NCBI GenBank assembly: GCA_964023275.1 | Contig: OZ029916.1 | Span: 14,066,607 to 14,130,606, forward strand | Length of the DNA stretch: 64,000 nt | Direction: 5' to 3' | Origin: Norana najaformis | Lineage: Eukaryota > Annelida > Clitellata > Crassiclitellata > Hormogastridae | Shown: positions 1 through 64,000 of the stretch, piece by piece | Numbering within the stretch: the stretch's first letter is position 1 | Layout: each line of letters starts with the position of its first letter | Position numbers and translations under genes: made by a program | Notes under the pieces: model-generated | Databases searched by the model: none | What the model saw: only the letters and a program-made list of their open reading frames with translations | Told to the model about the DNA's origin: nothing

Positions 1-174
1 GAGAGAAATTAAATTCATCCTCTGCTGTGTTCTTGGTTACCCATCAGCTTGCCAGTAAATTCTTGACCTTCTCTGCAAATAAAATTTCTCATATAAGGGT
101 AAAATTTATTGGTTACTCGGTATGTGATAAATTTCTTCATCATAATTGTTAACCTCCTGCTTTAAATTACTGTT

Positions 175-480
175 AAGCCATCAAATCTTGCAGAGGTTTC
201 ATCTAACAGAAGCTCTTTTCTTGACACCATTCCTACATCCCTTCTGAAAGAGTTCGTTGATATCCTGTGTCCAACCATTACATCAGTAATCAATTTCTCA
301 TTGCATGAAGGATCCTTCCCATCTGCTTTTACTCATGCCATAGTTCATCCTCTGCTAAAGATACCTTCTCCCGACCCTGGCAACCTGTCTAATAACAGGC
401 CCATCTCAACTTTGAATTTTGTACCTAAAAGACGGATAGTGATGGACTGTACGCAAACTCACCTATCTTCCAACTGTTGG
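175..480 (+). mobile_element. CR1/L2-like LINE fragment, start of reverse transcriptase
   Basis: The frame reads SLLKEFVDIL, SLHEGSFPSAFTHAIVHPLL and NLSNNRPISTLNF, the block that precedes the RT palm in CR1/L2 elements. Only a short piece remains. Confidence 0.7.
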
Positions 481-689
481 GTGGTTTGCTTGCTGATTGC
501 ACTAAATGTATATGCAGTTTAGGTACAATGTTACACTCTGCCATGTCATTTTCGAACCATGCTTGGGCCATATGGAAGTCAGCTTAATTTCACATAAACA
601 ATATTTGTAGAATTAGATGTCTGTGAGGTTCTTAGTATGTTTGTGAGGTTCTTAAAAGGCACTACAGACACATACATACAAATACTGGT

Positions 690-935
690 CCCTCAAACTG
701 TCTTAGTTTTGCTAGCGAATGCAGGTTGATTTCTAGCCAACTTAACTACTGTAACCCATTTTGCAGTGTAACCATAAGAGTGATCTGCACAAACTACGTA
801 CAGTTCAAAGGGTGCTGTACATGAGCTCAACAAAATCATCAATATTGCATTCGTTACACTGGGTGCCTTTCAAGCCAAGAATCCAGTTTAAAATCTATCT
901 TATAGTTCACAGATCCTATCCTAGGTTGAAGAATT
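690..935 (+). mobile_element. CR1/L2-like LINE fragment, C-terminal coding end
   Basis: Reads SDLHKLRTVQRVLYMSS and LHWVPFKPRIQFKIYLI, the characteristic LHWLPV..RIxFKI block after the RT domain. The same strand as the fragment just to the left, possibly one decayed copy with a large deletion. Confidence 0.65.
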
Positions 936-954
936 AAATCAATAGGCAAAAATG

Positions 955-1815
955 TTCAGTTCTAGGCCACGATCCAAGAGTCATGGCAGAGAGACAGCAT
1001 GAGAGCTATGGTGAGTGATGCTTGGGACTGGAGCAGAAATAGGGATAAGAGGAAGAAGGGGAGTCAGGATAGGATCTGTGAAAGAGGAATGTTTTCATTT
1101 TTGAGTGAAAGGCAAATGCAGAAACTGCAAGTGGTGGAGCATAGGTGCGTTTGTATGGTGGGTCAGATAACTGTTGCAGTTCTAGGGGCAGTTTATTCCA
1201 GAGTGGTGGGGCAGCTACAGCTATGACGCAATTGCCAAATTTTAAGATGAGGTGACGGACGGACGGAGAAGTGTTATGGCAGAAGAGGAGCGGGTTGAGC
1301 GAAGCGTTTGGATTGTAAATAACTCACGAAGATAGGAGGGTTGGGAAGATTGAAGTGTGTTGTAGGTAGGTGATAGGACTTTGTACTTGGTTCGTTCAGG
1401 AACTTTAAGCCAGCGAAGTGATTTAAGAACAGGAGTTATGTGATGGTGTTTGGAGGTTTTGGTGACAGCACGAGCAAGAGCATTCTGAATGGCTTGAAGG
1501 CGGCTTATTTGGATGGTTCAGGAAACGTGAATTGCAGCAGTCTAATTTAGCATGGACTATGGATGTGGCAATGGTTGATGCAGTTTCAAGGTCAAGCATT
1601 GGGTGGACTCTGCGAAGGTCACGGATTTGCATGAAGCAAGAGTGGGAGAGATGGGTAATGTTTTCAGAGAAACTGAGGTTTTGGTCAAAGATCACACAGG
1701 AGACAGGAGAGTTAATGTTAAAGGTGTGTGTGGAGGCAAAATCCAGGCTGAGAGTGATTTCTGTGTCGCTCTGTTTTCTCTCTCCCTTTTCCTCTCTATT
1801 TCTGAAGGCAAACAA
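955..1815 (-). mobile_element. CR1/L2-like LINE, post-RT region and 3' part
   Basis: On the minus strand the frame gives SCVIFDQNLSFSENI, CFMQIRDLRRVHPMLD and IVHAKLDCCNS, typical of the region after the RT palm. The downstream part (955-1105) matches the 3' portion of the plus-strand copy at 18800-19068, including the CAGATCCTATCCTGAC segment. Truncated at the 5' end and several frame breaks. Confidence 0.75.
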
Positions 1816-1845
1816 GCTAAATCAAAAGAGTAAAAACTAAAATCT

Positions 1846-2399
1846 AACCTATGCTTTACATTCTTTAAAAACTTTCAAGGATACGTAAAAAGAATATTCC
1901 CAATTAATTTAAAGTAGATCTGGCAGTAATAGATACTTTCTTCTTTTTCAGGCAGATAATATCCATACTGCAATACCAACATTGACATCCAAATTTAATT
2001 TTAATTACAAATTTGACGATGTAATGCTTCAGTTACTTCTGAATCAAAGACAGTCACAATTCTTTTACAAAGTTTTTGCCAGCAATCAAGGAAAAATGAA
2101 CATTAAGACCCAGCTGCACAATCACTACTTGACAAAAGGTTTATTTTCCTTGGGTTTAATTATCACTTTCCTCAGATACATTACACCAATTCTGCTTTGT
2201 GGAATATTATCATTAAACTAAATAATCTCAACTTATTTTGGAAAGTATGATATAAGTAAAAAATTACTTTGGACTCTGTCATGAGAGTCCTAACATTTGA
2301 CTCACTGGTCAACAAACACTCAGTGCATTGTCCTTTACTAATATCACTGATTTCTGCCATTATTCCTGCTTGTCCTAGAACTCTGAACATGGTGTCATA
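1846..2399. other. Intergenic stretch, nothing recognised
   Basis: AT-rich, only short open frames without recognisable motifs. Confidence 0.5.
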
Positions 2400-2616
2400 G
2401 TGAGTCTGCTACTGCTGACATATCTAGTTACCTGAGCATGGTGTCACAGATCTGTCAACTCTAACTCAGAGCCTGTTGGTTGGGCTCAGCGTGTTTGTGT
2501 GAGTCTGCTACTGCTGACATATCTAGTTACCTGAGCATGGTGTCACAGATCTGTTGGTTGGGCTCAGCGTGTTTGTGTGAGTCTGCTACTGCTGATATAT
2601 CTAGTCACCTGAGCAT
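2400..2616 (+). repeat. Tandem repeat, three units of 99, 78 and about 40 bp
   Basis: Units begin GTGAGTCTGCTACTGCTGA at 2400, 2499 and 2577. Unit 2 lacks 21 bp present in unit 1; unit 3 is partial and more diverged. Confidence 0.9.
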
Positions 2617-2639
2617 TGGTTGCTAACTGATAAACATAT

Positions 2640-2745
2640 GACATGTAACATCATTTCAGCTAGCGTAGAGGGCGCCTTTGCTTACCGGGTAGTTTCTCTT
2701 GGAGCGGCACTATATAACTGTCCAATTACAATTATTGCAATTTAT
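2640..2745 (+). mobile_element. LINE 3' end remnant
   Basis: GGAGCGGCACTATATAACTG followed by CCAATTACAATTA is like the 3' end of the LINE at 4.1-6.1 kb and of the piece at 40080-40145. Confidence 0.5.
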
Positions 2746-3010
2746 TTTCTTGCTGTCTGCAAATTTATTCAGTGAAATGAAAGTCTCAGAATGTTTACTT
2801 AGTCCTGTGTCTAAAATTGACATAAATCTCAACCAGCAGAAATCACCAGAAGTAGGTTGCATATAATTAACTTTCAGCAAGATAGGTAAAGGCCAGGTAC
2901 TTGCTGCAGTGCAAACAGAAAATCAATAAGTGATGATTTAATGTAAAACTTAAGATAATCACTGATATGAAAAGGATGATTCAAAGAAAACTTTTCTGCA
3001 ATCTGGCCTA

Positions 3011-3551
3011 AAATTGTAATCATAATCTCGAGATTTCTGCAGCACTCAAAGAAAGCTAAGTCATGAGAACCAGCTTACTCACAGGTGCTCAGTCAAAGCA
3101 ACATTGTTATGCTGGTAAGGTCAGATCCAGGTCCACGTCAAGATCCAAGGATCAGGTAGTCAGATGGCTACAGTATATGGTGTTTAGAATTGGAGTGGCA
3201 AGACAGTCAAGGGGAAGAGGAGGAATCAGGATAGGATTTCTGGAAGAAGAGCCTTTTCAGTTTCAAATGAAAGACCAGCGCAGAGATTGCAAGGGGTGCA
3301 GTGTTGGTGAGTTCATAGGATGTGTCAGATAACTGTGGTAATTTTGGCGGGAGTTGATTCCAGCAGGGCAAAGCAGCTGGGGCTATGCAGCAATTTCCAA
3401 ATTTTACAGATAAGGTGACAGAAGAATGGAGGAGAAGCGTTAGGGCAGAAAAGAAGAGTGTTTGAGTGTAGTGGTTGAATTGTAAATAACTGATGGACAG
3501 GAGGGTTGGGTTCACAAGCTGCATCTCGTCACTCTTGTGATAGTATGACAT
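3011..3551 (-). mobile_element. CR1/L2-like LINE 3' part
   Basis: The 3' end (3011-3105) carries the ATCTCGAGATTTCTGCAGC segment shared with copies at 16.09, 17.58 and 19.0 kb. The minus-strand frame reads FGNCCIAPAALPCWNQLPP, the C-terminal WNxLP block of CR1/L2 elements. Confidence 0.7.
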
Positions 3552-3559
3552 ACCACTTA

Positions 3560-4110
3560 GCCTTAAATTGGGTCATTTTTTAACCTTGATGATAATTATG
3601 GTTACGTATAATAAATTTACACAAACATAAGGACTAACAGTAGCCCTCCAGTATGTTTTCATCTCTTTGTAGTTTTTAAATGGGCATTCAGGTGGGAGGC
3701 TGTGTCTTATGTTGATTATCTGTCCCTTTTTCATGCTACCAAAAATAAATAAATCCATTTAGTGTTTCAATTTTAGATGTATGCAATGTTTACAAGACAA
3801 ATTACCATTACTTATCTACAGTTCTGTTACGGCACCATAATATCACTAAATATTTTGTGCGGTATATGTACATAATTCAAAAACATGTAAAGCCACGCTG
3901 GCTACACTAGTCAACAAGATATTTCTTTAAGAAATCAATAGGTGCTAAAGCACAAATTTCCAGTCGAGTGACACTTTACAAAAAAGTAGCAAACTGCCAC
4001 TGCTACAGAAAACCTATGAACAGCCTATCAGCATCTTCATAGTTTATTAAAAGATGCTGCAAAAAGAACTGAAATGAAGTTAAGTTTCATTTAAGGATTT
4101 GAACATGTGC
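3560..4110. other. Intergenic stretch, nothing recognised
   Basis: No gene or repeat family recognised between the LINE at 3.0-3.55 kb and that at 4.12 kb. Confidence 0.5.
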
Positions 4111-4119
4111 TACAGTATG

Positions 4120-6058
4120 TATGAACCGTGGACCGTACAGCCTGGATCCACCGGCTGCGCCAAATGCATGGTATGTTCAGGGAGAAGCTGATCGACCGAG
4201 AAAGATCCAACTCACACCGGCTATGGAAGTCGCTTTCCAGCATCCTTGGACGCTCCACTCCAAAGTCACCACCCTCACATCCATCATTTACAGCTGAAGA
4301 CTTCCAGGTCTATATGCGGGAAAAGGCAGACTCGGTTCGTCGATCTACCGAGGGTGCTCCCCCTCCTTCCTTCCTCTCGACGGAATGCAGGATGTCGGAC
4401 CTCGAGCCAATCTCCGCGGTGGCCCTACGCCAACTGCTACTTTCCACGCCATCAAAGTCCTGTGAACTGGATCCTCTTCCACCATTTCTACTCAAGGATT
4501 TTGTGGACGACCTGTTGCCTTTCCTGCATTTGTTGTGTAACGCGGCTTTGGGAGAGGGTTCCCTTCCCCTCGCCCAGAAACGAGCTATTGTTTTTCCTTC
4601 TTTAAAACGCCCTGGTTTAGACACTAATGATATGGCTAACTATCGCCCCATATCTAATTTGTCTTTTTTGTCGAAACTGATTGAAAAACATGTTGATACA
4701 ATTACTGCAGTATTTAGAGGCTAACTCCCTCCTGCCTAGCCAGCAGTCGCGATTCAGACGGTTCCACTCAACAGAGACGGTCATCACCCGCATTCTAGCT
4801 GACATCCTTGGGGCTTTCAATCGGGGTCATGTTACCCTTCTTGCGCTTTTCGATATAAGTGCAGCTTTTGACACTATCGACCACGGTATCCTTCTGGGGC
4901 GGCTGGAAATGTCCTTTGGACTCGTCGGCCCTGCTCTTTCATGGCTCCGTTCATTCCTGTCTGGTCACTCTCAATCTGTGGTCTTTGGTTCAACACGTTC
5001 TGATTGGTCCTCGGTCTCCTTGGGTCTCCCTCAGGGCTCTGTCTTAGCTCCCTTACTTTTTATTCTATACACGGCTGACCTGAGCTTTATTCTGTCTCCA
5101 ACCGGGGTAGTGTCTCACCAGTATGCTGATGACACCCAGGCATATATTCATGGCCCAGTGGGTGAATCTGTCGCCTTAGTTCATCAAGTGCTTCGGGCAT
5201 CGGAAGCACTTGAGGCCTGGTTGAACTCAAACCGTCTGCGCCTGAACCCTGGTAAGACCCAGTTTATCTGGTTTGGCAGTCGCGCCCAGCTTTCTAAGAT
5301 TGATCTGGCCAGATTACTTAGGCTCTTCCCTGATATCTCCTTCTCTTCCTCAGTCCGTGATCTAGGAGTAATTTTGGATCAGGAACTTACTCTGAAGGAG
5401 CATGTGAACAATGTCTGTTGAACGTGTTTCTACCATCTGCGTCAACTGCGAACTATCCAACACTCTCTTACGACCCAGGCTGCTACCATTCTGGTCCATG
5501 CGTTTATTTGTTGACTATGGCAATGCTGTCTTTGCTGGCTTGAGTCTCTTCTGCATCTCGCAACTACAATCTGTCTTGCACGCGGCTGCTCGTCTGATCG
5601 GAGGTATCCCTAAGTTTGGCCACATCTCTGCTTACATTTCAGAGGAGCTTCACTGGCTGGCTATCCAAGAGCGTATAAAATTTAAAATCCTGGTTCTTGT
5701 ACGTAATTGCCTCTTGGGTTGCGCCCCATTTTATCTTAGGGAGCTCTGTGTTTTGGCCTCCTCCATTCCGGGCCGTAGACTACTTCATTTGGCGGTACGG
5801 GGTGACTTGCTTGCCCCATCGGTTCGAACAGCTACGGTCCAGCGCAGAAGTTTTGCTGTGGTTGGTCCCGCTTTTTGGAATGGGTTTCCTAATGGCCTAC
5901 GCCAGGAACTTCTTAGTTTATCTCCCCCTCTTTTCCGCAAGCGCTTGAAGACCTTCTTATTTTCCAGTTCTTCTGGGTTGTAGGGCCGGGAGCGCCTCTG
6001 AGGAGTTTACCTCGAAGTGGCGCTTTATAAATTTTTGATTACATTACATTACATTACA
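4120..6058 (+). mobile_element. CR1/L2-like LINE, RT to 3' tail, 5'-truncated
   Basis: The longest LINE in the window. It covers the pre-RT linker, the whole RT and the C-terminal region in three frames: 4128-4724, 4681-5421 and 5411-5983, so two frameshifts split an otherwise readable copy. RT motifs are YRPISNLSFLSKLIEK, FDISAAFDTIDH, GLPQGSVLAPLLF, YADDTQAYIHG and LHWLAIQERIKFKI; the catalytic YADD is near 5119. The endonuclease domain is missing. The 3' end reads GAAGTGGCGCTTTATAAA and closes with an (ATTAC)n tail at 6037-6058. It looks younger than the other copies. Confidence 0.9.
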
Positions 6059-6059
6059 T

Positions 6060-6680
6060 GAATGTATGTGTATAGGTACATATGCATCATGACACTTAAT
6101 ATAATGCCGTTGAAGTACTTCTCAATTATGCTGCACACAGCTATATCTCAATGATCTAACCAAGACGCGTCTTAGGAAGTAGGAAAATTTATGCTGAACA
6201 GAGTCAAATCCAACCGTCCATACCTACAATTGGAAGACTGTTTGAAGAAGGAGGTCCAATTTGAGAAGGCACAATGGGCTCAAGTTGATTTGTGGAAGAA
6301 CACTTTCACATCTCCATGGGCAGCACAGCACAATGATTGCTGACTTTTGACTCAAGACTGGAACACAGAACTCCCATGATGTATGACCAATGAGGCCCAT
6401 CCCAAGAGGAGAATCTTGAACTTGATGAGATTCTAGTGGAGTGTGTCTCTCACATGAGAGAATTTCAGCAGACTGGCAGTAGTCAGATGTCACAGTTGAC
6501 TATGGACAGAAGCTGACAGATTCTGGGCTTTGGTATGGTTGCAAGGATCAAATTGCAGTAGTCACTGATCATCAGAATGAATAAATGGACAAAGGTCATA
6601 TCAGTATTACATGACTTAAAGTTCTAAAGAAGCAACAGATTTGTCTGTAGTCGAATGATGCTCATGTTGTTGGGGAGGGT
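6060..6680. other. Intergenic stretch, nothing recognised
   Basis: No recognisable coding or repeat signature. Confidence 0.45.
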
Positions 6681-6689
6681 CTCCAATTG

Positions 6690-7480
6690 TAATTGTAATT
6701 TGTAATTTTAATCATGAATTTATATAGCACCTCATCAAGAAAACTCATTACAAGCTCACATGACTTTGATGGTGACAACAAGTGGAGCATGTCTTTGATG
6801 AAGACAGGCTACAAATACAGCATCTTGCAGTCAGTTGGAGGGACAGTTGGCAGTGGTGCACCTTCAGTACAGCAGTGGACTGAGTCTATCTTCTGGTGCA
6901 CGAGCTCCAAGTAGGTCATGGCTGTGAATGACGGTTACATGGGACTTTTCTTTAAAGTAGAGCAGGTAATCACTTTCTCTCAGTAAAGCATTTCCTTTTC
7001 TCTAAGTGTGCAACATATCTGTTATATATTGTGAATCCAGGCAGTGCAGTCATCAGCACTGGTGTTCACTTGAAGGATCACCTGAGTCATCTAACTCTGA
7101 AGTTGAAGAAGATCATGAAAGGCTCCACTGACCCACTGAGTGAGAGGCCTCTGATGAGGACAGACCTGACTGCATAGACCAGCTGCATGAGCAGCAAAGG
7201 AACAGTGAAGAATAGGAAACTGTGATCTGAGTGAGATGGCAGCTCCACCCCAATACCGTGAACGAACCATCATCTCTGGGGATTACAACGTCAAGCCAGC
7301 TTCTCAAGTTGTGCGTTGGCTCTGAGACATCCAAACAGGAGATAAGCCGTGACTCGGTGACAGCACCAATGTCCAGGCGACAATATTGGTGACCTCCAGG
7401 AACTTATTGCCCAAGGACCAAACATTCCAAGTGACCAGATCCAGACCATATTCATCGCAGCTGGTTAACTTTGTGCAGAT
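6690..7480 (-). mobile_element. Degenerate LINE with endonuclease-like remnant
   Basis: The low-coordinate end carries, on the minus strand, GAGGTGCTATATAAATTCAT followed by an AATTAC-rich tail, a LINE 3' end. Further up, broken frames read LVTWNVWSLGNKFLEV and VIPRDDGSFTVLGW, like an AP-endonuclease start. The two ends lie too close for a full element, so it is internally deleted. Confidence 0.45.
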
Positions 7481-7489
7481 GTTGGTGGA

Positions 7490-8185
7490 ATGTGGAGTGG
7501 CACCACAAGCAGAAGAACAACCAATGAAATCCAGTTCCTACTTGACACACATTCATAGTGCCGGGGTGTTATTTCACTGAAGATCGAGAATAACAAATGC
7601 AGCATCTTGCAAGCAAAAACACTTGTAGCACACAGTTACTGTTAGTTCTGCTATCTTCTTTTCCAAAAAACTGTAATTAGGATTGGTTACTGTCCACATC
7701 AGACTGTATATACAAATCAAACTGTACGAAAAGTGGCAGTTAAATACAATCTGTTATTTTGCACAGACACTTGTATCGTACTTACCTGGGTAAAACATGG
7801 CACCATTTGGAAGTAATTGAGTGCTCTTCTATTGGTTCTGCTTTCTTGTTTTCCAAGAAGTTGCTAACAACTTCTGCACTAATACCAAAATCCAGCAACT
7901 GCAGTAATTCACACACAGAACACTTCAAACCTTTGACTGTTACAAATGTCAGTGAACAATTTCCTAATATTAAAAAGTTAATAAAAACACGTCAAGCAGT
8001 AATATAAACTAATTTGCTTCTAGTATGTTGTTTCTGATAGGTCTGCCAAAAATCTGTGAATTTAAGTAGTCTGTAAAAAATTAGCTAAAATTACGTGTCA
8101 GAAAAATATAATATATAAACATAAAATAATTTTTTAAAGAAATGTATATAACAGTTTCAGTCCATAAACTATAAAAAAGACATTA
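7490..8185. other. Intergenic stretch, nothing recognised
   Basis: AT-rich, with short open frames only. Confidence 0.45.
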
Positions 8186-8193
8186 AGTTTGAT

Positions 8194-9326
8194 TAGAGCT
8201 GGGCATTTAACACGTTGTTAATGCAATTAATATGCTAATTAATTAACACAATTAATTTTTGTAATGCAATTAACGATGGTGCCACTATGCAGGTTCATTT
8301 ATATAGAAGTGCACTTAAGAATTTCTTGATAAAACAGTTCTCGTGGTGGCTCAGGTTCATGGAAACTATAATCCAAGTTTACTTTCTTTTTTTGCTTTTA
8401 GTTCTTCATGTTATGTGCATTTTGCAAAGTTCCTTTACGATTTTTAATCTAAAGAAGGATGGAAACAGTGAAAAATATTTGTCAGACAGAAATTTTTATT
8501 TAAGAGACAATCAAATCACAACTTGTAAATATAGTGGCAAGGCATTTAAGTATCACCAGTGCTTCTCCATGCTGCAGTACCATCTGAAAACCAAACATCT
8601 GTTCACAAATTGTCAAAGAAGCTCAGCCCCATCAATTTCTGGATTGGACATCTGGCAGCCAACTCTGTCCCAACTTTTAAATGGCTCGAAAGTTAAATAG
8701 CTCTCAATAAATCTAAAGTGATGCTATCATGGATGCAATAGTGCAATGGATTGCAATGAACTGCAGACTGTATAGTATAACTACCAATGTAGATCTTCAG
8801 AATGTACTAAGCACTGTTACAAACAATGCAACTAACGAACTGCCTATATGATGAACTATTGGACGAAAATAAAGTTTGACTTGCAAAATTAACTAAACAT
8901 ATGTTCGTTGTTTTTGTTCATTCAAAACAAAATAAATAATGTATATTAAAGTAAACACTGGTATTCAAGACAATTTATTAGCCACTGTAAACAACTACTC
9001 ACCAAGAGTGATATACATCCTTATGAAAAATAATAATGAATTTCACTTCTGAAGTGACGGTAAAGTCTTCAACACTTCAAGAGTGATATACATATTATTC
9101 AAACTAATGTTTCAGTATCCAAAATAAGCTAAAGTAAGTAAGGAAATACATATTGTGTACATGTTTACAGTAGGCTACCAATATTTTTAAAACTCCAATA
9201 TGTATATTTTCTATTTTATTTTTGCTAGTTAGCTATCGTGTCATGCGATTAAAAATTAATCAAGTTATTAAAAACTTAATTGTGCGATTAATTTTGATTA
9301 AAATTTTTGATCGATGCCCACCCCTA
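8194..9326 (+). mobile_element. hAT-like DNA transposon remnant with BED zinc finger
   Basis: The ends are TAGAGCTGGGCATTTAA and, inverted, TAGGGGTGGGCATCGATC, like hAT terminal repeats, with ATTAA-rich subterminal sequence on both sides. Flanking 8-mers AGTTTGAT and ATTTTTAT match at 6 of 8 positions, consistent with an old 8-bp target duplication. Inside, 8287-8700 encodes TTCKYSGKAFKYHQC and LQYHLKTKH, a BED finger in which the second cysteine is serine. The catalytic core and dimerisation region are missing, so this is a deletion derivative of about 1.13 kb. Confidence 0.75.
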
Positions 9327-9334
9327 ATTTTTAT

Positions 9335-10440
9335 TAAAGTCAAAGTAATGAACGTAATTCATTTTGTTTTTTGCAATAATCTGAATTAAACTTACTTTAC
9401 AAGGCATCATTGTGATTCCATATGGTAGTAGCGAAATGATTGACTTCGAGTGACTGACATTTAAAACCAACTCTGAAAATAATACCTCATTATCACACAT
9501 CAATTTAGTAGCTATAAAACTAGAGACAATTTAAAAAATATTATGTGCCGTAAGACATCATTTTAAAGTCAAAGTTTAAAAAAATGTAAGAAGAGAAACA
9601 ATGCAACTAACTTAACAACTACCAATCAACTAAACTGAATATTTCACATTCAAACCTTTGGCTGGATATTTATGAGTTATCACAAGTCATTTTTGCAAGT
9701 ATGAAATACACCAATGGTGCTTTCCCAGCTGTTTTTCAGAAAGGTAAAAATTTGTTTTTGGTGTGACCAAAATAAATACTAAATATTTTAATTACTCCAA
9801 AATATTTTACCAATTGTTTTAAGTTTTGCATTTAATTATGTGAAAATGTGTGATCATTTGAGTCAAAAAATACGACAATAACATTAATGTTCAGTGGAAA
9901 TTTGCTGTAAAATTAAAAAAACTGACCAAGTTTTGTTAAAGCATATGAGATCAGAGGCTTACACATCATCCAGCCAATTCAAACATTGCATTCAATTTTG
10001 TGACTGCATAAACCGACAAAACTGTCTACTGGGGACATTTACATGAACAAACAAGTTTTGTAAAAATAACTGATGTAACTTTAATTACTGTAAAGCAAGC
10101 AAAATCATGTAACGCTGACTTATTCCCCAGAACCAGTGCAGCACTGAGTGGATCTGACTGATGAAAGCGTATGGCTGCTCTGTAATGTCTGCGTAAGCAA
10201 AGGCCTTGCAGACGGACTGCATGCAAAAAGGTAAACATGCATTGTTTGTGTGTGAAACTAACTATTTAAAAGTATCATATGTTTAATTTGACCAACATGG
10301 AGGAGACATGCACAGAAGACTCTGCACTACTCCTTAAGACTCTGCACTATTCCCTATATGCATATATATATACTCATAGTATAAAAGTTGGCATATAAAC
10401 GATAATTTTCAATCAGAGCTGTTATGCAAATATGTGAATA
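9335..10440. other. Intergenic AT-rich stretch, nothing recognised
   Basis: No gene, RNA or repeat family recognised. Confidence 0.45.
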
Positions 10441-10456
10441 TGCCGATACAGAAGTG

Positions 10457-10712
10457 ATGAGTCAGCAAGTTTTAAACAAGCCTAGATGAAACACATGTAT
10501 CACGTGATTATATGCTGAAGTGCCTCAAATTAAGGCACTTAGTTGAGCCAGCAAATTTTAGACAGGCCCAAGCATGTCTATATCACCTGCCTGTAATTGG
10601 TGGCACAGCACTGAAGCATTAGTCTGACATCAGTGACGAGCCAGCTGGTGTTGGGCAGGCTTTAGCATGCATGAATCATGTGGGCACTTGCTGAAATGCT
10701 GGTCTGAAATTG
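10457..10712 (+). repeat. Diverged tandem repeat, three units of about 90 bp
   Basis: Units start with GAGTCAGCAAGTTTTA, GAGCCAGCAAATTTTA and GAGCCAGCTGGTGTTG near 10459, 10545 and 10638. The CACCTGCCTGTAATTGGTGG segment of the middle unit recurs at about 11220. Confidence 0.6.
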
Positions 10713-10719
10713 CAGTGAG

Positions 10720-11810
10720 TTATATTTGTACCTGGATATGGTTTGTTGCCTTGACAGGTTTAGACAGCAAAAAATGTTTGAAAGTGAGTGTTATGCTCAG
10801 TTGATTGTTTGTGTTAAATTTGATGTGATTATTGCTGATAATATAACAGCAATTCATAGATTTGTGTGTACAGAAGTTTTAATGTTGGCAATAGAAGTAC
10901 TGACACAATTGAACTGTTATAAATTAATAATAAAAAAATCAAAAAGACATGCTGTCTGTCATCGAATGACAGCTAAGATAGAAATCAGGCTAATCTAAGA
11001 TTTGTAGCTTGATCAATCTGCAACTTCGAAAAACTGCAGAAACTAATAATGTTATGCAAAAGATAACTTACTTATGGCTTCTAGTCTACGGGAGTTCATT
11101 AGGATGTCTTCGCCTACGATAAACCAATGAAAAAAACACAAACTTTACTCACATACTCTTCATTAATTAATTTATGAGTTTTATGATGATGGGTTTAATT
11201 TTGCCAAGCAGGGCTATAGTCACCTGCCTGTAATTGGTGGGCAAGGCACATCTTATGAACTTTGATGTTCGTGTTTCTGTTCATGTAATAATTAAGTGAC
11301 ATTTTTAACAGTAACTCGTACTTCATCCTTCCACAACATGAGACAAAATAGCTCATCAGTGTCTCTATTTTCTCAAATTAATTTCTTTCTAACCTCTGCC
11401 ATTATAGGCCTTTCAGTAATTGTTATTTACTCACCTCAAATTCTGAGTAATCTGAAGATGTTTACAGCACCTATATCATAATCTACTAGATCTATTTCTT
11501 TGTATATGACCACTAAAATGAGTTTATACTAAATACCTTGAACGAGGTACTCCCCAACCTGATTCCACTGTCCAGACAATCTTGCCATAATGGTGTAATG
11601 CAAACAAGCCTGAAAGTCTGCTAACGATACTCGAACCGGTTTATCAAACTATGAAACAAGTTTCCAAAAACAAAAATTAAACACTTTTTTACATGCATGC
11701 ATAACAGATAAATAGACACACAAATCATTCACATGAGCTGTCTGAAATCTAACAGCAAACTTTTAAGAACATCTCACAGGGACTGGAGATATTACTATTA
11801 TTATAAATAT
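10720..11810. other. Intergenic stretch, nothing recognised
   Basis: A short open frame at 10726-10998 has no recognisable motif. No gene called. Confidence 0.4.
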
Positions 11811-11814
11811 TTGT

Positions 11815-12010
11815 TACAAAAATGTGCACACTTATATTCACACAGAAATGCCAGTCTGAGGCACTTTTAATCACTTGGCATGTGAAATGCAGTTAAATAT
11901 CCAGATGTTTGAAGCCAGTGAGAAATAGTGAGTTTTGAGGCATTTCTTGACAGAACAAAGAGTGCACTTTGGAGAAACATTGGTAGTCAGTTCAATTCCA
12001 TTACATATAG
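11815..12010 (-). repeat. Interspersed repeat shared with 30.58-30.75 kb
   Basis: About 150 bp (KAGTGAGAAATAGYGAGTTT-like core, then AAAGAGTGCACTTTGGAGAA) matches the 3' part of the LINE at 30.56-31.05 kb. Probably a minus-strand LINE 3' fragment. Confidence 0.55.
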
Positions 12011-12808
12011 TTATCCAACAGGTCTAAAATTTTGCAAATTTACACTGCTACAAATTAACGTTTTCATTAAAATATATTAGTTTTTACGATCAAAAATCAA
12101 CTGTGCTAAACTGTAAACTGGAAAATTATTTTATGCCTACAGCTTCACAAACTAATTTTTAAGATATTGCATAAATTTCATTGCACCTTTAGTTTCTGTG
12201 TAATTATACTGTATGTGTAAAATCTAATCACAAAAAGTTAATAGTAGCCCACTCAAAGCCTCAAACAACTAGTCAAAATCTAGATAAACTTATGCACAGA
12301 GCAAAAGACGGCCTATGAGATGCAACAGAAGTAACAATTTCAATTTTGAACTAAATTTGCACATGAAATCGGTGTTAACTGTGACCCAAGTGTTAGAAGT
12401 GTTTACTGTCATAGTTGAATTGATTAACTAAGTTCAGAGCCACAGACACCATCCTACGGTTAACCAAGTGATCCAAACTTTTCAGATAGTGACAGAAACC
12501 AGAACATCTATGATTCTAAAAAGCAAACATTTCAAGCAAACTTAATTTTTAAGAACAGCCTAAATGTCCCAGGTCAAGGTTATTAGGAAACCCACAAAAT
12601 CTGAAAGCGCATCAGCCTTTCTGATCAGTCAAGAGAAAGCATTTTTTCTTAAAGAAGAACAGTGTAAGTTATTAGAGTTCTTGGTACTCTGATGAAAATA
12701 CTCTAACCAGCAGCATTCTCTTCTTTAATCTCAGCTGTATCCTACCAGTTTTGTACAGTGACTGCTGTGTAAAAGATAAAGCAACCTCACATTAAAAAAT
12801 AAATAAAA

Positions 12809-12810
<2 letters not shown>

Positions 12811-12851
<41 letters not shown>
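12811..12851. repeat. (TA)n microsatellite
   Basis: About 20 perfect TA units. Confidence 0.95.
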
Positions 12852-12853
<2 letters not shown>

Positions 12854-12854
12854 G

Positions 12855-13960
12855 GACATTATTATATCAACCTTTAAGAACACCTTAACAATACTGGAAC
12901 AAAGCTAGATCTATAAAGGTTCATCTTCTAATAAGCTGAAAATTTTTCTTGAGCCGTGCAAGGCTGAACTGTTACAAATTTCAGTGGAAGATTTCTAAAA
13001 TGGTGGTCCAATTCGCATGAGACGCATGTAAGTGGGCATACAGGCTGCAAAAGTATCAACCCTGCTCGGTTGAGAGATGTACACAGAGCTACACAGATAC
13101 CTATTCTGAGGCCACAAGAGCTATTGGTGAAACAGAAAATGAAAGACCTGCACAGAAAAAAAACTTAAATCACATAATGACTTTAAAAGTTACTGCTTCT
13201 TAATCAGTAATTGCATTAATTTAATAACACTGACACTAATCAATTAACATGAAAGGACACGATCTTGTGATTTAATTATTAATATGCAAGAAAAAACTAA
13301 ATTATATTATTAATTTAATCATATTCTGTGCATGTCCAAGGCCATATATTGGCTTTCAATTTGCCTGTTGTATTCATTTCACAAAATAACTGATCTCACC
13401 AGAAATTTGCTTGATTTTTCTTGTAAGTTTGTTCTTCTGCTATGACTGAGTCTAAATTTTTGAGATATTAATGAAGGATTTCTTATGTTTTATTGTTGGT
13501 GTTTGTCCCAAGTGACCACAGAGTGATCATTAATTGGACTCTTCCAGCTGTAAAAGAGGGACAGTTTTTTAAATATTTGTGTTTGGCAACAGTGTGCTTA
13601 GATTATACAAGTTTTCTCCACATGCATACTTTTAGCCATCGTTTGTTGAAATACTTTGGACTTAGGTGTCTTTGAAGCATAGAGTTTAAATTTATACATT
13701 TTGTAGCCAAGTGAATTTAAGGGGGTTTAAAAAAGAATGGTTGGCCAAATGTTTGGTACACAGATTTATTAGACCTTTTGCTTGTTGCTGGACAGCATGC
13801 ATTTTGGAAAAAAACTCTTAAGTATTGTGAAACTATAGGTAAGCCGATTATCTGCATAATTTGTTTGAAATCTGAATCCAGCCGGTAAATGGGTTCTTGC
13901 TAAAGACTGTTTTTCCACCATGTCAAACTAAGCCATTTTTCATTTGGACATGAACAGTTA
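12855..13960. other. Intergenic stretch, nothing recognised
   Basis: AT-rich; open frame 13493-13675 has no recognisable motif. Confidence 0.4.
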
Positions 13961-13969
13961 AAACAACTT

Positions 13970-14455
13970 TCAATCACATACCGCACTTTGTTGAATACAT
14001 CTCAAGATTCTCACAACAATGTAATGTGTAGGACATGTGAAGCCCTTATGACAATATTCCACAATGAGCTTCAAATGACCTACATATAGCTCACCCTGGC
14101 CAACTGTCTTGGGTTTCCTGTTTGAGGCTGTCACCTTGCATGACACTTTAGGGGGTACTTCAATTAATACTTTAACAACTGAAACCATAGCCTCAGCAGG
14201 TCTGCCCTTACTTAGTTTCTGGCATAATAGCCAAGCCAATTTTGTAACTTTTAATCATTTTGAAAATAACAAAAAGCATTTACCTGCATGATAACTAAAA
14301 ATGTTTTTTCTCTATCTAGGACAGGACTTGCCACAATATCCTTCTCTGTAACAATAAGTTCTCTGAAAATCACATATGAGGCAGCAGATAAACAACTTGT
14401 CAACAGAAAGATGCCCGAGACTTCACTATACACACATATCAATGTATTCAAAAAT
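13970..14455 (-). pseudogene. Coding-like remnant of unknown origin
   Basis: Two minus-strand open segments adjoin: 14451-14251 (SEVSGIFLLTSCLSAASY, FRELIVTEKDIVASPVLD) and 14239-13970 (AWLLCQKLSKGRPAEAM, GELYVGHLKLIVEYCHKGF). They are in different frames, and the gap between them is too short for an intron. Composition looks protein-like. I do not recognise a family. Confidence 0.25.
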
Positions 14456-14779
14456 GTTTCCAGTCAGTGCGGTTGAATGTTCAGTGATCTTACTGGCATA
14501 TGTACTACAAGCCAAAAGGATGCAGAAGACAAAGTAAGTAGATGTATCAATTCACAAGATGGCAAATGAGACTCAAACGGCAGCTCCTGACATGTTCACA
14601 TGGTGCAATAACCAAAGCAGCACATGACATGCTTTCACCATGTCTTCGACTCAAACTCATCATGAGAAAGACAGTGTCTGCAGCTACTGCATCTTTCATA
14701 GAATGTCAATTCTCTTTGAAAGACATTCTTCTGGCATCCTTTACTGATCATGGGTTTCCACTCATCTAAGCTGTTGTAC

Positions 14780-15650
14780 TAGTCTGAGAACACCATTCTG
14801 TAATCACACGTCCTTCATCCTCAGATCTTTCTGATAGATGACAAAGAAGCGTGCAAGAACTAAAGCAATGACTACACAGAACTTGGTGGAGTGACTTTGC
14901 AAATGGACATAATCAGTGACATAATTATTTCACTTGGACTGCTTGTAAAAATAACATTAAAAAACTTGGAGTACTGTGCAACCACTGCTCGAGCCATTTT
15001 TCTGATAAAGGAATTAATTTATATTAAAAACCACTGACACTGAAACTGACTACGCATCCTTTTCATGTCAACCAATATTTCGTGTTAAACCATTTCATGT
15101 TAAGCATTTTTCACAGTACATTTTTTCAGTACAGGCAAGTACTTTTGAGAAACTTTCAAAAGGTGTTACATAAATGTCACACTAAGTAAACGCAACAGCT
15201 GAAGTAGAAAACCAAATACCAGTACACCTAACTGGTAACAGTGAAGCAAATAAGTTATGAAACTTTAAATATAACAAATTTAACTTAATTTACCATCATC
15301 CTACCTGCATTGTATAATATGCCACTGGGGAAGAGGAGATTCACTACTGAGCAAATGCACCCTGAGGCAACACAACTCATCAACAGCTGGACATCTGACC
15401 GTGTACATATTCTGATTGCTGCCTGTGTTCAATGTGTCTCTATTTAAAGACATCTGCCTTAGACTTAGTCACATCTGCCACACCTCAAAATTACAAGAAT
15501 AAATGCCATCAAATTCAGAAAGCACATTATCTAATAAAAATAAAATAAATCTTATTACAAATTTTTTATGCTACTTAACACAAAAAAGCCAGAGGCAGAA
15601 GTGCCAATGTTTGCAAGTAGAGGCCATGCCTAGAAATTTGAACTTAGGTA
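14780..15650. other. Intergenic stretch, nothing recognised
   Basis: No gene or known repeat recognised. Confidence 0.4.
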
Positions 15651-15659
15651 TGCAGCTCA

Positions 15660-16070
15660 CAAAAGTCTAGTGGTTAGCTTGCTGGGGTCTCAACCCAAAG
15701 GTCGGAGGTTCATATCCCCGCCATGACAGAGATATTTCAAGACTAGCACGCCTAACGAACTCAGCTATACGTTTTCCACCGACTTAATCTTCCCATCAAC
15801 TGTACATGGTGTACAATGTCACCTGCGAATAAGCTGGTTCCCGCGAATGTTTTTACTGGGCGCCGTTGAAATCTTGAGTTTAAGAAAGTCGATGGGAAGA
15901 TCAGGTGGTGCGGGAAAGGGCTGGCCGCCCGCCCTCATATGCCGAAGCCAAGAAAATGAAGTAGGGCTTAGTTAAAAATTCATAACCCACTGCTGCCACC
16001 AGCAGTCCTCAGAGTTCGTTCAATGAACGGCGTTTCTTCCATTCAATCTTCTTATTCTTATATAAAACAT
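15660..16070 (+). mobile_element. tRNA-derived SINE with LINE-like internal segment
   Basis: The head has an A box (TCTAGTGGTTAGCTTGCTGG) and B box (GGAGGTTCATATCCCC) spaced as in a tRNA. Positions 15822-15890 resemble the LINE 3' segment seen at 18990-19068 (GAATAAGCTGGTTCCCGCG, GGGCGCCGTTGAAATCTTG). Boundaries are approximate. Confidence 0.6.
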
Positions 16071-16084
16071 GGTTCTTATTTTCA

Positions 16085-16155
16085 TAATCATAATCTCGAG
16101 ATTTTTACAGCGCCCAACAAAGCCAAGTTGCGGGAACCAGCTTATTCACATGTAC
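16085..16155 (-). mobile_element. LINE 3' end remnant
   Basis: ATAATCTCGAGATTTTTACAG followed by GCCAAGTTGCGGGAACCAGC is the same 3' end as at 3.02, 17.58 and 19.0 kb (inverse orientation there). Confidence 0.65.
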
Positions 16156-16585
16156 GTGAACATACTGTATCTGACATCTATGGTTTGCACCATTAAAGAC
16201 ATGAAATGGACTCTTGGAACTTCTATAACGCACTAGGCATCAATCGATAACACTCCAAAACTTATTCGTAATCCAGTCAATTTTACGTATCAGCTGTAAA
16301 GGCAAAATAAGGTAAAAATAAAATAAATTACTTAATTTGTCCACTCCGCACGGCAATCGTCGATTTTGGCAGACGACAGTTATACCTATTAATTAAGCTG
16401 CCGCCGTCAAGTATTTTCGAATCGAATATCCTGGCGATTATTTTGTCGAGTACTCGAGTACTTGCGAGTTTGATGAGTATAATATAAAATGTCTAATATA
16501 AATGTCTAATATAATATAAATGCCTTTAATAAATATATATATAAGGCCTTAGTTTATTATTATATATTGTAATTACTGTAATTTA

Positions 16586-16762
16586 GGGGAACGGTATCAT
16601 ATTGGGTTGAGCGCTCGCCTTGTAAAGCGGAGAGTACCGATTCGAGCCTCCTTCAAGACGATAGCTGCGTAGTGACCTTGAGCAAGTCCTTCACACACAA
16701 TTGCTCGGCACCATCGATTGATGCTGCTAAGTCATTAGATAATGGCGCCTAATAAATGCAGA

Positions 16763-16797
<35 letters not shown>
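16586..16797 (+). mobile_element. tRNA-derived SINE, (AAT)n tail
   Basis: A-box-like ATATTGGGTTGAGCGCTCGC and B-box-like CCGATTCGAGCCTCC, then a body ending GCGCCTAATAAATGCAG and an (AAT)n tail at 16762-16796. A second copy of the family is at 29866-30050. Confidence 0.75.
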
Positions 16798-16798
<1 letters not shown>

Positions 16799-16799
16799 G

Positions 16800-17570
16800 T
16801 AATATACTGGGTTCTTAATGGCCTCTTTAGCCATGACTTCTCATTAGCGATTCTTTAACTTTATTAAAGCCAAAACGAATGAAAAGCTCAGCAGCGACCT
16901 ACTCATCTCTTCTTCCAAAACATAACTCTTAACTAAATTTCTTACTTAACAAATTGCGGCTTGCCCACATTCAAACTGATCCTCCTAGGCCTATCCCTCT
17001 AGCTCGAACCAATGCCGGCATGTTAAATTGCTACTGCTAGTTCAACTACCATATGCATTATTTTAATTCTCCTTCATAACTTTTTATTATGCACCAACCA
17101 TCTACCGTTTAAACCAACGTTTCGCAGTTAATTTAAACCACTCAGAGTAAGTTCTTTCCTGGTCCACAAAGAGCGGACGTAGATCTCACGGTTCTCACCA
17201 CGGCAGTACTTGAAGTTCGATAGCTTGATATGACCTTATAACCATTTATAGAGCTGTCAAAAGCAGCTGACCGGGAAGGAAAATAACAGTATCAGAAACT
17301 TTAGATGGGTAGGTGGTATCATGAGTGTCTACCACATAGGCCAAATAGGGACGCTGAAAGTAGGGTTGGACATATAAGCCACGCCTGTAGGTCTACATGT
17401 GTGCAGCAACGCGCATTGGTGCAAGGCCAAAGACGGATAATACACATGTAGCTGAACACACACGTGTTAATGTATCTATGCGTATAGGCCTACCTGATAC
17501 AAAAGGAGGAAACGAGAGCGAGGCATGCTTATAAAGCTTTACGACGTGGCAGAGTTGGCATGGTAGCGCT
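16800..17570. other. Intergenic stretch, nothing recognised
   Basis: Somewhat richer in CpG than its surroundings but with no exon or promoter motif I can support. Confidence 0.4.
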
Positions 17571-17573
17571 ATC

Positions 17574-18316
17574 GTAATCGTAATCTCGAGATCTCTACAG
17601 CACCCAACGAAAGCCAAGTCGCGGGAACCAGCTTATTCACAGGCGCTCAGTCAAGACAAAATCGATGAGTTGGACGCTTAACAGTCATTGATCCGAGTGA
17701 GAACAATACGTTCAGTTCATTTGGAGATGAAAGTCAGATTAAAAACAGGCCGGTAGTTCGAAAGGATTTCTTTGTCAAGTGATGATTTCTTGAGAAGAGG
17801 GGTAACAACAGAGCATTTGAAAAGGAGTGGGAAATTACCTGTAGATAAGCAACATCAACCAACTCCACCAGTGAATCACCCAGATTTAAAGATTTAAGCA
17901 ATTCAAACTTCTTAAGCTGCCGTGGAGTGCCCAATTCAGTTTTTGATGAGTTAAGGAGTTCATTAGCCATCACCCAAGACTGCACCACTTCAGAGGCAGT
18001 GGATAACGGCTGCACAGATGAATGACAAGACTAACTCAAAAGAAATGTACATTTGAGTATCATCAACTTAGAAGTGATATCCTAGGGAATGGTTGTCTAG
18101 TAGTGTACCTAATGGTGTAGTGTATAGTGAAAACAATAGAGGACCAAGCACAGAACCCTGTGGAACATGACATGTCAAAAAGCACAAGATGAATAAATAG
18201 CATATATAATTTTGTGGTAACTGTGTTAACCACCAGTATGTATAGACATACTTTGTGTAAAACAATTCCCTGAAACGATGTGAGTAGCTATTGGAATATT
18301 TGGCTGGGAGAGGCAC
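17574..18316 (-). mobile_element. Two CR1/L2-like LINE pieces in scrambled order
   Basis: On the minus strand, 18200-17850 gives [19 protein letters not shown], a VDDTQMYIS block, MANELLNSSKTELGTP and [11 protein letters not shown], i.e. the middle and end of RT. It is followed at 17840-17720 by an earlier RT block ([18 protein letters not shown]) and then directly by a 3' end (17574-17660, CTCGAGATT type). So one truncated copy lies next to a second, internally deleted copy in the same orientation. Confidence 0.7.
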
Positions 18317-18799
18317 TGGAGTCTGGATTTACTTAGTCTGAGACCATCGCCCTTTGTATTTGTTTAAATCCGATTGGATACTTTAGCATACTGTACCCCT
18401 TGTGGTTGGTAACTCTAAACTTTGCTTTGTCAAAGGATAACGAGCAGGGCCTACATCTTACAGATATTCTCTGACTTTATGACTCAGTGCTACTGCCTAT
18501 GCTGTCACCTCACTGAACTTCCCCTCATGCCAGCCCTGGCCTTAGGGAAAGGTTTGCCTAGGGCCTCATGCCTTATAAAACCCACTAGAACCACAGCTTT
18601 GGGCCTAAAAACTATAACAGGTGGAAGATCATTTCACGGGTGTGGTACAGCATATATAACCCTCAGGTAACCAGATGAGCACCGAGACCACTCTGAGGCG
18701 CTTAAAGTCTAGCACCAGTGATAGAGAACAGTTTTGAAGTGTAGATGTAAGGTTTTCTGACAAATCATACAAACTCACCGATGCTCCACCGCTTGCAAT

Positions 18800-19068
18800 T
18801 TCTGCTTCGAAAAACTTCTGCACTCAAAACATTCCTCTTCCACAGATCCTATCCTGACACCCCTTCTTCCTCTTTCCTGTCTGTCCTCTCCAACCCCAAA
18901 CATCACCCACCATAGCTGCCATGCTGTCTCTCTGCCTGACTCTTGGATCTTGACCTGTAACCGAACCCTTTTGCCTGTCGATTTTGTTTTGACTGAGCGC
19001 CTGTGAATACGCTGGTCCCTGCGGCGCGGCTTTCATTGGGCGCTGTAGAAATCTTGGAATTACAATTA
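18800..19068 (+). mobile_element. LINE 3' end, plus strand
   Basis: Contains ACATTCCTCTTCCACAGATC, GCCTGTGAATACGCTGGTCC and ends GGGCGCTGTAGAAATCTTGG with an AATTACAATTACGA tail. It matches the inverse copies at 0.96-1.1, 3.02 and 17.58 kb. Confidence 0.8.
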
Positions 19069-19336
19069 CGATACATATACTGTTCCTGGCAAGAAAGACA
19101 CAAAGATCATAAGGAAGGCTGTTCCAGGTACATGGTCCAACCACTGAAAAGGCATGACATTGCATTGCCAAAGGATGTGTAAAAGGAAAGAGTTCACCTG
19201 GGGTCATGGAGCAAAGATTTCTGTGGCCACCCAAAGTGGAAAACATAAAATATGGCAACAGAGCTCTAGCAAGTAGACTGTTGAATTTCCCAACTGGCTT
19301 TCCAGACCACATCCAAATCTTATTTGATTTTAACAT
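19069..19336 (-). mobile_element. LINE C-terminal coding fragment
   Basis: The minus-strand frame reads NSLLARALLPYFMFSTLGG and HAFSVVGPCTWNSLPYDL, the FSxxGPxxWNSLP block that ends CR1/L2 ORF2. It abuts the plus-strand LINE end to its left, tail against tail. Confidence 0.7.
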
Positions 19337-19339
19337 TGC

Positions 19340-20895
19340 TTGATGTAAACAAAGTCATCATTAAATAGTCACATGGCATATACAGTACAACTATTTTTGT
19401 AATCCTGACTGTGTTACTTGTTACTGATTCTTTCTCCTCAGCAATTTCCTTGTTCCTGGGCAATTTCCTTGTTGACAGATGTGACTCTGTTCTGTTGAGA
19501 TGAATTCAGTGTTATTATCTAGTGCTGATTTCCGCAGCTTTGAAATTTGTCAGAAAATGCTTATCAACATACCCAGTAACGTTGCTCTCAATTAAATTTT
19601 TCTTGAGTAAAACTGATTCTGAACCACTGGAATCCCCCACTTAACAGCTGTTTGGTTACTCTGAAAATGATTTTGATAACTTTTCTGTGAGTACATACAC
19701 GTGATGGGCATAGCTGGTTTTAGGCCAGGAAACTTCTGTACATGGAATGGTGTAGCTGCTGTTCTTTGGGTTTGGAGCCACTACCATTGGCCTACTTAGA
19801 GTAAGTCAGGGGTAGTGGCTGTTACTAGGGCATGGTAAATTAATTCATTTCATAAGGAAAGCTGCTTAAAAAGTCATCACCTGCTAAAAGAAATCAATTT
19901 TGTATGTAAACTTTTAGAAGGGTGAGTTAAAAGTTTTATTAGAATTCGGTCCAGCTATCAATTGAAAAGGCAAAAATAAATGTACTGTTGCAAAATTACA
20001 CTCCTGCAGGTCTTCAGTGAATCATGGGTTGAGATAATTGTCCTGCACCCAAACTTGGTGCCAAACTCCTATCCTTCCTTGCTCCATGCAACACTGGTCT
20101 CAAAGGCTAACACCACAAAGTTGAGGGAGTGAGTGATGGTGGCATTTTTACATATTTCACCAATCAAACTGATAACACCTATTAGATTACCTAATGAATT
20201 AATTGACTCGATAGCACGTCATATGCCCACCTCTATCATTAATTCTAATGCATACAAGTTCCTAGACTGGTGAACAGTGTGTTAATGCCATTACATTTTT
20301 AGTTCAGATGAACTCTGAAAGGGGGCAGTGTGTCACAAAATGGTTATTAAATTGACTACAGCTTAGACTTTGAAGAAATATCAGCAGACTGATTGATATC
20401 TGGTTCTTACTTCAAACTGTATCTATTTAGACAATAATATGTGGTAATAGCTTGAAAGTATCATTAAAGTTATTGCAGTTTTAACTAAACTGACTTTCTG
20501 GCATGCAAGAAATAGGCCTAAATGAAAACCAATCTGGAGTGGGTGACACAATGAGCAAATAAATGATCACCGAGCAAGCCTGCTTTATTTAGAAGATGCC
20601 AGTAAAGAGCTGGTCTGGGGATGAAGTAAGACAAGGGTATAATGAGGTAAGTTTATGCCAACTCAACAGTAGTATAGTGAACAACAGTTAATCTGGTAAC
20701 AGTTTTTTACCTTTTGCTGTGGGCCAAATTGCAGATTCTACAATACAGTTCTGTCTGATTTAAAAATACACTCAGTTTAATGTTCAGTTCACTCTCTCCA
20801 TGTGTACTCAACATGCAATGTATTGGCAGATAAAAACATGCATGTAGTTAGTGGTAACTAAGGCTTAGATATTAAGCTATATTAATAACATAAAA
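19340..20895. other. Region 3' of the receptor gene, nothing recognised
   Basis: May contain receptor 3' UTR if the proximal poly(A) signal is not used. No coding features. Confidence 0.4.
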
Positions 20896-20898
20896 AAT

Positions 20899-20904
20899 TT
20901 TATT
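20899..20904 (-). promoter_or_regulatory. Candidate polyadenylation signal AATAAA
   Basis: AATAAA begins five bases after the stop codon of the receptor. If used, the 3' UTR would be only about 20-30 nt, so another site further left may serve instead. Confidence 0.35.
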
Positions 20905-20909
20905 ATGAG

Positions 20910-21422
20910 TTAGTGGAACACATTTGGAATATGTAGTTTTTTTGGGTGCTGAATTTCTGCTGCAGGTCGCATGAAGGTTGGAAAAGTCTGCTTTTCTTCA
21001 CCACAATTCAGCAGTGAATCTGTTACATTTGTAGGATTACCGGTATTGGCAGCAGATCTTTCCAGTAGATGGTTACCATCACATGGAACTGTCACTTGAA
21101 GGATGCCTTGTTTTCCATCAACAAGCATCTTCTCTTTCTTTTCAGCATGAATATGATGTCCTTCCTCGTGCTGCATGCAGCTGGCAGTTTCTTTGCCGAT
21201 TTCATTCTGTGATTTATTGTTTTCAGTTTGCTTCGGTGCCTCAGTCTGGGAGTGGATGCCATTTTTCTGCATGTCACAGCAAATGCTGGGAGAGTTGTCT
21301 GGCTTAGTTTCTTCTGTACTTGGTACATTTAATTCCATGTCACGATTTTCAATAGACAGGCTATGTTGAAAAGTATAGGTATCAGGCATGACTGATAGAC
21401 TGTCAGATTTCTCTCTGTCGGA
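20910..21422 (-). CDS. Receptor exon 21: C-terminal tail and stop
   Basis: 513 nt, entered in phase 0 after acceptor TTTAAGCAG, ending at the TAA at 20912-20910. It encodes about 170 hydrophilic residues ([14 protein letters not shown] to PNVFH) with no domain I recognise. The reading frame is open throughout and continues that of exon 20. Confidence 0.8.
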   Translation of the reverse strand, partial: SDREKSDSLSVMPDTYTFQHSLSIENRDMELNVPSTEETKPDNSPSICCDMQKNGIHSQTEAPKQTENNKSQNEIGKETASCMQHEEGHHIHAEKKEKMLVDGKQGILQVTVPCDGNHLLERSAANTGNPTNVTDSLLNCGEEKQTFPTFMRPAAEIQHPKKLHIPNVFH

Positions 21423-24400
21423 CTGCTTAAACATTAAAATCATGAGATTTAATTAAAATCTATGAAGTGACTGTCATATAGTCCACAAGTCAATGGCCTT
21501 ATTTAGGCCAAAAGGTTAAAGGTATCTACCCATGCATAAATTGAGGTTTCAAAGTTGATGAAAGCATGATAGAATATATCTTTGTATGTATGTACATGTA
21601 TGTATGTATGTATGTATGTATGTATGTATGTATGTATGTATGTATGTATGTATGTATGTTATTAAAGCATTCAATACAGCACCTTTATATACCTCTCGAA
21701 AGCACTGCACATGACTATCTAACTTATCTAAACAAAAGCACTTTAAGTTAGTAATCCAACTATGGCCACAAAGTATGCAAGTAGAGGAAATGACTGGCAT
21801 CGTAGAATGACTGCAGTTTATGTTGGCACCTTCTTTTTGTTCTCTGTTTTCTTACCAGAGCTCTTTTATTTATGCCTATTTCTAACAAATTAAAATGCGT
21901 AATTGTGAGGGCATTATATTTTATCCAAAGTTATTTTACCAGGATTTTGCACCAAATACAAACTGACATTCCAGTTTGGTACTGGATATATCCCAAATGA
22001 CTGAGAAGGGTGATTTTGAGTAATCAACCTTCTCGATCATTCAGTTTATATCCAAGTTCAGTGAAAGAAATTGTAAACATTTCCAATTCTTTAAGAATTA
22101 TGCATAGTGCTGGCATAGATTCATTGCTGGCCTATCACTGCCTAACTGTTAAATGAAATAATTAATTGTTCATTTATTATAGGAGTTGTTCATAATGGAA
22201 TAACAATCAGGAAGTAAAGAAATTACAGGCTAACTTATATACTAATTTTTTCTCAAAATATTTTGAACAAGGATGAATGAATGCTTACATACAGTATTTT
22301 CCGGACAATTAGTAATGGTTTCTTACATGAACTTCTAGGGGTGCATCTTATTGAAAGGGGCGACATGTGCAGAAATTTCATACTTTTTTAATCAGATATA
22401 TTTAGCACAGATCAATAAAAAATGAAATAAATCACATTTATTAGAAGCAAAATCTGCACAGCAAATGCAATATTAGGCTTACTACAGCACCATGTGGGTC
22501 AGATAAAAAAGTATGGTACTATTTTGTTAGATTAGATCAAACTTACTACAAATACTGATCATGTAGATCTACAGTAGGTTTAGTTAGTAATGCCTTTGAT
22601 AACTATTAAAGATAGACAGAGTACTGCTGATCTAACAGGGAATGATTGCTGCTTCACTTTGACTTCTCTGATGCTGCCTTTTTAAACATTCCATCTGTCA
22701 CGTACTTTGAAGTCTTGTCACTCCTTAATCACGCTGTCCCTAAATCCTCTCCAATGGACTTGTTTTCTACCATCTGATCGCACACTTGGCCAACTTGTCT
22801 TTTGCTGAAGGCTGTTTTCCATCATGGTTCAAATCTGCATTAGTTATGCCTTTACTTGAAAAACTTGACCTGGACACCAACAACCTCTCAAATTTTAGAC
22901 CCATCTCCAATCTCAATAAAATTTCTAGGATTCTTGAACAACTCTTCCTTACATGGATTAAGCTATACGTTACTTTATCTCCTAACTTCATTGCTTACCA
23001 GCCAGCTTACTGTGAAGGCTACTCCACTGAAACTGCTCTTGTCCTTCTTTGGACAACATCTTAATATGTGACATGAAAATAATTTTTAAGCCAGTGTATT
23101 TATTGAATGCTAATTTAATTTAACCGCTTTTTTCATTGAAAGGACTTGTATGTAGTTTATTTACTTACTTTCCTTTCACGTATGATTGTACATAGCTTAT
23201 TTAGATTATGTTCTTATTGTGTATAGAATAGTGTTATATTTATAGTTCTTGTGAATTAGACTTGTTTATAGTTTATTTCTAGTTTCCTTTCATGTGTGGT
23301 TTATACACAAGCTTATTTCAGTTTGACTGTGTCCTCACTTTGTGTAGGTAATGTTACATTTTATACTTTAATTGTCATCTAACTTTAATCTGTGTTAATA
23401 TTCGAACATTAAGTGAAAATTCAGCCTTTCTGGGTCTACCTTTTGAATTAATTAAGTAATTGTACACTTTCTGTAAAATGTGACATGTTGCATCTGGTAT
23501 TAAAAAAGGAGTTGATGATTTTGATGCTCATGAAATGTGTTAGTGGTCCAATTGGTAAAGCAATTCTGTGGTCCATACATTCCATCTTTGGCTTGATATT
23601 TCCTATCAACCCTGCATAAGTTGAATTCGTTTTTCAGAACCAATTTTGGAATAAATTTTATAACTTATATTATGGTCATACACAGTGATCACCATCAGCA
23701 TCCCAGCAACTTCTGCCATAGATGTCATAAACCAAGTAACAAGGTTTAGCAAAAAAGCAAGCACAAATACATTCCTACAGTCTCAGAATATATCAACATG
23801 ATCACCTGTCCACTTTAGAGCAGGCCATTTTCAATATTTGCAAGTCTGCATAATTATGGTCCTAGTAGAGCAAGTATTATTGTTATTTAGTACCCTGCAA
23901 AAACACTTACTTTATAGAATTTAATCAAAAGAACATAAACAGGAATTTAACAATGATCATACCTCTGAGTGACTGTTTTTCTCCTCGATGCTGACAATGT
24001 CTAGAAGACTGAGGTATATGTTATCAGCTTCATCACTGCCATAAAGTAACTGTGCTGTTTCCACATGATAAGAAGGAGCTTCTTTAATTACGGAAACATA
24101 TTCATAACCAAGTTTCTCTTTAGTGACAATGCCTGGATCGTTTTGTTCCGACAAAATGCACTGAACTTGATCATTGTCTGTTTCAGATTGATGTTCTAAT
24201 GCATTGGTACTATGCTTAGGCTTTTCTTCCACTGGTGAAGTCAGTAACAGCAAAGATGGTTCTCCTTGAACTCTGTCTGCTTTCAGCCTGTCAATATCTT
24301 CTATGGAAAAGGTTGCTTCTCCAGTTACCAAAGTAAAAGGATCCAAGCTATTGCTTTTATCTTTAAAAGAATGGTTTCTGATGAGGACAGTCTTTGTTGC

Positions 24401-27400
24401 TTCAAGTCCTTGGAATTCATTGCAAAAAGCTGAGAGAGTAGCAGGTGCTTGCCCAGAAGTATCCTTCCGGTCCCTAGTTACATTATCCAAGTTATCAAAT
24501 TCTTTTTGCCGAGTTTCCTTTGGTGTATCAAGATTTTCACTTTCTAACGGTTTCAGCTGAATGCCGTTTTCCGTTGCATCAAGTTCATTTTGTGGAGTTG
24601 CTTTTTTAACTTCTTCAAGCACGTTTTCTAAATGATCAAACATTCCTTCTTCTGATGTGATACTGCAGTGTATTTCGGCTGTTGTTACTTCAATCAAAGA
24701 ATCCTTCTTGCTTAGACCTCTGAGTTGTTCTGAATGCACTAATTGCCTGCTAGCATCAGATATGCCTTCTGCAAGATATCCCTTAGTATTTGCTGCAATG
24801 CTTACCTCGATCTGATAAGTGTTCTCAGACATATCATCAGGACTGTGCATCTCAAACTGTGAAATATACTGATCAATTATCAGACTTGAATCTTTATAGA
24901 ATTCTCTAAAGTTCTTGTCAATTTCATGGTCAACAGAATGAAAATTTGCCTGTGTAATACCATGGACTGCAGGCATCAAAGAGCCAGACGTTTCAACAGT
25001 TTTTAGAGTGTTTCCTTCAATTTGCAAATCATTGCTGTATGTTAAAGAATTTTCAAGTGACACAGAAGTTCTCCCTAACTTCTTTCTAACCCAGTGCAAT
25101 AATTTTCTTCCTTTTCTAGACGTCCAGTTCCACTTTCTTGCTGAGATGTGTGAGAATATCTTGATGCAGGCTTGTTGGGTTTTTGTTGTCGACATGTCAA
25201 AATTGGAAGAAGTGATTCTTGTTAAAGAATTTTTCCTAACCAGAGAAGCTACCACCTGTGGATTGTCAGACAAATATATTTTGCGTTTGCTCCTAAATCC
25301 AGCATCAAAGTCGATAGCCATGTCTTTCAAAAGGTCTGGTCTTCTGCCAGAATCCCTCATTGTTTTAGTTTCTGCTAAGTTTTGACTGTTGGACTTGCGG
25401 TCCTGGAGTGTATATCTTGAGCCCAAATTCTCTTCTGAGAAATGGTAAATAATGGGATCTGAAGAGAATTCAGGTAGACCAGGTGTTCTCCCACATTCTT
25501 CTGAATGCTGGTACAGGTACGGATCTGAAGAATATCTCTTTCTTGAGTTCTTCAGTTCCTGTCTTGAATCCACCTGGCATCGCAATTTCTGTAGAGTCTC
25601 CTTTGACATACCCAGGATTCCATCGGGAACCTTTCTTACCCAGTCATCCTCTTCATAATAATCAATTCCTTTAAACAGAATTTCACACATTTTGTTTTTA
25701 CAGATCTGCTTTTCAGACTGAAAAATACAATTGCCCAGTAGATACATTATTGCCAATATGAAAATATACAGAGGGAGGGGAAGGGGCAGGGGGCAGGACA
25801 GACAGAAGAATTTATGCCAGAAAGACATTTATGAAAAATATAAGAGACCAGGCAGTCAAACACAAGCTATTAACATCTCAGTTCCATGGCTAGAATATGG
25901 TCTTATTATAAGAGGCAGTAAAACAAGACAGACAGCATATCATGCAATAAAACGTTTTACCTATAGTCATGAAATTCTGTTGGGATCCAAATGTACGAGA
26001 AAAGCAGTCATTCCATTAAGTAGCATATTGTCTATAATTCATTCCAAAGCAAAGGGGTTAATCACGGAAGCAAATATTTGTGCAATTAGAAGGACTACAT
26101 GTAGACCAGTCATTGGTTTATGTACTCGGAGGACATACAGATGTCATTACATTTGGTAAAAGATTAATTTACTAAAAAACTAGTTTAACCCGGACTTACC
26201 TATGTGTTCCAATTTTTCAATCTCATCTTCAGTTGGGATGTACATGGTAGCTGTGGAAGCAGCTGAGGAAGTTGCTTGTGCATTGGTTACCTTAGCTTCT
26301 GCTTTGGAAGACACCAAGTGATCAGGTTCTTTGAACTTGGATTTTATAGCTTCTGGTCTACTTGAAGAATAACATACAATTTGATTATAAATGCAACAGA
26401 CATTTTAAAATATTCTTCACGATGGTAATGTCCTTATCAGTAATTCCTCAGTTTCTGGCATTCACACTAAATCAATAGTTTCTTGTATGTTTGCACCTGG
26501 ATATTTGTGCGGAGCCTTTAAATTAAGAATCTAAAACATGCTAAAACATGGCCATCTGATAGATCTGACAAGGTGCATGTTAAGATAGGCTGAAAATGTG
26601 AGCTTTTTCAGCAGAATATGATTTTCAATAGACTTTCTTGAGGAAGTTTCACACTAATCTCCATCACTGGTAGGATAGATGAAAACTGCCGAAGAGCAAC
26701 ACAGTTTGTCATATCATTTTAAATGGCATACCCCATCAGTTATAAAACTTTTAATGAACTGCACAGATCTAAAATTCCAATAATCTGGCCTTGGTCACAC
26801 TGAGTTTTTGCATTAAACACTGACTGAAATGGAATAAAGAAATAATACACTTAACTAGTTTGTTTTCACATTAGATTATTGTAAAACTCAGATGAAATGT
26901 TAGAGAATATACAACCACACAAACACTCGTGCTTCAATTGCTGTCAAAGAAAAGATTCCTATTCATATTTGTTTTGATACAACTTTGATTATGTTCTCAA
27001 AAACTCTTTGGATACTAATAGATGAGGAACAAGAACCAAATTTTATATAGAACATAAATGTAAAAACTATAAAAAATGTGCTTTATTTGCTTATAGAGCA
27101 CATAGTATGTTGTTTCCTGTTTAAAAAATTTGAGTCACCTGCGAGTTGTATTGTATCTATCAACTGATCTGGAATATTTTGGTTGCTTCTTTAATTTGGA
27201 TTGGCTACAACAATGTGCTTGAAGACACCACATGGCACCAGTTAGCATAATAAGAAGCAGGAGAAGCACAGAAAGACTAATGATGGCAATTTTCCATGAC
27301 TCCATTCCACCTGGTTTGGCTGTAAGGAAAACAGGCAAAGAAAGGAATTCATTAAAGAACATATCAGAAAAAACGAATCCTTAGACATATCAGACTAACT

Positions 27401-30400
27401 ACAATGTAGTTAACACTTGATGTAATGCCTTTTAAGTACCTCAAAAAACCACTTCTTACACCAGCGTAAATCATGTTAAAGTTCATTTAAGAACAAAAAG
27501 TTCAAGCAGACAAGGCTCAGATAACTAGAAGAGTCACTTGTTTAGAAGAGTTGCTCTGTGAAAATGTCCAGATGCACACCGGCAGGCTCCCACAGAGCCA
27601 TCTGCTCCATGCAGAGCCCAAGCAACGTTCATTCTGTGTGATTGAGTAGATACCAGAAGTTCAGCTACATATTGTTTGTTTTTAAATTCTGCTAATTAAA
27701 TAGGATATTAAACATATTTTTAATTAGCTTAAATTCTTAAATTGCAATAAATCAGTTGCTTATTTGGTGTTTTATGAATGAAGTATTGTTTTTATCACCT
27801 TGACCTATTCATTCTTGGAATTTTATTTAAATAATTTGTTGTATCTACTGGTTAGTCTATTAATGCCCATTTGTTTGTTGCCGGCTAGTTACTTTCCGCA
27901 ATTCCGCAGTGTGCAGTGACCTCCTTCATTTTATAAAAATTCTAACACAGGTACACAACTAATACTGGCCTCCATTGTGCTTAAAAGTTGGTCCGTAAGT
28001 GAAGATTCTTGACTTGTCTTCTTAAAACAATAGTATCTGTCTGTCTCACTCACTGTGCATTATCATATTTGGACTCAGCCAATACCTATTCATTGTGGAT
28101 TCACTGACACCCGACATGATCCATAAACAAGAAACTAGAATCATGCTGCCACACTACTGGCTAAAGCATGCATGTGACTCTGATCAAATGATCATGGCAG
28201 TTGGTAATTGAAATAGCGGAACTGAGGTGGTCATGGAACCGATCCCACGCAATGGGATCTGCACAACAGGAACTTGAATGCCGCCTGCTGTATTATGTAA
28301 ATTTAAAGAAGGGCAGTCCCTTAATCTAACCTCAAGAGGCAGCAACGGTATAAAGTGTTAGCGTCTTCATTAACGCCACAGCCAATCATTGAAACAAGAC
28401 ACTGTCCATTTCAGGAGTCTATATGGGATCAGCAAAACTGACAAGGGGTGTGCATCTGATGCTGATGAGCAACTGTTCAGGCAGTTTATTCATCCAATGC
28501 TTCAAAGGGGATTTTAAACTGCAGTTCTCGAAAACGATCTCCTAGTTTGATGGTCACATGATGACTAAAATCCCATTGGACGAGACAAAAATCATGATGT
28601 CACATTCACACAGCGGGTGTGATTCTAATTTCTGGTTTATGGACACATCAGGTGCAAGTGGATCCATGATGTTACCTATTAGCTCAAACGCCTGTATGTG
28701 GCAAAGTCTCACTGTCACTGTGTTACTAGTTTCAAGCCAACATAATGCTGCACACATAATTGCATACACTGGTCATTATTATTGTACCTCTTTTATGTTC
28801 CCTGTCACATATGTGTTCACAAGCTCTACAACCATCACTTCACATTGTTGCCAGAACAAACTGCTTGATTTTATTTTTTACTGTTCTTCTAATGCCTATT
28901 CCTTTTATTTTATCTAATGAGCTTTGTCTAAACATCTACATGCTTCTGACTCGCTCTGTTTCTTCACCATAACTCCGTTTCTCCAATTCCCCATTTCATC
29001 TAGGTCAAAAACTTACTAGAATTACATATGACTTCTTTGTATTCTGCTATTTCATTCTGATGATATCATTTTCTTCAACTTTAGTATCCATTCTATCTGG
29101 AATAAGTTCCCTCTTTTCAAAACTACATCTTGGATCACCTGGTAGATATTCTCACTTTCAGTCAAACTTGGCTCAAACTGGCTGCCACACTTTCCTTCAT
29201 TTCAGACATTTTACCTCCCTCGATTTCTCTTCTAGATAAACCTAAGGTGGATGGACTTGGTGGCAGAGTTGCTTTCCTTGATAAGACACACCTGAAACTG
29301 GATTGCTCCTCTTCACTCATGTTCCAACCTTGAAGTCATTTAAAATCCTTATCTCTTACCCTGACTCTGGAAATCAGCACCTCCTCTTTATCAATGTTTA
29401 TCATCCTCCTTTTCTTTCACTTTCTTATTTTTTCAATCACTCCTTGAATTCCTGGTCTCGTCTTCGTCTGAACTTATTATAACAGGTGACTTCAGCGTGC
29501 ACCCAAGGACACTCGGAAAAATGTTTCACAGAAGTTTCTAGTTATCCTGCCTGGTTTTGATCTTATGCTGCACATCTCCTTTCCAACTTGTGATATTAGT
29601 CACACAACTGATCTCCTTATAACCCGGTCTAACTCTTCTGATGTCAAAAATATACCTTCTTCTAAATCATATTTGTCTGCCATTACTGCTCATGAGAAGT
29701 CATTAGATTTGATTAGATTAGAATTATTAGATTCCCTTCCAGAGTTGACAGGTGACACCATGCTCAGAGTTTCTGAACTGCACTGCATCAAGGCTGAGGA
29801 ACAAATGATGGCTGATGAATTCCACAGCATATGGTAAACTCACTGTCCAGCAGTTCCTTGTAGATGAGGGGAACAGTAGCTAATAGGTTAGAGCACACAG
29901 CCTGTAATGTAGTGAGTACAGGTTCAAGCCTCCCCTGAGGTGGTTACTGTGTATGGATCTTAAGCAAGTTCTGCACTCATGATTGCTCAGTGCCATGAAA
30001 TGATGCTTAGTCATTAGACAGTGACGCTTAATAAATGCAGAAATAATATTTTAAAATCGAACAAGTCATGGATGGCAGAACTTTTTGTAAATAAATAAAG
30101 GAAGAAGTTGCCAATAAATGATTTTCACTGATGCAACATTTTGAAAGACAGATGCACATATGTAGGCAAGACTGAAAGGGATGTTAAGTAGCAAATCGAC
30201 AAAAATGTAGATACTAGCTTTTAAAAAATCACAGGAAATTCATTATCAGTTTTTACCAGCAAACTGTGTTGAAAACAACATAACCTGGAACAGAAGTGAA
30301 CACTTTGAGATAATGTGTTGAGCCTGAAGTTACATTCCGTATGGTCCCATCTAAAGACTGGTACACTGCTACTGTTCTGATGCAAATGGCATACCAGCAG

Positions 30401-33400
30401 TGCCTTTCAAGTTGGTAATTTTCAACAGACAGCTGTAACAGTTACAACAATACTGTATAATTTCTTAATAACAGAAGTGAGGCAACATTCTGATTGTCTT
30501 ATTTTTATTTTATTGTTAATATTAGTATTATTATTATTGTGAACATTTGTAATTCACAAAAAGCCATACAGTAGTAGTTGCAGTGCAGGCTACTCAGCCA
30601 CTATGTGGCAGTACAGTTAGATATCCAAATGTTAGAAAGCAAGTGAGAAATAGCGAGTTTGTGGCTTTTCGTGAAGGAAGAAAAAGAATACACACTTTGA
30701 AGAAAGATTGGTAATCCGGCAGTTGGTAATTCCATGGGATATAATAGTGACTAGTGGCGCGTTCATCCTAAGCACTTTTTAGGTGAAACAGACCAATTCT
30801 AATCTTATCCTGAATCCTACAGGAAGCCAAACCAGCGGACAAAGTAGAGTTAAGGAAATTGTTGCAGTCTCATGTGAGCCAGGCAAGTTTGGATACTCTG
30901 AAGCTGTAAAGTTCAGTAGCTCAGATATTTGCAAAAACTGAGTTAGCATAATCAAGGCAAGAGCTGATTGGTAAGTGTTCACTGTGGCAAGCAATGCCCA
31001 CTGGCAGGGGCTTCTAAGACAGGGTAGAATTTTAAGTGTCACAACATGGAGTTTATGTTTGAATGACCATAAAAGGAGAAAATTTTCTCATAGGATGCTG
31101 CCTGTAAAATATCAGTCAACAAGCAGCAAAGAAAAGACTTTTAGGCAGGAGTTATAATGACTACCAAGAAAAGTGCATCTCAATAGGGGATGGTCACAGT
31201 CAATGAGGGGAAGTTCCCCTTCCCTCTACTAATTACATCTGTGAGGTGAATAATCAACTTGCTTACCCACCATAGCCTAACTTTTGGTTTCTCTGAAAAA
31301 TTGAAATTCAACCTGGCTTCTCCAACAGATTATGATTTTGATTTCACTTGAATGAACCACCATTCATTCAATTTATGGTCATTCCAAAGTTTGGCCATAT
31401 CTCCTTATTCATGCTGGAAAAACTCCACTGGCTTCCAATCCGAGAACGCATCCAGTTTAAAATTCTGGCCCTTGTGCGCAGCTGCCTTGTTGGCAGTGCA
31501 CCTATTTATCTAAGGGAGCTCTGTGTTCCTGTTTCTTCTGTCCCTGGCCGCCGACTGCTGCGATCGGCAGTCCAGGGAGACCTGGTAGTTCCTATGGCTC
31601 GCACTACTACTGCACAGCATCGCAGCTTCGCCGTTGTTGGCCCTGCCTCATGGAACAACCTGCCTGGTGACCATAGGTGGGAATTCCTCTCTCTTCCTCC
31701 CTCTCTTTTCCGCAAGCATTTGAAGACCGTATTATTCCCCATTAGTCATGGGAAATTGGGCCGGGAGCACCTCTGATGAGTTTTATCTTGAAGTGGCGCT
31801 TTACAAGTTTTTGATTACGATTCATCAATTGATGCTTTGGCATTATAATAATGGTGCTATAAAAGTCATTAGATTAGATTAGAACCTAGAATGGCCTTTC
31901 CTATCTCTGCATCCCAATGCTAACCATTTGAGACATGTTAACATTCAATACAGGAACTTGCTGTGTAGCACAACATGGCCAAATTTTTTTATAATCAGTA
32001 CACATGCTGCTTCAGATAATATTCAATCTCATCGTCACTATTTAGGCAACCTGTACACAGATGTCTGAATATGCAGCTGCAGTTGCTGGCTGATGCTGGC
32101 TTTAAGCTTTGCAGGGGGCAGTACAATTTCAAATCAGATGAACCTAACATATCTGCATTTGTCCACTCCCAAAACAGATAAAGGGATCACACCTATTAGC
32201 AGCTGTAGCTGAGATAAATTATGGTATTTTAAGGTGTGGACTTGCCTGCAACAGCCAGTCTAGCAAATAGCATCAGGAGCTTAACTGCTGTCTCAGCGAG
32301 GGTTACAACAGTTGCGTACTGATAGGTTTGGCAGTTCAATGCAGGGGCTTCATGCTTTAAAATAATGTGTGGAAATGGTAGATGTTAATGTAGCCAGAAA
32401 CATTAAGTGTCTGATATGTTAAATCACAACTTTTGCCCATAACAAGACAGCAATGTGGCCTTTCAAAGTAATTGGACAAAGTTGTCTGGTAGCAGGGTAC
32501 AGTGTAATTAAATTATACACATGCATCATATACCTTCACATCAGTCTTTGAGTTTTCCAGTCACACTGACCTACATGAATCATGATGATGATGATGATGA
32601 TGATGTGGTATGAAGGCAGGTTCATTGGCTTTATGGCACCCAGGGATGAGATGAGTGAGGTGGTTTCCCATTGCCTTCCTCACAGACAATTGTGGGTGAG
32701 TAATTTGTCCAAGGTCACACTACCTAGTAGCCTGAGGCAGATTCAAACCCACAACCCTCTGGTTATGAGGCACCAACCATACCACTACACCACACATCCC
32801 ATGACAAATCATACACTACAGTATTTAAGCATGGCCCACTTAACCCATGGTTTGTTTCGTAGCTGCAGTGAATTGGCCTCCCAATGACCACATGTAAGTG
32901 GGTCTGCAGTGAATCTTGGAATGGTCCTAGATGAAGGCCCTTTTACATTATGTTATTTAGCATTCACTAAACGATACGAGATCACTCATTTCTGTTTCAT
33001 TTTCTTAATATATATGATTATGCATGAGGAAACCCAGCCAAGTCAGAAAAACTCAAAAAATGATTTAATATTGCATTGGATTATGCTGGAAGTGCTTAAT
33101 AAATTTGGCAAAAACTGCATGCTTTTATTGCAAATAGTAAAAACTTTATAGATTTTTAATATGTACATCTCAGAATGAATACTTTAGAAAAATCATATGG
33201 TAATTTTCAATAATTTACCTCTCTAATGTAAATTTTTAATAGATTTTTATATAAATAAATTAGTCATATTGCCTGAAGTTTAACACTAAGATCTTCTGAG
33301 TGACATTTTTGGCATCTCTGTGAAAATTATGCACTGACCAAGCTCAGGCCTACTTCATGCCTAAACACCTGAGCACATTTTTCGCATATTGATTTTTCCA

Positions 33401-36400
33401 ACGTAAGTCAGGTTTTCTCACGCATGGCATATATGTTGCCTTATATGGGCAGTGTTACATTACATTACATAGTCACTAACAGCACGAGACAACTTACACC
33501 AGTTACATTTTCTGAGTATATTTTGCCATCGCCAATGACAACATACTGCAAGGCGGCATCAGACACAACAGTTAAATAACATCCAGATGCATGTGTATAA
33601 TTGCTGCCATTCCTAAGAATAAACAACAAAGCAGATCACCAGTTTAGCATTAATGCCTATTTTTAAGTCAGCGGGTTTGTCATTTACACCACTCTACCCA
33701 ACAGCAACGTCTCCCATTTTAAGATCTCTTCAGTTATAAATGTCCACATATATGCATATGTCATAGGCCCATCTTTTGGTTTCATAAATACAAATTCAAA
33801 TTTGTAACTAATAATAAGTTAAATAGGCGAATTTGTAACTAATAAAAAGCTAAATAGAAGTAATTAAAAGTTTAAAATGTATACATTTAAATGATAAACA
33901 CATGTGTTACCTTTAAAAGCTCATGACAAAAGAATGGTTTCAAGCTAGTTTGCTCACTTGGTTTATTTCCACAGGCAGTATATATAACATATCACAAGAG
34001 TTCATGTCACATATCGCAAGCAATACAGAGGACAGAGTGAACTTAATACAGAAAGAGCCCACATGGGCAACAAGGTCTTAGATCAAAGTGTCTGTCAGTT
34101 ATAAAGTAGGATGTTACTTCCTGCTGACTTTGAATTTTGATGTTTTTTGTATGAAATCTTTTGATTTTTCTGAGATTAATTATCTCGGTGTTTTCTGCAT
34201 CTTTGCCTCTGAAATACATATTGCCATGTCTGTACCATTGAGAGTTTCTATGATATTTTTAATGTATCAGCTACAGCATCATCATTGTCTTTTCCCATAT
34301 TGTGTTTTTCTTAAATACTTGTGTTCCTCTGGGAAGATCTCTAAACCTTATATAATCATCAAATTGTTCCAGTACAGTAGCACATTTTATGTTATTATGA
34401 GACCCTGTTTACTATCTGCCTGGGAAGTGGTTGGTTTTCAGCTCACACCACTTTGCAGCACCTCTAAATAGGTATCTAGGAGGAGTGCAATATAAATGCT
34501 CCCAATAAATGAATAAGTGAATGAATGAATGAATTTCCATAACAGTTTATGGTACGGTTATCTTACTCATTAGTAAGTGATGTCATTTACTTGGATCATT
34601 TATACAAACATTACATTTTTTTTAAAGTGCAAGGGAAGATATCATTACTACAAAACTTGAATGCCAGAAGGAATAAAAGTGATCAGATGCAAAGCACATG
34701 CACAAACAGCTAAGCAACCATCTACTCAACTGACAGGCAGCATTCTGAATCAGAACTTACTCTTTCTAATTGTAATTTTGTATCTGTAATAAAAAATTGT
34801 ACAGTGCCACTTTCAGAAAAACTCATCAAAGGTGCTTTCAACCTGATAACACAGACCACAACTGAATAGAATGGTTTTCAAGAGCTTATGGAAAAGATCC
34901 AACAAAAGGCCAAAAAGTTCCTGGTTCAATGCAGATCATACGAGAAAGGTGGGCCGACAACAGCAAATCTTCTGTACTGGACTATGGAAGCTTAAGCTGG
35001 TGCGACAACCATATCACCCTGCAAAGCAGACTCGAGAAATCTGTAGCTTGTACTGGACCAACAAGCATAATTCGTTGAGGTAAGATGAAGCACAGCCTAG
35101 CAAATTCTATATATATGTAAACATACCTTGACATTTAATATAGCGCCTTTTAGATACCTTGCAAAAGTGATACCTAGAATAACCTAAATGGTGTTAAAGT
35201 CATTAAGAACAAGATGTTCACCAGTAAACAAACAGAGCTCAGATACCTTGAAAAGTCATCACTTGTGGGCTCCTACACTCACAGAACCCAACTAACATTT
35301 ACAGCTGACACCAAATGTTCAAAGTTCCTTAACCACATTGCATCAAAGATGAGGGATAAGGTCAGCTGATGAAGTCTGAAGTGCACAGTTACCTCACCCA
35401 ACAGTGCTCTCTCACAGATGGAAGAAGTCTCAGCATCTGGATGCCCCTTAGTCCAACGAGTCTCTGCATTACAGGCATTCATCATAGAACTTCTCTGTAA
35501 TTGATAGCTAGTAGACACCAGTTCAAGACTCTCAGGCACTTACGTCTGGGGCTCAGAACTGTCCAACTGGGAACCTGTTCACCATCTGAATAGGTGAACC
35601 AGCCCAGAAAAGCGGTCAAGGTTCAATTGCATATGACAAAAACCATCAAAATACAGTGCGGTTGCATTAACGCGCCCCCGGTTTACCTGCAATTCCGCAT
35701 AACACGAAGTGGTTGTATGTCCCCAAAAGCTATTAACTTAACACGCCGTATCGGTTAACGCGTTTTACTACCGGGATTAAGGCTAATTAAAACAGTGGAG
35801 ACATACTCTGGCAGCTGTAACATTCCTGAACTAGGCATTAGTTGTACAAGCGGAAGGGTGTCTTCTAAATAAATGGCCATGTGACTCAACCGCGGGAGGG
35901 AGCTAATTAGGGCAGGAGGGATGGACAAGGAAGCCTGGCTGGAACCGGTTTAAACCGGTTAGGAGGGGGAATCGGCAGAACAAGGCAGGTATAGGTTGAG
36001 CGGCGCGACCGCAGAGAGATTGGCTGGCTGGGGGCCAGCTGAGTACAGACCTGCCTACCGTGCGAAGAGGAGCTTGGCTGGAGGGAACAACGTGGGATAG
36101 GGGAGTGTGGGCAACCGAGTAGTAGAAGTGATATATTTCAACATTGGCCCGTTTAACATGCGAACTGGTTTACACGCGGTTTCAAAGGCATGTCTCCCCA
36201 TGACTTCGCGTTAACGAGTCTGCACTGTATACATTAAATCCATGGCGGAATCAAGAAATAACTTCAAAAATGCAAACTCGAACACAGTAGAAGTCCGAAG
36301 ATAAGATACAAAAATTATCAAGCAAATTCCACATATGATGAACTACTTGATAAAAATGATGTGATAGGCAAAACAATGACATCTTGCCCAGGGATACCTG

Positions 36401-39400
36401 CACATGTCCACAGCCAAAATAGATTAGTTATACCTTGGCTAAAAAACACAAAACTATAGAAATAAAACTAACAACAACCACCATGAACATTATGATCATG
36501 ATTATCACCACTGTCATCATTATCACTCACATCATTGTTTTATCATATTCATAAGAAATTAGTAACTAACTTTGAATACAACTGGAAGTTTTCTTCCAAA
36601 TCCAGTGGATTAATGCTGGTATTCAGTTCTTCACTGTCACTTAAAGATGGTCCCAAAACCCAGACTTCCAATACCTGACTTTCATTTAAGTTAATTTCAT
36701 GAAACGAATCCAGTTGAAGAGTAATGCTTGTGCCTTCAATGGCAATCAACAGAGGCAGAGGATAATTACCTGTAACAGAAAATCATTTCTAATAAACATA
36801 CAGTTAAAAGGCTACAGCTTCAAACTCACACCAAACAGTAATTATCAGTCAATATCTAAGCTTCAGATGAAATTTATTCCCATTTGTGTTTAGCAAAGAA
36901 TTATGATTTAAGAAAAATGCTACACTGCAACCATGAATTAAGAATTACATTAAGTATTCAGATTGGCACAGAGTAGTTATACTGAAAGTAGCATTAAGGA
37001 ACTTAGCTACTACAGTGCTCTCTGGTGCAGTTGACCCTGTTTTAATTAAACTCAAAAATTTCCAGGAGGCTGAAAAAGAAGGAGACAAATATAAATAACT
37101 CACGAATAACATTCACAAATGCTGAAGCTGAAACAGCCCCGTATTTGTTGACAGCTGTGACAGTGTAGTTGCCAATGTCTTCTGGCCAATGTGGGGTCAG
37201 ATATAAACCTGACATGTTTATGTATTTATCTATAAATGGAGAATATATTACACCTTTTGGTACTTGAACTGAAATAGGGTTAAAAAACACCATGTAATCT
37301 TGAACAGTTCAGATGCAGTTCATACCTAGATATAAAGTACTTCAGTCTGGCAGCACAGTGAGAAAACTAGCCAACTAAAATATGCAGTTAAACTTCTTCA
37401 CAGCTCAAAACTTGGTCTCAATCATCAAACACACCAGTAGAGCAATTTGCAGAGTAATGTCTGCAATACGCCATATATGTACGCAGCTGGAAAAGTGGGA
37501 ATCAAGTTTTACCAGTTCACTACAATTCTACAATTAAATCCACTTTGAAACTTGCATTATACCGAGGTCTATTCTGCAAAACTCTTTCTGGTTCACTAGT
37601 TGTTTGGCTTCCTAGAAACCATTTCAAGAACCTTTCCTGATTTCTGACATTCTTAGGTGCACCAGAACTGGACCTTAATGATTGGCCTGATTCCTTGCGC
37701 ATTAGATAATGATAATATAACAGTTATCAGATGGATTTTTTAGATTATACTAAATTTTGTTGCCGCTTGTGTATTTCAATGTGACTACCTTGCCTAACTA
37801 AAGTGACATGTGACTAAAGCAGGTTCACGTTCATTTTAATCTGAATTAAAATGAAATGAAATGACTATAAAACAGCTAATGTGAACTGGTATTGAAATCA
37901 AAGTAACTAGCTTAACCTGAACCAAGATGAATTCAGCTTTGTTAAATTAAACATTTAATGGTTTTGTAGTCTTAAATTGATTGACTCACTTGAACTGGTG
38001 TAAATCGGGACTCCATTTCGGTACCAGACTAAAGAAGGCTGCGACAAAGACTCAACAGACCACATCAGAACTGAAGGCCAGTTTTCCAACAAAGTTGCAT
38101 TAACAGGCAATGAGAGAAATCGGGGAATACCTAACAATAAACAATTTAATAAGTAAGCAGGAAAGCATTTAAGTTTAAAGATACAGCAAACTATAGCCTT
38201 AAAACAATACCAATATGTACAGCTCTGCAGTCTTTTGGAGTGAACTCACGTAATTAGTGGGTGACTGGTCTGATGCCCAGTCGTGGAGTTAGAAAAAATA
38301 GGAACCAAAAGAAAAGGCTGTGGTGTCATTTTTGTAATATAAGGCATACTAAAAAAAGAAATACATTGAGCTAGACTGCATACTGCCATAGACGGTGTTG
38401 CCATTTCAGGATGGTTTGCTGTTGACCATTTGTTTCATTTGAGGGATCGCTCATGACCTGCTCAGTGAGCATGGGCTCCAGTTTGTCTTGATGTCACATT
38501 TTCATCAAGACATTGTAGAGAATTGGTTTTCATGTACCAGGCAGAATGGTCTCAATGACTCTGGCACTGCCTAAGAGTATGAATCAGCTGGAAGACCATT
38601 ATGTCAGTAAACTCAGTGCTGGGAGCTACTATGAAAAACTCAGACTGCGACATTTACTCTGATTATTTGGGATTTGTATAGATCCAATTAAATATTTTAG
38701 GTGTACCTCTCTTCCCCAAATGGTAACTCTTGACTGCTCTGTCAATGGATATGAGTATGATACAACAAAGAGTATTTTCCAGTGTGATTTCATGTACTCG
38801 ATTCCTGGCATGTTTTCTTTCTGCAAAATGCATTGGCTCTGCTCCAGACCCCAATGGAAAAGCTTACAATGCACTCCAGAACCCCTAGTCATCAGGGACT
38901 TCAAGTCTTCAGTGCTTGCTGTCCCAGAACACTTAATTTTCAAAGGTTGGATGCTGGACTCAGTAGCACATTTGGTCTGTAATCAAAAGATTGCAGGTCT
39001 GAGCCTGCTGGGCATTCTCTTCATAACGACCCTGGGCAAGTTGCTTGTGAACTTGTCTTTGTCACCAAGCAGTGTAATTTGATACTGGCGATAGCTGTGA
39101 AGTAAACTGCAAGTCCTATGTTGCACTGGTCTCATGTCCAGGACCTTGAGATTCATCCATTTCTGGCTCAAGAGGCAAAGGGTGAGATATGAGCTACAAG
39201 GCTGGAGTGGCAAAGTAGCAATTTGCTTAAATACTCACTACAAAACCCTTCATTTTAATGAAACCGCCAATTTAAACACTGCTATAAACACTTTGCAAGA
39301 ACAGCAGCTCAACTTTATAAAAGTGTCAAAAAAGGGGAGGCATAAATACCCACTTGTAAACCATGGGTAAATGCCTTTTTGGCTGCCATTTTGTTTAACA

Positions 39401-42400
39401 ATCTAGGTCAGCTCTATGAATGAATCAACGCATAACCTTGACAAAAGTTTACATAATTAAACCTAACAAACCCTTAAGTGTGTTTGATAATGGTACAAGT
39501 TTATGTAATTAAACCTAACAAACCCTTAAAAGTGTTTGATAATGGTAATCTGTCTTGTCTGTTCACTTTGAGACAGACTCATCAGCGTACTCTTCTTATA
39601 AGCTTGCTTTGCCAGTCTTTATGCCAATTTCTTCATAAACATCACACAACCCTCAAGCTAGCAGTCCTAAAATGTCTGCTTAACAATGTTTTAATGAAGT
39701 GATTGCAACCAGAACACTGTGTTTTAATTTCTTCCTATCCTTTTGATCTACATGAACATTGTTTTTCCGTCTTTATAAAGCACCAGCAAATATTGGCTTC
39801 TGTAACCTTGTTAATAAACTGTGATCAATCCTTGCTGTGGCTGTCATGATCCTTAATGTGGCTCATTTAGCTGTGGCAGCAGTTATTCCCTTCCTCCTCG
39901 TTTTTAATTACTTTGTCTCAGATCATCATCATCATCATCAGAACTGAATTTGTACAAAACAGCCTGTTGCCTAATTCTTCAGACAAACTGATCACTGTTT
40001 CTTGCAGAAGATGACTTCTAGTTATCTGAGCACTGCTTGCTAATTTTTGAACTTTCTGCATTTAACATCATTTAGGATAGCAGACACAGCTCCTCAGATT
40101 AGGTTCTCTTGAAGTGGCACTATATAAATTTCCAATTACAATTAAAATTCTATTGAAAAGCCTGTCAAGCTGTTTGCATTGTTTCAAGTTAGTAACATCA
40201 CCCTGACCTATGATGCTTAGCAGAGCTGTTGAAAAGATGCGACCAGCCAGATTGGTAGCAATGCAAGTTACACTGCCATCAAATTCATCTGTAGCCGACT
40301 CGATGACTAGAGAGGTCAAAGTTATCTAAACACAGAAAAAGTGGACTATAACTGTTATTCCTAAACTTCTTGGTGGCTAAAACAGCTGGTGGTTGAGTTG
40401 TTTCAAAGAGTAAAGGCACTGATCCAAGCAACAGCAATCTGTCTATCAACAGAGGGAACAGCAGACAATGGGCAAGAGTGCTGATTGCCTTAAGCAGTAA
40501 TCAATGCTGAAAATGAAACGTAAAGAAGATATAAAGTGCAGTTAAATGGAAAAGCAGTTTCCAGGGCGCTTAGTGGAGTCCAAAAAATCTAGGCAATTGT
40601 CAGATGCCATGTGATTTGCAAAATAGAGAAAAGTCTAAGAGACCATAAAAAGAGACACTCTGTGTGTTAGAATTTATTGGAGAACTGTTCCAGGCCCTCT
40701 AGGTCATGCTACAATGGAAAGAAGATCATCGATATATGTCTGAGTTGCTGGGTTGCTAGCACATTTAGTGTTCAAGAGAAGCACAACCATTGCCAAGATG
40801 GTATCCCAAGGACCCATAGCTTGCACTCCACATGCACGTATTACAGACAGCAACAAACACATGATCAATCTCAGCTGATGCAGCCAGCAGAAGCAACTGC
40901 TGACAAGAATACTCATAATACTTATTAATCAGCATTTCACAGGCTGTGCAGCAGAGCAGCCAGTGTTACTGGTCATTTGCTTTAGTATAGGAATAGCATA
41001 TTTTGACTGCCTTATAAGCCCAAAACCTCTGAACTGACTTGAAATTTCATAGAGATGATTACGTCATAGAGATCTCTGCACCGGAAAAGTTTGGGAGTTA
41101 TCAGGTTACCATTTGCACCTCCAGTGACATTCGACATATACACTGTTAATTTTTTGGTTCTTATATTCTCAGGTCAGCCTACATGTCACATGTAAGAACT
41201 AATTTCGGTGCACAACGGCTCAATCAATATCAAATTTATTAAATTCAAACTAGCATAAATAATGCTCCCGTCTAAAATTGTTCCTTTTTTTAAATTTTGC
41301 ATTAAACAAAGCAAAAGTATTTTCAACCAAAATACACTGCACATCATGGCAAAAATATTAACTAATTGTAATACATTTGCATAAAAAGTTGACTTAAAAT
41401 TTTGCCCCTCAAGTACCCATTGCAGGAATATACTTTTAATAGCTCAGATATGCCCAATGCAATCAGAAATAAGAATCAGTATTTACATTTTTAAAGAAAT
41501 TGACAAAATGTTAATTTTAGGGCAATGACGCTTGACAAATATTTAAAATTCATTGTAAAATTTTCATTGGCCGATTGACATGATTTGTACCTCACCCCAC
41601 TAGAATGTTTCATTTACATTCCAAACAAAAGTTTACGTAAGAAACCGAAAAATTACCACTAAATAAATTGATATAAAATAAATATTACATATATAAATAA
41701 ATATAAAAATATATGTAATACAAAATAAATATATTAATGAAAACATTTACCTGAGCATCTGAATAAACTGACCTGAGCTACCAATATTTGCTTGCCAATC
41801 AGGTCCATATACCTAAGTAAAAAATTGATTTACTGTATCAAAGTCTAACTTTGACAAGTGATGTTGACTGCAGAGCAGTTAGTGGACCACGGCTTCCAAG
41901 CATCCAAGTTACAACAGGAGCCGGATCACCATCTGCTGAGCAGTTGAAGGAAACCTTCTGCCCACGCTGAATAACCACACTTTCTGGCTCAATGAATGCC
42001 AATGGAAACCCTGTGGAAAACAAAGTCAACTGCCTATTGGTAAACTCACACACAGTCATATCCTTTGGCATCACAATTCATATAGGGTAAACTTCATATA
42101 GCGCACATGGACATCTGCCATAACTGATCTAAACAAATTGAGCTAAACCGTGGTTCATGTTGTCTTGAAACTATTAACTTCTGCCACATTAATATCCATT
42201 CTATCCAGAACAAGTATCTCTCTCTCTCTTCCTCTCTGCGAACTTGGCTCCAACTTTGTTGATTTAAGGACTTAACAACTTCCTCCTTTTATCTCCTAAG
42301 TAAACCTTGGCAATGGAGTTCCCTGCTTTACAAATAATAACTGAAACTTCCCTTTACCAATTCCAACTCCAGAGTAGCCTTATTCCTACCCTTGACTCTG

Positions 42401-45400
42401 GAAATTGGCACCTCACTTTTGTCACTGTATACCATCCTTCCTCCAGTTCACTTTCTGACTTTTACCTAGAATTCCAGTCACTACTTGAATTCTTGGTCTC
42501 TTCTCCTTCTAAGCTTATAACAAGGGCAACTTCAATTCACACAATTTACACATGGATATTAGGTACAAAGCTTCAAAAAAATTCCAGGATCTCTTCTCTA
42601 ACTTTGGCAACACATCTCCTACACAGCCACATTCATTAGGCTCATAATAAGCCACTGGTGGAACTTGTGGCCAGCTATGAGTCTGATGTGGGCACAACAA
42701 ATGTGGTTGTCGGCTCTTTCCAAACTCATAATGATCTCTCTAGTCAAGCTCTTCTGCTTTCAAAACTATCTCTCCTTCCTCAAAACAGTCACATGGTCTG
42801 AGTCATATTTGTCTGACCACACTGCAATTATTGCTCATCGTTTCCTTCCATCATAAGCCAAAATTTTCATATATCTTGAACTACATGCAAGATGAACTGG
42901 CTTCCGGTTGAGGCGAGAATTAAGTTCAAGGTTCTCCTCCTAGGGTAGGCCTCGATAGTTGGTTTGGTCCCAGAATACACCAAAGAGCTTCTTATTTCCG
43001 TCTCGAACCAGACAGGTCCCATGCTACTGTACAATGGCTCAGGCTCACTGTGCTTTTTGTGCATTGGACAGTCCCTTCTGGTACGATCTTCCTCTGAAAA
43101 TTTGAACTTATTCATCCCAAACAGTTCAAGAAACATTCTTGGTTTATCTTAAGATGCAATTTTTCTGATCGTCATGTTGCAGCACCTTTGTGAGGTTTTT
43201 AAAATGTGCTACATAAGTGCTTCGATATAAACATACTGTACATACATATATACATACATAACCCACGTTCTATTTACTGAGGTACTCTTTTATCAGTTCT
43301 GCCCTTGGAAAATGCTCAATGTTTCAAAGCTAAAATCTTTATCCTTGCCTCCCTGTGGTCAGGCCCAGATATTGCTGCTGCCCCAAGGCTACACAGGTGG
43401 CTTAAAAGGTGTTTGCAATGCTTGCATTTCCTTTGAAATTCCTCAAATTTAGGCACCAGTCTCAAGTTGTTAGTAACCTTTTCCCAGCAGCTAAATCCAT
43501 GTACTCTGAATGCTCCAATGGTTCATATCAAATTGTCTGACTCTATGTGCCAACTGTCTTGCACTGCTGCGTTCCACTGGGTTTTGACTGGGCTTCTCCA
43601 GCGGTCAGGATGAATGAAACAGACTAAATGACAGTCTTAAGTCATCATAGCTTCTACGTGTTTGTATCCGAATAGAAGAAAGCATTTTAAGTTGAAGTCT
43701 CACTTGTTACAGTTACTTTTCGATGTGCAACATCATATCCTAGACTGTTTTGAGCTATGCACTTGTAGAATCCACTGGATGCATATGAAACGTTGTGCAG
43801 AGCAAGAGTACCATTTTCAAACATCTAACAGGAAATGAAATGAACAAACTTAGTCACAGCAAAAGTCTCAGATGATAAGAATCAGAAGCAGTGGTAAAAA
43901 CAACTGGATACATACAAGCGTCACATATAATATCCTGTTACTGTTTAAATTACTATCATGACCAGTGAACAATTTGTAACATTGTCTGTGTGTATGAAGT
44001 TATTCATGAATATATGTATGTATCTAGACACTTAATATAGCACCTTCTAAGTACATCACAAAGGGCTGAGCTAGCTAGCCTAAGTGGTGTTAAGGTTCAT
44101 TAAGAACAAGTTCATCTGTAAGCAAATAAGGCTCTGATAACTGGAAGTCGCCACTGGTGGGCTACACACACACATAGAGCCTAACCAATAATGGAGTCAA
44201 CTTTATGGTGTTAATAGACAGCTGTTGGAGTGTCTTTGCCTGGGCTGCTCCTGGGACCTTGGAGTGCTTACGGATGAAGAATTATCCATTTACAAGCATA
44301 TCAACTCTCTCTGCTGATCCTACTTTTACGCACTGCATCAGACCTTAGCCAAACAGCAAAATTTTTGTTTTAACACCACTTTAACTCTTGTCCACTCCTT
44401 CATTCTGACCTGCTGTCCTTGCAAGCCTGCTGAAAATCTGGATATGACAGCCAATTGTCCACCTCCAAAAGTTGTGCATGTTTTGCGCTATATGTGAGAC
44501 ACATTGCACTGGCTCCCAGTCAAGGATCGGAATACATTCAAGGTTTTCCTCATCGTACAAACCTCAAAAGTAGGTGTGTGGTGCTACCCCCACACCTTTG
44601 AGGGGCTAAATATGTGAAATGACTAGAGTTCAAATCCTTCAGGTGAGGTAAGGTTCTTTGAACCCAAAGACCTCTTTTCCCATAGTAAGGCAGAACTTTA
44701 CTACTCAATCTCACACTACGATGCACGGCAGGTGTCTCTTGCACAGCAGTTCCACGTACATGGTTACCAGGTAATGGCCTTTCAGCTCCCAGGGCTCAAG
44801 TGGTGTCCACAGTCTCCGCATGGGAAACTGCCACCTCTCTGACGAGCATGGGTTCTTTTCTATTCCCTCAACAGACTTCTTCACCTGCCTTCATGTCTTT
44901 CATACTAGAACAGGTGCAGTGCCGGTTCTTCTTTTAATCTCATCAACTCGCCTCCAAGTCATTCTTCCAGGGCATATGATACTGTGCAAACTTCTCATCA
45001 GACTCCATTTGGTGCCACATAAATTCTCTTTTCAACCGCTCGTGACTACTACTGATTTGCACACTAAGGGCAGCCATAGAAGCTTCAAGGGCTTAGAATA
45101 TTGGCCCGGTTGCCAAATTACCTTCCTCTTCCAAGTCAATAGTAGGCCTTACCTCACCTTCCGCCATCTTTTGATTTTCACCATCTTATACAACAACAAC
45201 TACCCTTGTCTTTTAACTCAAATTTTATTCAAGAACAGAGATCAGGTGCATCTCTTTTACATCTACAATATTTCAGTACAATTAACTAAGATGAGGTTCT
45301 CTCATCAGCTTAATTATTGGTTTGACTGAGAGCATTTACATTTAATCTTTCTTCCATTTACTATAAAATTTATACAAAGAAATGTAGGAAGAGAAATTCC

Positions 45401-48400
45401 CTGCACAACGGGTGAACTTGCGATTTCAGCACACTCTCTTGTCTAAGCATCGACCGACTGTTACACTCCAGCAGCAATCCTGACTAAGCCTCAAGTTAGA
45501 TTTCGGCTGAAGGCGACTGTATCGAACTATCTGCGAAACACCCTCTCCAAGCCAGGAATTGAATTGACTACACACTCTGCAAAGCGATCTCCATGAAACA
45601 TCAACTGAAACTGCACCCCTTAAAATCCTCTCTGAGACAGGAATCGAATCGATGACATACTCTCTGCGGAGCGACCTCCATGTAACATTCAGTTAAAACT
45701 GCATGCCTTGCATAAGTCTGCTGCGGTATTTATAGAGAATGAACAAGGAAAAACCCAACTGCACAGCATCTACACACTCGCTATGGGGAAAGAACAATTG
45801 CACAGCAGCTTTGACAACTAGCATCAAGACCACTACCACCCATCTGCTATTACAATTTCTGCCACAGGTGCAGCCTAGAATACAGCAGAGAGCTCTGTAT
45901 TCCTGTGTTGAGCCAGCAGGGTCAGTAAACATTATGTTCTCCATCTCACAAGGACTTGCTGGCCCCCCACACTCTAATGCATGTACAACTTGCTTTCTCA
46001 TGCATTGGACCATCCTTCTGGAACAATCTTCCACTGAAAATACATAATGATCCAACAGAGATGGGTCAAGTAACATTCCAATCCCATTAAGTTGCAGCCT
46101 TTTAAGTCCCTAAGATAGCCATGCTTAGCACCTTTGTTAGGTTCTTAAAAGGTGCCATATAAATAGCCACTCTTCTTCCATACATACACACATCTTTCTC
46201 ACTAACCAAACAAAAGTTACAATAAATTAAAATTCATCACAGTAGTTACTGATAGATGGGCAGAGTCATCTGGTAAGTTCTCGTTGTCCTTTTTCCATAA
46301 GATGCTGGGTTTAGGTGCACCAGCAGCAACACATGGCAAGTACACAGGCTGATATAGAATGGCAGTGATGTCCAAAGGACTGACCACTATGCGTGGAGGA
46401 CCTGATAGCAGAAGGATAGAAACACAATTTTGGCAGTTCTCAAACTCATTTTAAACAAGGTCTGACATGACATAAACATTTCTACACATGCTTAAAACAA
46501 AAATGTTTTAAAAGTTGGCTTGAAAATCAAATATTTATTTTATCGAGATTAAGGTATTTAACTGAAAGCACATTTTCTAACTCTAAATGATGGGGAAATA
46601 ACAAATTTTTTTCTTAAAACTGTTAAAACTAAAAATTCAATTATACTTCAAAACTGATATTATAATGAATGAAGCCTTTACCTTTAACAGTTATATTTGC
46701 CTCAGCAGTGGCAGATGTAAAATTGTTTTGAAGCAGACATTGGTACCTTCCAGAATATTCAGCAAATCCAGACGAAATTATAAGATTACCAGCAACAGTT
46801 AGCTTCAAGTTTGAATCATCACTGATGTCTGTTGTAAAAGACAACAAAAGCTCAGAGAAGTAAAAGAAATTTGCATCAACTTATTCTTTTGTTCTTTACC
46901 ACTTGATGAAGATTATTATCGATCCTCTGAACTCTAACAAAACACAATCTAATTCTACTCCATTCAATCCCACTCTGCCCATCCATAGAAAGCAGAGTAC
47001 AATTGTTACAGATATCACATATCTGTCTAGAAACTACAAAAGCATCACTCTTTAGCACGAATCTTTTGGCAGCCTCCCAGACAATGTCAGGCAACAAGGG
47101 CCACCAGTCTAATCAAGACTTTGTACTGCTATTAGGCTTTGTGTTTATTCCCTAGTTTACTTGGACTTGACACAGTAAGCTGGTTGACCCATTAACACCA
47201 CAAACTCTGCACTTCAGTTTTGTTCCTCACCTTAATAGCAGTTTTAAATGGTTGAATTTTAATGCTTTCACCTAAATATATCAAACAGTAGCAAAGAATT
47301 TATTAATATCAAATCAGTAGTTTTTAAAATTCAAACAATAAGTGTACAATTTTTGCAGCACTGCCACTAGAACAAAATGGTTTTGGGGTTTTGGGAACAG
47401 TAACTTTCAGCAGCCAGGACCAGGGCAGTGATAGTTGCAGGATTTTGGGCGGAGAAAACATCGGTGTGCTAAGATGTCGACAGGGGGAACAAAACTAAGG
47501 AGTCAAAGAAGCATATCAAGTAACCATGATGCATTTTATCAGTAAATTCTGAGCAATTTGGAACAATTCTGAACAAATTATTCTGGTGTATTCGAGGAGC
47601 AAATCTGAGCATCAAGTTTATTTTAACTATTCTAGAATAAATGTGAGCAGTTTAGAGCTAAGGATTTAGCTTCAATTGTAGGCAACTCTGAAGAAGTTGA
47701 AGGAAAAAATATCTTGGAACATTTCCAAAAGAAAATGTATTTACATATTTGCAAGGTGAGATTTACGCTAAAGTTTTAGCACATCTCTGGAGTTCTGACC
47801 GGTGCTTCAGTGACAAGTTACCGGACTTATAAATAAATTTTAACATGAACTGTAAAAGACATTTGCCGAAACAGCAGCTTATTCTCAAGCAATCTGACTA
47901 TATGTATCTCAGAAACTGCAATGTAATGTCTGGGGTAGATGGCCCCTGAAACAGTAGGCTACAGTTTCTTTGGAGCGTCATCAGCTTTTGGGTCACAAAA
48001 TCAAAAAGTAAGTAAATTTTAAGTAACTCGACATATGAGAACATGCCTGCCAGTACTGTTGGTATAGATTTCTTAATAATCCATTGAATAGAATGAAAGC
48101 TTTAACAGAACATAAATACCTTAAAATATTAACAAGAGTAAATTTGCTGGAACATGCGGCTGTTTGTATATTTTGCAAGACAAGATAATTTGTTTTCTGG
48201 TGATGACATCTTTGGCTGACTAAATGAAAACTAGAAGGGTATGCTGCAGTTACTGGCTGGAAGCGAGAAGTTTTGTTGAGAGCAAATCCTCTGTCCCCTT
48301 TGGTGTCAGCACTGAATTTTAGCACAGAAATCAGCTAAGTGAAACATTGCTAAAATCTTCTCAATTTATCTAACCACTGTTAAGATTCACCAAACCTAAG

Positions 48401-51400
48401 TAAAGAATACCTACCCAAAATCAGACCATCTTTGAACCAAGTCACATTAGGAACTGGGAATCCTTTGTAGCCACAGTGCAACTCAAATGGACCAGGCCCT
48501 TCCTGACTGATGGGTTCATCAGTTATCTCCAATTTCTCTAAAAAAAATCATTTAATAAAAAAACCTATCCTGTAAAATTATTCGATTTCAAAACTCAACT
48601 GGAATAATTTAAGTTGACAGTTGCTGAATCATGTATGTACTAGATATATCTGTGTGTAATAGTGTCTAGAACTACAAAGTATATCTATCCAAATGTAATG
48701 TAAATGTAAAAATGTTTATTGATAGAGTTGGGCTAATTACAAGGTGCTTATCAACTGTCAGGAGTTGGGCTGCTTATAAGGTGTTTATCAATTGTCAGGA
48801 GTTGGGCTACTTATAAGGTGCTTATCAACTGTCAGGAGTAGGGCTGCTTATAAGGTGCATATCAATTGTCAGAAGTTGGGCTGCTTATAAGGTACTTATC
48901 AATTGTCAGGAAGTGTGCCGAAAGACTTAAAGAATAAATGAGATTTCAAGTGATTTTTAAAACTTTCTCTTAGCCTCTTGACTGTCCATGCCAGTAACTA
49001 TCACAAATTTTAGTTTTGGTTCCTGTCATGAAAACATCAGCAACCTCAGTCATTTTGATTTGACTGGCCAGATAAGCAGCAGCATTGATGACGGCAGTGG
49101 GTCTGTAAGAGCCTAGGTATGTCTATATTTAGAAAACTCCAAATTTATTTTCGGCGTCTCCAATGGACCAAATTACTTAGCCCCACACATTATGGCATGG
49201 TAGGTGCCACAGGTCTTCACAGACCTGGACTAGGAAGACAACGTCTCGGTGTTGGCAGAGATGGCAGAAGTATTACTGCTGGTGCTGGCAGTTACGGGCA
49301 GGAAAGCCAAGCCCTTTTGTCTGACCAGAGATCAACTGGGACAAGACCAAGATCCAGACCACTGTGGACTGTCTGCCTGACCAGCTACTGTCAATGACTG
49401 CAAGCAATATGCTGGAACTTTTAGATGCCTTCACAAAGTTTGGCCATCAAACATTACTCAGTGGATCCAGTGAGCAGGAGATCAAGCAACGAATTGCAAT
49501 GGCCCGATCCTGCATGGTCCACTTTGATAAGAACACCTGACTCCATAACTGAACTGAACACCAAGCTCTAGCTTCATAGATACTACACAATGCTTAACAG
49601 CTCCTCAACAGCTGCCAGACTTGGACAACTATAGAGGACTCAAATAAGAAGCTCGACACCCATGATAATACACAAAGTCAGTGCCTCAAAAGGATTTTGC
49701 AGCTTCCAAACACAAACCATGACAACAAAATAGCAATTAGAGAAGAAAAGCTACAGCATTGGTCTCTGCCACAGTTTGAAAATGCTTCTTCTGGAATGTT
49801 GGATGTGCTCCGTTTGAAGAGTACCACCAAAGAGACCTGCTAGCCACAGCAAACAGGCCCCAAAGGCACTGGAGAAGACCATGCAGCCAACCTAGGACAA
49901 CTTGGACTAGAGTCATGAACATGGATCTGACAGACATAAATATTGGCCTTTATACAGCACGAAAGACAGAACAGTTTGGTGCTGCTTTGCCACATTGTCG
50001 ACATGGCTACACTCAGCTGAGTTTGCCACCAGTGAGATAAAGTGCATGTAAGCCTGTCTACTTATTTACCAGTAACAGCATATAAATATATATATATACA
50101 CACATGCATAATAACAGGCCTATATATACTTACATAACCTACATACACATGTATGTCGCACATGACACATACATTCTATGATCAATGCCTTTGCAAATAA
50201 GTTTTTGTTATCCAAATAATGCTTGGCTTTATTCTACCAACACTCAATTAAATTCTTCATCTCGGCCTCAACCCATAAAAGCCCCAAGTGTCCATTATAT
50301 TCAGTGTCCTTTCACTCTTCATTCCAGATGCCAGCTATGGGCATGAAAAAATGTAAATGATCTCCACTGTTTGCAAAGTTTTTCAAATTAAGTGCTGTTT
50401 TCATGTTTAGCCCAAGTTTTGTTATGTTCTCGTTTATATATCCAGTTAGTATACATCGTTTACATATCCAGTGTAGTCATGGTCTTCCTCTGCTTCTCTT
50501 TACTCTGCATTTTCCATGTAATGCATTGTGTGGGATTCAGTCAGTTGGCTTTCTTTCCACGTGACCAAACCATCAGAGTCTTTGCTGAATGACTTTACCT
50601 AACAGAGTTGTCTGCATGTCCAAGAATTGGAGTACTCACCACTTCGGATGTTTTGTAGTCGTAAGACTCCTCCATTTTTCCGTTAACACCCTTCTGTGGT
50701 AAGGATTCTTCTGTTATCTTGCTTTCTCATTGTCTGGCCTTCTGATCCATATAGAAAAATGGGTTGTATCATCATCTCATATATTCTTGCTTTTGTTTTC
50801 TTTGTCATTTCTCTGCTTCTTCATGTCTTGGCCATTCTTCCAAATGCATATGAATGGCCATGGATAATTCTCATTCCAGGGCTATTTATAATCCCATCAA
50901 AGGGTTCACTGCTAATATGCTCAGTTTCATATTGTGTATTTTATTCTGTAAGGTGCAAGCAACATTCAGACAAAGTTTTATTCTCCATGCTGTAGATTTA
51001 CAGCAGAATCTGAAACCATTACGTTCCACTGACCATAACCAGAAGAAACTTGTCATCCCCGTTAGTGAACCAAAATTAAAAAAACTACACCATTACAAAA
51101 AAATTACATGAATACCATTTTCATACCTTGAACACTGACTAGATAAGTACTGGAAATGCTTGATTTGGAGTCACTAACAACACACGTGTAAGATCCAGAA
51201 TATTGGGCTCCACTGGGCTGGAAAATTGTCAGGGTACCACAGTCATTCAACCTACACAGTAACAACCATAGACACAAATGTACATAGTGGAATGTATGGA
51301 AATTGTGTAATATGCTTTTCCTTTGTTTGAAATTCAAAGCCCTACTACTTGAGCAGAAGAAACTATCGCACTATTCAGAAGATTTATCAAACCATCTTTA

Positions 51401-54400
51401 AACTCAATTTCATTTCAAACATTTTGAAGCAGGCAGTTGCCGATCCCCTGAACTGGACTTCTTATCCCACAACCTGTACCTCCCTTTATAATATGCCTAA
51501 TGTAAATACCATTTTGCTGCAATTGCACTGTCCACTACATTACAGAATCAGATCCACAGGAAAGGAAAAATAACTGCTCACATTCTCCTGGACTTATCTG
51601 CCAACTGACTAAGATGTGCAGTTAGGTCGAGACATGTTGCAGGCTGAGACATGCAGACGACCTATTGAGACAATAGGTAGGTAGAGACATGCTATAGGCT
51701 GAGACACGCTACAGGCTGAGCAGCTGATCTATCCCTGATCCTTGCTCACCCTCAAATCAACAAATATTGAACTCTATCAACAGATGCTTTGACTGTATAT
51801 GGTTGTGTTGGGCTCTTGGGCATTCTCAGTGGCTGTTCCAAAGCTTTGGAACCCACTACCCAGTTTAGTGCATCCTGTCAGTTCTTTAACATATCATTCA
51901 GGTCTTAACTTAAAGCTCATATGTTTCAACTTGTTTACCATTTGTAGCCTGAATTATGGTTTCCCTGAGCTATAAGATATTTAAAGATGATAATTTTTGT
52001 CTAAGGTTAGCCTTGAAGTGATCCTCGATTGATGCCTTGTGGTGCTCTATTAGTCATAAGATCAGCTTAGGTACATGTTGGCAAAAGCAGCCAGTAGACA
52101 ATATGGTTCACATAGTTTTGCAGTCTCTAAAAAAGGCTCCCATCAGGCATTCATGACATTGGGTCTTCATCATTCCACTGATCAGGTGCTTTGGCTCTTG
52201 TTGAATCCGAGCAAGAATGGAATTGGGCTGCCCGGCTTTCTTGGTTGCTGGCTCAAGGCTCTTGAATGGATTACCTGTTTCTGTTCGCTCTGCTAGTTCT
52301 GTGATATCATTTAGGTCTGGGCTGAAGTCCCTTACCATTGGGATAGTTACTATTCACCACAGCTTGTCTCCTAGTCTATAGGCCTCATGTATCTTGACTG
52401 CTTCAATGCAACAGATAGTGATTTTGGAATGCGGTTTGGCTCAGAAGCTACCATCATTTGATGCCGTGTGCATTATAATAAAACAGTATACAAGTTCCCA
52501 AATTAGTATAGATCAGATTAGTTTAAAAAAGAACTAAAACCTACAATATTCTGTCAAGTGTAGCAGCATAACTGCACAACTTGTTACAGCTCATTTTATA
52601 AAAGTCATAAATCCAAAATGCTAATAACACAATAACAATACATAATATTTACTTGCATATGCAGTACAGATGCAGTACATAGAACAATATAAATACATAT
52701 CATATATAAGCATATGATGACCTTTATCATATTTTTTCAACTGAGACTACCACAAATGTCTCTAACCAGTTGTTAAGAAATGTGACTAACCCACTTCAGT
52801 TACAAGTCTTATAGAAGACTGACTCACCTCCAGCTGTTGCCAGTGGTGAGCCTGGTACCATCTTTGTACCATGTGACATTGAGAAAAACTGGGTTTGAAA
52901 CAGGACAAGGCAGGACTATTTCAACAAATTCTGGCCAGTCAGTGATGGTAGACAGTGAATGAAATGACAAGACTACAGACAAGTTTAGGTCTCCACCTGC
53001 AACAAAGTTTGTAGAATCATTATTCATATCTTCATGGAAATAGAAGTTGCATTTACTAAGGGCTGTTTCACCTCTTGCAAAGAAAATCAAAATATTACAA
53101 TAACTTGGATTTCACTGTTCCTGCCAAAATTACCTATTTTGGACCCCTTCCTCCCCTCTTGTCTGCATCTGCCTGCATTTGGCATTACCCCATCCCCTTT
53201 GCCGATGTCTGCATTCCAACTGAGTACTAAGGCCTAGATTAGGCCATCTTGTAGATTTGCAAGGCTAATGGTGCTAAGGGTGGGGGTATTTTGGTACTGC
53301 TGCATTCAAAGGGCCTTGTACTGAAAGAAGATTTTGCTTGTGAGTCCTGCGCATCAAGGGTCGCTTTCGAACACAAGTCTCCTTTCAGGATATGGTGGCG
53401 AGCAGTGCTATTGATAAGAGGCTTTATCTTCGGGGGACTTTAGGCCTTTAACAGCACGTGGGTTCATGAATGGATCAGTCCAACCGTACAGAGACGTAAC
53501 GATGATTACTTCTTTCACACGTATATTACAACTATGTACACCGTATATACAGCAAATTCAGCAAAATCAGAGTCTATGATTCGCAACGGCCTATTAGTCT
53601 AGCGAAGTCCATTTAACAGATACAGGTTTATTATTTTTCTTCTGTTCTCCGTAACCTAATGCCTCTTTCGACCGTTGTTTAGCGAATGCCTTCTTCACTT
53701 CGCACCCTTCCATAACTTTCCCCTTCATCTGTCAATCACCCAACTTCTCCCTTTCGCCATCCGATCAGCATCCCTCTGCTCCGCCTCTCTCCCCTCTCTC
53801 TCTCTCTCTCTCATTCTCTGACTCTCCCTCTCTCTCGTTTACTTCTACCTGTCAACTATGGGCGTCCTATCCGCCTCTCGTTAATTACATCCAACTGTTC
53901 CCCAGTGTTCCGTAGGAATTAATTATACAAATACACAAGCTAAATTATCCGACATAATACAGTCCACAATATGCACAAAGTTAAACCCTCATTGTTTTTA
54001 CAACTTTTCACTACAGGCCTCTAATTAGATCCAATGCACTACAGACTGTCTGCTGTCTGACTGCATTTGGTGTTTACAGCACAGGCTGCACTGAAATAAC
54101 TGTATGTACTGAATTTAGAGGCAGACGTCTGCATTGGACAAAACCCCTACCCTTTGTCCACATTTGTCAGCATTAGGATTATTCCTTCCTCCCCCTCCTT
54201 GTAGACATCCCTTATGGACGGCCCCTTTCCCAATATGCTCTTTAAAATTAAGCTTGTGCATTGTCTGGTGCATCATAAGTTAGAAATAAAGCTCACTTTG
54301 GCAGAAGCTCCCATTGCCAGATGTTCCAACTGGACATGGTTCACAATAGGCTAGGAAAGATCCCACAGTCACATTGGAACATGAAACACCAGGATAGCAG

Positions 54401-57400
54401 GATGAACTAAAACCAAACTGACAGTCTGAAGATGAAATAATAACTGCACATTGACCACCATCTGAAACATAAGGGCCACTGCATCGAACACCAGCAACCT
54501 TAAAAAATTCAAATAAAAAGAGTTACTCAAAATAAACTCAAGAAATTTAAATTACCATAAATACTTGCCTACAAGTCAACAAAATTTTGGACAAATTTGA
54601 AAGTACAAAGTTGGGGGTCACCTTATGCAAGGGTCAACCCAAATTTGCAAAACTCATCCTTCGGAGATCGCAAAACTTAAGCATAGGAGGACATTGATTG
54701 AAGATCGAATGACGTATCCATGGGAGCTCGCACAACACATCTGTGGTAAAGAAGGTCATCTACTGTATAATGTTATAAGCAGACTGTACTATAGAGAATA
54801 AGTTATTAACACATTTAAATGTTTGCTTCAATTATTGGCAACCGAATTCTGCTTGTGAAAGTTCCTGGTTGATCCTGCTTACGTTCTGCGACCAACCGAA
54901 ATCTCATAGTTCCAAAGATTTACACTGCATTTGGCTCTCGTGGATTTTGTTATTCTTGCCCCACAGGGTGAAATGCCTTACTGACTAGCATCAAGGATGA
55001 CACTCTTCCTATAACAAGTTTTAAAAAGAAGCTTAAAACTTACACGTTTAATAGGTCTGCCTCGATTTCTGTGCATTCCTATTGATCTATATATAAACCA
55101 ATGATATACTCAATATTACTCAGTAGAACTATTTTAGCGTCGTTGCATGCGCCTTTGAGGCTGTTGTTAATCTGCATGCGTTATAAAAGTCTGTTTAATA
55201 ATAATAATAATAATAATTAATAACAAAACATCAGGTAGAATAAAATAAGAATGTGTTGCATTAAAACCATGCAGGCATCCATCATCAGACAGCAGCTCTT
55301 ATTTATCGTTCTTTTTTGAATCGGTGCTGGGCTTTCTATCCAAGGCAAGATCTTTTGTTTATACAGCGGCAGAGTGCTTTGGCGCTATGAATGGATATTT
55401 GTGTTTGCCTTTCTTTACAACTTTCCTTACTTCAGTTGATCGTCAGTGAGTTGAGAAACCTGAGCTGATAAGAACATATTTATCAGTTAGTCAAGTAAAT
55501 TCTTAGAGAGCAATTTTGGCTGCTCTAACCTGTAAATGCAAATGTTTTACATATGACGCTGGGTTCAAATAAAAGTTGATGAGCAACCAGAGGCTACAAA
55601 CAACTGTGGAGTGGAGCGGCATGTCAGTTTGGCATTTCTGAAAGGCTTGTGAGAGACTGGCACAAACAAAAGAGCACTCTTAAAGAAATGCCAAAGATAA
55701 AACAGCATCCAAAATTTATGAGGCTTCCTAACTTGAAACGGAGAAGGCAGTGACTGACTGGATCACCAAATCTCAGCAGAACAGTCTTATTGTAACTAAA
55801 ATGGCAATTTGTTTGCATCCACTAAAAATGCGTAACAAATCGACATCTTAAAATGGTCTGTTAGTTGCATCTATTTTTTTCTGTGTTAGCCGGTTGGTGT
55901 ACAAGACTTATGAACAGATATAATCTTATGCTCCACCAATGCACAAAAATTGCTCAAAGCTGCCCAAAGCTTTGGAGAAAAGTTGATTTGTTTCTAAAAT
56001 TAATCTTTGCAAAAAGCACAGCTATGAGATATCCCAGATCGGCAATATGGATGAAATGCCAATGACATTTGACCGGCCTGGGAATCGGACTGTAAATGTT
56101 GTAGGAGAAAGTACATTCTGGTCAAAACTATTAGCTCTGAATGGACTTCAAAGGGGTTCTTGGTTGTAGCAGATGGGAAGAAACTCAACCAATGGTTATT
56201 TTAAGCAAAATACTTTGCAAAAGGAATAACATTTCTAAGAGATGTGATTGTAAAATATCATCTCAAAGGTTGGAAGGACAAGGATGGAATGAAGGACTGG
56301 TTGGAACATGGGTGGAACACATCGTCAGGTGCACTGCTCAAGAAAAGAGGCATGCTAGTGTGGGCATCTTCCATACACACTTGACCAATCAAAATGCAAA
56401 CAATTAAACACAGATAATTATGTAAGCCACGGCAGTTAATTTGTGTGCTACAACCTTTGGACGTTTGCCTGAACAATCTGCTTAAAGACTGTGTCCTTAA
56501 ATTTTGGATAGAGTGGGCAGTAAAGTGGGCATGGCAATGTTAACCAAAAGTGGAAAAATGAAGAAAAATGATTTGCCTTTGGTTTGTGAATGGGTGAATC
56601 ACCTGGAATGATTTGTCTAGACAGATGGTAGAGCAATCATTTTTAAGATGTGGCATCATTTATGCCAAGGACAGTTCCTAAGATGATGTTACCTACAAAA
56701 CTTATAGTATAATCTAATGCAGAAGACAAAACTGACATTAATGCGGATGCCCCAAAATTAACAGAAGAGAAATTTAATTTACTTTTTAATGACGATGACG
56801 ATAATAATTCTGAATTTGAAGGTTTTGATTAAATCTGCTGTTTTATAAACAAATGTTAAATGGTATTGTTAGTTTGCCTAGTCTATTTAAAAAATGTTCA
56901 ATTAGTGCCATAAGATTTTGCTTTCTAATCTAATCTAATCTAATGACTTCTATAGTGCCATTATCATAATGCCCAAAGCATCAGTTAATGGTCGCTTCAA
57001 GTTAAAATCACAATCCAAAATCATAATCCACTGGAGAAGCTGGGTTGAAATCCTTCCTCTATATATTTTGGATTCCTTGTCCTGATTGCTGTAACTTCTG
57101 CAGTGATTTTAAAAATGGAAACAGTAAGTCAGCAATTAATTGCAAGACACCCATAAGTGGCAAAAATTTTGTTTTATTGTAGGCTGTTAATCTTAATTTA
57201 GAAATTACATAAACTTATAATTTTGAAGGTAACATGATTAGAAACTGATCACTGGTAGATGTTGGATGACGCTCTATTTTTGGGCAAGAGTTTGTGCAGC
57301 TCAGGTTCCCATCTTAGGGTCTAACTAAGACCATGCCTTTAGTTGGTGTTTAAAAGTGCTATAAAATGTCAAAAAATTATTGTAAAAATTCGCATTGACT

Positions 57401-60400
57401 TACACATGGGTCATAGATTTTCCCCTTTCCAAGGTCAAAAATTTACGGTCGACTTATATGCGATGTTGCATTACAGGCAAGTAATTATGGTATATGAAAA
57501 ATCAAACATACTCTACGAACTTGTAGCCTAAAACACATCTTGTCAACAGAAGATCTTGCACTGCAAAGTGCAGAAAAACATATCAAGATAAACTGCTCCC
57601 TCAAGTGGCATTTGTCACTTGCCTGCCTTCTCAATCACCCATTCAAAATGACTGAACCATCTCTTATTCTCACTCACTGCCTCCATCCATTCATAAATGA
57701 TGACCTGAATGAATGAACAGATCCGTTCAGTCATTCATTCACTTTTTCACTACCACTTGCTCGTTTAAGACCATAGACTAATATTTTGTGCAAGATCTTC
57801 TGTTGACTAATATTTTAATTCATCAGAGACTTAAATAGTGTGTGCTTACACTGCCAGAGAAGTTGGTCCCAGCCACTGGATGCTGAGTACAATCCCAAAG
57901 GCTTGCTTCAGTGCCATTGCAACTGAAGACAAATGGAAGAGTAAGAGGATTTGAGGAGAATATCAAATCTCCAGTCAACTACAAAACATGGCAGAAATCA
58001 ACAAATCTACAAACTGCCTGCCAACTGTCATGACAATGAACCTTAAAATCTCTTTGTTGCAAACTCAGAGAGAAGTAAATGAAACTTTGTTTAACCACTG
58101 AAGCTTTCTTGATTTACAAAGGCTCAAATTAAAAATAAAAAAGCATACATAAATTGAAGACCATAAATAACACAGGTAAGAGACAAATCTCTGCTCTAAT
58201 TTGCTCTTAGACAATTCACTAGTGGAATGATCGAAGTAAGGCAGTCAGAGGATTTGGCTTAGGAGTAAAGCCAAAGACTAAAGACAGCATCTGTAACACA
58301 ATGATATCAGCAGATGCACTTTTAGAAATGCACATAAAATGACGTTTGTTAGGGAGGCTAATTCATATTCATTAATTAATATTAATTAATATTATTACAT
58401 ACAAAGGCTTACATATTAATGTTCCTAAACTTTTTCAGACCTCATTTTGCTACACGACTGATTCAGAAAATCTACAACACCACACTGCAGGTCTGTCTAC
58501 CAATGTCTGAACAAGTTCCTTGTGTTAATTAATAGCACTGAAAGGCATAGTATCACTGCACATAAGTGAGCCCATGAACAGCTGTACTGTATATTTCCAA
58601 AGTCTCTGTGATAAAATAATGTCAGGCCTAGATGTAGCTAGCCTAAAAATCACACTTCAATATCCCATTTACTATCGTAGTGAAAACACCGGGGAAAGTG
58701 TTGATTTGAGAAAAGCAAGCAAACCTAGGTGAAGCTCAAGGACTGCTGTTGACATGATGCTGTCTGTTTAGACAAGACTTGTTTTCATTATGGACAAGAC
58801 AGTCATGCTATTCAGCTGCATATTTAACAACACTGTTACACAACACAAAGACACTACTGCATTTTCAAAAAGGCCTCACCTAGAAATCTTGTGTAAACAC
58901 TATCCTCAACACTACACTTACAAGCAGAGCATGGCCAAGTCCCAACTGACGACAAACCACTTCTGCCTCTTTAAGAGTCCAAGGCATGGCACACAGCTGA
59001 CCCCACACATCTATACATCACAAAATATACAAGCTATTTTGAATGCCAAATGAAAATAATAATAAAAACAGGGTAATAATAAATAAAAAGACAAATTTAT
59101 TCTATACGTCTAATTCTGAAAAAGACATTGAATAGATCTTGGGCAACAATTAAATACAACTGGAATTGGAGCTACTGATAACAAGCAAAATAAATGATTT
59201 ATCATGGAGATAATGATGAATGATAATAAAATGCATTAGAGTCAGGTGGATGCTGTGGTTAAGACCAGCTCCAATCAAGGGTTAAATTCCTGTTTGAAAA
59301 TGCTAAAAATTATTTGCATTGGCATTGACTGAAAATATGGCTACTGAAAAGAACTATGCTCACTGTCAATGAATAATTCAACTCGGCCTTCAAAAGGGTT
59401 GAGTCCACCTGTGATTCGTATGGTGGTAGCAGTAGGCTGACTGATGGCAATCATGTTCTGTCCACAGTCCCTAACACACTCTCCCTCCTTGAAGAAGAAC
59501 CCACTCTCGCATACAGAACAGAACTGGAATGAATAACAAACGGAACAAAATGGCCGACATGGTTGACACAATCCCGAGGATAAATCTCCAAAAAATCCCT
59601 TCAGACAGGACAGAACACAGTTCTGAGAAACTGGAAAAAACCCTGAGCTGCATTCTGAAATGCAGCGGTTCATCTGAAGGAAGAAGGAATTCACGCAAGA
59701 GGAACAGTATGTTCCACCTAAATAACAGTTCAAGCAGTTGATGTCAGAACAGCGCCGACAAACGTGCATCACATCAGAGAAATAACCAAGTGGGCAATTA
59801 TTCAGGCAGGAAAATGGCAAGAGAGCTGGGTCAGAAGAAACCAGAAGCACCATTTCAGAAGCACACCCTGTACAGTTGTCCTTAAGCTGTGAACAACTCG
59901 AACATTCTGGCAGACAAACCTCACATCTGCCAGCAAACTCAAAGAATCCAACTGGACATCTCTGAATGCAGACACTCTGACCATCTGCCTCATGGAAAAA
60001 AGTTCCCACTGGGCAATGACCGAAACACTGCCCGCCATGTAGCACAAGACCATCAACACACGACACACAGACATCGCTTTGGACTCCATTACGACAAGAT
60101 TGGCAGCCAGAGCTGCAAGGTTCGCATGCACCGGTAGTCAAGTTCCCATGGTAACCCAAGGGGCAAGAGGCAACACAGCGGCCATAGAAGTCAACCCACA
60201 GATCCTGTTCACACTTTGAACACTGTTGGCCAGTTGGTTCACAAGCAAGGCAGTCTGACAATGGGCAGTCTGTACAGAGGCCACTTGCATCAACATGCTG
60301 ACCGAATGGACATGTGGCCACACATTGCTGACCAACAACTGGACCTGAACATCGGACTCCAATGCTTTCAGAGTCCTCACAGTTGTGATGGCCAAAGTGT

Positions 60401-62510
60401 GAATGATTGCAGAGGAAGAAGGACTTGTCATTTGCAGAACATAAAACATCATCAAAGCCTATGGGAAATGAAGCTAAGTTTGGCTTTAAGGAACCATAGG
60501 CGAGGAAAAAGACAATTCCTCGACCAAGACCCATTTCCCTGCAGACAACATCCGTGTTTGTCATGGTCCAGTTGTCATCACAAACTGCCCACCAGGTTCT
60601 ATGATAGTAGACCCTCAGCTGACCTTCAAGAGAACTGGAATTTCCAGACGACTGTAGTCGAAGTCGTCTGCTATTGCCAGATGTCACCAGTGAAAGAGAT
60701 GAACAGTTCTGGCACATTCCACCAACTCGGGAAAGTAGGCTGTTGTTTGGGATGTAGCCGTACCCACTGACACACGAGGTACATGGATTGTTGACATCAT
60801 CAGCCATTTCCAGACAAGTATTGCAAGTGGAGGGACACAACAAGCAGCTTCCATTACCAACATACAGATACTGGGAAATGTTTGGACACTGAGCAGCTGC
60901 CTCAGCACCGAAACTCTCTGAAACAAGAAAAACAATTACATAATTTCGTGTAATTAATCATGAAACTGTAATCATGAATGTACTATAAAAGCATCTCTTA
61001 AGGCCTTTCAGATAGCTCAGTGTTCAATATCATGGTTAAACTGTAGCATTTAGTGTAAAAGAAGATTTAGATAGCACCACTTCAAGATATCTTACTTCCC
61101 AGTGTTAATAAAGCAGCAAACCAGTGATGCCAGTGATAACGAACCATTAACAAAGTACCAACAGTCAGAGGCAATCATTTTTACAACTCATCAGCAGCAT
61201 ATGCAGTCTTTCTCTTCGCATTCATGCATTGACCTTGCAGGGACCAAAATCCTGTTATCAGACAAAATTAAAACTCTCAGTGTCACCACCGACAACTCGC
61301 TCACTATGACTTCACACATATCTTCTATTGGTAGGTCTTGTTTCTACCATATCAGGGCATTTTGTTACATCAGGCATTATCTGATAGATGGCAATGCTAG
61401 GACAATTGCATGTGCACTCGATGATTCTCGATTAGACTATGCAAAAGTGGTGTCATGTGGTATAACCTCTTTTAACCTAAAAAAGCTCCAGATGGTTCGA
61501 AATTCTCTTTCTAGGTTTGGTACATCTTCATCTTCATCATTAAATGCATTAGATCACCTCCATAAACTCAAATGGCTTCCAGATGAACAGTGTATTAATT
61601 TAAGATTGCATGCTTGACCTTTTAATCCAAAAATACCAACCTTCCATAATATCTTTATACATTGCTAATCATAGTGCCTTCCAAGACTGTTGCATTCTTC
61701 TGATACTGGCTTCTTGCTAGAACCTAAGTTCAGGACAAATGTATGATCATGTGCTTTTAGCTGCTGTGCTCCTCATATTTGGAATTGTCTACCACAAAAG
61801 GTCCAACTTGCCAAATCATTTTCATCATTTAAATCAGTTGTCAAGACTCACTATTTTACTCTGGCTTTTGCATAACTCCATAAGATGGCCCCATAGCGAA
61901 CGTGCATCCGTGCCTCAGATTCAGATTTACTGACCTTGTGCGCATTAAAAGTGTTTTTAATAAAAACAATAAATAAATAAAACGAGTCTATCAACAAAAA
62001 GTAGAAACTCACAAAAATACCAAATCATGCAAATTTTAGATGAAGAAGGCACAACCATAAGATCCTGTTTGCTCAAACCCTAAGTGTTGCATAAAAGAAA
62101 GAAGGAAATGAGCAGCTGATGTAAGACCTTTCTTTAACTGTAAAGTACAGTGTGTGACAAAGTGAGATAATCAACAGAACGTGAACAGAGTTCACCTGGA
62201 TAAAAACAACAGGTGTGGTATCTGTTCCATCTTTTCCTTTATTAGATACCAGCACCATGCACACAGCCTGGCATTTAATGAAAACAATGGTCACTCTGGA
62301 TATCAATGCATGGACATCATTATTACATTCTGGACATTATCATTAAATTCTGCAACATATAATACAATACAACACAACTGTAATTTGATGCCCTTCTTAC
62401 AAAGTCACAAATGGTTGAAGATTGATAGAAAAACTGTTTTAAGATTGTTTAACATACATGTACTTACCAAAATGCAAAATAGTCTGTAGCCATACTAGGA
62501 CAAGAATCAT
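20910..62510 (-). CDS. Large type I transmembrane receptor: SRCR, furin-like, Ig and FN3-like domains
   Basis: Twenty-one coding exons join on the minus strand: 62510-62468, 60917-59364, 59010-58922, 57978-57850, 54498-54297, 52996-52828, 51251-51127, 48537-48415, 46828-46682, 46401-46250, 43824-43704, 42010-41850, 40325-40208, 38130-37990, 37268-37104, 36769-36571, 33612-33500, 27319-27139, 26360-26200, 25668-23963, 21422-20910. Intron phases agree at every junction and the total is 6,312 nt including the stop, about 2,103 residues. Approximate domains: signal peptide 1-20, Cys-rich 25-90, SRCR1 98-207, furin-like repeats 209-505, SRCR2 511-614, Cys-rich 615-672, Ig1 675-770, Ig2 771-860, Ig3 861-951, Ig4 952-1044, Ig5 1045-1146, FN3-like 1147-1250, transmembrane 1259-1283, cytoplasmic tail to 2103. 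No family name is assigned. A cell-surface adhesion or recognition role is inferred from the domains. Least certain are the exon 17/18 join and the weak donors of exons 12 and 16. Confidence 0.85.
21583..21660. repeat. (ATGT)n microsatellite in receptor intron 20
   Basis: About 18 TATG units with one interruption (TGTACATG). Confidence 0.95.
22690..23062 (+). mobile_element. CR1/L2-like LINE fragment, start of RT
   Basis: Reads [38 protein letters not shown] and [13 protein letters not shown]. The fragment ends abruptly. It lies in intron 20, opposite to the gene. Confidence 0.8.
23963..25668 (-). CDS. Receptor exon 20: main cytoplasmic tail
   Basis: 1,706 nt, phase 1 in and phase 0 out, donor GTATGA. 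It encodes residues about 1365-1933, hydrophilic and probably disordered, with no kinase, phosphatase, death or SH2 domain that I recognise. Visible features are an acidic Tyr start (IDYYEEDDW), two copies of SSDPxxYxxSEE (about 1411 and 1433), a Trp- and Lys-rich basic stretch (about 1541-1564), and a C-terminal Tyr cluster ([21 protein letters not shown]; about 1884-1933) that could bind SH2 proteins. The acceptor TTTAAAG is weak but is the one that keeps frame with exon 19; the open frame continues upstream to 25828, but that part reads as intron. Confidence 0.85.
26200..26360 (-). CDS. Receptor exon 19: juxtamembrane cytoplasmic segment
   Basis: 161 nt, phase 2 in and phase 1 out, donor GTAAGT. 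It encodes a low-complexity Ser/Ala-rich segment ending [17 protein letters not shown]. Two in-frame acceptors three bases apart (after 26361 and 26358) would differ by one residue. Confidence 0.8.
27139..27319 (-). CDS. Receptor exon 18: transmembrane helix
   Basis: 181 nt, phase 1 in and phase 2 out, acceptor TTCCTTACAG and donor GTGACT. It encodes [10 protein letters not shown], then a hydrophobic helix of about 25 residues ([18 protein letters not shown] and onward), then a Cys- and Lys-rich stop-transfer end ([17 protein letters not shown]). Orientation is type I because a signal peptide lies far upstream. Confidence 0.9.
27415..27540 (-). repeat. LINE-3'-end-like repeat, copy 1 of 3
   Basis: GCCTTTTAAGTACCTC to GGCTCAGATAACTAGAAGAG is alignable by eye with 35115-35300 and 44025-44205. 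All three copies have the same orientation. Confidence 0.6.
27640..28770. other. Part of receptor intron 17, nothing recognised
   Basis: No exon with the right phase (0 to 1) was found here for the uncertain exon 17/18 junction. Confidence 0.4.
29020..29770 (+). mobile_element. CR1/L2-like LINE fragment, AP-endonuclease domain
   Basis: Broken frames read [32 protein letters not shown], an ITGDFS-like block near 29480, and [20 protein letters not shown], the order of an AP endonuclease of CR1/L2 elements. A related fragment is at 42150-42850. Confidence 0.75.
29866..30050 (+). mobile_element. tRNA-derived SINE, second copy of the 16.59-kb family
   Basis: A-box-like TAGCTAATAGGTTAGAGCAC and B box AGGTTCAAGCCTCCCC, then GTCATTAGACAGTGACGCTT and AATAAATGCAGAAATAAT at the end, as in the 16.6-kb copy. 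Confidence 0.75.
30560..31050 (-). mobile_element. LINE C-terminal and 3' fragment
   Basis: The minus-strand frame reads [16 protein letters not shown] and [16 protein letters not shown], a decayed LHWLPVxFRIxFKI block. The 30580-30750 part is shared with 11815-12010. Confidence 0.65.
31312..31885 (+). mobile_element. LINE C-terminal copy inserted in an older repeat
   Basis: 31340-31815 matches the last 0.5 kb of the 4.1-kb LINE ([57 protein letters not shown]). The flanks (31312-31340 and 31820-31885, ending in ATTAGATTAGATTAG) match the two halves of the repeat at 56927-57060, which lacks the LINE. Confidence 0.8.
32582..32606. repeat. (ATG)n microsatellite
   Basis: Eight ATG/GAT units next to the SINE to its right, perhaps derived from its tail. 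Confidence 0.9.
32608..32805 (-). mobile_element. tRNA-derived SINE, minus strand
   Basis: Read on the minus strand it starts GTGGTGTAGTGGTATGGTTG (A box), then GTTGTGGGTTTGAATCTGCC (B box), and continues through GGGAAACCACCTCACTCATC to the (CAT)n tract. Confidence 0.75.
33500..33612 (-). CDS. Receptor exon 17: FN3-like region, second part
   Basis: Phase 2 in, acceptor TTCTTAG. It encodes [16 protein letters not shown] and [18 protein letters not shown]; the VxGDGxxY motif is seen in RPTP membrane-proximal FN3-like segments. Two overlapping donors exist. A cut after 33500 leaves phase 1 and joins the transmembrane exon directly. A cut after 33498 uses a better GTAAGT but leaves phase 0 and would need one more exon that I could not find. 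Confidence 0.7.
34380..34545 (+). mobile_element. LINE- or SINE-3'-end-like remnant with (GAAT)n tail
   Basis: GGAGGAGTGCAATATAAATG followed by CTCCCAATAAATGAATAAG and (GAAT)n resembles a non-LTR element 3' end. No coding part was recognised. Confidence 0.4.
34760..34850 (-). mobile_element. LINE 3' end remnant
   Basis: On the minus strand it reads GGTGCCTTTGATGAG-like sequence then AAAGTGGCACTGTACAATTT, like the 3' end of the 4.1-kb LINE. Confidence 0.55.
35115..35300 (-). repeat. LINE-3'-end-like repeat, copy 2 of 3
   Basis: TTAATATAGCGCCTTTTAGATA to GTCATCACTTGTGGGCTCC matches the copies at 27.4 and 44.0 kb. The repeat may run on to about 35620. Confidence 0.6.
35654..36227. mobile_element. 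574-bp MITE with pogo/Tigger-like ends
   Basis: Ends are CAGTGCGGTTGCATTAACGCG and, inverted, CAGTGCAGACTCGTTAACGCG, flanked on both sides by TA. Further in, GTATGTCCCC and the inverse GGCATGTCTCCCC continue the inverted symmetry. There is no coding capacity. CpG-rich compared with its surroundings and sharply bounded, so it may be fairly young. Located in intron 16. Confidence 0.85.
36571..36769 (-). CDS. Receptor exon 16: FN3/RPTP-ectodomain-like region, first part
   Basis: 199 nt, phase 1 in and phase 2 out. It starts [13 protein letters not shown] and contains [10 protein letters not shown], a pattern reminiscent of the membrane-proximal fibronectin-III-like region of receptor protein tyrosine phosphatases. 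The assignment is by resemblance only. The donor AAA|GTTAGT is weak, like that of exon 12. Confidence 0.65.
37104..37268 (-). CDS. Receptor exon 15: Ig5, second half (Cys replaced)
   Basis: 165 nt, phase 1 at both ends, acceptor TATTTCAG and donor GTGAGT. It encodes [18 protein letters not shown] and [17 protein letters not shown], a clear Ig E-G region. The GxYxC cysteine position reads Val (GNYTV). Confidence 0.85.
37990..38130 (-). CDS. Receptor exon 14: Ig5, first half (Cys replaced)
   Basis: 141 nt, phase 1 at both ends, donor GTGAGT. It encodes [25 protein letters not shown] and [12 protein letters not shown]. The alignable B-strand cysteine is a tryptophan (codon TGG), while the C-strand Trp (VWYRNG) is kept. 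Confidence 0.8.
38955..39215 (+). mobile_element. tRNA-derived SINE
   Basis: A-box-like CAGTAGCACATTTGGTCTGT, anticodon-arm-like AATCAAAAGATTGCAGG, B-box-like GCAGGTCTGAGCCTGCTGG. Positioned in intron 13. Confidence 0.6.
39444..39548 (+). repeat. 52-bp tandem duplication
   Basis: ATTAAACCTAACAAACCC appears twice, 52 bp apart, each followed by GTGTTTGATAATGGTA. Confidence 0.85.
40080..40145 (+). mobile_element. LINE 3' end remnant
   Basis: TTGAAGTGGCACTATATAAA then TTCCAATTACAATTA, the same 3' end type as at 2.64-2.75 kb. It lies just outside exon 13. Confidence 0.6.
40208..40325 (-). CDS. Receptor exon 13: Ig4, second half
   Basis: 118 nt, phase 0 in and phase 1 out. It encodes [20 protein letters not shown], the E-F strands and the second Cys of Ig4. 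Acceptor is TGTTTAG, donor GTCAGG. Confidence 0.8.
41751..41812 (-). other. Exon-like 62-nt cassette between receptor exons 12 and 13
   Basis: It has a good acceptor (TTTTACTTAG) and donor (CAG|GTAAAT) and an open frame ([20 protein letters not shown]). Its length is not a multiple of three. Inclusion after exon 12 would create a TAA at the first full codon of exon 13. It may be a poison exon or a chance match. Confidence 0.35.
41850..42010 (-). CDS. Receptor exon 12: Ig4, first half
   Basis: 161 nt, phase 1 in and phase 0 out. It encodes [19 protein letters not shown] and [10 protein letters not shown], the first half of Ig4. The donor AAA|GTTAGA is weak. Direct joining to exon 13 restores a 40-residue Trp-to-Cys spacing equal to that of Ig2, which supports this end. 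Confidence 0.75.
42150..42850 (+). mobile_element. CR1/L2-like LINE fragment, AP-endonuclease domain
   Basis: Broken frames align by eye with the 29.0-29.8 kb copy: the TTGACTCTGGAAATTGGCAC segment, [20 protein letters not shown], and [10 protein letters not shown]-like end. Located in intron 11. Confidence 0.7.
42880..43225 (+). mobile_element. LINE C-terminal and 3' end fragment
   Basis: Contains decayed LHWLPV and FWYDLP blocks (43070-43100) and a 3' end GTGAGGTTTTTAAAATGTGC, similar to 640-670 and 46130-46165. Confidence 0.65.
43704..43824 (-). CDS. Receptor exon 11: Ig3, second half
   Basis: 121 nt, phase 0 in and phase 1 out. It encodes [21 protein letters not shown], cut here to its key residues: GTL, SSGFYKC and AQN. 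It ends VTVT. Donor is GTGAGA. Confidence 0.85.
44025..44205 (-). repeat. LINE-3'-end-like repeat, copy 3 of 3
   Basis: TTAATATAGCACCTTCTAAG to GTCGCCACTGGTGGGCTAC, matching copies at 27.4 and 35.1 kb. Confidence 0.65.
44206..44760 (+). mobile_element. LINE C-terminal fragment
   Basis: Frames read [31 protein letters not shown] and [20 protein letters not shown], the post-RT region of CR1/L2 elements, with a stop and shifts. Confidence 0.75.
45850..46175 (+). mobile_element. LINE C-terminal and 3' end fragment
   Basis: Ends GTTAGGTTCTTAAAAGGTGC then CATATAAATA, the same 3' end type as at 43.2 kb, preceded by a [18 protein letters not shown] remnant of the WNxLP block. Confidence 0.6.
46250..46401 (-). 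CDS. Receptor exon 10: Ig3, first half
   Basis: 152 nt, phase 1 in and phase 0 out. It encodes [29 protein letters not shown], the B-C region of an Ig domain with Cys and Trp. The donor GTAACT is somewhat weak, but exon 11 follows in frame. Confidence 0.8.
46682..46828 (-). CDS. Receptor exon 9: Ig2, second half
   Basis: 147 nt, phase 1 at both ends. It encodes [13 protein letters not shown] and ends ANITVK. The spacing from the Trp of exon 8 to this Cys is about 40 residues, normal for the fold. Donor is GTAAAG. Confidence 0.85.
48415..48537 (-). CDS. Receptor exon 8: Ig2, first half
   Basis: 123 nt, phase 1 at both ends, acceptor TTTTTTTAG and donor GTAGGT. It encodes [10 protein letters not shown] and VTWFKDG, the first half of an I-set-like Ig domain. 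Confidence 0.8.
48726..48910 (+). repeat. 37-bp minisatellite, five units
   Basis: Units of AGTTGGGCTGCTTATAAGG plus GTNTTATCAATTGTCAGG repeat five times with a few substitutions. Located in intron 7. Confidence 0.95.
49400..49960 (+). mobile_element. RTE-like LINE C-terminal fragment
   Basis: Reads [29 protein letters not shown], then in other frames remnants of the KLxLYRxY...C region. This order is typical of RTE-type elements, unlike the CR1/L2 copies elsewhere. Confidence 0.6.
50390..50890 (-). mobile_element. RTE-like LINE C-terminal fragment
   Basis: On the minus strand it reads [35 protein letters not shown] and, later, GRPWLHWICK-like and [11 protein letters not shown]-like blocks with breaks. 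These mark the C-terminus of RTE-type elements. Confidence 0.7.
51127..51251 (-). CDS. Receptor exon 7: Ig1, second half
   Basis: 125 nt, phase 2 in and phase 1 out. It encodes GTLTIFQPS and [12 protein letters not shown], the E-F strands with the second disulfide cysteine, closing Ig1. Donor is GTATGA. Confidence 0.85.
51780..52065 (+). mobile_element. LINE C-terminal fragment
   Basis: Reads [13 protein letters not shown] and [15 protein letters not shown], the WNxLP and FKxxLKTxLF blocks, followed by a short 3' end. Confidence 0.65.
52085..52470 (+). mobile_element. LINE C-terminal fragment
   Basis: Reads [17 protein letters not shown] and a decayed [10 protein letters not shown] block, with a 3' end similar to that of the previous copy. 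A related piece ends the window at 63870-64000. Confidence 0.5.
52828..52996 (-). CDS. Receptor exon 6: Ig1, first half
   Basis: 169 nt, phase 1 in and phase 2 out, acceptor TTGCAG and donor GTGAGT. It encodes the B- and C-strand part of an Ig domain: VLPCPVSN and [10 protein letters not shown], giving the first disulfide cysteine and the invariant tryptophan. Confidence 0.85.
53250..54100. other. Unassigned insertion-like segment in intron 5
   Basis: More GC- and CT-rich than its surroundings, with a (CT)n tract at 53792-53813. C-rich stretches with shared words (CCTTCCTCCCC, GTCTGCAT) lie on both sides at about 53140-53220 and 54125-54230. I cannot name a family. Confidence 0.3.
54297..54498 (-). 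CDS. Receptor exon 5: end of SRCR2 and Cys-rich linker
   Basis: 202 nt, phase 0 in and phase 1 out, donor GTGAGC. It starts with VAGVRCSGP, the typical C-terminus of an SRCR domain, and continues with a Cys-rich segment ([29 protein letters not shown]) resembling furin-like or ephrin-receptor-like Cys repeats. It joins SRCR2 to the first Ig domain. Confidence 0.8.
54840..55218 (+). mobile_element. LINE C-terminal fragment nested in the pogo element
   Basis: Reads [35 protein letters not shown] and ends with an (AAT)n tail at 55196-55218. Confidence 0.75.
56927..57060 (-). mobile_element. Short non-LTR repeat with (ATTAG)n tail
   Basis: On the minus strand it reads AACCCAGCTTCTCCAGTGG through GGCACTATAGAAGTC to ATTAGATTAGATTAGATTAG. 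It is the uninterrupted version of the repeat at 31312-31885. Confidence 0.7.
57850..57978 (-). CDS. Receptor exon 4: SRCR2, later part
   Basis: 129 nt, phase 0 at both ends, acceptor TTTGTAG and donor GTAAGC. It encodes [13 protein letters not shown] followed by [13 protein letters not shown], the C-terminal half of SRCR2. At the place where group A domains normally have the HNC cysteine this reads TNF, so one cysteine of the usual six is missing. Confidence 0.8.
57990..58915. other. Receptor intron 3, nothing recognised
   Basis: Short ATTAATATTAATTAATATTA tract near 58375. No further exon found. Confidence 0.5.
58922..59010 (-). CDS. Receptor exon 3: SRCR2 core
   Basis: A short 89-nt exon that is easily missed. 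It encodes [10 protein letters not shown] and [15 protein letters not shown], the conserved middle of an SRCR domain. It is entered in phase 1 and left in phase 0, exactly what the flanking exons need. Acceptor is GTATAG, donor is GTAAGT. Without it SRCR2 would lack its WGxxC and VVCRQLG motifs. Confidence 0.85.
59364..60917 (-). CDS. Receptor exon 2: Cys-rich start, SRCR1, furin-like repeats, start of SRCR2
   Basis: This 1,554-nt exon is phase 1 at both ends, with acceptor TTTCAG and donor GTGAGC. It encodes a short CxxC-rich segment, then SRCR domain 1 with the hallmarks [19 protein letters not shown] and IGVRCSG and six cysteines, the group A pattern. It continues with about 300 residues of furin-like repeats of the form CPxGYxxD..C..C...C..C, of the kind found in receptor tyrosine kinase ectodomains and furins. 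The exon ends inside SRCR2 just after [18 protein letters not shown]. Several NxS/T sites suggest glycosylation. SRCR1 lies in one exon while SRCR2 is split over four. Confidence 0.9.
61150..61980 (+). mobile_element. CR1/L2-like LINE, post-RT region and 3' end
   Basis: Reads [51 protein letters not shown] and HKLKWLP, then a decayed WNCLPQKV block and an (AATAA)n-like tail. Inserted opposite to the gene in intron 1. Confidence 0.8.
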
Positions 62511-62528
62511 GATATCAAACTCAAAATC
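62468..62528 (-). CDS. Receptor exon 1: start codon and signal peptide
   Basis: The ATG is at 62510 and the exon encodes [14 protein letters not shown], a hydrophobic stretch typical of a signal-peptide core. It ends in phase 1 at a strong donor (G|GTAAGT). A good acceptor (CCCTTTCAG) lies 18 nt before the ATG, so exon 1 probably starts at 62528 and is preceded by a non-coding 5' exon that I could not place. The next exon completes the cleavage region ([11 protein letters not shown]). Confidence 0.75.
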
Positions 62529-62576
62529 CTGAAAGGGAAAACCATTTAGACTATATGAGATTAATTAAGCAACAGA

Positions 62577-62603
62577 ATATATATATAAATATATATATAT
62601 ATC
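62577..62603. repeat. (TA)n-rich microsatellite
   Basis: Imperfect AT repeat just upstream of the signal-peptide exon. Confidence 0.85.
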
Positions 62604-63224
62604 AGCAGCTTTCACCACACCACACAGCTCCACCATCCCACACCAAAGATGCCGACTTACTGGTACCAAAAAAGCTGAATGAGGCAATCCCGTGAAATGC
62701 TGCACTACCAGTGAAGCAATTGGTGTACACCAGGTAATATGAATCACTCGACCATGTCTGATTAGGCCAAACATCTGCTGATCAGCATTCTAATGATCAC
62801 TGGCTAGTGCACATTCGCTTGACATGGCCACGCATGCAAGAATAGGAAACATGGAACTCTGCACATGTACAGTAAATATGCAGGTGCTGAGAAGTGCCAG
62901 GATAATCAGTTCTTACATTACATTACACAGAACTTAGATATAATCTCAACCACTATCTCTGTTCTACCCAACGTGTGACACCAGAAAACAACAGATAACA
63001 TATGGCTTACGGTGAATTTTAACTTTGCAACAATATATACAGTTAAAGGCAGCTTATATGCTGACAATTTTTCTTCACGTTTCACTCTCTCAGTTAAAAG
63101 ACTATAATATTAAATTGATTATCAAATTTATGTTAAAAGTTTCTTTATTCTTATCTGTTACTTTTATGATTTGGAGAATATATCAAAAAATATACTGCGA
63201 ACATAACATTGCGCTGCTTAGTCC

Positions 63225-63670
63225 ACAAGTAAAACTGAAGCCACAAGTAACAAAGAAAGGAAGAAGGAAGCAACATGTAAGGAATTAAGAAAGAAGCCAC
63301 AAGTAACAAAGAAAGGAAGAAGGAAGCAACATGTAAGGAATTAAGAAAGAAGCCACAAGTAACAAAGAAAGGAAGAAGGAAGCAACATGTAAGGAATTAA
63401 GAAAGAAGCCACAAGTAACAAAGAAAGGAAGAAGGAAGCAACACGTAAGGAATTAAGAAAGAAGTCACAAGTAACAAAGTAAGCAAAAAAGCCACAAGTA
63501 ATGAAGGAAGGAAGAAGGGAGCAACAAGAAAAGAAGTAAGAAAGAGGCCACAAATAAGGATGGAAGTGAGAAAGAAGTCACAAATAGGGAAGGAAAGAAC
63601 AAAGAAGCCACAAGTAAGGATGGAAGAAAGAAGTCGCAAATAAGAAAGGAAGGAAGAAAGAAGCAACAGA
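63225..63670 (+). repeat. 56-bp purine-rich minisatellite
   Basis: At least four units start CCACAAGTAACAAAG at 63241, 63297, 63353 and 63409 with near-perfect 56-bp spacing. More diverged and shorter units follow to about 63670. The plus strand is almost all purine apart from short CC, AC and T-containing words. Confidence 0.95.
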
Positions 63671-63869
63671 ATTCTGAGTCCAGAGCTGTAACTAAAACAT
63701 CAAAATTTCAACACATTACCCTCCATACTGCAATCATGACTTCGTACTGAACAAAGAATACAGTTTAAAACACATCTAACAGATGACAAAGTAATACACA
63801 ATGGGCAGCCGACTTATATTTAATCTTTGCTTGCCCCTTGGATTAAAAAATATTGCCAAGCCAGAACAG

Positions 63870-64000
63870 TAATGCATTCCTTGACTTTTGGTTGCTGGCC
63901 CAAAAACTCTTGAATTCGCTACTTGTTTCTGTCTGTTATGGTGGTTCTGTGATGTCACTAGGTCAGGGTCAAAGTCCCACCTTTTTGTATTGCTAATCCT
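63870..64000 (+). mobile_element. LINE C-terminal fragment, cut by the window end
   Basis: GACTTTTGGTTGCTGGCCC and TTGAATTCGCTACTTGTTTC resemble the 52.2-52.3 kb copy (GGTTGCTGGCTCAAGGCTC and so on). Confidence 0.5.

Follow-up and report, generated by a model that had tools for sequence, protein, structure and literature searches.

A single intact gene on the minus strand of the Norana najaformis window (the whole stretch analysed, 64,000 nucleotides, C4:14066607-14130606, from an assembly of 608,420,607 bases in 17 contigs) probably encodes a type I single-pass recognition or adhesion receptor with an adaptor-binding cytoplasmic tail, built by phase-1 exon shuffling; no close paralog of the gene was found among the genome candidates scored. 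Its exons run from 62510 to 20910 and splice into one type I membrane protein, which in our final, hand-adjusted model comprises 2,137 residues encoded by 22 exons (Table 1). The initial annotation had described one mosaic SRCR/furin/Ig receptor gene of 21 exons and 2,103 residues. The mosaic is confirmed, with Pfam matches to the SRCR, furin-like and Ig domains on the spliced protein, and a single gene is favoured; the outline agrees with ours and both ends do so exactly, while the exon count and length are revised.

The minus strand holds three long stop-to-stop frames (538 codons, 60957-59344; 623 codons, 25828-23960; 180 codons, 21452-20913), with short frames carrying Ig and SRCR signatures between them. 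Exons were chained by dynamic programming with generic splice matrices and a codon bias trained on the three long frames, which are exons of the same gene. Without guidance the chainer returned 16 and 7 exons, among them the large ones and some of those for the Ig domains; when segments recognised by eye were given a bonus, it returned 43, 22 and 21 exons at intron penalties of -9, -12 and -15, respectively. Chains at the low penalty (43 exons at -9) were over-split and were discarded. The stricter runs received four hand edits: exon 1 was set at 62510, exon 6 was given acceptor 52996 and exon 17 donor 33500, and exon 18 was added. For the first exon the chainer had chosen 62274-62250 at -12 and -15, and at -9 it had treated 62528-62468 as internal; the ATG exon at 62510 was placed manually on account of its hydrophobic sequence and a donor scoring 5.7. 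Acceptor 52996 was preferred as the stronger of two sites; the earlier start of exon 6 would add 25 residues. Omitting exon 18 gives 21 exons and 2,115 residues, and its longer form gives 2,165 residues, so that alternative exon boundaries set a predicted protein length of about 2,115-2,190 residues. The TAA stop ends at 20910, and an AATAAA starts six bases beyond it.

Table 1. Exons of the receptor gene in window coordinates, with encoded features and support.
Exon	Position	Strand	Encoded feature	Support
1	62468..62510	-	ATG and signal peptide (14 residues)	hand-placed; hydrophobic N-terminus; donor in phase 1; in phase with acceptor 60917 (score 8.2)
2	59364..60917	-	Cys-rich half repeat, SRCR1 (residues 106-205), ~5-6 furin-like repeats, start of SRCR2	538-codon frame
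3	58922..59010	-	SRCR2, piece two (23-residue stretch)	spliced SRCR2, 73.3 bits
4	57850..57978	-	SRCR2, piece three	spliced SRCR2, 73.3 bits
5	54297..54498	-	SRCR2 end and short Cys-rich stretch	donor 5.0, phase 1; spliced SRCR2 E = 2.2e-20, profile 2-100/100
6	52828..52996	-	Ig1, first half	acceptor 52996 or 53071, each phase 1; Ig_3 8.5e-8 with exon 7
7	51127..51251	-	Ig1, second half	Pfam, joined to exon 6
8	48391..48537	-	Ig2, first half	I-set 1.2e-8 with exon 9
9	46682..46828	-	Ig2, second half	Pfam, joined to exon 8
10	46241..46401	-	Ig3, first half	Ig_3 9.3e-16 with exon 11
11	43704..43824	-	Ig3, second half	Pfam, joined to exon 10
12	41850..42010	-	Ig4, first half	I-set 3.2e-13 with exon 13
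13	40202..40325	-	Ig4, second half	Pfam, joined to exon 12
14	37990..38130	-	Ig5, first half, without cysteine	I-set 9.4e-7 with exon 15
15	37104..37268	-	Ig5, second half	Pfam, joined to exon 14
16	36571..36769	-	membrane-proximal, family-less	coding score 7.1, acceptor 5.4; no Pfam or PDB match
17	33500..33612	-	membrane-proximal (15-residue stretch)	acceptor 6.6; donor 33500 or 33498
18	30285..30350	-	uncertain; start 30350 or 30432, or skipped	options phase-compatible; absent from guided chainer picks
19	27139..27319	-	transmembrane helix and juxtamembrane start	hydropathy maximum 2.7; acceptor 7.3, donor 6.3
20	26200..26357	-	cytoplasmic	donor 7.1, coding score 6.1
21	23963..25668	-	cytoplasmic tail, 569 residues, with twofold SSDPxxYxxSEE	623-codon frame; coding score 67.9 (in training set)
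22	20910..21422	-	tail end and stop	coding score 26.9 (in training set); AATAAA at 20904

Several further elements lie in and around the gene. The intron between exons 3 and 4 contains an SRCR-like fragment (58113-57982, minus strand; a 13-residue stretch), possibly a chance resemblance or a relict or alternative exon, and the last intron carries a simple CATA repeat (21590-21660). Upstream of the gene, 63160-63710 consists of low-complexity, repeat-like frames. A reverse transcriptase domain (PF00078, E = 5.4e-24; 4681-5418, plus strand) sits in a retrotransposon-like remnant (4125-5980, plus strand), and similar-looking fragments at 4125-4721, 31342-31773 and 22744-23061 on the plus strand and at 18827-19354 on the minus strand have no Pfam match.

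In Pfam, the spliced protein matches SRCR (E = 1.3e-39, two stretches), Ig_3 (3.1e-49, five stretches), I-set (4.8e-48, five stretches) and Furin-like_2 (4.7e-15, three stretches). From the N-terminus, a signal peptide and half a Cys-rich, furin-like repeat precede SRCR1; furin-like repeats then lead to SRCR2, and a short link rich in cysteine leads to the five Ig domains, after which come an orphan segment, a single transmembrane helix (approximately residues 1296-1316) and the tail. The order of the SRCR, furin-like and Ig modules given in the initial annotation is supported by Pfam both on the spliced protein and on the domains taken apart. Superfamily membership is clear for both SRCR domains (73.6 bits for SRCR1 and 73.3 for SRCR2, against a Pfam cut-off of 26.1) and for all five Ig domains, each of which, scanned apart, exceeds at least one Pfam cut-off; the furin block also passes. 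Exon 2 alone matches SRCR (1.8e-20) and Furin-like_2 (2.8e-20) in Pfam, and in the PDB its SRCR1 matches SRCR receptors and its furin block R-spondins; a single-sequence AlphaFold prediction of this exon (517 aa) was uninformative (mean pLDDT 38.4). The furin-like block contains 46 cysteines within residues 206-505, and the ectodomain carries 30 N-glycosylation sequons.

Group A SRCR domains are defined by six conserved cysteines, as described in passages of PMC10855680; SRCR1 has all six and SRCR2 five. Ig5 is without any cysteine. When SRCR1 is aligned to the second SRCR domain of CD163, the acidic positions in CDDNW, FDDVLC and CEDSE are kept; SRCR2 is without these acids. In MARCO, CD163 and DMBT1, acids at these positions are involved in binding both cation and ligand.

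The membrane-proximal residues 1160-1285 match nothing in Pfam or the PDB. The FN3-like modules included in the initial annotation are not upheld: an FN3 reading of this segment found nothing in Pfam (two sequence versions, E up to 10) or in the PDB. A ten-residue stretch within it looked similar to the membrane-proximal domains of receptor phosphatases, a resemblance that we dropped because neither Pfam nor the PDB returned a match.

Splice phase supports the exon chain. With the strongest donor and acceptor taken for each exon core and phase ignored, 17 of the 21 junctions are compatible (binomial P = 1.0e-5 against an expectation of 1/3); exon cores and frames come from the model, so the test checks phase and not existence. 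The four misses (10 to 11, 13 to 14, 18 to 19 and 20 to 21) each have a weaker neighbouring site that is compatible. SRCR2, spread over four exons (2-5), and each Ig domain, spread over two, pass a curated Pfam cut-off as spliced units; that these domains score whole supports junctions 2-3, 3-4, 4-5, 6-7, 8-9, 10-11, 12-13 and 14-15. All eight introns that the model places between modules (signal peptide, SRCR/furin block, Ig1 to Ig5, membrane-proximal segment and transmembrane exon) are in phase 1, two of them (13-14 and 18-19) resting on sites other than the strongest. Phase-1 introns between modules are the usual mark of shuffled extracellular modules.

The join between exons 5 and 6, where SRCR gives way to Ig, bears on whether the locus is one gene or two. 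Two adjacent genes, a secreted SRCR/furin protein (exons 1-5) followed by an Ig/transmembrane receptor (exons 6-22), would account for the facts that no domain crosses intron 5, that the frame of exon 5, if read onward, ends at a stop five codons later and that an AATAAA lies in the intron at 53632. Against this arrangement, intron 5 spans only 1,300 bases, less than 13 of the 20 other introns (model range 280-3,351 bases), including the 3,351-base intron within SRCR2, and at the thresholds used it contains no start with a hydrophobic N-terminus and a phase-1 donor. Its sole donor candidate (score 5.0) and the best of nine acceptors (5.0) are both good and both in phase 1. We consider two genes improbable, and the single gene assumed in the initial annotation is favoured by this sequence evidence.

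The tail comprises 820 residues after the transmembrane helix. Against Pfam (whole tail, E up to 10) it matches no family, including no kinase or phosphatase, TIR or Death domain, and 621 of its 820 residues searched against the PDB gave only chance-level matches (klotho, 0.47 and worse); both searches agree with the earlier statement that the tail is without kinase or phosphatase. Exon 21 searched alone against NCBIfam hit one bacterial model at chance level (13.1 bits against a cut-off of 270). The description of the tail as tyrosine-bearing does not hold as a signature: among its 22 tyrosines there are three YxxPhi motifs (5.0 expected), one YxxL/I (3.0 expected), no ITAM and one ITIM (1.1 expected), none of them beyond chance. 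Signalling through the tail is thus an assumption, since no tyrosine motif is enriched. A 12-residue element, SSDPxxYxxSEE, occurs twice, at residues 1445 and 1467, 22 residues apart, and one copy lies in the only match to a 14-3-3-like motif, RYSSDP (0.02 expected, P = 0.02, uncorrected for the 16 motifs tested). By charge and hydropathy the tail falls slightly beyond the Uversky boundary, into the disordered range (7 of 8 blocks of 100 residues), and the ectodomain lies on the ordered side. A single-sequence AlphaFold prediction for 568 aa, the greater part of the tail exon, was uninformative (mean pLDDT 32.5).

Among known receptors, those of the Robo/DCC/Dscam type share with the worm protein a chain of I-set Ig domains, one transmembrane helix and a long non-catalytic tail, and Dscam (2e-43) and Robo2 (4.7e-41) are among the best Ig-type PDB matches, with E-values summed over several stretches. 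The worm receptor differs from them in having no detected FN3, an SRCR/furin head and a tail that matches no known family. The Robo family has five Ig and three FN3 domains as well as cytoplasmic CC motifs; in the worm protein Pfam finds no FN3 at E up to 10. With CD163, DMBT1 and other SRCR proteins it shares SRCR domains with conserved cysteines and the acidic positions of SRCR1, its own SRCR domains being two of many modules alongside furin-like and Ig domains. CD163 chains top the PDB list for SRCR1 because the scores of several domains add up; among readable single-domain scores, a DMBT1 chain (61.3 bits) lies slightly above the second SRCR domain of CD163 (58.4 bits). R-spondins share the furin-like repeats, and R-spondin-2 is the best PDB match of the furin block (1.1e-10). 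R-spondins are secreted and have two furin repeats and a TSP1 domain, whereas the worm protein is a membrane receptor with SRCR and Ig domains and more repeats, has a transmembrane helix and shows no TSP1 in Pfam, so that the similarity is one of generic repeats only.

SRCR and Ig domains in one protein are not themselves new, since both Olavius algarvensis and mouse provide examples. In this oligochaete, SRCR transcripts occur 'often in association with' immunoglobulin and other domains (passages of PMC5117596), and mouse FcRLS combines Ig with an SRCR domain, of type B according to a figure legend (PMC12250417); the worm receptor has in common with both that SRCR and Ig lie in one polypeptide, and the type B SRCR sets FcRLS apart. 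Across 29 animals, 123 partner domains are counted for 1,747 SRCR genes (PMC10855680), and diverse SRCR partner domains are reported from amphioxus (PMC2575513). The main text of PMC10855680 uses 'furin' zero times and 'immunoglobulin' once, in a comparison. The exact architecture was not found described in the titles and abstract openings covered by the literature search; tables or figures of SRCR partner domains are in the supplements of PMC10855680, PMC2575513 and PMC5117596. The literature pairing SRCR with furin-like concerns, by title, mostly proteases, viral entry and other unrelated subjects.

The gene apparently has no close paralog of its tail, furin block or Ig part among the candidates scored in the genome. 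A 586-aa tail-exon query, with 3 of 3 candidates scored, had no match other than itself. For the SRCR/furin exon there were 82 matches (82 of 351 candidates scored): its own locus and 81 further places, all overlapping SRCR1, with 45% identity over 66 residues in the best of them. Furin-like_2 occurs at six places in the genome, three within the receptor gene and the rest on C7 (one) and C11 (two). The Ig-transmembrane part gave 41 matches (66 of 282 candidates scored), of which 14 were counted as its own exons and the other 27 have at most 38% identity; the best non-self match by E-value (25% identity), at C5:38599385-38600509, lies in a single 2,194-codon frame with Ig domains. Viral contigs scanned with the SRCR/furin exon yielded no confirmed relative.

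The SRCR family as a whole has at least 153 matches in the genome (150 of 508 candidates scored). Among those listed, 24 lie outside C2, and the C2 matches all fall within 36.35-39.01 Mb: a large SRCR array thus occupies part of C2, and the receptor gene does not belong to it. The array contains copies of equal or near-equal score at regular spacing (about 1.38 kb near 36.57 Mb and about 1.59 kb near 36.49 Mb); compared by score and spacing, it looks like a recent SRCR expansion in this annelid. By eye, no close SRCR-Ig adjacency was seen elsewhere among the listed SRCR and I-set matches (I-set, 150 of 2,117 candidates scored), a weak comparison because split Ig exons are missed and the gene's own Ig domains are absent from the I-set list. 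Profile searches of the genome matched innexins (73), which in such number point to a protostome, and erythrocruorin linkers (29, best 8.1e-32), and many weak matches to the linker C-domain cluster in short open frames at C5:36.72-36.88 Mb. The innexin and linker matches together indicate an annelid. Queries for GFP and mollusc haemocyanin, each run without a positive control, gave 0 matches. Giant extracellular haemoglobins are produced exclusively by annelids, as stated in a passage of PMC5117596.

These data bear on what kind of receptor the gene encodes. Membership in an innate arsenal of SRCR pattern-recognition molecules, binding microbes and triggering uptake or signalling, would fit a common immune module: both SRCR domains have PDB matches to SRCR chains of immune and scavenger proteins (CD163, CD5L, DMBT1, MARCO and others), SRCR genes are expanded in this genome, and oligochaete SRCR mosaics are discussed as immune recognition molecules in passages of PMC5117596. 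The gene nevertheless stands apart from the C2 array, has no close paralog among the scored candidates and ends in a tail with no ITAM and without TIR, Death or any other Pfam domain, and we regard this role as possible though doubtful. Far less credible is a degenerate receptor kinase or phosphatase that has lost its enzyme domain. The Ig chain, transmembrane helix and long tail are of the right kind, and MuSK and LAR-type phosphatases figure among the many Ig matches; however, the tail retains no kinase or phosphatase trace in Pfam (E up to 10) or the PDB (621 of 820 residues), which also sets the protein apart from receptor tyrosine kinases and LAR-type phosphatases as such, and the top-ranked Ig-type matches are Dscam, Robo and titin. 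Titin has a kinase and is not a receptor. Between a fixed partner, in adhesion or development, and a diversified immune role, the former appears more likely, as the position outside the SRCR array and the lack of close paralogs suggest.

The recognition or adhesion receptor that we prefer agrees with the role first proposed for this gene, which we likewise infer from the domain anatomy. Such a receptor would have been assembled by phase-1 exon shuffling. The SRCR1/furin head may be its ligand-binding end, to judge from the acidic positions kept in SRCR1 and lost in SRCR2, with the Ig chain acting as a stalk or spacer, an adhesive surface, or both. The flexible tail could recruit adaptors to short motifs, as in the catalysis-free Ig receptors Robo or DCC. 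More speculatively, the gene may represent a receptor family, single-copy in annelids or in spiralians at large, whose ectodomain is fixed as SRCR-furin-SRCR-Ig5 and whose tail is an orphan; the SRCR1/furin head would bind a dedicated ligand in a cation-dependent way, and the twofold SSDPxxYxxSEE element would recruit a partner, possibly a 14-3-3-like phospho-serine reader; we put this forward tentatively.

At present the gene adds one more mosaic receptor, with a function deduced from its parts, to the already known kind of mosaic SRCR receptors. It is an apparent clean case of exon shuffling, in which a new receptor arose from phase-1 modules, and it has apparently been kept as one copy while the genome multiplies SRCR genes elsewhere. 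If orthologues share its domain order, it would define a kind of invertebrate receptor that has no name yet, with a cytoplasmic tail still to be explored.
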